64,000 nt of DNA from Cinnamomum chago (taxonomy: Eukaryota > Streptophyta > Magnoliopsida > Laurales > Lauraceae), in contig CP142452.1 of the NCBI GenBank assembly GCA_038049695.1, positions 53,402,501 to 53,466,500 of the forward strand, in the 5' to 3' direction. A program made the position numbers and the translations under genes. This document shows positions 1 through 64,000 of the stretch, in pieces (the first letter of the stretch is position 1; each line of letters opens with the position of its first letter). The notes under the pieces are model-generated. The model was given only the letters and a program-made list of their open reading frames with translations. It had not been told where the DNA came from and did not search any database.

Positions 1-3000
1 AAGAAAACAAGAAACTTTCATCTTCTTTTCTCTTTTTCGAATGGTGAAAAAAAATATGATGACTTCCTCGGTGAGATTCCTGCAACTGAAAACATCCGGT
101 AAAACATGGAGAGGGTGAGACAGAGTCTGAGTAGTTGGTAAGCCTTTGTCTTTTAAATTTTCTCACTCTAATCAACCTTCCATTTTCAAGTTTTTTCTGC
201 ACCCAACTGTTTCGAATTGGGCACTTTCTTATGGACGAACTATGACAAATCGAACTGCGAATTATTCGATTCGAATCATTCGCAGTTCGAGGCCTGAAGT
301 ACCAAATCAGGTAACTATGGGTTGTGCTAAACCTGACATTGCGAAACCTGACATGGCAACTATGTATATGAATATGATATGGGAATGAATATGAATATGA
401 ACAAGTATGGTGTAAGATGGGAGAAATTAGCCAGCTGTGGGTGTTCATGGAGGAACCATGATTGTCCATCGTGGTTTATTGAATCCCATGGGCCAATTCT
501 GTTTATCCCATCATGTTTCAATGTTTTGATGATAAAGGACATGGAAACAATGATAAACCCTTGGTTTTCATTCATGTTCCCCCAAGTTAAAAATACTCCA
601 CAGACCGCTACACCCGCCGCAAATGCTATTTTGATCCCTGGTTGAGAGTGATGCGGATATCAACCAAATCCAAGAAAAATTGAAATTCAGAAAATAAGAA
701 TGCAAGTTGAATATTTGACCCAATGCTTAGAGTGTATCACACATCTACTTCGTCGTGATGATTTTAACAACAAATTGGATGAAGCCATATATGATGGCGA
801 TGAAGATGAGTCGATTTATGAAAATAAATCGGATGAAGATCGTGATAAGGACATTGGCACACCGATCTGGGTTGAATACAAAGATGATGATGCTACCCAT
901 TATCAAATCTTCGGTATATCTCAAAAGAATAGATTTGATGAGTATCCTGTGTGTGAAGAGATTCCAACTGTTAATAATGAGTAGATTGACAGATTGGACT
1001 GTATAGATTTAGCAGATGTATTAGAGGGTGTGGATATGGTGGATTAAGAAGCATGATTTGCCGTTAGTATATATGCTAGAGACTTGATATTTGGATCCTT
1101 TCTGGGAAGGGATCTAACTGTGAGATCTGCAACAAATTGAGTTGCGGGCCAGATGAGTTGCATAAATCAATCTTCCAAGCAAGTTCATGGGGAATCTGCA
1201 TATTTTCAAGTGCCGCCAAAAGATCAGGAGCAAAAGCGGAAGAGTAAGAGAGCAAAAACAAAGAAGTGAATACCAACAGACGCAGAATGCAGAAGCACAA
1301 TCCGATTGATTGTGAGCCCAATAAACCAAACCAAAAAATATTCCAAAAGATGGGGAATATTGTAGAGAATTATAGAATTTCCAGAAATTAAATCTAACGA
1401 GCAAGGAACAAAAATCAACACCAACTGACCTTAAGCCCTCCCAATCACCTTGCCTTCACACACAACACAAGGGAGAGGAAATAAACAAGCAACACAATGC
1501 CTTATTGAAAACTGAAACTGTCAATGTAGCGTAAACAGTGACTGTCGACCATACTAAGCTATAAATAATGCGTAAAACTCAATAAAACCCTAGACAACCT
1601 ACTAATCTAGACTCCTGCCACAATTAAATGTCTTCTAATATAATTTCTAAATCAGAATACAAATCAAATCTCAAAAGATTAAAATAAAAAAACATCTGCT
1701 GGATTACTAAAATTTGGGCGTCCTGATAGGGTAGTGCAAATCTGGTTGTGGGGCCCACGTGGTCCACACGTTGACCCTCCAAACTGCTAGGCAACCCTGC
1801 TGGTACCTTCCTTTCTCAGGTTGGGCCTGATTTGACCCTCCAAACTTGAATCCAAAACCTGCTGCACGTGAGGCCCTGTTCATGCATTCAGTTTTTTTTT
1901 TCTGAATTTTACATATAACTCCCTGCTCTAGTTTTCTTCAAAACAGCCCCTGACATAGAGTTTTAATGAATATCTGGGTACTGTTTGAGGCCAAATTGAT
2001 CCTTTGGCCCACTTACAACTGTGGGTCCCATAGGCTCGATAACAAACATCCAAAATTCAATTTTCTTGATCTTTAACAATTGATGCTAACTGATCCGCAT
2101 CAATGTGTGTCTCTAATATAAGTATCATTACCGATATAAAAACTAAAAAATTAACACTTATGTATCAGAGCCATCATCAGCAATTTAGAGCCAAGCTCGC
2201 AACTCCTCCTCCAGCAGAATTCTGATTGGGCACAAATATTTGTTGCATCGACACTCTTATTCAGTCGTTTACCTCATCCTTCTTTGCTCAAAATTTTAAT
2301 CAGTAACATGGTCTAGTCTTTAAACTGTTCTAAACCACAGCTTCACTTGTAAGGCAACCATCATTCTCACCACAGAACAGTCGCATCTAGTCTTCTCTTG
2401 CGATGCCTAGGCTCCATTCACTGTCTGTTTTCTGTCTCTGAATGTCATATTACTACCGGAACTTGGTCCTTCACTAGCTTTGTCACTGCAACACAGATAA
2501 GATTTCGTTGGCCATTTGAGCATGGATTAAAAACTCAACTGAGTCCGAGTCGACTCAGACTAAATCCTAAACAAGTTGGGTCCTATGGGACTACAACTGT
2601 AAGTTTGGGACTCGGCCGAGTCTTATGTGACTTGGCCAAGTGCCTTGGCCGAGTTCAACTATTTTATTTTAATTTGGGACTCAGCCCGACTCGGCTCTGA
2701 TCAAGTTGGATCCCAAGTCTGAGTTTTTTTTTTCCCCCTGCATTCGAGTCTACCATGCATTCAATGTTGGATTCATAACAGGATCCAGATTGCCATCTTT
2801 CTTTATTTTGTGATCCGCACTACCAAAAACCAGTGCTGGCCAAGATTATCTAGCAAAATGCGCTATTGAGTTGTTGGTGACGACTGAGACAGTATAGTGA
2901 TGACAATTGATGCAAGGCCAAGCATATGAAAACAGGGCTTCAACTCAGTTCTTTGGTTGATCATAGCAAATAGCAAAGAAATGCTCAGCAGTAGGCTCCA

Positions 3001-4079
3001 CAAGGAAGTGTTGGGACATGAAGATTGAAAACATGAGAAAGGCTACAAAGGTGGCCAGCTGAGCGGATGAAGGTTGGAAGATCATCATCAATCTGTGGCA
3101 TCTTTTATCTTTGTTTCACTAAATTTGCCATCTATTTTCCATTTCCTACTTGCTTCACAACTCTTCTATATGCTCAAAACCCCAACTCAAGGATGTTATT
3201 ATTAGTCCCTTGCACATTCTAAAATATGACTTGTTACTTCATAGAGCTGACCATTGCTTATTGACGTTTGAATCTCTCCATATCAACCATCTCTATCTGC
3301 ATCGGCCCTCCGAACCTATTCCCCAGTCAATGAATCTGTTTAGTTTTCTGCGCTTTTGATTTTTGGCTAAAAGTACTGGATTTGATTATTTGGTTTTGGT
3401 TGGATCATGAGATTCTCTAATTTGTGTTTGACTCTATTTTTCCATCCCTGGATTTGATTGATCTCTCGTTTGGGACCTGTCAGCCATTGATTATTATCAC
3501 GTGGTTTCCAATCTACTACATTTGGATCCGATTTTTTTATATTTTTTTTAGATTTGATCTCATCTTTGTATTGGACCTCCAAATTTAATCATCCATTTAG
3601 TGGGCTTGATCATGTCTTTGGATCTGATAATCTGTTTAATGGATTTAATTTGCATCTAGATCAAATTTCCAAATCTGAGTTTGTTTCTGGAAGATGTATT
3701 CGAGTCTGATTATCAATCTATGGAACTGTTTGCTTCTTCATTTGCAGTTGCCAGTTGGATCTACCCTAGAATGCCATTTACCTGCCACAGTCATGTTGTT
3801 TCTTCTATCTCGTCTATCTCCATTTAGACTGCTGATTATTGGAACAATTTAATTTGCACCTTCGATCTTATGGTTTATGTGCACCACTGATCTACATCGT
3901 CTATAGTAACAAGCTTGTTGTTCACTCATCATGAAATCGATAATTCATATTATCAACAAGTCCTATCTGAACCCTGAGATATTTAAACCATCTTGGGTTT
4001 GAAAGCAGGGAGAGGGCGCGAGGATATGTTGCGGTGGTTGGGATAATAAGTCTTATAATTAGATATGACAAGATTAGAT
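1..4079. other. Intronic DNA with degenerate repeats, no gene recognised
   Basis: No exon or element with clear ends is seen. Short open frames exist, for example an acidic one at 700-984 on the plus strand, but none matches a family I know. About 1330-2110 looks like an old minus-strand LTR: it is AT-rich, has ACCCTAGACAACC and AATAAAACCC words, and then a GTGGGGCCCACGTGG stretch. Around 590-645 a GGATCAAAATAGC end on the minus strand resembles one end of the hAT-like MITEs at 32.5 and 47.0 kb. If the host gene call is right, all of this lies in an intron of at least 10.3 kb. Confidence 0.4.
2517..2730. repeat. CCGAGTC/GACTCGG-rich dispersed repeat, copy 1
   Basis: The stretch is built from alternating ACTCGGCCGAGTC-like words that pair with each other on the opposite strand. 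Similar segments occur at 38636-38760 and 44520-44680. The repeated short palindromes suggest a small non-autonomous repeat, but no terminal inverted repeat or target duplication could be fixed. Confidence 0.6.
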
Positions 4080-4190
4080 TTAGACCATGTTTGGCATCTC
4101 TATTTCCAACCCCTATTTGTCTAATTGTCTAAAGCAGGTGGAGGTTAGGAAAATAAGAGCGCATGGCACACGATTCTACTCTCTACCTGC

Positions 4191-4425
4191 TGTTATTGTA
4201 AACAGAAGTGATACAGACATGAGAGAGAGAGAGAGATAAAGTGGAGATGAATGTTCCCCCTCCATGGTCGACTGAGATCTATATTTAAAAGGGTTTAATC
4301 CCTGATTACATTCTAACAATACTTATCCATTAGTTACATTTGGATTTAGATCCATACTAATAGCTAACAACTAACTAGTATATAAATGGGCCTGCTATAT
4401 TGGGCCTGGAGGCCCAGGATTGACA
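4191..4425 (-). repeat. 3' LTR of Copia-1
   Basis: This 235-bp LTR begins TGTTATTG on the plus strand and ends GATTGACA. It is followed inward by the C-rich complement of the polypurine tract. A (GA)n tract near its outer end is 4 bp longer than in the partner LTR. Confidence 0.94.
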
Positions 4426-4432
4426 CCCCCCC

Positions 4433-7400
4433 TCAAATTGATGCGGGAGTGTCATAAAGCAGCAATTTGGAAACAAGAAATTGATGTCGAGGCCGAGCAA
4501 GTCCCTTAGTGAAGATATCTGCAAACTGAAACTCTGTAGGGACATGAGGTAGACTGATAACATCACGCTTGTATTCGTCTCGAATAAAGTGGCAATCAAC
4601 TTCTATATGTTTTGTGCGTTCATGAAGAACAGGATTTTCAGTGATTCTGATTGCCCCAGTATTATCTGCATTCAAGGAAGTGGGAGAGGCTTGTGCAAAG
4701 CCAAGTTCCGAAAGAAGACCCCGAAGCCATAGGATTTCAGAACAAGCAGAGGACATAGCCCGATATTCAGCCTCTGTGGAAGATTTGGAGACCCGTTCTT
4801 GTTTCTTGCATTTCCAAGAGATGAGAGATTGACCGAGGTACATACACCAACCAGTGGTGGACCGTCTGGTATCCGGACATCCTACCCAGTCAGCATCTGC
4901 ATAAGCAGTCAGAAGTAGACGATTATCCTTTGGATAATATAAACCACGAGCTCTAGTACCCAATAAATACCGGATAATTCGATTTACTGCCGTCAGATGA
5001 AGGTGGCGAGGAGACGTCATGAATTGGCTGACAAGATTGACAGCATAAGATATGTCAGGCCTGGTGATGGTGAGATAGACAAGACTGCCAACAAGTCTCC
5101 GGTATGTATGTGGATCAGGAAGAAGATCGCCATCATCTTTACTCAACTTAAGATTGACCTCAAGCGGCGTATCAACTGAGGAAGATTCATCGAGATCAGC
5201 AAGCTCAATAAGATCTGTCGCATATTTGTGTTGATTGATAAACAGGCCTTTTGGAGACTGATGTATCTCTAAGCCCAAAAAATAATGGAGAGGACCCAGA
5301 TCCTTCATATGGAATGAATCTCGAAGAGAGGCTTGGAGGGATTTTATCATAGCATCATCAGTGCCGGTGATAATGATATCATCAACATATACGAGGAGAA
5401 CAGTAAAGCCAGTAGATGCGTGGCTCAGAAAAAGAGATGGATCATATTGACTTTGAGTAAAGCCAATCGTGCCTAACCGGTCTTTGAATGTTTCAAACCA
5501 CGCTCGGGGAGCTTGCTTGAGACCGTAAAGAGATCTGCGTAAGTGACATACAGACTTCTTAGATGGAGAGGTGACTCCTGGTGGTATCCTCATATAGACC
5601 TCTTCTTTCAAGTCCCCATGTAGAAAAGCATTCTTGACATCCATTTGGTATAATGGCCAAGATTGAGAAGCAGCAATGGCGAGAAGGAGCCGAACAGTTG
5701 TCATTTTGGCAACTGGCGCAAATGTCTCTTCATAGTCAATGCCATACTCCTGTTGGTTGCTAAGAGCCACAAGTCGAGCTTTGTGTCTATCCAAGGAACC
5801 ATCGGATTTTAGTTTGATCGAGTAGATCCATTTGCAACCGATGGGTTTAACGGAAGAAGGACAGTCCACAATATCCCAGGTGTGATTCAGAGTCAAAGCA
5901 TCTAATTCTGCTTTCATGGCCTGGTTCCAACAATCATGTTGCACAGCCTGCAAATAAGAACTTGGGATGGAAACAGAGGATAGTGTAGTCATCAAGGAAG
6001 CATGGGTAAATCCATACCTCTCAGGAGGTCGAGAAATTCTGGAGGAGCGACGCAAGAGACCAGTAGATGTGGGACCATTTGCCGGAGGATCAGGAGGATC
6101 GGGAGGGTGGGCATCTGCAGTGGTAGGTTTTTCCCTTCGACGATACACAAAATTAGGATTAAACCGTGTAACAGTTGTTTCTTCAGAAAACTCAGGTAAC
6201 AAAGTTGTGGAAAATGGAGGACAATCCAAGTTTGTTTGGAAAAAATATTGATTTTCAAAGAAAATAACATTACGAGAGATCCTGGTGCAACGAGCCATTG
6301 GATCATAGCAAACAAAACCCTTTTGGTTAGTGGCATATCCTAAAAAAACACACCTGCGAGATTGGGTCGTTAATTTTGTGCGCTCTGTGGGAGGCAAATG
6401 AACGAAGCAAACACACCCAAAGGTATGTAGATGATTAAACGTAGGATGGTGACCAAAAAGTTTAAAATGTGGTGTTAATTGGGCAATGGTAGGTGATGGA
6501 AGACGGTTGATGAGATGGACTGCAGTGGTAAGAGCTTCAGTCCAAAAACGAGGCGGAACAGATGATTCAATGAGAAGCGTTCTCGTGACATCAAGAAGAT
6601 GCCTGTTTTTCCGTTCTGCGACTCCATTTTGTTGAGGAGTATATGGACAAGTACATTGAGATATAATTCCTCGACTTTTGAGGAAAGACTGGAAATCAGT
6701 AGAGACATACTCCCCCCCTGAATCTGAGCGTAAAGTTTTAATGCATTTGGAAAATTGGGTATCAACATAGCTAAGAAAAAATTTAAATGCATTAAGAACA
6801 TCAGATTTAGAATGTAACAAATAAACCCAAGTAAACCTACTGTAATCATCAATAAATGTAACAAAGTATTTGAAATGACCATGAGAAATGGTAGGAGCAA
6901 TGCCCCAAACATCACTGTGGATTAAGTCAAAACATGCATGGCTCCGAGTTGTAGAGTTAGAAAAAGGTAAAGTTTTACTTTTACCTAATTTACAAGCATC
7001 ACACTCAAATGAAACAGAATCAAGAGGTTTATTTAATAATCCAATTTGAAACAAAGTGGACAACGTAGCAGCATTCGGATGACCAAGTCTATTATGCCAT
7101 AACCGAGAATTATTAGGAAGTAAAAAACAAAACAACTGATGCCAAGGTTTATTTTGAATAAATGGAGATACTGGTAAAGTAAAAAGTCTGCCACGTTTAG
7201 GCCCCCTCGCGATCACTGCCCCCGACTCCTGGTCCTGCACAACACAACCAGAAGAAGAAAAGGAGACATTGCAATTATTCTCAACTAATTGACCCACAAA
7301 AACCAAATTGGTAGTAAGATGAAGGGATACAAAAACATTTTTTAATGGAAAAGGGCCAGGGGCATCACCCACAGATATGATGGGAAGGTGGTCTCCATTG

Positions 7401-8581
7401 GCAGCTTGAACAGAGAGAGTGCCAGTGTAGGGAGTAACATGATGGAGTTTGGTGGGTGAGGAGGTCATGTGATTACTAGCTCCAGAATCTTAATACCATG
7501 TACTAGAAATGGACGGAACAGTACCTGAAATGTTCATAGAGGACAGGGAATTGATAATCATCTGATTTACCATAGCCGGAGTAATTGGAGCTTGTGACTG
7601 TGTTTGTGATGAGGAACCAGGCTGTGATGTGGAATCAAACGGCAGTGAACCACTGAATTCAGAAGATGCATATTGTGGGGGTGGTAGCCGAGTAAGCACT
7701 TGGAGCTGACTGCACATAAGGACGAGACGCAGAATTGCGAGCCTTCTTCCGACACTCGTCAATACCATGACCAACGGCCTTACAATATTTGCAGATTTTC
7801 AGTTTGCATTGATTTGCATAATGGCCATATTTTTGACAGTTGTAACACTGTACTTTACTGATGTCCCGAGGAGGTGGCCTGGTTTTGCAGCATAGGCAAG
7901 CGGAGGGACAGTGTTGCTCTGTTGTTCAATGGCAATTTTGGTAACAAGGCATTGTTCTTCTCGTAGAAGTTCTTGAAGATAGTCATCTACGTTGGGGAGA
8001 GAAGCTCGGCTCATCAAGTTGGATCTCACTGTCTCATATTCAGGGCGTAGTTTCATGAGCAATTGGTCCCGATGACTGTTTTGTTGTAAAGAAAGTAACT
8101 CAGGGAGCAGCGCTTCAGAGACAGTAGCAAACTTGATTTCATCATATTCTGACCAGAGGATTAGAAATCCGGAGTAATAATCCTAGATGGAAAGTGTCCC
8201 TTGGGAGTAATTTGCAATTTCTAATTCCAGTTGAAATTGACGAGCAGCATGATTTTGATAGTAGACCTTTTTCAGATATTCCCACATTTCCTTTGAGGTT
8301 TTGCATGGTCGTAGATATAAAATAAAATTTGGTTCTACAGAAGAAAGAATCCAAGATTTTATCTTTGCATCTTTAGTTTTCCAAGAAAGAATTTTCTTGG
8401 CATCATCAGTAGGGATTGGTTCAGATCCGTCAATATGGGCCCACAGTTCCTTTCCCTCAAGGTATAACTGGAATTGAAATGCCCAAGACACATAGTTTTT
8501 GCCATTAAATCGAACAATAGAGAGTTCTGATTTTTCAGGTTTATCCATGATAGCAGAACAGAAGGCAGTGGAGAACAACAA
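4433..8581 (-). pseudogene. Copia-1 gag-pol coding region (fossil)
   Basis: In element order the remains are: gag with its FQFQLYLEGKELW block (about 8.5 kb), a CCHC knuckle region (about 7.75-7.85 kb), the protease end and GAG-pre-integrase (LWHNRLGHPN, about 7.1 kb), the integrase core with DDYSRFTWVY and [14 protein letters not shown] (about 6.9-6.6 kb), reverse transcriptase with MDVKNAFLHGDL and LVYVDDIIITG (about 5.7-5.35 kb), and RNase H with [11 protein letters not shown] and [16 protein letters not shown] (about 4.8-4.55 kb). The longest single open stretch, 4433-7468, covers most of pol. The domain order is that of Ty1/copia. The lineage is not assigned with confidence. Confidence 0.93.
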
Positions 8582-8770
8582 TCAGTGATAGCAGCAGTAA
8601 ACAGCAAACGGAACAAATCCAGCAAGCAGCAGTAGAGATGAAAAGGACAGCAGTAATAAACAGCAGCAATAAATAGCAACCAGCAGCAGTAGAGAGGAAG
8701 CAGTACAGAACAGCAAACAGCAAACAGCAGTATAAACAGTGCACAGCAACAAAACAGTCCCAAACGTCCC
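8575..8770 (-). repeat. CAG/CTG-rich low-complexity leader of Copia-1
   Basis: Between the primer site and gag the DNA is made of irregular CAGCAGTA, CAGCAAAC and CAGTA words on the plus strand (CTG-rich on the element strand). No long frame in it resembles a known protein. Confidence 0.65.
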
Positions 8771-9209
8771 TGTCGACAGCAGGTAATTCCACACGTGGGC
8801 CCCACGTGATGATCTTGACACAGATCAGAGTGTGGGGATGAAAAGAGAGTAGATTTATGCAACTACTGGAAGTGGTCGCATGCAGATCAAATCTATATCC
8901 AGGATTTTGGACGGCCGAGATGAAAACTAGTGAAAAAAATGAATTTTCACAAAAGATTGGTAGAAAACCTACGTCTGATGATCAATAAATCAGGAAAAAT
9001 TCTTTAGAAATCCAGGAAACTCCAGTTGACCAAGATGGGAGTAGTCCGCTGATGTAATGGTGATGATCATAGGTGGGCCACGCTTGATCTGAGATGATCA
9101 GAGATGATCTGGCTGAAGAGAATGATCACAGATGATCACAGACTGGCTTCCTATGCTTGGAAGATGACTTAGGAGAAGATCACAGATGATTGACCAAGCT
9201 CTGATACCA

Positions 9210-9440
9210 TGTTATTGTAAATAGAAGTGATATAGACATGAGAGAGAGAGATAAAGTGGAGATGAATGTTCCCCTTCCATGGTCGACTGAGATCTATATT
9301 TAAAAGGGTTTAATCCCTGATTACATTCTAACAATACTTATCCATTAGTTACACTTGGATTTAGATCCATACTAATAGCTAACAACTAACTAGTATATAA
9401 ATGGGCCTGCTATATTGGGCCTGGAGGCCCAGGATTGACA
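9210..9440 (-). repeat. 5' LTR of Copia-1
   Basis: This 231-bp LTR carries the promoter end of the element on the minus strand. It is followed inward by the TGGTATCAGAGC primer site at about 9198-9209. The four substitutions against the partner LTR are all transitions, as expected from methylated-cytosine decay. Confidence 0.94.
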
Positions 9441-9578
9441 CCTGCATTAGAGAAGTAGAAGCAAATCCTCTTAAAATGAAAGGCCCCATTTCTGGGCTTG
9501 TGAAAATAAGATCTTTAGCCTGGCTCTTTTTTTTATGACTATACTGGAGTAAGAGTAGAGATACCAAATAAGGCCTTA

Positions 9579-10342
9579 GTTACCTTGCTTATCTGTTTTC
9601 TGTTTGATCATATCAAACACACTTTATAAATAGTTATTATTTATAAATGTAAGGGATAAAACTTCTATAGAATTCTGTCTCTCATTTTCAAATCGAATGC
9701 AAACTCTATCCTGTGGATTATATAGTGGAAATTCATGACATCATTGTTAACCATGCTGACATCACTTTCAACCATAATAGGCACAGTTACCAAACAATGG
9801 AGTTCTTGATTCAATATTTTCAAACATTATGATGGCTTCGGATTGATGGATGTTATCTTTCTTTCTGCAAGACCTTTCTTTCAGGCTTTTCTTTTGCTTT
9901 AAGATGAATACTATCATTCACACATTATGACACATTGCAAAAAAGAACTATATATATTAATATATATATATATAGAGAGAGAGAGAGCTTTTCCATATGT
10001 GACACATTGCAGAAAAGAACTATGTATAATATGGCACACCTCGTGGGTTGGAATCTTTAAGTACAGTTTTTTAATCAACGATAACATTTAACCTTCCACT
10101 TGAAAGCTAATGAATATAGATGTTGCTTTCATAAACATAAGCAAAGCTCTCTAGTTCACAAACATAATGTGCACAGCATTGGATGCATGCATACTATCAG
10201 CTTTTATTCTAGACAAAAAAAAAAAAAAAAAAAAGAGTAACTTAAAAATAGAAAGTAAAATAATTATATTTAATTAAAAATGTAAGCTTTCATACTTTCA
10301 GGTCTCTGATCCTTAATGAAGGAATCAAGAATCAAGATTAAC
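9579..10342. other. Intron sequence downstream of exon f
   Basis: The stretch is AT-rich with a (TA)n-(GA)n patch near 9955-9990 and an A run at about 10216-10234. No exon of the host gene and no element ends were found. Confidence 0.5.
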
Positions 10343-10432
10343 CTGCAAGAGACGTTTTGAAAAGGCAGAAACTCGCTTTAAGTTGATATCATTCTTCATC
10401 GCTTTGACCAGTAATTGAAGAAACATTTCTGA
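10343..10432 (-). CDS. SWA2: SWA2-like exon f (30 codons, SEMFLQLLV...FSKRLLQ)
   Basis: The minus-strand exon lies between a GTGGCAG acceptor and a GTTAAT donor and has 30 codons: [20 protein letters not shown] followed by [10 protein letters not shown]. Family members continue here with an alanine- and glutamine-rich stretch containing QYACG. That part was not found between 1 and 10342, so the next intron is at least 10.3 kb and includes the split MITE and the first copia element. Confidence 0.92.
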
Positions 10433-10824
10433 CTGCCACAATAATTATACATCAGTCAGTGACACCCACCAAGACAGTTAATGTAGTAATGAAAAGGAAG
10501 TCAAATGAAAACAATGATTTAAAACTCAAGACTCCATCCTTGACCAGGCAGGGGAGGGGGTCAAGTTGGCTCAACTCTCAATTTTTTTGTTTTCCCTTTT
10601 GCAGAAGGGGTTGGAGGAGAAGGGGAGAATGAAGACGGAGGGAAAATGGATTTTTATTAAAGATTGGGACTTTGTTTGGGGTTTGGAATATTGGCTTGCA
10701 GAATCATGGAAGAAGCAGCAATTTTCAGGTAGGGTCTTCTGGAAAACATGGGTGAAGAAACATGAATGGGATTAAGAGTTTGGGGTTTCTATGGGTGTGG
10801 TGTGGAAGGTATCGAATGCGATGA

Positions 10825-10899
<75 letters not shown>

Positions 10900-13800
10900 G
10901 GGATGAGAAAAAGAAGGCTTTCGGGTACAACACGACTCGGTCATGGCCAAGTTTTAAAACAATGAATGGAACCCCATTTCCTTCATAAAAATATAACAAA
11001 GGCAACTGTCATTAGATTATCAAGACCAATCATGATTGCCTGTTTATCAAAGATCATGCAGACCTATTTTTTCGGGAAAAAATAAAACAACAACCAATAG
11101 ATGGGCAATGAGGTCCAACTGTAGTATTCAGTCATAATAACTGGAAAGGCATCACACGAGCTGCACAACGTAAGGTTCTCAATTCCTTGATACACCAAGT
11201 TCACAGTTCTATCATCCCCTGCCAGTATGTTGGACCAACAGATATAAAATGAGATGTCAATAACCCAATTTCAGGCGTGCACCCCAAGATTCCGACCCTG
11301 TAGTAAAAAAAATTTGAGCACCATCAGGTGTCATGAGCATTCAACACTGGTACAGGAATCTTGGCTCGTTGTTGCCATATTTCTACCATTACCAGCTGTT
11401 TCAAGAGTAACCATGAGAAGGAGGTAAGGCCCTCTACATAATGAATGAGTTAGGCTCAAGTCCATCGAAAGGACAATGCTAGTGCATAAGGAAAGCAGAG
11501 GGGGTACATATGCAAGAACCTGATGTTTGAGAATGGTTAACTCTTTTTTGGTAGTTGTTCAGTGTTGCCTTTATAAAAGTTATCTGATAAAACTGATTGT
11601 TGATTATAAAATAAAATAACAATGAAGCATGAGGATTGGAAACTATCCAAAATCACCTTAGAAGAATGCATGACAGCAGGAATTGGGAGTTTTGAGTACA
11701 AAGCACGGTAAAAGCGATCACTAGCAATCTGGTTTTTGGACGAAATATCATACAGAAGCATCAATGCCTGAACACCAACATTGAAGTTCTTCGAATGAAC
11801 CTGTACAAGATGTTAAATTCTTAGCACATACCACAGCGCTACAGAAGCATGAAACTTTATTAACCACAAGCCATTGCTCCAAAATGTTATATGTTGTCTA
11901 AAGCTTTTGTTCTCACCAATTTGAAAAGCACAGGTGTTTGAACCTCCACTAAATCTTCAGCCTCATCACATGCAACATAAGGAAATGCTCTTTTAACTCC
12001 CTGCAAGGACAGTGAGGGGAGACAAATGAACATGTTGAACATAAGTTCAGCCTAACAAACTTTGAAGGGGTCAAGTGGAGAATAACTTGAACAATAAAAC
12101 AGTATTCATACTTCATAGTATCATAAAACCAGCAGCAGGAAAGGACCAAAGTATAGTGATGCAATATTCAGCAACCAAAGCCTCAAAAAGTGGTTGATTT
12201 CACATCATCAAAGCTTAAGGGGGTCCAAATCAGTTTTCAGGAGCCATAAGTACAGAAAAACAGCACTGAAGATTGTATCCCAAACACCCCCCACCCCGCC
12301 GCGAAGAAGCAGCCAGCCTGACCACAACTAAACATTTACCCTAAAAAAATACCAATCCAAATCCCATAGCTATTTTTTGAAGAAAAGTTCTTTAAATTCA
12401 CCCTTTGCGTTGAGTGAATAGCCTCATCGGCAAATAGCATGCCATCCCAAATATATCCTTGATGAAATACCCTTTCTGTTTGACCAATAATCATTCAAAT
12501 TGCTTTGTAAATTTTATTAATCAAGATCTTGGGTATATGTTTGCATACACAACCATCCAGGCTTATGGAACATCCGTTAACTCCTCTAGACTAAAATCTT
12601 TAAGTATAACTCATTATAAGGATTCAGTAAGGTTTTGCATTGAATTGCCTATCTGATGCAGCCTTCTTTATCTGAGCTTGGGACTAGCAAATAATGTGCA
12701 GACACATGGAGGACATTCTATCCCACAGAAATGTCCTTTCAAAATTTTGAAAATTTGCTCAATTGCTACTTTCATTTCACCTCTTCCGCAAACTGTAAGG
12801 CCACCTCGTGACACATACATGATACAGGGCTGATTTTGCAATTGTCCCTCCAAAACCAACATCATTTGCATCCCAATAAGCATTCACTAGGGGAGATCAT
12901 GGACTGGGCCAGCCCGAGCCAGTTTGCTTGATTAAAGTGCTATGGGAGCACCATCAGCAATCAGAAGCAACTTGGGAAATAGAGGAAGATGTCAAGAAGT
13001 ATCCCTACCTTTTCATCTGAGGTATGTGTTTAAATTTGGAGGACCAAATTTCCTAAGTAGGGGAGCATGTGATGTCCCATAATTTTATGTATTCTATTAC
13101 ATTTGAGGTTTATATGTTGGAGTAATTAATTTACTTATTTGGTATAATGAGACTTGAAATATTTCAAGTTTGGGCTGGGCTAATGGGCTGGGCTGGTGGA
13201 CCGAGTTTAATTAAAATTATGTTTGGTCAGATCCGAGATAGGATAGGACCCATTAGGTTAAGCCATGTGTTTGAACTTAAAGTATTGGGACCCTTGTAAT
13301 ATAATAGGTGTTATACCTTATAAGGAGGGGAACCGCCCTTTGTAATTAAAGGAGAATTGGGATGTGCACAAGTCCCGAATGGGAGAAAGAGAGTTGCGCA
13401 CAATCTCTGAGGCCAAGATGGGTTTTGCATAGCATGGGGAGGACCCCACTAATATCACGCGACATTTGCATAGGTCTCTCTCTCATAACCCTATTTTCCT
13501 TAGTCCTCTTCTGTCGACTTCTACCTCTTGGAATATAGGACCTAATCTGAGTTCTTTTGGAAATCAAGGGAGAAAGAAGGAGAATCGAGGAAACTCTTGG
13601 GATTTATGTCCTTCAGTCTGCCCCAAGTGATAAAGGCAACCCAGGTTTATACAAGGTGAGTGGAATTTCTAATATGGCTGGATTCTTTTATCAGATCTAA
13701 GAAATTTCTGTGTTGGGTCTCTTTCAGAAAAAGTAATTCAAAGAGAAAACCATGCTGGTAGCTGATTTCCCCTTTTGTCGAACCCTAGATCAAGAGATCT

Positions 13801-16800
13801 AAGGTTGGCCGAATCTGATTTTAGTGAAATTTGGGCTGGCTGAACCCAGTTTGGGTGTCTTGGTGCTGGCCGAATCCTAGATCCGATGATCTAGAGTTGG
13901 TCGAACCCAAAATTGGGTATTTTGATGTTGGCTGAACCCTAGGTCATGAGATCTAGGGATGACAAATTCCTTTTTGGATTCCCTGTAATATTATTTGGTA
14001 ATTTCAGTTCTAAGAACTAATGTGTAACATCTGATTTCTGGTTTGGTACTCTTTTCTTGATATTATTCAAGGTGGATTTTGATGTTAAAGCTACGCATCA
14101 GTCATGAACAATCTGAAATCGATTAATGAGTGAAATACCCTTTCACGTAATCCCCACAAATGTTAATAGGGAAATACAAGATTAATACATCTTATGTGAT
14201 AACCATAGGAGGCCAAACAGGTTCATGAACCGGTGGGAACAGCTACCTAATGATCCTACACTGTTTCGGGACTGAACGTAGTAATGTCACGCACCAATTA
14301 AATACCTATTTTGAAATTGATAAGGGCATTCATAACCAGGAAAGGTGTGTGGTGTGACTGCTGAACTCCCAGGCCGGTGGTGGTGAACTTTACAAGTTTT
14401 ATGTTAGTGGCAGCCATGCAAGGTAATAACACATAAGTATCATGTTGGTCATGACTGGTTGATTTACTCTGTGGGAGGCTCAATTGTGTATATGGAATGG
14501 AGAGGGTACCCCTCAATTCATTTGTGGGAATGTATGCTGTTATGGTTGTGTTAAGGGGATGCATCCGCTCTGTTGTGTGATGGAGGTTTGCGCTGATAGT
14601 GTTGTGATATAGGATATGGGTTATTTGCGACTGATGAGGAGTAGGTGATGGGGAAATGTTTGTGTTGTGTCGGGGAAGTTCAGTTGTAATACGCAGGTGG
14701 AAATATTTGGTTTTGTTTGTTGGTTGGTGATTTGGTAAAAGCTTTGTTGTGGGATGGCCAATGGAGTGAAAGAGGTTTTGGTGATTTTGCGACTTATTTT
14801 GGTATTCTTGATGTCTGAATTCTACTTGTCCTTTTCAGTTGCTAAAAGTTAAATTTTCTTTATGTATATCACAAGTTCAAACACACAGTTAGATTAGAAA
14901 ATTTTCTCACTCAGATTGTACTGACCCCTTGGTTTGCCCTTGCCACGTAAACAGACTGCAAGAGAATATGTGGGCTGCGATGATCAGGAACTTGTCTTCG
15001 ACATCCACCGCTGAAAGACGATTCATCCATTATCTCCGAGGACTAGCCTCGTTTTGTTCCTAAATCAATTGAATAATGATTAAGTATTTGTTAGACCTGA
15101 AATTATGATGTTGTTGAATATGTAGTTCGAATGACTTATTCATCATTTTGTGAACTTTTATAATGATTATCGGATAAACAAATGAATGCCCAGCTTTATG
15201 TAATAATTTTATTTGATTTTGTTGAATTATGATGTACATTGATCATGGTCCGGAATCCGAATGGGCCCTGGATTTGGGACGTGACAAGGAGAATAGAAGC
15301 TGAGGGCCAATCTGGCTCTAGACCTCCCTTAGCAAAGCGACAACACCACCACCACCCTTCAAGATCGTCAGCACCACCTTGTCGCTGTCACCATCTCAGG
15401 CGAGCCACCATTGTCGTCCTCTTCCATTTTCCCAGTTGAATTCGCTCCCTTCGTTCCACCTCTTCGCTCATTTTCTCGTCCTCCCTAGAGCGCAGCAAGA
15501 AGGCATCATAGAACGCAGTAAAGAAACGAGTTTCAGCTCTTTTATTTTATTTTTCTTCCTCTAAAAGCACAAAGGACAAAGACAGTCACATGACAGCCGT
15601 GACACATGCCACTCTAAAAGTCATGCACTTGCCTTTATATTGTCTGACAACCAAACAGCGAAGGATAAGGTCCATTATAGGTCAAATCTTACCCAATTGA
15701 AAATTTCAGACCCAGATTTCTTCCCAAGAGAGCAATAGGCGCAGCCTCCGATCAGCAAGTAAAAATAGACCAAAATTCCACGAAGGGCTCTAAATCCAAG
15801 GATTTGGCGCTTGGCCAAATCCCTAAGGGATTAAACACACGAGCATTCTCACAACAGAGAAAAACTCGCAACCATAAGGCAAACACCTCAAATATTCATT
15901 CAATAATCAAAAGCTATCCTCCCTAATGGGGGGTTACGTATTTATAGAGGATGGGATGGGATGTTACTTCCTATGTTGGAATTCCTATGGCAACTATATT
16001 TCCTAGATTCTCTCCTAAACTCTTAAAATTACAAATTTTCTTAAACAATCCAAATCAAATAAAACTCCTCATAATGGTCGTCCAGTTAGGCCTGTGGACT
16101 GTGCCCTATAGGCTGCCCGACCCATGGGTCTGGCCCGCATTATTAATGCATAAATTGTACAATATTTTATAAAATTTCAGATATTAGAAATTCTAATGAC
16201 CAATGAGTACTAATTTTAGGTAGAAATAATGAGAAATGAACGCACAGTCAAGAGTGCAACTAGAAGACGTGAATCCATTTCGACATTGGTGTCTACAGGA
16301 CTTTCTCTTTTTCCAAGCTGAAAACCTTTGGAAAGCCCTTTATCTTCCTTTTTGCTCTTCTCCATTTTTTCATATCCTCTTGCCTCTGTTATCAGTACCT
16401 AAAAAACAGGAATAAATTCGTCAATACTAATTGTGAAAGCCACTTTTCACATTTGAACTTAAAATCAGAGTTGTGAAGGCCTCTTTTAATATTCGAACTT
16501 AAAATCAGAATTTGACATAGTGAACAGCTTAAAGTAGAGAGAACCACCCAGATGCACTAGTAGCTTCATGGTGAAGCACCTCCCTTCCACAAAAACAACC
16601 AGGGATCAATCCCTAACTATAGCGCTGATGGTGAGGGACTTTTGTGTGTGTACTTACCAAAGTTAAAAAAAAAAAAAAAACAACAACAACGTTGAGAGAA
16701 TCAATAGCATGCAAATGACAAAGGCAGCTGATATATATATATATATATATAATCAATTCACTGCTTATTTCAGTGAAGAGTATAACACTAAAATGGTAAA

Positions 16801-19800
16801 GAAAGCATTCCTCGTCTCGAGTTCTATATTAATATAGCTAGGGTACAGTGGAATATGGTCAAGTACATTTACCAGAGCCACCCACAAACTAAGAGAATTC
16901 CAACTGCAATGAAGAGGTATATTCTTACCAAAAAGAAGCCTTAATTAAGTTCAATCACTAACCATAATAGATAAACAGCAGTATCAAGAACAAATGAGGC
17001 ACAAATAATCATGAATCTTCCAAACAAAGGCTGCATATAGACCTAAAACTATAATGCCTAATCAGAAAACTAATAGAACACAACTATATTAACATATGTC
17101 ATGGGACTAACTGGGTCAGGTCAAGGTCAGGTCTGGGTCAAGGTTTACTTAGTCATTCATATACAATTTGATACAGCTCTTCGATCCCTTGATTTTATGG
17201 ATGTTTTCTTTAATCTAATCATATAGAGATCTGATCTGATCATACAACCTAGACCTAATTATGCATGAGCCTTGTGTAAAAAAAAAAAAAAAAAAAAAAC
17301 CCGCATAGTCAGCTGATATATGTTATACTTGTTTATATATTAAGTGCATGAGTTCCAAGGCCTAGACATGATCTGGGTAGTAAATCAGGCATAGTTCCAT
17401 GAGTAGATTTCTTAATATTACCGTCACATGCTTAATTAGAGGTCTTTTAGAAGAACCATAAAACCAATGCTGCTTAAGTATATCTCAAGTCAAATATTAA
17501 AACCAACAAAAAGAAATAAAATAATCAGAAATTTGTGACCATCTATGTGTGTTTGATTGCACCACATGAGAACCAATGGTTCCTAAGAGCTATCATACCC
17601 GGACACCTGTACAAGCCCAAAGCATACATGTTAGACTGATAACAATACTTCTATCGATACCCGATACTGCACCAATACTTCATGGGTAAAAGTTCAGTAT
17701 ATTCTAATTACCGAGTTCATTATTTCATAAAGTTCTTTTAAGTTTCTTACTTTTTAACATTAAAAAAAAAAGTTAGAGAGGAACATAAACAACAATAATT
17801 TCATTCAACTCAAAAGTGATCTAAAGAAAAAATTAGGACACCCGTATCCCTGTCCTAAACTTCCAAAAGCGTATAGTAGTATCCCCAATCCTCATATCCA
17901 TAATCGTCCCGTAATTGGATATGGGCATCATAGCCTAAGAGGACCATTGGGTCCCCAATGGACCCACACATTATTTAAAAGATTTATTACCCTTCTAGAT
18001 CCCTTCTTTTTTCCTTTGCGATTGGTAACAATAACACTTGAATCCACAACTTGATGGGTCCAAAAATGGTCTCGTCCCCTTTACAAACAAGCTTGCTCAC
18101 ATTCTCCATGGCCAAAAGTAGTCATTTTTGCTTTAATACTTGTTTCGATTAGCCTCCACAGTGGAACATTTCAATAGGTCCAGTGCTGTCTTTTTTCTTT
18201 TTTTTTTCTCTGCTAGGAGGCCAATGTTGTATATTGAAGAAAAGGGAATACAAGGGATTAAAGGGCTATCAGCCACCAAAAGAATACAGCCCAAGCCCAA
18301 ACTTTTGGTGGTTAAAGAAATGAGTGTAGTAGAGATAAAAATGTGGATATGTATGTGTGGTAAAACTAGGACAGATGGCTCCTGCAAGAATCAAAATTGA
18401 AAGAAGTCTCTAATAGGGTGGTGAAGGAGGTCTGGGGAACAAGGCATGTAGAGTGGGTTGCGGTAGAAGCCGTGGGTGCTGCAAGTGGGCTGCTGACTCT
18501 ATGCGACACAAGAAAAATTTCAGTGGAACGAAGCCGGGTGGATGTCTTCTCCCTCTCAGTGCTGGTGGAACACCTTCAGAACAATAAAAAATGGCTCCTT
18601 ACCTCAGTATATGGTCCTAATAACAACCATAGAAGAGATGAGTTTTGGAAAGAGTTGTATATGATTAAGGGGAAGATGGAGTGGGCCGTGGTGCAATGGG
18701 GGGGACCGGAATATCATTAGATTTCCAAGTGAAAAGCTGAGAGGTAAAAACCTTACAGGAGAAATGAGGCGCTTCTCAGATTGGATAAACTCTCACTCTT
18801 TGGTGGACTTGCAAATGGGTGAAGCGTCGTTTACTTTGTCTAATCATTAAAGCAATCTGCTATGTCCAGGCTGGATAGGTTCTCTGATGCACGCCCTAGG
18901 GTTAGGGCTTGCGGTGGAAGTGCTAAAAGCACAATGGGTGCTGAAGCACGTGTCCGAAGACACAAACTATCTCCGAAGAGACAATAACGAGGACGCACCT
19001 CAATGGGAAAACCCAATTTTATTAATCAACTCTAAAAATAATCTTGAACAATGCCATAGAAATAGTAAAAGAAGACTTAAGCTCTAAGAAACCTAATTAA
19101 ACTAGGAAACTAAAGAAATAGAAAATCTAATCCTAAATAAAACTCTTTAAATAAAATCAGAAACTAATGACATATAATTAGTTAATAAAATATCCTAAAT
19201 CTAAGTGGGCCCTACACATGTGGCCATGAGGTCTACGCTACATCATTCTTGGTCTCCTCAGATTGGATTGAAACCTACCCAGAGGTCATCCAGATTGCTT
19301 TGCCTAAGCCAGTTTCAGATCATTGCCCGATTCTGCTAGATTCGGAGTGTGAAAGAAGGGGACTTTCACCTTTTCGCTTCTAACTTATGTGGCTAGAGGA
19401 AGGGAACTTTACTAAGCTGGTCCAGAAGTGGTGAGAAGAGACAGGGGTGGAGGGATGGGCGGGTTATAGGCTGGCCACAAAATTGAAGCAGCTGAAAATC
19501 AAAATGAAGGAGTGGGCAAAGGAGCACTTTGCGGAAGTGAAGCACCAAAAGTCTAAAATTCTAACAGATATTCAATCTTTAGATGGCAAGGAGGAGACAG
19601 GTCAGCTGTCCCGGGAAGAAGAAAAGAAGAGGTTGGAAAAAGAAGAGTTACAAAAAAAATTGCGGAAGGAGGAGATAAGATGGAAACAAAGGTCGAGATG
19701 CAATTGGCTAAAAGAAGGGGATAAAAACACTAAGTTTTATCATGGAATGGCATCCTTGAGAAGAAGGGCTAACAGGATAGTTAGCATAATGGATGGGGGG

Positions 19801-22800
19801 AAAGATTGGAGAAAAAAAGAGGAGACTATATCTCACATAATAGAATATTTCCAGTCGCTCTATTCTGATGATGGCTGGGAAAGACCTAATTTGGGAAATA
19901 TAGCCTTTGAAGTTATTGGTGAAGAAGAAGCGAAGTGGCTGGAGCGGAACTTTGATGAGGAGGAAGTTCGTCAGGCGATCTTCGATCTAGCAGGAGATAA
20001 GGCTTCAGGCCCAGATGGCTTTCCAATTGCTTTTTTCTAGCATTTTTGGAAGATGGTGAAGAATGATGTCATGGATTTTATGGAGGAATTTTCTCAAAGG
20101 GGTAAATTGTCCAAAGGATTGGGGGCTTCTATCATCGTGTTAATTCCGAAGAAGATAGGAGATCTTGGCATCAAAGACTACAGATCCATTAGTCTCCTGG
20201 GATGCCTTTATAAAATCCTAACCAAAATTCTAGCAGGGAGAATTCAATAGGTTCTGCCAAAGATCATTTCCAGTGAGCAAGGGGCTTTTGTAGAAGGAAG
20301 ACGAATCTTAGACGACATCTTGGTGGCTAATGAATGTTTGCATTCAAGACTTAAGGAGAGGACTCCAGGGATCATTTGTCAGCTAGACTTGGAAAAAGCT
20401 TATGATAGGGTGGACTGGAAATTCCTTCAATACATGTTAGGAAGAATGGGGTTTGGGGAAAAATGGCGGAGGTGGATTCAAGAGTGTCTCGTCGGCTTGG
20501 TTCTCTATTTTGATGAAAGGGTCTCCAAAGGGCTACTTCTAGGGTGGAAGAGGGCTAAGACAAAGGGACCCACTATTGCCTTTTCTATTCCTTATAGTAG
20601 CAGAAGCGCTGGATAGAATTATAAAAAAGGCAGTGAATGCAGGAATGTTCGAAGGCTTCAGAGTGGATAGAAATTCCCCAGTTATCAGTCACTTGTAGTA
20701 TGCTGATGATACTCTCATATTTTGTGGAGCAAAAGAAGATCGGGTTAGAATTGTTAAAGCCACTATCTTATGCTTTGAAGCAATGTCAGGGCTTAAAGTC
20801 AATTTATTCAAGAGCGAGGTGATTGGTCTCAGAACAGAAAGCCCCTTCTCCTTGGATGTTCAGAAATTATGGGCTGCAAGATTGGGGATCTTCCTCTTTC
20901 GTACCTAGGCATGCCTCTGTGCTTGGGGCGGGTTACTAAGTCTCTTTGGAACCCAGTTGGGGAAAGGGTAGAGAGGAAGTTGTCTACATGGAAAGCAAAT
21001 TACCTATTTTTAGGAGGAAGGGTAACCCTCATCAAATCTGTCATTTCCAACTTGTCAGTCTATTATTTCTCTATCTTTAGATGCTCGTCCTCAATTATAA
21101 AGAGGCCTGAAAGATTGGAAAGAGAATTCTTATGGCATGGCACAAGCTCTTAGAAGAAGATTCACCTGGTAGATTGGGAATCCCTATGTAAGTCGAAGGA
21201 AGAAGGAGACCTGGGAATTAGATCCCTAAAGAAGATGAATCAAGCCCTTCTGGGCAAATGGCTGCGAAGGATTGGAGATGGTTCTTAAGGTCTTCAGAGA
21301 CAAGTTTTGGAAACGAAGTACAACCTTCCAAGGTATGGGTGGGATATCCAGGACCCCCCTTGGAATTCATCAGCTATATGGAAAGGAATCCTCTCGATTA
21401 AGAGACTTTTCATGGAGAACATCAGGTACCAAATTCGTTCGGGGGAGAGGATCCTTTCTTGGAAAGATAGCCGGGTAGGCAAAAGGGTATTGTGTGCTCA
21501 ATTCCCAGACCTGTTCAGATGTGCACAAGACAAGGAAGCAACGGTCAGCTCTTATATGAGTATTGTTGGAGGCCAAATGGTCTGGTGTCCCACTTTCAGA
21601 AGGAATTTGAAGGACTACGAAGAATCCCAGTTCATTGATCTCTTTAAATTCCTGAACAGTGTTACCATCCAAAACAGTAAAGCAAATGATAGGGTGTGGA
21701 TTGCCTCTAAGAATTGATCATTTTCAGTGTCTTCTGTCTTTAAGACAATCCTAGACAATCCTAGGGGTAAGAGTTGGGTGTATGGCATCTGGAAGATGAA
21801 AGCTCCTCCTAGGGTGCTTGTCTTTGGGTGGCTGGCTCTGAGGAAAAGGATCCTTACTCTGGACCTTTTGAGGAGGAGAGGGATGAAAATAGTGAATGGA
21901 TGCCCGATGTTCTTGAGGGATGAAGAATCCATGGACCATCTCTTGCTAATTTGTAAATTAGCTTAGACTATATGGATGGCTATTATAGGACAGTTTGGTC
22001 GCTGTTGGGCCTTCCTCAATCTCTCCTCGAGCTTTTCAAGCTTGGAAGGTTCCAATTGGGGGCCCTAGAGGCAAAGTGATGTGGCGGTTGTCTTTTCAGG
22101 CGATGATCTGGACGATTTGGAAGGAAAGAAACTCAAGATGTTTTGAAGGATTTGCAGTCAATGAAAGTAGACTGGTGGAGAAATCGAAGTTTTTAGTAGC
22201 TTTTTAGGTGTCTACTGTCCCTTCTTTTAAGGGATACTCCTTAGAACAAATTGTGTATCATTGGAAAGAGGTGGCCTTTTCTATGACAGGGCCTTAGATG
22301 GCTGTTGTTAAGGCTTTTTTGGTGTTTTGTTTTCCTCTGCTTTTGGTACTTTTCTCTTGTATTGTTTGCTCTTTTAATGAAAGTAACCATTCAAAAAAAA
22401 AAAAAAAAAGTAAAACCAGGAAAGATAGAATCAGATATAAGTGCATGAGAATAAGAAGCCATGCCATGGCTTTTTGTCATGTAGCACTTTTTGATTTGAC
22501 CCCCTCTTCACTTATTCTCTCTTGATTTGACCCTTCTCTTCACTTCACTCTACAAGTAAATTACCCAAACAAGCCCTTGGGGTAGCATCAAGAGATGCTA
22601 ATTAAGATAGACTCCTTTGGGAGAGTTTGGACATGCCCAACGCAGGCCTACACGTCGCCAGTTAGGAAAAGCTCTCTATGCAAGTTGAAAGCCCCATGAG
22701 GAATAGAAAGGCCAAAGAGAACGTGGAAGGACGTAGGAACGAAAGATCAAAAGAAGCGAAACCTAACCGAGGATTTAGCACAAGACTAGAGTGGCGACAC

Positions 22801-25800
22801 AAAATTCATGTAACTGACCTCAACACCTGTAATGTTTCTTTGGATCAAGATTGAATCACGTTCGTTGGTGACTCAATCCTGATCCAAGAGCTGATGACTC
22901 TCTACTGTTTTATGTCAGTATATGTGTCATTCACTTCAGATCTGATATGCTTAATTTTCTGACTTATGATCAAGATTTCTCATTTTTTATTGATTTATGC
23001 ATTTGATTTAGTGATATTTTCAACACAGTTGACAAGAACCCAAAGCACTGTTGAAAGGTGGTGATTGTTGCAACCAAGAGGTTGCATGTTCGAGTCATGT
23101 CATCCAAATAAAGAAAAAAAGAAAAACAAAGTAAGCACAAGTTTCATGATACATTTCATTTAGGGGTCGTTTGTTTCGTGTGAAAGTGATTCACATGTGT
23201 AAATGACCCACATGTGAGTCATTTGCATATGTAAATGACTCACATGTGGATCAGATTCCACTGTTTGTTACTAGCATAACATTTCACATGTGAATCTATG
23301 AATAAGTTGTAGATTGTTTGATGATATCTAAACATCCAAGCAACATCAATGGTTGAAAACTGGACACATGACCGTGTTTGAGCTTCTGAAGAATATGAAC
23401 GGTCCTGATTTTACAGGTGGGGGCCCAGAACATTAAAAAAAATCATAAAAGGCGGGCTGGGTATGTTAGTAACAATAGGTTGTATATTGTTTGATGATAT
23501 CTCAACCTCCATGCATCATCAACGGTTGAAAATTGGACACATGGCTGTGGTTGAGCTTCTGAAGAATATGAACGGTCCCGATTTTACAGGTGAGTCCCAT
23601 AAAAATAAAAAAATCACAAAAGGCGGACTGCTATATGTTAGGAACAATAGATTAATCAAACGGCTGTGATTATGTTGATCATATCTCAACCTCCATGCAT
23701 CATCAACGGTTGAAAATTGTACACATGGCCGTGTCTGAGCTTCTTAAGAGAATGAATGGTCCGGATGTTACAAGTGGGGCCCAAAAAAATAAAAAAAAAT
23801 AAAAGGCGGACTGCTCAGTGAGGCACTGTAGCACTCCGCCTGGTAACAGTGCAGTGTGAAAGTGTTTCACACCTCTTGAGGTGTGAAAATGCAATGCACA
23901 AAAAGGGCCATCTTTCACACCATTTACACAACTATTTTACACATGTGAATCAAAATCACACCAAACAAACATGATTTTTGTGTATCCATTACCCATGTGA
24001 TTCAATTACATATGTAAATGAAAAAAATAAACGTCCCCTTAGTTACCAAACCAAACCAAGCATTTTCCCACTAGGTGGGGTTGGCTATATGGATTTGACG
24101 ACGCCAATCAAATCTGTTTAGGGCCATGTCCTCCGTTAGATCCATGTAGGCAAGGTCATGTTTAATAGTTTCTTTCCAACTTCTCTTGGGTCTCCCTCTC
24201 CCTCTCCTACTCCGGGCAATCTCCATGCTTTCACACCTTTTAACAGGTGCCTCCGTTGGGCGCCTTCTAACATGGCCGAACCATCTCAGTCGATTTTCTC
24301 TCATTTTATCTTTAATCGGTGCTATTCCTACTTTACCCCTAATCTCCTCATTCCTAATCCTATCTCTCCTTGAGATCCCGCACATCCATCTTAGCATTCT
24401 CATCTCCGCAACTTCCACCTTCTTAACATGATTATGCTTTACTGCCCAACACTTTGATCCATATAACAACGCTGGACGTACCACCACCTTATAATACTTT
24501 CCTTTAACCTTGAGGGGGACTTTCCGATCACACAAGACCCCCGAAGCACTCCTCCATTTGGTCCACCCGGCCTGAATCCTGTGACTTACATCAGTATCAA
24601 TCTCTCCAACATGTTGCACCATAGATCCAAGGTACCTAAAGTTTTCTTTCTCTACAATCTTTTCTGTGCCCAAACTCACTTCATTTAGTTACAATTTATA
24701 AAAATTTGTCTATATTATCATTTTTAAAATGTATGATTATATAAAAGAAAAAAATAATGTTGTGACCAATCCTCTGACTTTTCTGGTTGACATGATCACA
24801 TGACTGGCCGAGTCAAGTTCTTATTCTTAATTTGTGAACTATGACTAGAGGGCCACAGAATCACCGACTCAATGTTTCTGATTTCTATAAAGGTATCTGG
24901 TACAGTTATGCTTCTAGTACTTTACCTTGTCATGTTGTTATCCAATAAGGGTTTGCATATTATCCTTTTCTAGTTGACAAATTTTGTTAACAAGCAAGAT
25001 GAAAAACTACTGTCAATCACTTGATTGTTCGGAACAAAGACACGAAAACATTACAGGTGAAACATGACACGCCAATTCAAACCTAGTTCAGCTTAGAGAA
25101 GAGTTTGTCAGAGCCTAAAGTCCCATGCTGTGGGCCAATTATGAATTTCCATCTAATGAAACGAGGCCCGGTATTAGATATCAAAAGAGAAACCCGAGAA
25201 TTTGAAATTGGAAAATTGTTGTACCGTAAGTGGGAATTCACAATCAATGCTATAGTCAAACCCAAATATGGGCTAATCAAAGCAATTAGGTCTATATCTC
25301 TCTAAGATATTACATGTGGAATTATCCCTAAAGCGATCCCGGTTTGTTAGTATACATGTGGGCCCACTAACTTATTTTTAAACTTATCTTCCAGTGGTCC
25401 CCATCCGACATTGCCCCTCAAATTGATGCACAGCTTGAAAGTTGTGATGATCCATGGACCTAAAGAGATCAGCCAGTTGATCCATGTGGAAGATGCATGG
25501 CTTCCGACAACATGGTGACGAATGAACTGGTACTAACTTCAATATGTTTGGTCCTCTCATGAAAGAGCGGATTGGTGGCAATCTGGATAGCGTTGGTATT
25601 GCCTGCACAGCGTGGAGTAACACTGTAATATCCTGTATTATGGGCCAGGATTAGTCTGGCCCAGATGGTACTTTAGTGGTTCTCTTAGTAAGAAATTAGT
25701 AATACTACTTTCTAAAGAATTAGAAATTAGAAGGTGTCCCACGTTTTATGTTGGGACTGGAGTTGTATAACAACTATAGTAGAGGAAACTAGAGATATAT

Positions 25801-28800
25801 TAGGATTAGGACTTGCCTTCTCCTTATATATTGATGCATAAGCAAACCAACGACCCTATTATAGTGATTTAAGTTGGAAAAATTCTGAGAAAGACTGTGG
25901 GCTGCAATCTAGGAGAAGGAGAGGAAGATTGATGTCCTATTCGCATCCGCACATCGCAAGAGCTACAATCACGTATCAAAGGTGAGTGGATCTTCCTAAT
26001 TAATGTGTTGATTAAGTTTGATGGTTGACAATGTGATGTGATTTAGATTCTCTGTTAAGAAGTTTTGATTGAGGAAATCCTATGTTACGTAAATTTCTGT
26101 ACTAATAATATCCGTTTTGGTTATGGGATTACATGTTAATGGAGATTGAATTCATACATGTGGAAAGGGGATAAAGATTCATGGAATAGATTCAAATTCT
26201 GTAAAAACAGTGTGTTGTCGACAATGGTAGAATTTGAATGTTGAGAGTTGTGGGACCCCATGGCCCACTAGATGGAGAATCAGGACCATAGATCCACAAG
26301 GGGACCCATGGTCGACCCATGAGGACCTGGACCCATGTGGAGTGGATTCTGTTTGGGCAGTCATCCACTGGATTCACATATTACAGGCGTGAGTTGGAGG
26401 CAACAGAATTTGAATGTCGTATGGGGCAGTGGGACCCATCAGTGGACCTGATCGAAAATCATCACCCCACATCTGGAAGAGGACTAATGGGCGACCATGG
26501 TGGAGTGGGACATCTTGCAATTAGGATCAGTGGGACCCACTGATCAAGGAAACCAAATACAGATGGCGTGACTCTGTACAGAAAACCAGTAACTTCCGTT
26601 TTTGGTTTGTGGGCCCCAGGACATGATCTGATGAGGGATCAGATCCATTAGGGTGGTAGTGTAGTAGTGGTCGACCATCACCTAGATGGCTGATCATGAA
26701 TTTTGTAAGTGGGACCCACTGGATGTTACAGGTGTGAGCCTTCAGGCGTGAACAACTAAACTGGGCTTTGTTAATGGATCTGGGACAGTTTTAATTGGGT
26801 TTGGCCCAGGATTGGTAGGTGATGACCATATAAGTTATATATACAGACAACTTATATATAGATGATTAATTTAATGGTGATTAAAGTAACTGTGATTAAT
26901 CTAGTTATAGTTAATTATATGCATTATGTTTACTTACTGTAAGCATATTATGGTTGTTTATGGTGTGGACCAACCCTATTCTGATAATACCAATTTTGAA
27001 TTGGAGTAGGGCAATAAACAATGCTTATGTAAGGGTGGGGCCCACACTATTGATATGTACATGAAGAAAATTGTTAATAATATTGGGTTGTGGTTGTTAT
27101 GAGATAATGAGGTCCCAGACGTGGGATGTTGGACTTAGTGTCCAAGCCGTATAGCGGCTGGTCCATAGGGGACGTGTCCGATGAGACAGGGTCATAGTGA
27201 CCGGTATACATGTATACAATAGGCCTTTGAGGCGTGGTAAGGTGCATGGGCACGGATATATATTTATGGATGTATTATTGTGCATTTAATATATTGATTC
27301 AATTATGTTAATCATGTGATATTATGTTTTATGCTGCTTATGTAATTAGGAATATTCATTCACCAGTAATACTGCGGGTGGGATAAATCAGGATGGCGTT
27401 CAGCACGTAGATTTTGGCATACGTGGCTGAAGAGAGAGAGCGAGAAATATTCATATGAGTGACAGAAGATTTAGCTTTTGTTTAGCAATTGATTTAATGA
27501 TTAGTACATTATTATTTGAGTTAGAACATAGGGATTTGGATTATTCAGAGATTTTTGATGTTGTTTGACTTTATTTAAATTAATTGGAATTATAGTTGAT
27601 TTATATGCCAAATCTCTTATGCGAATAATTTGATAAATGAATGGTATACATTGCCAAGTTATCACGATCCGGATATCCGACAGGGCCCCGGAATTTGGGT
27701 AGTGACAAACACTAATGAGGAAAACTCCCTTTTTTCTTTTTCTTTTTAATGGTAACTTGAATTTAAAACGGCTTAACAATACAACAGAATTATACCAGAA
27801 GGCAAGGGCAAGACCCCAAAAAACAAGAACCACTCAACAAGGAAAAGCGAAGAATCAAATCAGCTTTACAAAACAGCAGCTAAAAAAAGAGCAAAAATGC
27901 TAATCTAAAGGGCGAAAAAATTGCAACTGCTGCCTCTTGACACCGTCCTTAGCTGGCATATCTGCCGCACCGTTCGCTTGCCTCTTTACATGAGAGAGAA
28001 GGAAGCAGAGGTAACATTGGCCAGATCCCAAATCTCCTCTACGATGTCTGCAAACCTCCATGGTGGGCTAGAGCTCCTCAAAACCCACCCAATAACACTA
28101 GAGGAATCACCTTCCACCAGTAGATTATCTATTTGCAAGCGCTGCGCTTCCCGGAGGCCTGTCCTTAAAGCTAAAAGCTCAACTTTATTAACTGAGCAAT
28201 TACCAACAGAACCAGAATAAGAAGAGATGATCTTTCCATCACAGTTACGAATGACCCCACCAATACTTGCCCCTCATGGATTTCCAATGAAGCTGCCGTC
28301 AAAATTTAGCTTAAACATTCCAGTTGGAGGGGGAGACCACCTAATAGATAAAAGGATTGTGACCGTACAGGATATAAAAGACCATGAATTCCACAAAATG
28401 GTGTTGACCAAAACTATATCCCAAATGTGGGTATTGTACATGGCCCCCAAATTATTTTTCCAATTCAGACAATTTTGAGCAATATTGCACAAGCTAAAGG
28501 TGAAAACAAAAGCAGATCATTTTTCCTCTCATATTTCCCTCCATTCCAATCTCCTAAAGCACTGAACTTCCATTTTTTCCTGAGATTTTCTCCATTCCTG
28601 CAACTTTCACTATTGTTAAAGAAGGTTTTTAAGAGGACTACTCCGCTGCTCTTCCATTTATCCAAAATAATCTTAAGGTTTCTCCTCTACTCTTCTTCCT
28701 TTTTCTCTTCGATTTGGTCACTGCCCTCCTGTGATAACTTAACCCTAAGGACAAGGGATAGATCCACAATATCAATTCCATGTGAAATTTTGTGGTCTAT

Positions 28801-31800
28801 GCGCCGTTTTGGGGAACTGCGTCTCATGAAACCATCATCATGTGTAAAGAATGAAAGACTGCACTTCTTGGCACAACAGCTTGAACTTTAATCAATTTCT
28901 TCCCGACCAAAGATTTTCTTATCGACAAGAAAAGCATGGAATAAGACCTCAGAAAAAAAAAAAAAAAAAAAACTGAAACCACACCAAATTTGGGAGGCTA
29001 ATTCAGTGCTTCTTGTGTGCTATCGCACGGTCACTTGGCTAGTTTCCCACTGAATGAAATTCCAGAGAGCTTCAATGCATTCTTGGGCACAACAGCCATG
29101 ACTTTAATCAATTTCTTCCCGAGCAAATTTTTCATATTGACGAGAAAAATATGGAATAATACCTCAGAAAAAGCAACTCAAAACCCCACCAAATTTGGGA
29201 GTCTAATTCATAATCTCGTGCGATATCGCATAATCACTTAGCCAATTCCCCAAAGAATGAAATTCCTGCGAGCCTCAATGCATTCTTAGGCACAGCAACT
29301 GGGACTTTATTCAATTTTTTCACAGCCATTTTTTTTTTTTTCTTATCAACGAGAAAAACATGGGATTAAACTGTAGAAAAAATAACTCAAAAGGGTATCA
29401 TAGCTTGAGACTTGAAATAGGGATACTCAATCTAGAAGATGGAATTGGAAGGACCTACTCGACGAAAAGAGTAGTTTCCATTTAATGGATCTCGTTTGCC
29501 TAGGATACATTCTCTACATGAACTTTCCCTCGAATTCCCAAGTAGGCACCAATCAGTTATTTTAAATCTAACATGAGTGGGACGCTGCCATGTAAGGATT
29601 CTTGTCCGATATTTATAAACTACAGTATAGTCTTGTTGGAAGTGACCAAAATGTTACATCAGTACATTACTCGATGCTTGTCTTGATAGACTTAAACTAA
29701 ACTCCTATAAGGAATCTTGTGTTATCAGTGCTTTATTTTGCTTGCTACCTATCACAATCATGCGAAAGCTGATAGTGATGTGGTGAGAATATAGTTGTGT
29801 GGATCGCCAAACCTTGCTTAGGAAGTTTGTTATTTTGTAAGACTTGTCATAAGTTCTTCTTAACATTGTATCTTTAATCTTGCATAATTCTGCCTACTTG
29901 GACTTATCCTTGATCTCATATAAACTATTCATGCCATTTAATTCCATTTTGAACTTGTATGAATTTTGTAATTATGGAATGTTTGCTAACTGGGCTTTCA
30001 CAAACCTAATAAGACATGTGGCGCTCGTCGATGACGAACCCATTACTGAAAACCAAGAAGGAACAGCGGTCGATCAGGAACCACAAGGTTATGAAGAGTG
30101 GAGAACAGACTATATAATCTAGAGATATCATGCTTGCATCAGAGAGTTCATCAAAATATATATAGTTGCTTAGTTTTATCTACCATGACAGTTTGATAAG
30201 GGCTTTAGCCTTTTTTTTTTTTTTGGGGGGGGAGTGGGGAGGGGGGGGGGGGGGGGGGTGGGTTGTGGTGTGATTTGGGGACAATAAGGCCTTTAATTTG
30301 GCCTGGATTTTAACTAGGAATTTGATTAGTTGAGTTTATTTCTTACTTTTAACATTATTTAAACTAATTGAAGATAGGATTTATGCATTTCCATTTGAAG
30401 ACACCTATGATTAAATGATGTCATTATGTTTCCACTGCAAATGTTTCTGAGGCAACCTAATCTCATATTGTGGACTCTTCTATTATTTTTATTGATCGCG
30501 ACTTGAAATGCGAACTTCTTCAAGAATCTGGGTTTCAGGTTGTGGCAATTAAACAGAGAGGTGTCCACTTTTCAAATATTAAAGTTAAGTTCCAATGGGA
30601 TATTAGTAACCTCAGAATCAGATAGCCAATCCATTAAAAGCAAATTTTATGCTAGTTTCCTTTCATGAACATCAATTCAGTCTTTGTCCAAGAGATTTCA
30701 AGACCAAGAAAATAAGATGACTCTAGAGGTCTTTCATACCAGCAACAACATTACCACTGATGATCATACCAGAGTAAAATAGTGCAGCCTCTTGGTGTCC
30801 AATGAATAAACAGAGAACTATCATTCAAACTTTGGAAGAAATGTGCTTTAAGGATGGCACTCTAGAATATGTCAAACCATGCATAAGGAGCTTGTTTAAG
30901 ACAATAAAGATTTTTGTAGACAACAAACATGATTTCCTAGAAAAAAAGATCCAAAAGGACACATGTAGACAATTTCCTACGGATCACCATGAGAAAAATC
31001 ATTGTCGAAATCCATTTTCCAAAGGGGGCAATTGCAACAACAACAACTTCAAATAAAATGGCCGCAATCATTTTGGCAACTGGGCCAAAAGTCTCCCCAT
31101 ATTTAATTCCGTATTCCTATTTGAAGTTTCAAACAAGCTTTGTCTCCATCCTGACTCCCATCAGATTTGACTTGGACAGAATAAACCCACTTACTTTCAA
31201 GTTTCAATAATCAATGCAGATTCAGAACATGAAACAAGATCGCATGTATGATTAGTTTTGAGAGTAAGCAACTCTTTAGTTATAGAATTCTGAATTTCTG
31301 ACAACACTATGCTTTACTGGCCTATGAATGAGGAATGAATAGAAACAGAATCTAGAGTGGTTAAAAGCACATGAAAGCCATATCGATCAAAAGGTTTAGA
31401 GACACAAGTGGTACGTCTCAAAATTTGTGGTTCAAGAGAATCATTACCTGGAGATGAAGGAATAGGATCCATTGATAGTGAATGACCGAGAGCAGGGGCA
31501 GTAGTAGGTAGCAAATTTGGCTGTGGGACATAGATCTTAGTGATTGGAGGGGATGGAAATGAAGAACAATATTGAAGATGGGAGATATGTGTAGAATGAA
31601 AATCTGACTGAAGTGAGTAAAATGGAATATACACCATGAATAAGGCAATTTGAGAAAAAACGAGTAGATCAAACTGTAGAGACACACATGGGCCCCATGG
31701 TCCAGGCCCATCAGGAAATACCCAGGATCCAGGCCTATAATCCAACCAGTATCATATCCCACGAATATGGGATCTTGGTCAACATCTTGCATAGCTGTGT

Positions 31801-31927
31801 GATTGTAAATGTATCTAAAGTTTACTTATTAGTCTGTAATACATATTCTTAGGAGATTATGATAGCTTGTAATTAGGACACAACATTTATATAAAGTGAC
31901 TTTCGATACCCTTATGGGGTACACAGA

Positions 31928-32011
<84 letters not shown>

Positions 32012-35000
32012 CAATGTATGGATCTATAGATCCTAATACAAACTAATGGGTTATAGCAATAGAAACCTTTGCAGTCATCACTCTATACCAAAACACACGC
32101 ATCTGGCTCTCATGGGAGGGAAGATAAACAAAACAAAGACAGCCAAAAATACGCAAATGAGAATAAGTGAATGGCCAAAGAAGTATTCATATGGAGATAC
32201 TATCGAAGAAAGTGGATTATCGATTAATTATATTAACAATTGTATAAGCAGCTTTGCACTGTAAGGCAGGAGAGACGAGATTCAACAAGTAATGCTCTAG
32301 TAGTTAGAAGAAAATGCCTATTCTTTGTTTCAGCAATCCTATTTTGTTGAGGGTTATGAGGACATGATTTCCGATGAATAATCCCTTCTCTTAGATGAGG
32401 AGAAAGGAGGAAAAGTCCCAAGACATGTATTCACCCCCCTAAATTTAGGCCGGATGATAATCGTTTTACCAATTGGGCATACACTAAATTATGAGATTTT
32501 TGAAAGGTGTGTAAAGCTTCAGTTTTTTAACCAAGTCGAGGATCAAAATAGCGGTTGTCGTCTGCGTAGTGGCTGGTGGCCAAAACACTACGTAGTGGGC
32601 AATATGTAGCAGTTGCGGCAATACAAAACGGCATAGCGGTGTAAATTTTTTATGTGTTAAAAAAATTCAAATCTTGTGCAGCAATCAATCTTCCGGTTTT
32701 TTAGTGATTTGGAATCATGTAGGGGTAGAGACACCTTTAGGAAAGGCTATCAAGGATATGAAATAGGAAAAACAGCGCTTGCTCTAGTACTTTGCTCTAC
32801 TAGGTTTTATACCTTAGCATCGCTATTTTTAAAATAGCATAGCAGCCTCAATCGCTACGACTACTAATGCTGCCGTTACACTATTTTGAACCATTATACA
32901 TGTAAAACGAGAGTGATCATCAATGAAGATAACATAATATTTATAACCCATCCTACTTAAATTAGATGCAATTCCGTAAACATCTATGTGAAGCATATCA
33001 AAAAGGAGTAATAGCTACTTTATAGTAAACATGAAAAGGCAAAACATGACTCTTACTCTGACAACAAGAATCGCATTGAGTTTCATGAATGAAAATATAT
33101 ATATATATATATTTAAAAGGCTCTAAACATCAATGTTTAAATAAAAAGGCGAATCTATCATTGTTCAAATGATCAAGACACCGATGCCAAATGGTCCACA
33201 AGTTATTTGCAGAGCTTGTAAAAGATGCAAAGCGAGAGTCAAGTCATATGTCTAGAAGAAAAGGCCGTCCACAGTTACAGAAGCGTGAGTAAGATGGTGA
33301 AAATGGAAGTTGAGAAAGCAGTGTAAGTGAACTGACCAGCAATACCCATGGAAGTGAAGGCAGAGGCTACAGAAGCATTTATCATAACTCAAAACCTGAA
33401 GAGGATGATGCACGCCCAATAGATTAAGTTTAAGCCTGAAGTGCAGTATGGTTTTCATCAGTCTGTCGCTGAGACTGATCATTCTTCTGAGGAGGTCGCA
33501 TGGTGCACTCCGAAATAACAGGCCATGTCCGCTTACAGTAGTTGCAAAAGTTTGTCGGAGTGGTGAGCCACATGCCCATAGCCTTCGCGTTCAAAGCACT
33601 GAACTTTTTGATCCCAAGCAATAATTATTAATTAGTGCCATATTCTCAGAGTGGGATGTCATGAAGACCCTAGGTTCTTCAGCAAGAGTATGCTGGGATT
33701 GGAGTTGAATATCTTTCCATAATACCTTTCGAATACAGGTATAAAAATCGGGGAGACGCTTCTGAAGTCATTAGTGCCACTCTAACAGTCTCAAATTCTG
33801 GCCTCAGATTCATCGAGAACGGGCTAATATGGGACTCTTCATGGATTTTATGACATGTGAAATTGAGACTAGTGCCATAATGCTCAACATCAGTCCTTTT
33901 TCATTCCAAAAGGTGGGAAATCCACTAAAATACATATTTGTCTCCTTGAGAATATTTAGCCAACTCTATGTCCAAGTAGAGTTTTTAGCCTTATTAGTCC
34001 TAATGGTACAGCTTTATTAGATGAGTCCACATGTCTGATGCCATCAAAAAGGACTGCAAGTACAAGGCAATGGAAGGCTCTACGGAATCGAGAATCCATG
34101 TTACCACTCTAGAATTGTTCTTCTTCCATGGGTAAAGTAACAGTTCTGTCAAGATACCCAGCAAGCCCTCCTTCCATTAAGTGTTAGAGATGGAAGGATA
34201 AACCCATATAGTATTTACCACTCAACTAGAGAGGGATGATATCGCCTTTTCTCCTTGCAAAAAGCATGCAGAAGTACTCCAACACAACACTTGATTTCAT
34301 ATCAGAACAATGTTCTGTAAAAATCCTAATGGAACTGGAGGATCATCCTGAAGTTTCATAGAGGTCTGTCTAAGTTTCCCCAATAGAAGTCGACAAGACC
34401 AACCTTGAAAGTCTCTGTCAAACTGATACAGGGAATTTTCCAAACAACTGAAATTGAGTGTATTTTGAAATATACTGATATATCAAGATGTATGATGACC
34501 TCTCTGAACACTAAGATGAAAAATCTAGGTGTTTATTGCAGAAAAGAACCCCAAGCAACTTAAGAAGATCAGTCTTCTTTAAGGCTATTGATGACAAGTA
34601 CTCACAATCGAGGTTATCAAGCAGAATTGCTATCATACCATATTAGAGATGAAAAGAGAAACCAGAGAATAGGAGAATGGAAAACTGTTTTTCCCTGGTG
34701 GTGAGTCAACCAGTTATACATAGATCTGGGAAATCCCAATCAATACTATAGTCAAGCCCAAATTGGCTAATCAAAGCAATTAGGATTTCAACGAAATATT
34801 ACCCTTCTTAGAATAGCTAAACTAATATCTGTTCTAAGATATATTACACATGGGATTATCCTTGTAGTGGTACCTGTTTGTTAGTGTACATGTGGGGGCA
34901 ACTAATATATTTTCAAAATTGTCTTGTAGTGGTCCAAATCTCGAGTCCTATGCATGTATCAGAAGCTAGAAAGGTTGCCCAACCTGGGCCAATAACATAC

Positions 35001-36674
35001 TTGACAATATCAAGCGGATACCCTTACTTTCAACATCTCAAATCTAAGTTTGAAGACAGCTAGCTAATTCGAGACTCAGACATTGTTCATCAGGCTAAGT
35101 CAACTCAAATCAGAAATCAGGGATTTTGGATAACAACATCATCATCAAAATAAATATATAAACATTATGAAAAAAATATGAAAAGGTTAAAGATCATAAA
35201 TGACTATAGAAATAACAATTATCATGAAGTGCAAAGGTTATGAGTTATCAATTAAAAATATTAATTTTTCATGAGAAAGTGATATTATGTGACACAAATT
35301 GTTCCATTACTGATTCGTCTAAAATAGACAGATTTGCCTTCAATAACTGGCACAGCCCCGGATCAGCGATCGAATAGATCAATGCCTAATCGGACACAAT
35401 CGAATCCAATGAGGGATTCGCCCTAAGGCACAATCACAAGAGAAGAGAACACACACATCTCCAAGAGAAACAACTCACAATTTTATTAATCAAAGTAGCA
35501 TACTTCCAATGAAACACTAATCAGCGTCATATAAAGTCATATGATGGAGAATCCCTCTCAATGGAGGAAAGTCTTGTATGGCAAAATAATCTCATGAAAG
35601 AAATAAATTAGGAAACTAATTAGAAACTAATTATTGTTAACTAATCTAGAAACTATATAAGTAAGGATAGGGATCTCTGATCTTGGACAGATCTTTGATC
35701 ATGTGGGGCCCATCAAGGCTTGCGGGCCTGTGATCTAAGCGAGGCCTTGGGTCGGGCTGCGTCAGTAACATGCAAATTAAAGGAAGGAAGGAAAAAGGAA
35801 AAGAAATGGGAACTACAGTGAAATTGTAGGAAAAGTGGAACTTACGAGATGTGACACAACACAACTCTTGAAAATTTCGTACTTCATGCTCTTCAAAGGA
35901 AAAAGAGCAAGTAGATGGAAGATGAACGGTATTACCTTAGCCATCTTGGGAAAAGGTTTTGGATTGATATTGAGGAGAGATGCAAAGAAAATAAAATGGA
36001 ACAGTTCGGGTTTTTAGGGTATTGGTTTGGTTTTAATGTAAAGGATGGAAAAGGAGAGGGAGAGGGACTTTGGCATTTGGGAATTCAATTTTGGTTACAT
36101 ATAAATATTATATATATGTGTGTGTGCGCGGCTGCGCGCCATATATGTATATATATATATAGAGAGAGAGAGAGAAGCTGAGAGATGTAAAGAAAAGAAA
36201 ATGGAACAGTTCGGGTTTTAGGGTATTGGTTTGGTTTTGATGTAAAGGCTGGAAGAGGAGGGAAATGGGGTTGGGCATTTGGGAATTCGATTTTGGTTTA
36301 TATATATATATATATGGAACCGGTCCTGTAAGGACGGTCCTTATGGTCGGCACAATTCGGAACGCCCACTGGGGCCCACCTTATGACCCATCCAAATTGA
36401 CCACACATTCATAACCCCCTTATAGGCACCGAATCCCATGAATTTACATGGATTCGGATGAACTAGACCGTTGGAATGAGGGTCAATTTTTCTTGTCTGA
36501 TATAAAGCTGTTAAACTTGTGGACCACATATGAAGGGGTTGAGGTATTAGATTGACTTCAAATTTGATATGTAGGTTGGCCCCACTTGGATCTTTCGGTC
36601 CCCCTCTGTCCCATGACCAATGGGGTCTCACGGTGGGCCCCACTAGGCGGTCTGCACCGTACGCTTGTAAGGAC

Positions 36675-36742
<68 letters not shown>

Positions 36743-37144
36743 TGGGGCAGCGCCCGTGCTTTTTTTTAGAAGAAAATGCCGCTTCTACTTGGGCCCACTG
36801 GGATGCATGATGATCATGGAAGTCCATTGGATGGAAAGATCCATGTGAGGCCTACCTATATGCAAAAATCTTGAATCCATAAATCATCCTAACCTTTTGA
36901 TCCATGTAGCTAAAAATTAATGGGTTAGAGGCATCATTTTATTATAATTTGAATCAAATGGTGAGGAAAAGTTGGATGAGTGTCAAACTTGGACTTATGA
37001 CTATTCATATGTGTGAAAAGACTAGATTGACTCAACATGGCCCCCATAACAAAAAAGAGGGGCGGACAAAGGGGCATTTTCAAAGTGGGATGTTTTTGAG
37101 AATTTCCTATATATGGGGGATATTCATGTGCATCCTTCCCTCAC

Positions 37145-37178
<34 letters not shown>

Positions 37179-40100
37179 TAGAAGTTCTGAAGATAAGAAA
37201 GGGGAAAGGAAACGGAGAAGACAACTAGGGCTTTACGATTCTGTCGAGACATAAGGCAGCAACATGTAATAAGACAATTTTCTTTTATTTATAAAGCCAA
37301 AATGACCTTGTTAGATAGATAAGCTCTGAAGATTCCTAACCCGGAAAGTCAACCAATTAGAGTAAGTCCAGAACCGACAATCGAGTACAATGCACTAGTA
37401 AGTCACACACTCGATGCTACTTCTACCTAGTATTGTTGGATCATAAACTCGGTTGTGTCACTGATATGATTCCAACAGTTGATAAGCTATGGCTTGCAAA
37501 ACTAACAGATAAGTTAAATAAAAAACAATAAGTGGACTGGAAAGTTACACAAAATCACTAAAGCATTTAAAGAATCGCAGCATTTATTAGCACACACACA
37601 CTAACTTCAATAATGCAAGGTAAATACATAGTTTATACCTTAAAAAGTGCAAAATAAACATCCATTAAACGCTTTGCTATCTTGGGGCCATCTCCACCTT
37701 TACTTAAACGAATTTGGCTCAAAAAATTAACCTGCAAAGTACAGGGCACTTCTATTAAAAAATAGTCTATCACAATATTAGATATATCACAAAAAGCAAT
37801 GCAAGCCTCTCTCTGAATTGGCACCCTACCACATTAGAAAACATAATATTGATGCCATCAAACTTATTACTTCAAGAAACAAAGATCAAGGGGTTAGGAC
37901 AAAGTGATGGAGCTAATCCTTCACCACCCCCTCCTCGAAAACACACAGAAACAACAGCACCTTGAATAACATCAATCCAGGCGGGCCCCACAGGCAGGTT
38001 CACAACTGAGGTGTGAAAATGTGCAATGGAAGATTGGTCATATACACTGCATAATATACATGTGTAGGTCACAATAACCACTACTCAAGTCCCTTTTTTT
38101 CCTAAAAAAACACTCCAACCTGGATACACTCCCACCTGGATGCATGACAGTCAACAAAGACAACAGATAGATAGGTTTGGACAATGATTAGGGCATGTGC
38201 ACAATATACTGATCAAATGGTCTTGGCCACTAATTTTAAAAGTTCAATGACTATATATAAGATTGTTTTTATGGGGAAAAGGCCAAAACAGCATACCCTA
38301 AGCAGGCATCCAATCCATACACTTATATTGATAAAAATTAACCGAATTATACATTTTTTTATGAAATTACTGCAAAGGACAGCAAGTGTACTAGGTTATA
38401 TAGAACAGTTCCTTATGTACTTTTAATACTCCTCAAGTTGATGCATACATATTAATCATGCCAGCTTGACATAAACTTTGATCTTGAAATCTCGGAAGAG
38501 CCCTTATAAAAATAACCAGTAATCAATTCTAAAATCTTAATTTGAGTGAAGATAATTTCAGCCTCAAACTTTTCCCATATGAAGAGACAATCTATTTCTA
38601 TGTGTTTAGTCCTCTGCAAAAAAAAAATTTGACTCAACACCAGACTCGGGACCCGAGTCGCTCTGGGCCGAGTTCGAGTCGAGTCAGGCGAGTTGACCAG
38701 GCCAAGTCCAAAATTAAAATTAAAATAGTCGGCCAAGTCCGATGGCCAATGTCAATCCAGGCCTCCAGGCCCAATCTCGCAAGCCCATTTAGGTCCAACC
38801 AATGTACATGTGTACATACCTTAGTTGTTAGCTACAGTTGTGGACATGATTAGATACTGTAATTAGGGCAATCCACCCCTATGATTAGACTGTAATTAGG
38901 GCATTCAGCCCCTATATAAAGAAGACCCAGTCGCCCCTTAAGGGACATGGCATTCATCAATGTTAAACAGGCCCAAGGCCCATAACAGGATCCAGTCCAA
39001 CACATATCACGTGGGTTGATTTGGTCAATATATCATTCAGCTGTACATATTCTATTTAGGTTTTGGTTTCCTAACTTATAATAGAAATTGATTGTAATTA
39101 GTTAGCTTCTTAAATTGGAGCCTTGATTAAGGCATTGTAATAACTATATATTGTGATACAATCTCCAAAGGAGAGGACATAGAAATAATACAATCATCAT
39201 TCAAGAACTCTCGTTCCATTTTTGCATTCTAAAATTGTGAGAATGACATGGTATCAGAGCCATGTTCAAAGAAGTCTAGGTATTTGGTCTTACACAGCAT
39301 CAAGGCAATAGATTAGAGAGCAACCAATCTCTCTCGTGAAGAAAGACAGATCAGGGATCTGTTCCGAGAAATCCAGAGAGTTTCGAGCAAGACAGATCAC
39401 GGATCTATATGGTGGCCCACCTCTGATAATCAAGACAACTTCAGCAACCTATCCAGACATGGTCGCCTGGATTTTCTAGGAATTTTGGACATTTTTTCAG
39501 ATTTTTTCATCTCTTCCAGGTTGGTGATTTACACATTCTCGTCATTGTCCAGATTTTTAATACTGTTTTTATCTGGACCGTCCAGAATCTTGGATCTGTG
39601 GTGGAATTCGATCATTCTTTTTCCAGTTGAAAGCAAATTACTGCACTTCTTCAGATTAGTGATCTGATCTCTGTCCAAATCTTTCAGTGGGGCCCACATA
39701 GCAGATCAGCAGGTAAAATCCAGGCCGCCTGGGGTGATTTTTGGCCTTTTTTAAGTTCTATGTTGATTTTTTCCATCTCTGATTGATCAGATCTTAGTTT
39801 CTACACACAGCACAGTTTATTATCAACATTTAGAATTCATCTCTTCACTGTTACTGGATTTTCTTTGCAATCAAGATTGAAGATGGAAAAAATCTGAGGT
39901 TACCTTGATCCGATTCACGGGAAAAAATTATCCCGCCTGGTCGTTTCAGTTCCAGATTTACCTTGAGGCTAAGGAATTGTGGGGTAATATTTCTGGATCT
40001 GACCCTAAACCCAAGGAAGATGAGAAGAAGATATCCGCTTGGCTTACTAAAGATGCAAAAATAAAAACATGGATACTAGGTTCCGTCGAACCACATCTGA

Positions 40101-43100
40101 TAATGAACCTCAAACCTTATCCCACCGCTAAAGACATGTGGGGATATCTGAAGCAAGTGTACCATCAAGATAATTCAGCACGTCAATTTCATCTGGAATG
40201 TGCGATTGCTGAATATGCACAAGGGACATTGTCAATCCAAGACTACTATTCAGGATTCCGAACCCTATGGTCAGAATACAATAGTATTAAGTATGCAGAT
40301 GTGGCTCCCGACGTTCTGATCGTGATTCGTGATCTTCAGGCCTCTAGTCAAAGGGATCAGTTTTTGATGAAACTGCGGAATGAATATGAAAGTGTCGGAT
40401 CTGCCCTGATGAATCGACGCCATTACCTTCCTTGGATATATGCTTCAATGAACTATTATGCCAGGAACGGCGCATTGCGACCTCGGCTCATATAGCGCAA
40501 CAAACGACTGAGACCTATTCAGTTGCGTTCTCGGCTAATAAAACTTCTCAGCCTCCGCCGCGTGACTTGAGCAAAACGCAATGTTACAGTTGTCAAAAAT
40601 TTGGGCACATTGCAACTCAATGCAAACAGAAGGTCTGCAGTTACTGTAAAAAGTCGGGACATATCATCTCTGAATGTCGCCGCCGACCCCAACGTCCATC
40701 ACCACAGCCTCAGTCTCCACAGTATCAGCCTCCGCATGCGTATGTTGCTTCTTCGGTTATGCCTGCTCCTACATCTGCGCCCTCACAGCCTGGTCCCTCA
40801 TCCTCTCACTCCTGAAATGGTTCAACAGATGATTGTCAATGCCTTCTCTGCTTTTGGTCTCTCAGGTACATCCCCTCCATCTTCTACTTGGTTTCTTGAT
40901 TCCGGGGCGTCTAATCATATGACGTCTTCCTGTACACCACTCTCCAACGTGCAAAGCTACAATGGCCCTCTTCAAATCCAAACTGCTAACGGGGACCATG
41001 TTCCCTTTACTGCTGTCGGTGACATCTCTGGTCCCATTCCATTGAAAAATGTTTATGTGTCCAAATTTAACCTCCAACCTTTTGTCAGTCGAGCAGCTTG
41101 TTGAAAATAATTGTAATATCTCTTTTTCCTCTTTTGGTTGTGTTGTGCAGGACCAGATGTCCGGGAAGGAGATCGCGAGGGGGCCTCAGTGTGGACGCTT
41201 GTTTCCGCTGGATTTTTCAAAACTTGCTAGGAATAAATTTGACAATGATGTGTTTTGTTTTTCCCTTAGAGATAACTGTCAATTGTGGCATAAAAGACTT
41301 GGACACCCTAATTCAAAGGCTTTGTCCCTGATGTTCAATTCTGGTTTAATAAATAAAACTGCTGGTTCATCTTCTTGTGTGCCTTTTGATTGTGCTACTT
41401 GCAAATTGGGAAAAAGCAAAACCCTTCCTTTTTCCATTTCCACTTCACACAGCACTCAGTGTTTTGATTTGGTTCAAAGCGATGTATGGGGAATTGCTCC
41501 AGCTCTTTCTCATGCTCACTATAAATACTTTGTGACTTTTATTGATGATTTCAGTCGGTTCACGTGGGTTTACTTTCTGCATTCCAAATCTGATGTTTTT
41601 CATGTTTTTAAAATTTTTCTGGCTTATGTTGAAAATCAATTTTACACCTGCATTAAAATCTTGCGATCTGATTCAGGCAGGGAATATATGTCCTCTGATT
41701 TTCAACAGTTTTTGCAAACCAAAGGTATTATTTCTCAAAGAACTTGTCCTTATACTCCACAGCAGAATGGAGTCGCTGAAAGGAAAAATAGACATCTCCT
41801 TGATGTCACTCGTTCCCTTCTCCTTGAATCATCAGTTCCTACCCGTTTTTGGGTTGAGGCTTTGGCTACTGCAGCTTATCTCATTAATCGTATACCATCC
41901 TCTTCAATTGACAATCAGAGGCCATATTATCGTCTCTACAAGACATCTCCATCTTATGATGATCTTCATGTTTATGGTTCCGTTTGCTTTCTGCATTTAC
42001 CTCCGTCTGAACGGACCAAACTTACCGCTCAATCCGCTCAATGTGTTTTTTAGGATATGCCCCCTTCCAGAAAGGGTTCCTTTGCTATGATCCCCACATT
42101 CGTCGCATCCGCACCTCTAGGAATGTCGTGTTTTTTGAAAACGAGTATTTTTTTCAAAAACACCTTGATCCTCCGGACGACTCCTCATTAGTTTCCTTAC
42201 CTGGTTTCTCTAATGACACATCTATTGTTCGATTTAATCCTAATTGTGTATCACAATCGGAATGCAGACGCGCCTCCCAGGGATTCCCCTCCAGATCTTC
42301 CTCCCGCATCCGGTTCCCCTCCGGCAATTGGTCCATCTGGACTTCCTACATTGCGTCGCTCCACTCGCATTTCGGTACCACCCGACCGCTATGGGTTCTC
42401 CCATACTTCCTTAATGGCAACTTTGTCCTCTTCTTCCATTCCCCAATCCTATTCTCAGGCTGTGCAGGACAAAAGTTGGAACCAGGCTATGCACAATGAA
42501 TTGGCGGCTTTAGAGAAAAATCATACGTGGGATATTGTCCCCTCTCCTGTGGGTGTCAAACCTATTGGCTGCAAGTGGATCTTTTCTCTCAAGTTAAAAT
42601 CAGATGGCACTCTAGATCGATATAAGGCGCGCCTTGTTGCTCTCGGAAATCGGCAGGAATATGGCATTGATTATGATGAGACTTTTGCTCTCGTCGCCAA
42701 GATGACCACCGTCCGCATCATCCTTGTTGTTGTTGCATCTCAATCTTGGCCTCTCTATCAAATGGATGTCAAAAATGTGTTTCTTCATGGTGATCTCAAA
42801 GAAGATGTTTACATGCGTCTGCCACTGGGGTCCTCTTCCGGGAAGGGTATGGTTGCTAAGCTCCGTCGCTCTCTCTATGGTCTGAAGCAAGCCCCTCGCG
42901 CATGATTTGAGAAATTTCAGGATGCTCTTCTCCGCTTGGATTTTCATCCCAGCCAGTATGATCCTTCTATGTTCTTACATCATGCTCCTTCCGGGATTAC
43001 TGTGCTACTGGTCTACGTTGATGACATTGTCATTACTGGTCCCAATGCACAAATGATTCATAAACTCCAAGCTTCTCTTCATCAGTCGTTTCAAATGAAG

Positions 43101-44287
43101 GATCTCGGCCCCTTACACTATTTCCTTGGTCTTGAAGTTCATCAATCGTCTGCCGGTATAGTTCTCAATCAGCACAAATACACCATGGACCTCATTGACT
43201 TGGCGGGCCTTGCTGCTTCTGCTCCTGTCGATACGCCGATCGAACTAAATGTCAAGCTTAGTAAAGAGGAAGGTGACCTTCTTCCAGATCCTACCGCATA
43301 TCGCCAGTTAGTGGGTAGTTTGATCTACCTCACGATCACCCGTCCTGATATCTCCTTCGTGGTCAACCTAATGAGTCAGTTCATGACTGCTCATCGTCAT
43401 CTTCATATGGCTGTTGTTCGCCGCATCATTCGGTACCTTATTCGCACACCGACTCGCGGGTTGTTTTTTCCCTCCAACAATCCTCTATCTCTCAAAGCTT
43501 ATTCCGATGCTAATTGGGCTGGTTGTCCCGATACTCGCCGATCGACGACAGGATGGTGCATGTTTTTGGGTGATAGTCTGATTTCTTGGAAATGCAAGAA
43601 ACATGACAAAGTTTCCAAATCTTCTACCGAGGCTGAGTATCGAGCCATGTTTGCTGCCTGCTCTGAAATTCTTTGGCTCCGAGGTCTGCTCTCTGACATT
43701 GGTTTTCCAGCAGAAGGAGCTACTCCCCTCTATGCAGGTAATACCAGTGCAATTCGGATTACTGAAAATCCGATTTTTCATGAACGCACTAAACACATCG
43801 AGCTTGATTGTCATTTCATACGAGATGAGCTTAAACGCGATGTCATCAGCCTTCCGCATGTCTCCACTGAACTTCAAATTGCTGATATTCTCACCAAAGG
43901 TCTTCCACGACCTCGCCATCAGTTCTTGGTTGGCAAATTGATGCTTGTTGATTCTCCCGCATCAATTTGAGGGGGGGTGTTAAACAGGCCCAAGGCCCAT
44001 AACAAGATCCAGTCCAACACATATCACATGGGTTGATTTGGTCAATATATCATTCAGCTGTACATATTCTATATAGGTTTTGGTTTCCTCTTAGAATAGA
44101 AATTGATTGTAATTAGTTAGCTTCTTAAATTGGAGCCTTGATTAAGGCATTGTAATAACTATATATTGTGATATAGTCTCCAAAGGAGAGGACACAGAAA
44201 TAATACAATCATCATTCAAGAACTCTCGTTCCATTCTTGCATTCTAAAATTGTGAGAATGACAATCAACCCTTAAGGGACATGGCAT

Positions 44288-44356
<69 letters not shown>

Positions 44357-46249
44357 GTTTTATATTTCATATGCCTTAAGGGTCGACTAGGTCTTCTTTA
44401 TATAGGGGCTGAATGCCCTAATTACAGTCTAATCATAGGGGCTGATTGCCTAATTCCAGTATCTAATCATGCCTTATTAAGGCAATACAATCTCAGATCC
44501 ACAATTGTAGCTAACAATGACAGCCAAGTCACATAGGACTCGGCCAAGTCGCATGGCCGACTCGCCCGAGTCACATGAGACTTGGCCAAATCCCATAGTT
44601 CAAGTCCCATAGGACCCGACTCATTTAGGGCCGAGCCTGAGTCGACTCGGACTCAGCTGATATTTTAATCCATGATGAGAAACACTAAAACTTAACAGAA
44701 TTAACAGTTAAAGATTAAACAGTAATATAGAATGTTAGCAATTTTGGAAGGCCGATATCCTACGAGCAACTGCAAGTGCAGTCCAACACGGTGGGGCTCA
44801 CTTGGGCCCACCATCATCAATGCAGACTCTTTAACAGTCTTTTCATCCCATGATCTGGCATCGGGCCCAACTTTACACTCACCGAACCTACACTCCCTGT
44901 TGGATTGATTGAATCTCGACTCAAGAGAATCTACGGTTAAGATGCCATTAAACTTTATGGTTGTTAAATCAAGGGCTAAGATGATCTGGTGGGACTGATT
45001 TGTTGGATCCCCCTTGTCCATGAGGAGACCTTTCCATCTGGCCTCCTCCCATTGTTAAACTTGGATCTAAGTGGGCCAGTAGGAGAACATTGTCCTACTT
45101 TATTATGTGTCTAATAGGAAAATAACATTGAGTTCTACCTTAATTAAGGGTCAGGATGCTTCGATGAGCACAATTTTTCGTCTACCTCTAACCTACAAGT
45201 AGCCCTACCCAAGCCCTCTTCCATGATTAGCATGAATACCTGTGGGCCCCATAAAAAAGGTTTCTTATTTTGTTAAAGGAATTGTTCCTTGTAAAATATT
45301 ACTTTATATGTATATACGTATAGAAGGATGATCCACTGCACACGGTGCGCACGGATCTTATGTGCCCAATACCTAGTGGGGCCCACTGATCACCTATTCG
45401 AGTGGACCACGTAACCAGGGCCCCCCTAATAGTCACCAGATCCCTGGATTTACACCCATCCAAGACTGGACCGTTGGATCGACTCCACTTTTGCTTTTTC
45501 TTTTTAGTATAAAGCAATTGAAACTTGTGGATTAATGATCAAGGGGTTAGGATGATCAGGTAAACCCCAATTTTGTGCATAGGTTGGACCCACCTAGATC
45601 ATCCACAACCCAAAAAATATATATATCTCCAAGGATCCCAATCCCAAGTGGGCCCCATAGGCATACACACGCATACTATCATCATCAACCAAACCTTATC
45701 CTGAACCAAATCCCAATCCTAGGATAGATTGCACTTCTTCAGATCTTGTTTGTAAGATATCCAAGACACGATTCATCATTATTAAGCAAATAACAACCTT
45801 GTCCCAAGAGAATTTGTCCCCCGTGATCCATCATACCCCTTCACCGTCGCTATCCCAAGTGAATCAACGCTAACCTCAATTTGAGACTAATCCGAGTTTT
45901 GCTCACTCTTCGATTGGTCATGCATAAATGACAAACACACTTGAACTGATGGTCAAACACTGTACAACTTTGAGTCCGTTAAATCATATGGGCCCTCCCT
46001 CCCTTCCCCACTCCCTCCCCTCAAAATGTGGGGTGATAAAAAGATACAAAAAATGTACTAAAGAATTCAATGAACAAGTTAACCAAGAAGGCTTTTTCTA
46101 TCTTTAATTTTCCTTTCTTTCATTTTTTTCTTTTTTGACGAACTAAAAGCTTTAATGATACAAAAGATGAAACATACGGCATAATACTTCGCTCGGGGTC
46201 CAAGATGTGGCCGAAAGATAAAAGAATCCACCTCTTCGATCACAACTCC
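10343..46249 (-). CDS. SWA2: Noc1/MAK21/CEBPZ-like nucleolar ribosome-assembly protein, internal part (six exons)
   Basis: This host gene is read from six minus-strand exons that join without any frame change: 46178-46249, 37639-37731, 16246-16398, 11917-12000, 11657-11800 and 10343-10432 (636 bp, 212 codons). Every border is GT-AG and every exon is a whole number of codons in phase 0. The joined reading shows the CBF/Mak21 core in its usual order: FRPHLG and [38 protein letters not shown], the [14 protein letters not shown] and [10 protein letters not shown] stretch, then [13 protein letters not shown] and FSKRLLQ. In this family (yeast Mak21/Noc1, human CEBPZ, Arabidopsis SLOW WALKER 2) the protein pairs with Noc2 in the nucleolus on early 60S precursors. 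The N-terminal part should lie right of 64000 and the C-terminal part left of 1, because no exon for either is visible here. Introns are about 8.4, 21.2, 4.2, 0.1 and 1.2 kb. The family call comes from recalled motifs, not from a search. Confidence 0.87.
10433..11656 (-). other. Intron between exons e and f, with a GA microsatellite
   Basis: This 1.2-kb intron has a purine-rich stretch at about 10550-10780 and a long GA tract at 10828-10897. The rest is unique-looking and holds no recognised element. Confidence 0.6.
10828..10897. repeat. (GA)n microsatellite, about 35 units
   Basis: This is a pure GA dinucleotide run of about 70 bp. On the host gene strand it reads (TC)n inside the intron before exon f. 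Confidence 0.97.
11657..11800 (-). CDS. SWA2: SWA2-like exon e (48 codons, VHSKNFNVG...VMHSSK)
   Basis: The minus-strand exon lies between CTTGTACAG and GTGATT and has 48 codons. It contains [20 protein letters not shown] and [19 protein letters not shown]. The bulk-SDRFYR-LY pattern is characteristic of the CBF/Mak21 domain. The reading continues in phase 0 into exon f after a 1.2-kb intron that contains no recognised element. Confidence 0.93.
11917..12000 (-). CDS. SWA2: SWA2-like exon d (28 codons, GVKRAFPY...VLFKL)
   Basis: The minus-strand exon runs from the CTTGCAG acceptor to the GTGAGA donor. It encodes [20 protein letters not shown] and then QTPVLFKL. GVxRAFP is a hallmark of the Noc1/Mak21 family and directly follows the ALLT end of exon c. 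The next intron is only 116 bp. Confidence 0.92.
12001..12892. other. Intron sequence upstream of exon d
   Basis: No element ends or exons are recognised. A minus-strand stretch at about 12780-12880 reads like a retroelement remnant (AYWDAND-like), but it is too short to assign. Confidence 0.4.
12893..15286 (+). mobile_element. 3' end of a Tekay/Del-like Ty3/gypsy chromovirus
   Basis: The fragment starts with about 100 bp that reads as a chromodomain tail on the plus strand ([26 protein letters not shown]), then a short stretch ending in a purine-rich tract (AGTAGGGGAGCA), then a long LTR from 13068 to 15286. The W-E-I-E-E and YPYLF pattern is typical of the pol C-terminus of Tekay/Del chromoviruses. 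The rest of the element is absent and no matching target duplication was found, so it is a truncated fossil. Confidence 0.72.
13068..15286 (+). repeat. Tekay/Del-like LTR, copy A (about 2.2 kb)
   Basis: The LTR begins TGTGATGTCCCATAA and ends GGGACGTGACA. Its ends and inner landmarks recur in copies B (25624-27707) and C (49304-52103): a TATA-like box near 13315, a splice-donor-like GGTGAGTGG at 13655, and the CTCACTCAGATTGTACTGA block near 14910. The orientation is opposite to the host gene. Confidence 0.75.
15287..16245. other. Intron sequence with a possible old LTR (about 15.79-16.15 kb)
   Basis: About 15287-15600 is CA- and CT-rich and unassigned. From about 15790 to 16150 the DNA looks like a minus-strand LTR: a CTATAAATA box on the minus strand near 15940, a polyA-signal-like region beside it and a TGGGTCTGGCCCGCAT end. 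No partner or target duplication was fixed. Confidence 0.4.
16246..16398 (-). CDS. SWA2: SWA2-like exon c (51 codons, VLITEARG...SRLLVALLT)
   Basis: The minus-strand exon lies between TTTTTTAG and GTGCGT and has 51 codons. It starts [14 protein letters not shown], passes through a lysine-rich linker (KSKKEDKG), and ends [11 protein letters not shown], which in this family leads straight into GVxRAFP; that is the first residue block of the next exon. The lysine-rich linker is normally the variable part of the family. The intron before it is about 21.2 kb and holds the LINEs, a PIF-like element, a decayed copia element and a Tekay-like solo LTR. Confidence 0.9.
16548..16680 (+). mobile_element. 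tRNA-derived SINE with polyA tail
   Basis: About 115 bp are followed by 16 A residues. TAGCTTCATGGTGAAGCACC resembles an A box with its flank, and AGGGATCAATCCC resembles a B box about 50 bp later, the spacing of an RNA polymerase III promoter. GAGAGAA words on both sides could be remnants of the target duplication. Confidence 0.55.
16681..18359. other. Intron sequence, no element with clear ends
   Basis: The stretch has an (AT)n patch at 16731-16752, an A run at about 17278-17300 and AT-rich single-copy-looking DNA. A repeat-like segment at about 18140-18360 leads up to the LINE insertion site. Confidence 0.45.
18397..22206 (+). pseudogene. L1 ORF2 remains: endonuclease, reverse transcriptase, zf-RVT
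   Basis: Endonuclease remains lie at 18397-18720 ([25 protein letters not shown]). The reverse transcriptase region follows the inserted [16 protein letters not shown] (about 19720), [14 protein letters not shown] (ends 20037), [20 protein letters not shown] (about 20180-20240), [14 protein letters not shown] (about 20390) and a [10 protein letters not shown] catalytic block (about 20700). [10 protein letters not shown] (about 20900) and the zf-RVT region [18 protein letters not shown] (about 21800) complete the C-terminus. In-frame stops occur at about 20038, 20250, 20697 (just before YADD) and 21715. There is also a frame change between about 20520 and 20600, so the element cannot move on its own. 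Confidence 0.9.
18885..19245 (-). repeat. Solo LTR (361 bp) inserted in the LINE
   Basis: The insert begins TGATGCACG and ends CTACATCA. It is flanked by TTCTC and TTCTT, a 5-bp target duplication with one change. It splits the LINE endonuclease region. Its AT-rich middle with TTTTATTAATCAA resembles the LTRs at 35348-35764 and 57407-57767, so I orient it on the minus strand. No internal part remains. Confidence 0.72.
22427..23159. other. Intron sequence with a SINE-like segment (about 23038-23140)
   Basis: Most of this stretch holds nothing recognisable. About 23038-23140 resembles a SINE: a GTGGTGATTGTTGCAACC A-box-like stretch, then GGTTGCATGTTCGAGTCATG (B-box-like GTTCGAGTC), then an A-rich end (AAAGAAAAAAAGAAAAAC). 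Confidence 0.45.
23163..24038. mobile_element. PIF/Harbinger-like non-autonomous element, 876 bp
   Basis: The ends are GGGGTCGTTTGTTTC and, on the other strand, GGGGACGTTTATTTT, flanked by TTA on both sides (23160-23162, 24039-24041). The subterminal regions are rich in CACATGTG and ACATATGTAAATGA words. The middle holds three tandem copies of a unit of about 175-185 bp. There is no transposase reading. Confidence 0.8.
23306..23830 (+). repeat. Three tandem copies of a 173-184-bp unit inside the PIF-like element
   Basis: Units start at about 23306, 23479 and 23663. Each holds a TGATGATATCTCAACC-like start, CATCAACGGTTGAAAATTGG, GAGCTTCTGAAGAATATGAA and an AAAAGGCGGACTG end. The second and third copies are closer to each other than to the first. 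Confidence 0.85.
24047..24684 (-). mobile_element. RTE-clade LINE, 3' fragment with target duplication
   Basis: The 638-bp fragment is flanked by TTAGTTAC at 24039-24046 and 24685-24692. It was cut short at its 5' end on insertion. Its 3' end, near 24047, has GGTTTGGTTTGG in place of a polyA tail, as RTE elements often do. The left duplication overlaps the TTA target site of the neighbouring PIF-like element, so the RTE went in exactly at that border and later than the PIF-like element. Confidence 0.87.
24071..24679 (-). pseudogene. C-terminal part of RTE reverse transcriptase ORF (202 codons, open)
   Basis: The reading has [73 protein letters not shown] and [15 protein letters not shown], the conserved tail of plant RTE (BovB-like) polyproteins. 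It is open from its first Met to a stop near the element's 3' end. The catalytic reverse transcriptase domain and the endonuclease are missing, so it is a dead-on-arrival copy. Confidence 0.9.
24693..25171. other. Intron sequence without recognised features
   Basis: The stretch is AT-rich. No element ends, exon or RNA gene was seen. Confidence 0.5.
25172..25622 (-). mobile_element. Copia fragment: 3' LTR plus RNase H tail
   Basis: An LTR-like segment at 25172-25410 is followed by the complement of a polypurine tract (CCCCTCAAATTGATGC). Then comes a minus-strand RNase H remnant of the [10 protein letters not shown] region up to 25622, where a Tekay-like solo LTR interrupts it. The LTR matches the one at about 34641-34945, so both belong to one old copia family. 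It is a heavily broken fossil. A few bases of it probably continue after 27712. Confidence 0.72.
25624..27707 (+). repeat. Tekay/Del-like solo LTR, copy B (2084 bp)
   Basis: The LTR begins TGTAATATCCTG and ends GGGTAGTGACA. It is flanked by a perfect 5-bp duplication AACAC (25619-25623, 27708-27712), so it is a solo LTR left by recombination. It has a TATATA box near 25825 and a GGTGAGTGGA donor-like site at 25981. It sits inside the copia RNase H remnant. Short inverted GGACC/GGTCC words occur at about 27120-27240. Confidence 0.88.
27727..28500 (-). mobile_element. L1 LINE 3' fragment with RNase H domain
   Basis: On the minus strand the segment reads the RNase H (RVT_3) tail found in many plant L1 ORF2 proteins: [20 protein letters not shown] (about 28345-28285), then [36 protein letters not shown] and [20 protein letters not shown] (about 28010-27940). 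It ends in CCATTAAAAAGAAAAAG on the minus strand, an impure tail near 27727. At least one in-frame stop lies near 28283, just after SFIGNP. The 5' limit is unclear. It is a different family from the LINE at 18.4 kb, which shows no RNase H domain. Confidence 0.8.
28501..28870. other. Unassigned segment between LINE fragment and tandem repeat
   Basis: Open frames exist on both strands (28427-28891 plus, 28465-28665 minus), but neither resembles a family I know. It may be more of the LINE or ordinary intron. Confidence 0.35.
28871..29400 (+). repeat. Tandem repeat, about 2.5 units of 203-216 bp
   Basis: Units start at GCACAACAGC (28871), GCACAACAGC (29087) and GCACAGCAAC (29290), giving periods of 216 and 203 bp. 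Shared blocks are ACTTTAATCAATTTCTTCCC, GACAAGAAAAGCATGGAATA and CACCAAATTTGGGAG, together with a TATCGCA word. The first unit has gained an A run of about 20 (28953-28972). The third unit is partial. Confidence 0.88.
29401..30640. other. Intron sequence with a T/G homopolymer block
   Basis: No exon or element ends were seen. The only structure is the T run and G run at 30210-30262, listed separately. Confidence 0.5.
30210..30262 (+). repeat. T15 followed by G-rich run (possible G-quadruplex)
   Basis: About 15 T residues are followed by GGGGGGGG, AGTGGGGA and then about 18 G residues. Several G runs of three or more in a row could fold as a quadruplex. On the host transcript this is C-rich. 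A homopolymer of this length may also be a sequencing artefact. Confidence 0.8.
31931..32008. repeat. (TC)39 microsatellite
   Basis: This is a pure TC run of 78 bp within the decayed copia region. Confidence 0.97.
32538..32894. mobile_element. hAT-like MITE, copy 2 (about 357 bp)
   Basis: This is the reverse complement of the copy at 47010-47358 over its full length. The ends are GGATCAAAATAGCGG and, on the other strand, GGTTCAAAATAGTG. Shared inner blocks include TTTGGAATCATGTAGGGGTA and TACTAGGTTTTA. No target duplication can be read. It lies inside the decayed copia element. Confidence 0.78.
34641..34945 (-). repeat. 5' LTR of the decayed copia element
   Basis: It shares long blocks with 25172-25410: ATCAATACTATAGTCAAGCC, GGCTAATCAAAGCAATTAGG, TTGTTAGTGTACATGTGGG and a TAGTGGTCC end. 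The outer border is approximate. Confidence 0.72.
34946..35347. other. Intron sequence without recognised features
   Basis: The stretch is AT-rich. Nothing was recognised. Confidence 0.5.
35348..35764 (-). repeat. Solo LTR (about 417 bp)
   Basis: It begins TGGCACAGCC and ends GGCTGCGTCA. The flanks ATAAC and GTAAC fit a 5-bp duplication with one change. An AGCGATCG...TAGATCAATGCC stretch resembles the chromovirus LTR at 57407-57767, and the middle carries TTTTATTAATCAA. On the minus strand it starts TGACGCAGCCCGACCC. Confidence 0.6.
35978..36304 (+). repeat. Two tandem copies, period 205 bp
   Basis: The copies start at 35978 and 36183. They share TGGAACAGTTCGGGTTT, AGGGTATTGGTTTGGTTTT and GGCATTTGGGAATTC. 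A (TG)n, GCGCGC, (TA)n and (AG)n patch at about 36105-36175 separates them, and a similar TA tract follows the second copy. Confidence 0.85.
36326..36675. repeat. Dispersed repeat related to 45296-45680, copy 1
   Basis: It shares with 45296-45680, in the same order, a GTGGGGCCCAC-like word, CATGGATTCGGATGAAC, AGACCGTTGGA, a TATAAAGC word and AAACTTGTGG. The TGTAAGGAC word near both ends (about 36336 and 36669) is a direct repeat, not an inverted one, so element borders remain uncertain. Confidence 0.5.
36681..36738. repeat. (TG)15(AG)14 compound microsatellite
   Basis: Thirty bases of TG repeat pass directly into 28 bases of AG repeat. Confidence 0.97.
36739..37638. other. Intron sequence downstream of exon b
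   Basis: The stretch has a (TA)n(GA)n patch at about 37143-37180. The rest shows no element ends. Confidence 0.5.
37639..37731 (-). CDS. SWA2: SWA2-like exon b (31 codons, VNFLSQIRL...VYFALFK)
   Basis: The exon is bordered on the minus strand by TTTGCAG and GTATAA. Its 31 codons include [17 protein letters not shown] and [13 protein letters not shown], the most conserved helix of the Noc1/Mak21 family. An open frame continues upstream through the acceptor for about 31 codons, but it does not match the family and the splice site explains it better. The exon lies about 8.4 kb downstream of exon a, and the plus-strand copia element sits in the intron between them. Confidence 0.9.
37732..38635. 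other. Intron sequence upstream of exon b
   Basis: A CTCCTCAAGTTGATGC-like stretch at about 38430 and a minus-strand [10 protein letters not shown] reading at about 38600 are weak traces of a copia RNase H end and polypurine tract. Too little remains for an element call. Confidence 0.4.
38636..38760. repeat. CCGAGTC/GACTCGG-rich dispersed repeat, copy 2
   Basis: It has ACTCGGGACCCGAGTCG, GGGCCGAGTTCGAGTCGAGT and AGTCGGCCAAGTCCGATGG. It is the same repeat type as at 2517 and 44520. Confidence 0.6.
38800..38947 (+). repeat. Left arm of an inverted repeat around Copia-2
   Basis: The arm runs from TTGTTAGCTACAGTTGTGG through ATGATTAGACTGTAATTAGG and CCCCTATATAAAGAAGACC to CCCTTAAGGG. Its reverse complement is found at about 44370-44515 with a few gaps. 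The CTATATAAA box and the TG start suggest that the arms are LTR-like or belong to a foldback element. Confidence 0.8.
38961..39248 (+). repeat. 5' LTR of Copia-2
   Basis: The LTR begins TGTTAAACAGGCC and ends GAGAATGACA. The tRNA-Met primer site follows directly. Confidence 0.95.
39905..43970 (+). pseudogene. Copia-2 gag-pol coding region (fossil)
   Basis: The remains in order are: gag ([13 protein letters not shown], about 39.95 kb), two CCHC-like knuckles (about 40.58-40.68 kb), protease region ([12 protein letters not shown], about 40.9 kb), GAG-pre-integrase ([10 protein letters not shown], about 41.3 kb), integrase core ([17 protein letters not shown] and [14 protein letters not shown], about 41.55-41.8 kb), reverse transcriptase ([12 protein letters not shown], about 43.01 kb) and RNase H ([26 protein letters not shown], about 43.6-43.83 kb). 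It is the same general copia type as Copia-1 and Copia-3 but a separate family by LTR. Confidence 0.93.
43978..44263 (+). repeat. 3' LTR of Copia-2
   Basis: It follows the G-rich polypurine tract and ends at the ATCAA duplication. It is two bases shorter than the 5' LTR. Confidence 0.95.
44291..44353. repeat. (TC)n microsatellite, 63 bp
   Basis: This is a pure TC run in the loop between the two inverted-repeat arms. Confidence 0.97.
44370..44515 (-). repeat. Right arm of the inverted repeat around Copia-2
   Basis: It reads CCTTAAGGGTCGACTAGGTC, TTTATATAGGGGCTGAATGC and TAATTACAGTCTAATCATAG, the complement of the left arm, then CACAATTGTAGCTAACAA. It has a short insertion compared with the left arm. 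Confidence 0.8.
44520..44680. repeat. CCGAGTC/GACTCGG-rich dispersed repeat, copy 3
   Basis: It has CATAGGACTCGGCCAAGTCG, GCCGACTCGCCCGAGTC and CCTGAGTCGACTCGGACTCA. It lies directly outside the right inverted-repeat arm, as copy 2 lies just outside the left arm. Confidence 0.62.
44681..46177. other. Intron sequence downstream of exon a, with a dispersed repeat (about 45296-45680)
   Basis: The segment at about 45296-45680 is related to 36326-36675 (GTGGGGCCCACTGATC, TCCCTGGATTTACACCCATC, GACTGGACCGTTGGATC, AGTATAAAGCAATTG). The remainder holds nothing recognised. Confidence 0.5.
46178..46249 (-). CDS. SWA2: SWA2-like exon a (24 codons, [10 protein letters not shown]...AKYYA)
   Basis: The reading on the minus strand is flanked by a TATGCAG acceptor at its right end and a GTATGT donor at its left end. 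It encodes 24 residues including [13 protein letters not shown], the segment that comes before the CBF core in Noc1/Mak21 proteins. Both ends are phase 0. It is the most upstream exon seen. No preceding exon was found between 46250 and 64000, where the DNA is intron-like or mobile-element sequence. Confidence 0.85.
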
Positions 46250-47001
46250 CTGCATAATACAACATTTCTAATCAGAATAAAAAATGAAGCAAAACCTGAA
46301 GAAAGTCAAGCAATCCATTGCAAGTTTAACTAAGTTAAAATTGGGAAAAAAGCTCAAAGAATAAGACAGAATGGAATTATAAATCAAGTCAGAAAGGAAT
46401 TATAAATTAAGGGGATTACAAAAAATGAGGTTTACTTGTTGAAGATTGCACTGTTTTCATTTTCCCATTCCTAAAGTAGAAAAGAGATTGTATTCAGAGG
46501 ATAAAGAATAATGTAACAAGGGGAAAACCAAATCAATAAACCAAAAGAATCCTGTCTAAAAAGAATGACATTCTCCCTTAGGATCCTGCTTTAGATAGTC
46601 TGTCAGTCCTCATTTGCTTTCCAAGGAATATACCAAAAAGAGGCCTTAAGATCTAAAAATAGCCAACTAGGTTATGGACTCATTTGCAAGCTAAAAGGAC
46701 TGCATGCTAACCTCAAGACATGAAAAAAGAGCACAAAACCACAAGCACATTCCTTCTATTCCGCTAGAAATCGGTCAGGCTTCAAGAAACAAGATTAAGC
46801 AATTACAGAACACATCCACTTAGTACTATTCACTGCATCCACCTCAAATATTAATCCATGTATTTCTAATTGAACAAATTCAGCACAATACATATGTATA
46901 ACCACCACTTTGGTGGACACAGAATCGCAAATATAAAGGACCAGAAAGGCTAAAATGCAAGAACAGTTGGATTCATGAACTAATCCACAAAGTGATTAAT
47001 G
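46250..47001. other. Intron sequence upstream of exon a
   Basis: It was searched by eye for the preceding host exon. None with a family match was found, and no element ends were seen. Confidence 0.45.
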
Positions 47002-47009
47002 ATTACCAA

Positions 47010-47358
47010 CATGGTTCAAAATAGCATGGTGGCCACATTAATGGCTGAGGCCGGCATGCTATTTTGAAATAAGCGGCTCTACGCTTTAAAACCTAGTAAA
47101 GTCAAGCAATTCTAATTTAAAATACTATTTTTCCTATTTCTTCTCCTCAATAGCCTTTTTCTAAAGTTGTCCCTACCCTTTATATGGTTCCAAATCAAAA
47201 AAAGAAGACTGCTGCTCGATATTTGAATTTTTTTTTGACCACTTAAAAAACTCACATCGATACGCCGCTATGTATCGCCACAAACGCTCCGTATCGCTCG
47301 GCACATAGCGTTTTGGCCATTGGCAACTACGCCGCCACAACTGCTGTTTTGATCCTTA
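47010..47358. mobile_element. hAT-like MITE, copy 1 (349 bp) with 8-bp target duplication
   Basis: The element is flanked by ATTACCAA at 47002-47009 and 47359-47366. The ends GGTTCAAAATAGC and (other strand) GGATCAAAACAGC form an imperfect inverted repeat. It has no coding capacity. The 8-bp duplication is the hAT pattern. It is in inverted orientation to the copy at 32538-32894. Confidence 0.82.
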
Positions 47359-47417
47359 ATTACCAATAAGGATACAATTACATAGTATATATTATACTTC
47401 AAAATATCAATATAATA

Positions 47418-47535
47418 GTCTCTACATGGTTGGCATGATGGTCAGAGACATCTCCCTCCATAGGAGAGATCAGGGATCGAGCATAGCTAGTTGTTGCTTG
47501 GCACCTGAGCTCCTACCCAAAACAATGCCTAGTTA
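47418..47535 (+). mobile_element. Possible SINE remnant
   Basis: GGTTGGCATGATGGTCAGAG followed by AGATCAGGGATCGAGC has A-box- and B-box-like words at SINE-like spacing. There is no clear tail or target duplication. Confidence 0.3.
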
Positions 47536-47812
47536 AGGCATTGATATGGCAGGGACACGAGTTTTACACATAAAAAGTGAAGTATACGATAAGATATGAC
47601 ATGACATGTTGCCCATTTTAAGTAAATGTCCATCATACACATGCATTAGAAATGGAAAATAGAACATGGCAATATATATAACTATTTTCATAAACTCCAT
47701 AATCTGCTGTCATGCATATGTAGATTAGGATATCACCCATACAGTTTTCCTTACCAAAGAACATTTGGTGGTTTACCTGATAAAAATACCATCCACTGCC
47801 CAAATAGCCCAA

Positions 47813-48047
47813 ACAACCCATAATCTCAGCAATCAGACAAATGAGAAGCCAAAGAGCACTCATATCCCAGGCAAATCAAGAAACCAGTTAATATTCTAAA
47901 CACCTGGTAAAATCCATAGGTATTATCTCCTATGCAGAAACGACAGGAGAACTCAGAATTCCTAAATACAGAAAACTCAGGCTCACAGTAACCTTCATGG
48001 TAAACGGTGAAGGAACCTCTTCAGAACCTGAAGAACTAAGTAACTGG
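47813..48047 (+). repeat. Left arm of a pararetrovirus-derived inverted repeat
   Basis: About 235 bp are the reverse complement of 48164-48400 with only a few percent mismatch. Shared blocks include AATCAGACAAATGAGAAGCC, ATAGGTATTATCTCCTATGC and ACCTCTTCAGAACCTGAAGA. About 115 bp separate the arms. Confidence 0.9.
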
Positions 48048-48099
48048 ATTAGAGCCACTACTCTAATGACCCAGTTAATCCAAGGCGAAGAAAAGAAAG

Positions 48100-49150
48100 G
48101 AATGATATTCTAGGCTTATCAATAGCAAAAAACCCCAGCAGCATACTCAATCCCTAATCCGGTTACTGAATTCTTCAGGTTCTGAAGAGGTTCCTTCACC
48201 GTTTACCATGAAGGTTACTGTGAACCTGAGTTTCCTGTATTTAGGAAATCTGAGTTCTCCTGTCATTTCTGCATAGGAGATAATACCTATGGATTCTGCT
48301 AGGTGTTTAGAATATTGCCTGGTTTCTTGATTTGCCTGGGATATGAGTGCTCTTTGGCTTCTCATTTGTCTGATTGCTGAGATTATGGATTGCTTGAACT
48401 CAACCCTAGTGTTTAGGGAATAAGCCCTCCATAAATTATCTGAGATAAGAAGTTCTTTTATGAACTCTTTTATGAGATTTTCCATTGGGAATTGTTCTTT
48501 GAAATGGCATTTCCTTAGAAATACTTTTCCCACGATGTTTTTGGAAGAGTATTCCTCAGGGGAGTATCCTGGGTGATATAGAACTTGTTCTATATCATCA
48601 ATTGTGTTAGGAACAGATTTCCTTTTCTGTAACGGGTGATTTTCCGGTAATATTTATCCATGGATTTTCTGGTTCTTCTTCCGTTCGTGTTAATTTCTGA
48701 GGTGGGTTGAGGTCACTGGTTACGGCATCACTTTCTTCTGATATGATGAGTTGACTCATTCTCTGGAATTCCGGGAATTGTTGATATTGGGCATAGTCAA
48801 GGGTTGTCTGGGATGTTCTTCCTCTTCCTCGTTGGGGAATTCTTCCTCTACCACTTTGGTACATCTTTATCACAAAGCATTGGGTTAACTCTGAATGATC
48901 CAGAGGTTCGGAAAACATGCCTTCTCTAGATATGATGTCTGCAATTTCATTGCTTTGGCCTGAAAACATCAGAATCGAACTCATTTAAAAAATGGTGCCA
49001 GTTAATTAATCTTTTCTGGGAGAATTTCATTAATGGGGCATTTCCAAAATGTTGGACAAATTTGGAATAATCAGTTTTTATTAGGAATTTCTTTGGTCTG
49101 AGGAATAAGGCAAATTTTGTATTCCAAGAACCACTACTAATAGTTCCTTT
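48100..49150 (-). mobile_element. Endogenous pararetrovirus (Caulimoviridae) fragment: RNase H end and downstream ORF
   Basis: On the minus strand a reading near 49100-48960 resembles the pararetrovirus RNase H region (FALFLRPKKFLIKTDYSKF, then NWHHFLNEFDSDVF). A separate frame follows, starting MYQSGRGRIPQRGRGR (about 48865), with an acidic stretch and then a basic helix-rich part (48533-48147). An extra ORF after the polymerase is known in florendoviruses, which I give only as the likely genus. It is broken (at least three breaks) and ends in the inverted repeat. Confidence 0.65.
48164..48400 (-). repeat. Right arm of the pararetrovirus-derived inverted repeat
   Basis: This arm is part of the minus-strand viral reading at 48147-48533. 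The left arm is thus the same viral segment turned around. Confidence 0.9.
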
Positions 49151-49303
49151 TCGCGTGCACGGCAATTGCACTGGGCATCAACTCTCCCTGGCTTGAAAGA
49201 ACTCGACTCCGGCGAGTTAATCGCTTGATAGTGCTCATAAAGGTCTGGATTCAGACGTTGAAAGTCGGTAGCAGTAATCCAAGTAGCATCGGAGATGGGC
49301 CGA

Positions 49304-52103
49304 TGTAATACCCAGGCCCAGTATAAGGGCTAGATTTTTTTTTTTTATATTATTTTTTTTTATATTTAATATTTAATTGTCTTGATTTTACTTAGAATTA
49401 TTGGGACCCATAGTTTAATGGAGGAATTTGAGTTGGACTTGTGTTGGTTATACCATAGACTCCTAGTAATGTTAGGAATAGGATTGGCATGTGAGAAGGA
49501 AATAATAAAATTAGAAAGAGGACTTGGGGAAGGGTTCTAACTTAGCTTCTATATATACTGATCAACCCAAAGCCTAGTTTAGTATTAGCCTTGAAGAAAT
49601 TAGGAGGAAGAACCAGCTATAGTCAGCCATATCAGGTGAGTAGAGATTCTGATCTAATTGTACGGCTCTGAATTTTTGGCCTTGTTCTTGTGTATTTTAC
49701 TCTATTTTATGGTGAGTAGAATTTCCCATATACGTGTCTTGATGAAATTAAATTATGAAGATGAATGAGTCGATGGTTGTATGGATTGCATTGCTTTACA
49801 ATTACATCTTGTTTGCCAGCACTTCTGTAGCATTACTTTGTGATACAAAATTGGATTTTTGCACAATAGATCACAATTTCAGACATTTGTAAGACACTGT
49901 CGACACAAACAGGCCATGTTTTAAATAATGAATGATTGGTTTCCTTGGTTAGACATGATGGATTGATTGTTGCTCCCTAACTAGAGACTGTTACAGTACA
50001 GAATTTGCACAGTCGACACACTAGTTGGTAGGATTGATGAGATAAAATCTATTTTTAGATGCTATGATTTAAGGAATTGATTCGTTATGAATGGTAGGTT
50101 TCTAAGCAATGTTTACATGATCAAAAAAGGGAAAATCAGCAAGAGAATCCACCCAGAAACTGAAATTTCTGGTTTCTGCACGTTTAGACCAGTTTTGGTC
50201 GTTTGTGGTTATTGGACCACATGGCCCACCTGATCAGAAATCTGGACCAGGGATCTGAAAGGGGACCCATGGTCGACCAAGGTAGACCTGGACCCATGTG
50301 AAGTGGGCCCTGTTCGAGCCCCTATCTATTTGATTTTTGCAGCAGAGACGTCATATTCAGAAAACATAGTTGGGTCGACATCCATGCTGGGACCCACTAT
50401 CTAGGTTAATCATAGATTAGGCCTCCACATCTTGAAGAGGGCCCAGGGACGATCTGAATGGTGGTGGTCCCATGTGGCCTAGTCTCCATCTGCCCCGTTA
50501 TCCAGAAACTTCAATTTTGTTAACAGTAAGGCTTATTCATGAATTATGCTTGTGTTAGTTGAGACTGTGGGGCCAATAAAGATAATTGATGGTGAATCCA
50601 ATCCATTAAGAGTAAAGCCTATCCTTGGGCGACCCTAGAGAGTAGATCTGATTGAGGTTTGGACCAGTGGGACCCACTATCCAGTTAACTCTAGAATTTC
50701 CAAGCGTGAGCCCCTTTTCTGTCGCAACGATAGGGTTCTCAGTAGGGAGATTCAAGCCTAATATGAATTCTGAAATTTGTAAGAAGGTCCTGCCAGTCTT
50801 AGGAAATTATGATTATACCCTTTGGCTTATTTAAATAAATTGTTGAATTTGGAAAATGTTATAGATGGAATCCTAATTTTCTGAAATTGCAAACAAAGGC
50901 TTGTTATTCATTGTTATTATTTGTAAATTGTTTTAAATGGTTTCCTTCAGTTTTTGATTGGTCAAATATGTATGTTGGGCACTGTTATTTGAATATATGG
51001 CGACTTGAAAGATGTATAAATTGTGCTTAAGTTGGTAATTGAATATTTCCTTCAAAACTGTACACGGTGAGTTATGTAATTGACCTCTCTCATCTTATAC
51101 ACCAATTTTGATTCGGACTGGGGCAAATTGAATCCACGTGATTTGAGAAGGGGTTGATTATGGAATTTGCCCATCAGGACATGCTAAATATCATATTTTT
51201 CATGAGATATATATATATATATATATATTTTCTATTTGATTGGAAAACTGAGATACGATGACTATTGCAAAACTGAGATATGGTGACTTTGTTTGTTTAG
51301 AGGCACTTTCTCGACACCCCTAGACCACAAGCATGTATGGCTGATTTTGGGAGGATTGTCGATGTTGGACTGAGTGTCCGGACCGTTATAGCGGATGGTC
51401 CTTAGTGGACGTGAGTGGCCATTATGATGCCTGGTCCTTAGTGGACGTGTCTGATGAGACAGGGTCATGGTGACCGATATACATGTATACGATGGACCTT
51501 TGTGGTCGGATTTATTCTTGACCTTAGTGGTCGATGGTTACGGACCTTTGTGGTCGGATTTAATTCGGACCCGGTGGTCGGTTTTATGTTGGACCTCGGT
51601 GGTCGGTTTTATTTGAGCTAGTGCCATTAGGTGGCTAGGAGGATGTCGTTTGTTTGACCCGATTTCAACCTTGGTTTGAATGAGACTTTGGATGTTATTT
51701 TAATTTGTTGTGTAATCTTATCTAAGTATATGTTTAAATGCACAAATAGATTAGAATATCTATTCACTCAGTTGTACTGATATTTTGTGGATTTGCCCCA
51801 ATCCAGGTAACCAGAACTTAGCAACTCAGGAAAACCGTGATGACCGGGAGATAGACCTTGGGATGCGTACTTGAGCGTCGAAGCCACATGGATGAAGAAG
51901 ATTTAGATTTAATACATTGTTCAGATTATTTCAATTTTTTTTGGACAATGTTATATTTGTTTATAAGATTTGGATTTTTTATATAAGTTGGTTAAAGCTG
52001 GTAAATGCCTGAATCTATATGTGATCTTTGATTTAACCTATGTGTGAGATACTTATGAATCTTGGCAAGGAATTCGAAGGGGCCCGGATTCCGGGTTGTG
52101 ACA
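49304..52103 (+). repeat. Tekay/Del-like solo LTR, copy C (2800 bp)
   Basis: The LTR begins TGTAATACCCAGG and ends CCGGGTTGTGACA. It is flanked by the perfect duplication GCCGA (49299-49303, 52104-52108). It interrupts the chromodomain-like end of the minus-strand chromovirus, so it is younger than that element. A TATATA box lies near 49560 and a GGTGAGTAGA donor-like site near 49636. It is about 700 bp longer than copy B, partly because of short repeats near 51360-51615. Confidence 0.9.
51360..51615 (+). repeat. Short GGACC...GGTCG tandem units inside solo LTR C
   Basis: Five or six units of about 25-45 bp repeat the pattern GGACCTTTGTGGTCGGATTT, GGACCCGGTGGTCGGTTTTA, GGACCTCGGTGGTCGGTTTT. 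GGACC and GGTCG (complement CGACC) nearly pair within each unit. The single-unit form is seen in copy B at about 27120-27240. Confidence 0.8.
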
Positions 52104-55100
52104 GCCGATTTTGCCAATGAACAAAGAACTTCTGAAATCCTCTAGGGCGAGTAGAAACAATCTAATCATCAAGAACATCAATGATTTTATCAGGAGGAGG
52201 CGGAACAACTGGTAATGTAATGATTTGCTCATCAGAATCGTCCTCATTATCATGCCCACGATAGAGAGTGAGATCGGCAACATTAAATGTGGGGCTGATA
52301 CCAAGATCAGATGGCAACTCAAGAGAATATGCATTCGAACTGAGCTTCTTTAACACTTTGAATGGACCTGTATTCCTCGGATGTAACTTCCTGTTGGCAC
52401 CTGGGGGTAACCTTTCCGAATGAATACAAACCATAACCATGTCTCCTTCAGAAAACTCCATAAAACAATGACGTTTGTCAGCATGAGCCTTGTAACTGAC
52501 ATTGCTAGCGACAATATGTCGTCGAACTTCATCATGTATTTGTTGCATGTGTTAGATAAAGTTATCGGCTTCAGCACAAGGGCGTGCTTCAACAGGCAAT
52601 CGGACAAGATCAATAGGCAAGCGCGGTCGAACACCTATGACTACTTCAAATGGGGAGATGCCCGTGGACCGATTAACTGAATTGTGGTAAGCAAATTCAG
52701 CCATAGGTAGAATCTGATCCTATATGGTGATATGATCATGTACAAGGCATCGTAACAGTTGTCCAAGGGTTCTATTAACAACTTCAGTTTGGCCATCAGT
52801 TTGCAGATGGTAAGCAGTAGAGAAGTGAAGCTTTATCTTGGATATCATCCACAATGTCTTCCACAATAAATTTGGTGTCACGATCCGAAACTATCGTCTT
52901 GGGGAGGCCATGAAGACGGACAACTTCTTTGAAGAATAGTTGAGCTACCTCGTAAGCATCGGATGTGGTGTTGCATGGAATAAAATGTGCCATTTTAGAA
53001 AAACGATCAACAACAACAAAGATGGAATCAACTTTCCGTACAGTTTTTAGAAGGCCTAACACAAAATCCATGCTGATATTTTCCCATGGGACATGAGGAA
53101 TAAGAAAAGGCTGATATAAACATGTATTCTCCTTGTTACCTTTAGCCAATTGACAAGTGTGACATCGTTCACATATGCAGATAATATTAACTCTCATGCA
53201 CAGCCAATAGAAACGATCATCCACAAGAGAGAGTTTCTTGTCACATCCTAAATGACCACTACAACCTCCTGAATGCAATTCACGAACAACATGTTCTCGA
53301 ATGGAAGTATCAGGGAGGCAAAGTTTGCTACCTCGGAATAAGAATCCATCATGTATGCTGTAATGAGGGTGCTTGTCCGTGTCGCCGTTAAGAAAATCCG
53401 CGTAGATGGTGCCGAAATCCTTGTCATTTGGGTACTCCAATTTTATTTGCTCAAAGCCTGTGACAGTGACTGCCATAGTAGTGAGGAGATGTTTCCGGCG
53501 ACTTAAAGCATCAGCTACCAAATTTTCTTCGCCAGCTTTATGGTAGAGACAGAATGTGAATTGTTCAAGGTAAGAGCTCCATTTAATGTGACGATCACTG
53601 ACATGTTGCTGTGACTGTATATGCTTCAAAGCCTCGTGATCGGAATATAAGACAGTCGTTTCCAATCAAATAATGACGCCAATGTCGTAATCCTTGCACG
53701 ATGGCGTAGAATTCTAGATCATAAATAGAATATCTGCATTTGGCATCGGAGAGCTTTTCTCTGAAAAAATGCAATCGAGTGACCTTCTTGGCTAAGAACT
53801 CCTCCAATGCCAATTTGAGAAGCATCACAAGCAACTTCAAAGACTTTGTTAAAATCTAGAAGTCGTAGGACAGTGGCTTCCGTGATCTTGCGCTTGATTT
53901 CTCCAAAAGCTCTAGTTGCTACACTTGTCCATTTAAATTCATCTTGTTTCATACAATTTAGTGATTGGATCCATAATACTGCTGAAATCTAAAATGAACC
54001 TTATATAGAAAGTGGCAAGTTCGTGAAAACTACTAACTTCAGTGAGAGTTTGCGGAATAGGCCAATCGAGGATAGCTTGAATCAGGGATGGATCCATTGC
54101 AATACCGTTAGACGAGACAACAAAGCCAAGGAAATCATAGAATTGCTCATAAAAGTTCACTTCTTCAGATTAGCATAGAAACGTTCCCAGCGAAGAGGCT
54201 CAAATATGCTCTTCAAGTGATCAAGATGCTCCTGTTTGGATTTGTTGTAGATCAAGATATCATCGAAGTAGACAACAACGAACTTTCTAATAAATGGTTT
54301 CAACAATGATTCATAACACGCATGAATGTGCTAGGAGCATTAGAAACACCAAAAGGCATGACCAACCATTTATAAAGACCATCTTTAGTTTTAAAGACTG
54401 TCTTCCATTCATCACCTGGTCTAATTCTGATTTGATGATAACCACTTTGAAGATCAATCTTAGAAAAAACAGAAGCACTAGTCATGAAATCAAGCATATC
54501 ATCAAGTCTGGGGATAGGGAAGCGATATTGTACAGTGATTTTATTGATGGCACGACTATCACGCACATACGCCAGCTTCCATCCTTCTTTGGTGTGAGGA
54601 GAGCGGGTACAGCACATGGACTTAGGCTTTCCCGAATATATCCCCGTTGCAACAGATCATCAACTTGTTTCTTGAGTTTAGCATGTTCGGAAGGGCTCAT
54701 TCGATAAGAATGAAGATTAAGGAGAGATGCTCCAGGAGTTAAATCTATTGCATGCTGGATGTCGCGCATTGGCGGCAATTCGTTTGGAAGCTCATCAGGA
54801 ATTAAATCAGAAAATTCATTGAGCAATGGTTGTACCTCTTAGGGGGTGGGTGGCTTGGAGGCTTCATTTGATTCGGTCACCTGTCTAGCAACCAAAGCAT
54901 ACATCACAACTTGCTCTTTACTTTCAACTTCAAATTTGCACATGGTGAGGATGTGAGGAGAGGCAATAGGAGTGGTTTGCTTAGCCGAGAATGGAGTTTC
55001 CATGGGTTTCAATTGGATTCTGCGTCCATTCCATTTAAAAGTATAGGTGTTGTCCACGTGATCAGTGATGACCTTCAAGCGTTTCAGCCAAGGTCGGCCA

Positions 55101-56240
55101 AATAAGATGTGGGCAACATTCATCGGAATAACATCACACAGGACATTATCTTCATATGAGCCCATCTTCAAGGGAACAATGCATCGGCGGTTGACGGGAA
55201 TCGAATAATCATTTACACATGCAACTCTATAAGGCCTCGGATGCTTTATAGTTGGCAATTGAAGTTTATCAACTGCCTCTTTGGATATGACACTCATAGC
55301 ACTTCCACCATCAATGATGGCATTGCAAGCTCTTCCTTTACAAGTGACTCCTATTCTGAAAATTGGAGCATGGTTGTCATTGTCTTCCTCAATACCATCC
55401 GCAACCAATAGGCGACGGTGAAGGAAAAGCAATGGGCTATCATCATCAGCTGTGAATACCTCAAGTGCGGACTCTGGTTCCGGTGGAAGTTGTACATCAG
55501 GTTTCTCCATTTCGATTTCCTCATCATATTGTTCTTCATTATAAGGTTCACCTTCACAATGCAGATTCCTGTGAGGACATTCTCTAGCATAATGACCCCG
55601 GTTTTTACAAGAATGACAGACAATGTCGTGCTTAGTGGCTATTCTAGTGCCTTTAGCAGTATTCTGATTGGGTTGCCACTTCTGATTGGGCTGAGGATTC
55701 TGTTGACCCTGTGGTGGAGCTTGTTGCTGCCTTTGGATTTGGTTCTGTGGCTGGTTTGGAGGTGGTCGAACCCTTGTTGTGGGGCCCAATTGAAAGTAGA
55801 ATCTGGACCCTTTTTGTGGGACTCCCTGGCTTGGTTACCGAAACGTCGCCCAAATTGGTAATGCAGTGTTTGCTTGATGCGACGCGCCTTGCTAGAGATT
55901 GCATCAACAGTGGCGAAGTCAAATACAGCAAATCTATCCTGGATATCTGGGCGCAATCTTTCCCGATAACAGGTGACCATCAGGCGATCATCTTCATTAG
56001 TCTTGCATCGAACACAAAGCTCATGGAACTTATGAGTGTATTCATCTATGGTCATAGAGCCTTGCTGAAGATTGATAAGCTCGCTATTAAAGGAATCAAT
56101 GTAGTCAGAAGGCAAGATCTTATCTTCCAGTGTCTCTTTCATAACTTCCCAGCGGGTGATAGGAGGGCGACCCATTTGCACATTGTGGTCATCAATACTT
56201 TTCCACCAAATTCGAGCAAGACCCTTTAACTTCATCTTGA
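52104..56240 (-). pseudogene. Chromovirus gag-pol coding region (fossil)
   Basis: In element order: gag core (MKLKGLARIWWKS, about 56.2 kb), a CCHC knuckle (CHSCKNRGHYARECPH, about 55.6 kb), protease (IIDGGSAMSVISKEA, about 55.3 kb), reverse transcriptase ([20 protein letters not shown], about 54.7 kb; [15 protein letters not shown], about 54.45 kb), RNase H (VACDASQIGIGGVLSQEGHS, about 53.8 kb; HKAGEENLVADALSRR, about 53.5 kb), integrase (ERCHTCQLAKG, about 53.16 kb; DFVLGL, VVDRFSKMAHFI, about 53.0 kb) and an integrase C-terminal part (52.5-52.2 kb). The order RT-RH-IN is that of Ty3/gypsy. Confidence 0.9.
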
Positions 56241-57392
56241 CAAAAGTGACTCGTTGAGGATCTTCAATGTGATACCAAGTGAAATGATCCTTAATTGAAT
56301 TAAGCCAAACAAGAAGGGCGCGAGCATCACCTTGACCATAAAAATCAGCAAACTCTAATTTGATTTTTCACGAGAGATCATCTTAGTACGGGCCAGGTGG
56401 AATATTGTCAGCGGCCCTATCTACAAAGAGATTTTTGAAAGAATTCTTGGATTGATTCTCAGGGAATATTATCCAATTGGTGAGAGTGTGAGCCAGAAGT
56501 GCTGGAAGATTCGCTATGATGGTTTGAAGGGGCTAGCAAGTTCATGGACTGTGAGTTGTAAGGCATCGACCCGTACATATAAATCCCTTATGCAATCATC
56601 GCGCTGAATGTCAGTGAGTCTGCCATGAAAATTTTACTCAGTGCGAGTAGCCATGGACGAGGGTTGTTCTATTGTGTGTGTTTTTTTTTTTTTACATCCA
56701 GTGGGCTAGGTTCAAGTTGGGCTCGGACTCAAGTCAGGCCCAGTAAAAGGCTGTCACGTGTTGTACACATGGGAGAAAAGGCTTTTGCTGATATTGGGAC
56801 CCGTGCAGAAAGGAAATAAGAGGGTTGGTTTCTTACCTGATTGACTCAAGGAAGAAAACAAATAGGAATGGCTGCCTGGGCGATGGAGATGGAGCAACCT
56901 GCTTGGGCGCCGATGGTGCTGCTCAAGCGGAAGGTGTCTGGTGGTGATGTAGTTGCTGCGATGGTTGCCGCTGCATTGGAGAACCTCGCAGGTGCCAGGT
57001 ACGCCTCCGATCTCTTTCTATTTCTCTCTATTTTTCTATTTTGCCGTTCTTTTTTTTTGTTTTTTTTGTTTCTGATGGGTGGGGTTGACAAGGAAGAGGG
57101 GAGATGAGGAATGGGTTTGGGGATTCCAGGTGTCTGATGGGTGGAGTTTAGTAGCGGGAGAATGTTCCGAAGGGGGTGGGGATGGCTGGGATGGGTTTTC
57201 TAGCTTAGGGAATTAGGGTTTGCAGGGTGTTTGGGTTGAGGGGTTTCGGCAGGTCTAGGTGTGGAATTAGGGAAAAGTGGCTGGCTAGGGTTCTGTTGTT
57301 TATGGGAATAGGGATGGCGATGGACGGAGGATGTAGAGGGGACGAGAGGGATTTCCGAGAAGGACGAACGTCTCCCCAGCGATCGGAATTCG
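56240..57392 (-). other. Leader between chromovirus primer site and gag
   Basis: About 1.1 kb, longer and more GC-rich than usual for chromoviruses. Next to the primer site the minus strand reads like a plant 5' leader (AACCCTAGCCAGCC, AAACCCTAATTCC). In the middle is a plus-strand exon-like frame (56868-56998), listed separately. A T run lies at about 56683-56693. Confidence 0.55.
56868..56998 (+). other. Exon-like GC-rich frame, possible captured host sequence
   Basis: An ATG opens a 43-codon frame (MAAWAMEMEQPAWAPMVLL, then KRKVSGGDVVAAMVAAALEN) that meets a CAG-GTACGC donor-like site at 56999, followed by a T-rich intron-like stretch. Codon choice is GC-rich at third positions, unlike the surrounding DNA. 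I do not recognise the protein. Chance in a GC-rich leader is a real alternative. Confidence 0.3.
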
Positions 57393-57406
57393 TCTCTGAT
57401 ACCAAT

Positions 57407-57767
57407 TGACGTAGCGATCGGGTAGTAGATCAATCTCCCGAAGGATTGATCGAATCCAGAGATGGATTCCAGCCACTAGGGCACAAATGAAACCATAAAC
57501 ACCAACTCACGTGAGTAATTCTCAGAGAAATCTGTTCTTAATTGTAAAGCATGAAGAAAAATAACAATAGGCTCTTTTGTATATATAGATCATAATGTTT
57601 GCTAATAAGGAAAGCTACTAATTCTAATTAACAATAAAATTAGAAAGCTAGCAAACTAAGCAATATTACTTATCTAAACAATTAGAAAACGTGAGGCACA
57701 TGTGGACCCCATCAGCTGGGTCCATCAAGTCTTACGGGTCCCTGTCTTGGATAGGGATCGGACTGCA
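57407..57767 (-). repeat. 5' LTR of the chromovirus remnant (361 bp)
   Basis: On the plus strand it begins TGACGTAGCGATCGGG and ends GGATCGGACTGCA, so it has TG...CA ends on both strands. The primer site follows on the minus strand after two bases. Pararetrovirus-derived sequence begins directly outside it. Confidence 0.78.
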
Positions 57768-58850
57768 TTACTAGATTTTATCTAATAGCATATCCTGTGT
57801 AGATAGCCTTTGGAAGGTATAATCTATCATGTTTCTGGTAGTTCTTATCAGAACTTCTTCATTCTTTCTTCCTCTTTCGAGATGGTTTAAGAGTCCATCC
57901 TGGAGAAAGTGGGAGAACATAACCCTACTCTGGTATTCGACTGCTAGAATTCCTTCTGTGATTAAATAATTTTCATAGCCCCTTGTGTTTATTAGTAATT
58001 AAATAAATCTGGCTTCTTTAAGGGGTATGACAAACTCTGGGATGACACTGAAATAAGCGACATTTTCCAATTGTCCTATTCCAATGATACTTTTTTTGAA
58101 TTCTAACTTTCTTTCATCCACAAGGACGACACGGATTCTTACGTCGAGATCTGGGCTTTGTAATCCTTGTATTCAGCATTGGAATAGTCCATGGGAAAGG
58201 AATTTAGATCCTTGTCTTTCCCTTAGGTTTATCCATGCTTCGTCTAAGATATCATACTTCTGGCAGAAGTTGTTGAATGTGATGAGGTTTTCACATTTTG
58301 CTATTTCATAGGCCTTGCCTCTAGGATTTTCTCCTTCTTTGTAGATATCTTGATATCTTACTGTAGGTAAGGTTTGGTTCTCAATGGCTGTTTCAATGAT
58401 CTGCCATTCTTCTTCTCCAAACCTGTTCCAGTTCATTGGTGGTTTGTTTTCAAGATGTTTGGTCTTGAAATTTCTGCCAAAGTTTTTTAACTGGATCGTG
58501 TAGATTTCAATGCTTCCTATGCAAAGATTAGGTGGTTTGAGCTGAGTGTGGTTTTTATTCTTTGGCTGGTAAAGACTTTCTGTCATGGTTTTAGAAAGTT
58601 CTTTAATTGTTTGTTCAGTTTTTTCTGAGTATTGGATGAGTACAGTAGAGATTTCTGCTTGTGTTTTAGCAATTCTTTCTACTTGTCCAATATGGCTGTG
58701 TATCTTTGCAACCTTATCATAGGTTTCTTTTATCATTTAACCTGTGTCTGCAGGTTATTTTGAGCTTCTCTTCTCATATTATCAGCTGTGTCTTTTAGGA
58801 CTCCTATAACTGATATTATGGCTGAACAGGCATCTTCTAAAAGTCTCGTA
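57768..58850 (-). mobile_element. Endogenous pararetrovirus fragment: movement-protein region
   Basis: An open minus-strand frame at 58173-58736 has a coiled-coil-like N-terminal part and then NWNRFGEEEWQIIETAIENQ, TLPTVRYQDIYKEG and FCQKYDILDEAWINLRERQ. Next to it, at about 58160-57990, another frame has the look of a caulimovirus movement protein core (VRIRVVLVDERKL, then a KSIIGIG and PEFVIPL pattern). It is broken (about two or three breaks). The order relative to the RNase H piece at 49 kb fits one virus copy split and shortened by the chromovirus region. Confidence 0.6.
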
Positions 58851-58855
58851 TTTTT

Positions 58856-59079
58856 TGTCAATCCAAGCCCAAGCAAGCCCAGGCCCATTCTGGGCCCAGA
58901 CTTCATATATTACTTAGTCAAAGCTTCTTAGTTTGTAAAACAGTTTTTTAGGATCTGATTAGTGATACTTACATGTAATCAGGGATTTCATCCCCTTTAT
59001 AATGAGCAGAACAGTCGACTAAGAAGGGCACTGCATTCAGCACATCTCTTCAAAATTCTTTCCATCTCTCTAAATGATA
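58856..59079 (+). repeat. 5' LTR of Copia-3
   Basis: The LTR carries ATGTAATCAGGGATTTCATC and a CCCCTTTATAATG box, matching the layout of the Copia-1 LTR. The expected CA end is not exact next to the primer site. Confidence 0.85.
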
Positions 59080-60179
59080 TGGTATCAAAGCCTTGATATC
59101 TCGATCATTCAAGGCATCTTCCACGTCTGGATCATCCTAGATCATCCCAGATCATCTCCCATCCGGTGTGGCCCACCTGAGATCTTCTTCATCAACTCAG
59201 CGGAACCAGACCATGTTGGTCGACTGGAGTTGCCTGTCTTTATGGTGATTTTTCAGGAATTTATTTCCCATCAGAAGTAGGTTTTCCATCGCAATTTCTG
59301 GTTCGTCAGATTTCTCAATCTGATTTCATCTCGGCCGTCTAAAATCAAGGATCTTGGTTATTTTTGGCTGAATCTTCTTCCCTCACTTGCGAAACTATGC
59401 TGTGCCTTCATCCCCGACCTCTGATCAGTCCTATGATGATCTGGTGGGGCTTCCGTTTATGGAATCATACTGACAGAATGGTCGTCAGCCAGTTTTAGTG
59501 CAGATCTGTGCACTGTTTCGATTGCACCTTCTCTATTTGTGCATCTTCTTCATTATCAAACACATATTCTTCACTGGAAGACATTTTCTGCCACCTGATA
59601 GTCTATGATCATCCCTGATCATCTCCGATCAGCCGTGGCCCACCTGCGATCATCAACCTCATATCAGCAGAAGCAGCTCATCTTGGTCGCCTGGGTCTCT
59701 TCTTATTTCTGGACATTTTTTCAAGATTTATGGATCATCAGAGGTAGGCCTTCTACTATTTTTTGTGGAAATTCAATTTTATCAACTTGTTTTCATCTCA
59801 GCCGTCCAGAATTTTGGATTCCTGTTGGTTCTGTCTGGGACCACTTCCATTAGGTGCGAAAATAGTCCACCCTTCCATCCCCACCCTTTGATCTGGCCAT
59901 TGATCAGTTGCTGGGGAACACGTGGGAATCTACCCACTGAACGACAGGGACGACTTGCACTCTGTTGTGAGTTTTTCTGTTCTGGCTATTTTTTATGCTA
60001 CAGTACTGTGCTGTGTGATATCTGCACTGTGGTCGTGTTTCTGCTGCTGGAGAAAATTGCATTTTCTTCTCAATATAGCAACTGTGAGAATTTTTTTTCT
60101 GGTCCGGCTGTTCTCTGTTCTTGTTCATTCCGTTGTGAAGTTTTTTTCTCTCTGTCTGCTAATCATGGAAAAATCTGAC

Positions 60180-63100
60180 ATTAAAATGATTAGATTTGAT
60201 TGAAACAATTATACCTCCTGGGCCTTCCAATTTCAAATTTACTTCGAAGGCAAGGAACTCTGGTCATATATTGATGGATCTGAACTTATACCGGCAGAAG
60301 ATGACAAAAAGATTTTAGCTTGGAAAACTAAGGATGCTAAAATCAAAACCTGGTTGTTAGGCTCGGTTGAGCCCCATTTTATCCTCAACCTCCGACCTTG
60401 CAAAACTGCCAGGGAAATGTGGGATTATCTTAAGAAGATCTATCAACAAGGCAATGCTGCCCGTCAATTTCAATTGGAACTTGACATTTCTCAATTCACT
60501 CAAAGCACCCAGTCTATTCAGGAGTATTACAATGGTTTTCGACGACTGTGGTCAGAATATGATGAGATTAAGTTTGCCAAGGTGTCTGATGCACTCCTAC
60601 CTAAACTCCTTCCCTTACAACAAAGTAGCCATCGGGATCAATTTCTGATGAAACTTCGTCGGGAGTTTGAGACAGTTCGCTCTAACTTAATGAACAGGGC
60701 TTCTCTTCCCAGCTTGGATGACTGTCTTCAGGAGCTTCTGCGGGAAGAACAGCGTCTGGTCACGAAAACTACTCTGGAACAACAGGGTTCTACTGAGGCT
60801 CCGCTTGCCTATGTTGCTACCACCAGACCATCTCCCCGGGATATCAGTAAAGTTCACTGCCATAACTGCAAGAAATATGGTCACTATGCAAATCAATGCA
60901 AGGCAAAAATCTGCCGATATTGTAAGGCAACTGGTTATGTTATTGAAGAATGCCGGAAGAAGAATCGCAATTCTACTTCCCGCAATTATGTGCAGTCAGG
61001 CCCTGGTACTTCCACCGTGTCGTCAGCTCCCACTGCTTATACAATAACCACTCCACCATATGCATCATCTGACTTCAGTGGTTCTCTGCATTATGATTCA
61101 TCCCCACAGCCTGATTCCTCATCACAATCTACGTCTCCAGCTCCTCTCACCCTTGAGATGGTTAACCAAATGATCATCAATGCCTTGGCATCCATGAACA
61201 TCACAGGTACTGATTCCTCTCTTTCCAATACATGGTACTTAGATTCTGGTGCAAGTAACCATATGACCTCTTCACCCATAACATTACAGAATGTCGTTCC
61301 TTACACTGGTCATCTCACTGTTCAAGCTGCCAACGGAGATCATCTCCCTATCACCTCTGCTGGTGATACCCCTGGCCCCTTACCCTTAACCAATGTTTTA
61401 GTCTCTCCTCATCTTACTACCAATTTGGTTTCTGTGGGTCAACTTATTGAAAATAATTGCAATGTCTCCTTTTCTTCTTCTGGCTGTGTTGTGCAGGACC
61501 AGGAGTCGGGGGAAGTGATCGCGAGGGGCCCTAAGCGTGGCAAACTTTTTCCCTTACCAATGTCTTTCGTTATTGAGAATAAAACTTTACATCAGTTATT
61601 TTCTTTTTTTATTCAGAATAATTCTCGATTGTGGCATAATAGACTTGGTCATCCGAATGCTTCTACAATGTCTACTTTATTTCAATCTGGATTAATAAAT
61701 AAACCTGTTGACTCTGCTTCCTTTGAATGTGATACTTGTAAATTAGGAAAGAGTAAAACTTTACCTTTTCCACACTCCACCACAAGGAGCACTGCATGTT
61801 TTGACTTGATTCACAGTGATGTTTGGGGCATTGCTCCGACCCTTTCCCATAGTCATTTCAAGTACTTTGTAACATTCATTGAAGACTACAGCAGATTTAC
61901 TTGGATTTATTTATTACATTCGAAGTCTGATGTTCTTAATGCATTTAAATTTTTTGTTAACAATGTTGAAAACCAATTCTCTAAATGCATTAAAACTTTG
62001 CGCTTAGACTCAGGGGGGAGTATGTTTCCAAGGATTTTCAATCCTTTTTAAACAATAAAGGAATCATTTCTCAACGTACATGTCCGTATACTCCACAACA
62101 AAATGGAGTTACGGAACGGAAAAACAGGCATCTTCATGATGTAACTCGAACTCTTCTGATTGAATCATCCGTTCCCCCTCGTTTTTGGACTGAAGCTCTC
62201 ACCACGGCTGTCTATCTCATTAACCGCCTTCCATCACATATCATTGCTCATTTAACGCCTCATTTTAAATTGTTTGGTCATCATCCTGTGTTTGATCACC
62301 TACATACATTTGGTTGTGTTTGCTTCGTTCATCTACCTCCCACAGAGAGAACGAAACTAACAGCACAATCTCGCAAGTGTGCTATTTTGGGTTATGCCAC
62401 TAATCAAAAAGGTTTTGTTTGTTATGATCCCATTGGTCGTCGTATCAGGGTTTCTCGAAATGTTATTTTCTTTTAAAATCAATATTTCTTCCAAACTCAC
62501 ATAGATTGTCCTCACCCCTCTTCACCAGCTCTCTTACCAGGTTTTTCGGATCAAACCTCTGTTACTAGGTTTAATCCTGCTTTTGTATACCACCGACGGG
62601 ATAAACCTCCCATTGCAGATGGCCCTCCCCCTGATCCTCCACCGACAACTGGTTCCATGCCTACTCCTGTTTTACGTCGCTCCTCCAGAAATTCTAGACC
62701 GCCTGAGCGGTATGGCTTTACCCATACTTCTTTGATGACGACTCTCTCTTCTATCTCTATCCCAAGTTCTTATTTGCAGGCTGTCCAACAAGATTGCTGG
62801 AACCAGGCCATGAAGGAGGAATTAGATACATTGGCTCTGAATCACACATGGGATATTGTGGAGTGTCCTACGGCGGTTAAGCCCATTGGTTGCAAATGGA
62901 TCTACTCGATCAAACTTAAATCTGATGGGTCCTTGGATAGACACAAAGCTAGACATGTGGCACTTGGAAACAGACAGGAGTATGGCATTGACTACGACGA
63001 TACATTTGCACCTGTGGCAAAGATGACCTCTGTTCGGTTACTTCTCGCCATTGCTGCATCTCAGTCTTGGCCATTATACCAAATGGATGTCAAAAATGCA

Positions 63101-64000
63101 TTTCTCCATGGGGATTTGCACGAAGAAGTCTATATGCGTATACCACAAGGCGTCCCCTCTCCCTCTAAGAGGTCTGTCTGTCGGTTGCGAAAATCACTTT
63201 ATGGTCTAAAGCAAGCTCCTCGGGCATGGTTCGAAACATTCAGGGGTCGATTATGCGAAAGTGGGTTTATTCAGAGCCCTTATGATCCATCTCTCTTTCT
63301 ATGCCACACCTCTACAGGGGTTACTGTACTTCTGGTGTATGTTGACGATATTATTATCACTGGCACGGAGGATGGTATGATCAAATCTCTCCAAGCTTCT
63401 CTCCAGACTTACTTTCATATGAAAGATTTGGGTCCTTTGCATTATTTCTTGGGCTTAGAGGTGCATCAATCTCCCAAAGGTCTTTTTGTTAATCAACACA
63501 AATACACTTCAGACCTTATCGAGTTGGCTGACCTCCATGATTCTTCGCCTGTTGATACACTCGTCGAGGTAAATCTCAAGCTGAATAAAGCTGATGGAGA
63601 CCTTCTTCCTGATCCTCATACATACCGGCGCCTGATGGGCAGTCTTGTCTATCTCACCATCACTAGACCTGACATTTCCTATGATGTTAATCTTGTGAGC
63701 CAGTTCATGACCGCTCCTCGACACCTTCATTTGACAGTTGTGAAGCGCATTATCTGTTATCTGCTACGCATTGTCTCTCGTGGTTTATATTATCCAAAGG
63801 ATAATCCTCTTCATCTAACTGCTTATGCGGATGCTGACTGGGCAGGCTGTCAAGACAGGCGTCGTTCAACTACGGGTTGGTGCATGTACCTTGGCTATTC
63901 ACTCATTTCTTGGAAATGCAAGAAACAAGCACGTGTATCCAGATCTTCCACGAAAGCTGAATATAGGGGGATGTCTTCTGCTTGTTCTGAAGTCTTATGC
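60180..64000 (+). pseudogene. Copia-3 gag-pol coding region (fossil, partial)
   Basis: Remains in order: gag (FQFQIYFEGKELW, about 60.23 kb), CCHC knuckle (CHNCKKYGHYANQC, about 60.87 kb), protease ([14 protein letters not shown], about 61.24 kb), GAG-pre-integrase (LWHNRLGHPN, about 61.64 kb), integrase (YSRFTWIYLLHSKSD, about 61.9 kb; [17 protein letters not shown], about 62.36 kb), reverse transcriptase (MDVKNAFLHGDL, about 63.1 kb; [12 protein letters not shown], about 63.33 kb) and the start of RNase H (about 63.8 kb). The longest open stretch is 60354-62051. Confidence 0.92.

Follow-up and report, generated by a model that had tools for sequence, protein, structure and literature searches.

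Six short coding blocks on the minus strand of a 64,000-nucleotide stretch of Cinnamomum chago DNA (the window; C2:53402501-53466500, contig CP142452.1, in an assembly of 1.06 Gb and 14 contigs) most likely constitute exons 7 to 12 of a single-locus, 16-exon gene of the SLOW WALKER 2 (SWA2)/Noc1/Mak21 family, whose transposon-bearing introns would be spliced away to yield a ribosome-assembly protein of 1,018 aa. We assign a probability of roughly 93% to this reading. The gene model runs on the minus strand from C2:53541234 to 53375133, a span of 166,102 bp from ATG to stop codon. An initial annotation of the window had described the same blocks as a six-exon gene occupying 36 kb, which proves to be only the interior of this larger gene.

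The six blocks (72-153 bp) had nonetheless been placed precisely. They comprise exon 7 (46178..46249, 72 bp, 24 aa), exon 8 (37639..37731, 93 bp, 31 aa), exon 9 (16246..16398, 153 bp, 51 aa), exon 10 (11917..12000, 84 bp, 28 aa), exon 11 (11657..11800, 144 bp, 48 aa) and exon 12 (10343..10432, 90 bp, 30 aa), each of which is in phase 0, preceded by AG and followed by GT. The five proposed junctions (46178/37731, 37639/16398, 16246/12000, 11917/11800 and 11657/10432) are all exact to the base. When joined, the exons encode 212 residues that match residues 448-667 of yeast MAK21 (E = 1.4e-31) and the Pfam family PF03914 (CBF/Mak21; E = 1.2e-16), with the CBF match starting in exon 11. These two matches exclude chance as a source of the six exons and bear out the earlier assignment to a CBF/Mak21 (Noc1/SWA2) host gene, and none of the six translations reads as a retroelement, which was the alternative raised at that time. 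A protein search with the 212 residues returned 29 of 254 candidates at E ≤ 0.001, wherein every protein carrying an organism name is from a plant. Two of the 29 (Coffea and Raphanus) are named SLOW WALKER 2 or SLOW WALKER 2-like, and two others that lack an organism name are titled ribosome biogenesis protein MAK21.

With plant relatives as queries, no further exons were found in the remainder of the window (46250-64000 and 1-10342), which itself holds neither an N-terminal nor a C-terminal exon. This empty search first suggested that the six-exon block might be a piece of a gene picked up by transposons (transduplication) or a partial duplicate left stranded, but searches of the whole genome overturned that idea. 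A Taxus protein (P0128) produced eight match rows, every one of which falls at this locus; among them are four C-terminal exons located 3.7-27.4 kb to the left of the window. Likewise, all nine match rows of a Corchorus protein (P0032) fall here, and these add four exons of the N-terminal part, the farthest lying 74.7 kb to the right of the window (in both searches E ≤ 1, with every first-look candidate scored, 13 and 17, respectively). Two more exons were recovered by tblastn on the flanks, at window-equivalent positions 76158-76090 and 75820-75701. Thus, the plant's own genome adds ten exons, correctly ordered and sharing the strand of the first six, that flank the window on both sides and complete the reading frame; moreover, no other copy was found that could have served as the source of a fragment. 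The window lacks further exons because the gene runs on beyond it in both directions, and we give a captured or stranded fragment next to no credence. Two weak plus-strand matches in the window, at 460-582 (E = 0.003) and at 4835-5077 (E = 0.001, within a copia element), were taken as chance because they lie on the strand opposite to the gene and do not fit the exon order. Scans of the window for Rfam families and tRNAs found nothing.

The 16 exons measure, in order, 658, 76, 120, 76, 69, 120, 72, 93, 153, 84, 144, 90, 83, 366, 238 and 615 bp, and the 15 introns 5393, 19898, 5962, 30393, 269, 29451, 8446, 21240, 4245, 116, 1224, 14090, 754, 1004 and 20560 bp. Splicing out these introns, which range from 116 bp to 30.4 kb and sum to 163,045 bp, would leave a coding sequence of 3,057 bp including the stop codon, which runs from ATG to TGA with no internal stop and makes up 1.84% of the span. 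The introns thus account for approximately 98% of the gene, at a mean length of 10.9 kb (163,045/15). All 15 have GT-AG borders, those of the ten outer exons having been placed by hand from homology and frame, and five of the 15 donors carry five of nine consensus bases. Within the window lie, on the minus strand, introns 7 (37732..46177, 8,446 bp), 8 (16399..37638, 21,240 bp), 9 (12001..16245, 4,245 bp), 10 (11801..11916, 116 bp) and 11 (10433..11656, 1,224 bp), together with parts of intron 6 (46250..64000 of 29,451 bp, extending past the window to equivalent position 75700) and of intron 12 (1..10342 of 14,090 bp, extending to the left). The size of about 21.2 kb originally reported for intron 8 is correct, but this intron is the longest only within the stretch then considered, as the longest in the gene reaches 30.4 kb.

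On sequence comparison, the gene is an orthologue of SLOW WALKER 2/Noc1/Mak21. The full 1,018-aa protein aligns with yeast MAK21 at 240.1 bits (4.7e-70) over residues 168-642, with a second stretch at 725-993, whereas its best chains with Noc4 and Noc3 reach 32.2 and 21.2 bits, which places it nearest to Noc1/Mak21. The Pfam CBF domain (PF03914) occupies residues 517-760 (149.5 bits, where the cut-off is 22.1; E = 1.1e-43). Collinear similarity to MAK21 (Noc1; PDB 8e5t, chain 5) covers MAK21 residues 258-721 and 726-1017, while its N-terminal region is unaligned, and the yeast protein is more distant than every listed plant protein. Mak21/Noc1 is a repeat scaffold whose partner is Noc2, and the product described here would most likely act in the same manner, as a nucleolar assembly factor for the large ribosomal subunit (60S).

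A search with the full protein, in which 8000 candidates were scored, found 696 proteins at E ≤ 0.001. Among the best 120 of these 696, the closest is the avocado protein AAC387_Pa03g1495, with 92% identity over 99% of the query, followed by proteins from Tasmannia (67%) and Magnolia sinica (63%), a ranking that by itself points to a probable member of the Lauraceae. The gene has in common with Arabidopsis SWA2 and plant Noc1 proteins its family, its CBF domain and, in part, its exon borders. Its predicted length also falls within the 921-1,112 aa of the best 120 relatives, although its spread over 166 kb sets it apart from plant SWA2/Noc1. A further difference from the other long relatives among the best 120 is an insert of 13-14 residues in exon 6 (near residues 339-352) that, among these 120, only avocado shares. 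In exon 6 (C2:53478320-53478201, outside the window) this insert sits between LGDP and KAAS, and its DNA contains a GGAAGGCAG-like word three times, resembling a small tandem duplication. A translation of a public 1.1-kb contig, P0027, reads across the boundary of exon 11 and intron 11 and is similar in pieces (68% and 43%) to window positions 11761-11109. Intron 11 of a close relative is therefore present in a read collection.

This is the only SWA2/Noc1/Mak21 locus found in the assembly, as all 17 match rows of the two relatives' proteins fall here. The CBF profile has five matches in the genome, of which three are on C8. As a control, two of these C8 matches, which are neighbours (profile positions 1-52, with one internal TAG, and 49-108), lie within 1.8 kb, compared with 17.8 kb between the two matches at the SWA2 locus.

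We considered whether the gene might be complete yet dead or dying, such that its frame is still open but transcription through its introns has been lost. The presence of 15 introns of up to 30.4 kb each, weak donors and a young copia element in the gene's own sense would fit such a state, and expression in Chloranthus is described, in PMC8626473, as declining with introns longer than 40 kb, a length not reached here. Opposed to this are 3,057 bp without a stop, 30 intact splice dinucleotides and 92% identity to the avocado protein. In addition, this is the sole locus found for its family, and PMC12332008 describes the Arabidopsis member as necessary for gametophyte and embryo development. We consider decay improbable, and favor a gene that is expressed and spliced to give the full-length protein.

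The positions of the introns can be compared with those of other plants through the ends of protein alignments. Alignments to the 147 retrieved proteins under 850 aa in length, taken at an identity of 45% or higher, gave 65 ends situated over 10 residues from the terminus of the protein; 29 of these 65 lie no more than three residues away from an exon border of this gene, with all 15 borders considered, against 9.8% expected (binomial 3.9e-13, which is a guide only because the tested proteins are related to one another). Such ends touch 11 of the 15 introns. Most intron positions therefore look old and common to other plants, which suggests that the introns grew in place. At least part of this enlargement would have come about through retrotransposon insertion.

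Indeed, transposon domains of copia, gypsy-like and non-LTR types are present in introns 6, 7, 8 and 12. Intron 7 contains a copia element on the plus strand, opposite to the gene (38961..44263), and intron 12 contains another on the minus strand, in the gene's sense (4191..9440). Each has two LTRs (K2P 0.0286 and 0.0175, respectively) and a 5-bp flanking repeat, and the corresponding insertion ages are approximately 9.5 and 5.8 million years, as estimated from short LTRs (286 and 233 sites) and a rate of 1.51e-9 per site per year borrowed from PMC8626473. Intron 6 holds gypsy-like remains with gag, aspartyl protease and integrase domains (52796..56367, minus strand) and a copia-like element on the plus strand that reaches the end of the window (60204..64000). 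Its other contents include an open frame of 187 aa (58176-58736, minus strand) that has no Pfam match and resembles an element protein, and an inverted repeat (47810-48396) with 243-bp arms that are 94% complementary and spaced by 101 bp, a large foldback that may be a non-autonomous DNA element.

The initial annotation had filled intron 8 with two L1 LINE fragments, an RTE fragment, MITEs, copia remains and solo LTRs. This description is borne out in part by a non-LTR-type reverse-transcriptase fragment (Pfam RVT_1; 20251..20613, plus strand) and an RNase-H-like fragment (Pfam RVT_3; 27989..28273, minus strand), but the two-LTR copia elements sit in two other introns. The frame previously read as RTE (24071-24679) has no Pfam match, and neither does the frame at 19447-20040; we take these frames to resemble plant RTE and L1 elements. 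Much of the intron sequence has no match in any search that was run. Perfect GA/TC runs of 63-78 bp occur in three introns (10829-10897, 31932-32008 and 44291-44353), and the first of these separates exons 11 and 12, as part of intron 11.

A new point to emerge from this analysis is the absence of exon 7 from two protein records. An alignment of nine full-length proteins reveals that in the avocado protein the last residue of exon 6 is followed exactly by the first of exon 8. Among the 120 best-scoring long relatives (at least 850 aa), exon 7 is missing, defined as fewer than 40% of its residues being aligned, from two records, that of avocado (P0148) and a Nelumbo record labelled 'isoform X2' (P0259). 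By the same measure, the 12 other exons tested (2-6, 8-13 and 15) are missing in none of the 120. Exons 1, 14 and 16 were omitted from this count because their lengths vary, and fragmentary models are under-represented in it because the 120 are the best-scoring proteins.

The absence of exon 7 could reflect an annotation miss, genuine skipping of the exon or its loss at the DNA level, and for avocado we regard an annotation miss as the most likely of these. Gene finders tend to drop very short exons. Exon 7 is a 72-bp, in-frame exon that is present in 118 of the 120 relatives, and in C. chago its neighbouring introns measure 29.5 and 8.4 kb, conditions under which gene finders miss exons. The avocado gene thus probably has and uses the exon, a view to which we hold with some reserve because the same exon, alone of the 13 tested, is also missing in a second, distant plant whose record is labelled an isoform, and because, of the 15 acceptors, that of exon 7 is the poorest in pyrimidines (a share of 0.41). 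The donor of exon 7, with five of nine consensus bases, is tied with four others. It is conceivable, but in our judgment unlikely, that exon 7 is instead a cassette that can be skipped in plants with swollen flanking introns, the flank lengths being known here for C. chago only. If this were so, intron growth through transposable elements may more than once have made the splicing of an essential ribosome-assembly factor switchable, since the records of two distant lineages, avocado and Nelumbo, both lack exactly these 24 in-frame residues.

These records also bear on the concern, voiced when the window was first read, that automatic annotation could mark the whole window as repeats. The gene as a whole has not been lost in avocado, where the named protein P0148 covers it. 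A weaker form of the concern stands because this protein lacks exactly one of the window exons, and so the worry may hold for one exon rather than for the whole gene.

Plant introns swollen by transposable elements are already in print, and the present gene is long relative to reports for Lauraceae but within the published range for plants. Long genes with LTR-rich introns are described as prevalent in Chloranthus and magnoliids in PMC8626473, where, as here, coding length is conserved and introns are enlarged by LTR elements; the same paper gives a mean Lauraceae intron of approximately 1.66 kb, compared with 10.9 kb in this gene. In spruce, most of the extra length is reported to reside in a few very long introns. 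Cycas genes extended by introns are likewise host genes, and one that spans 2.1 Mb is expressed, according to PMC9023351, whereas the gene described here covers 166 kb in an angiosperm genome of 1.06 Gb. PMC7145194 reports that, in rice that has lost OsIBM2, transcripts are polyadenylated prematurely within heterochromatic introns. Genes with such introns whose expression is maintained by IBM2 or OsIBM2 resemble the present one in having transposon-bearing introns within a gene expected to be expressed, a likeness that is based here on the transposon content of the introns. By analogy with Arabidopsis and rice, these introns may be read through with IBM2-type machinery. Literature searches, made by terms other than the species name, found no paper on this locus.

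Although this architecture has previously been described for magnoliids, Chloranthus and gymnosperms, the SWA2 gene of C. chago provides a clean worked example, wherein a conserved gene of the housekeeping type occupies one locus of 166 kb that is 98% intron. Genes of this kind offer a natural test of transcription and splicing through transposon-bearing introns in plants. They also test the loss of tiny exons by annotation, as in the avocado protein that lacks one exon amid a well conserved stretch.
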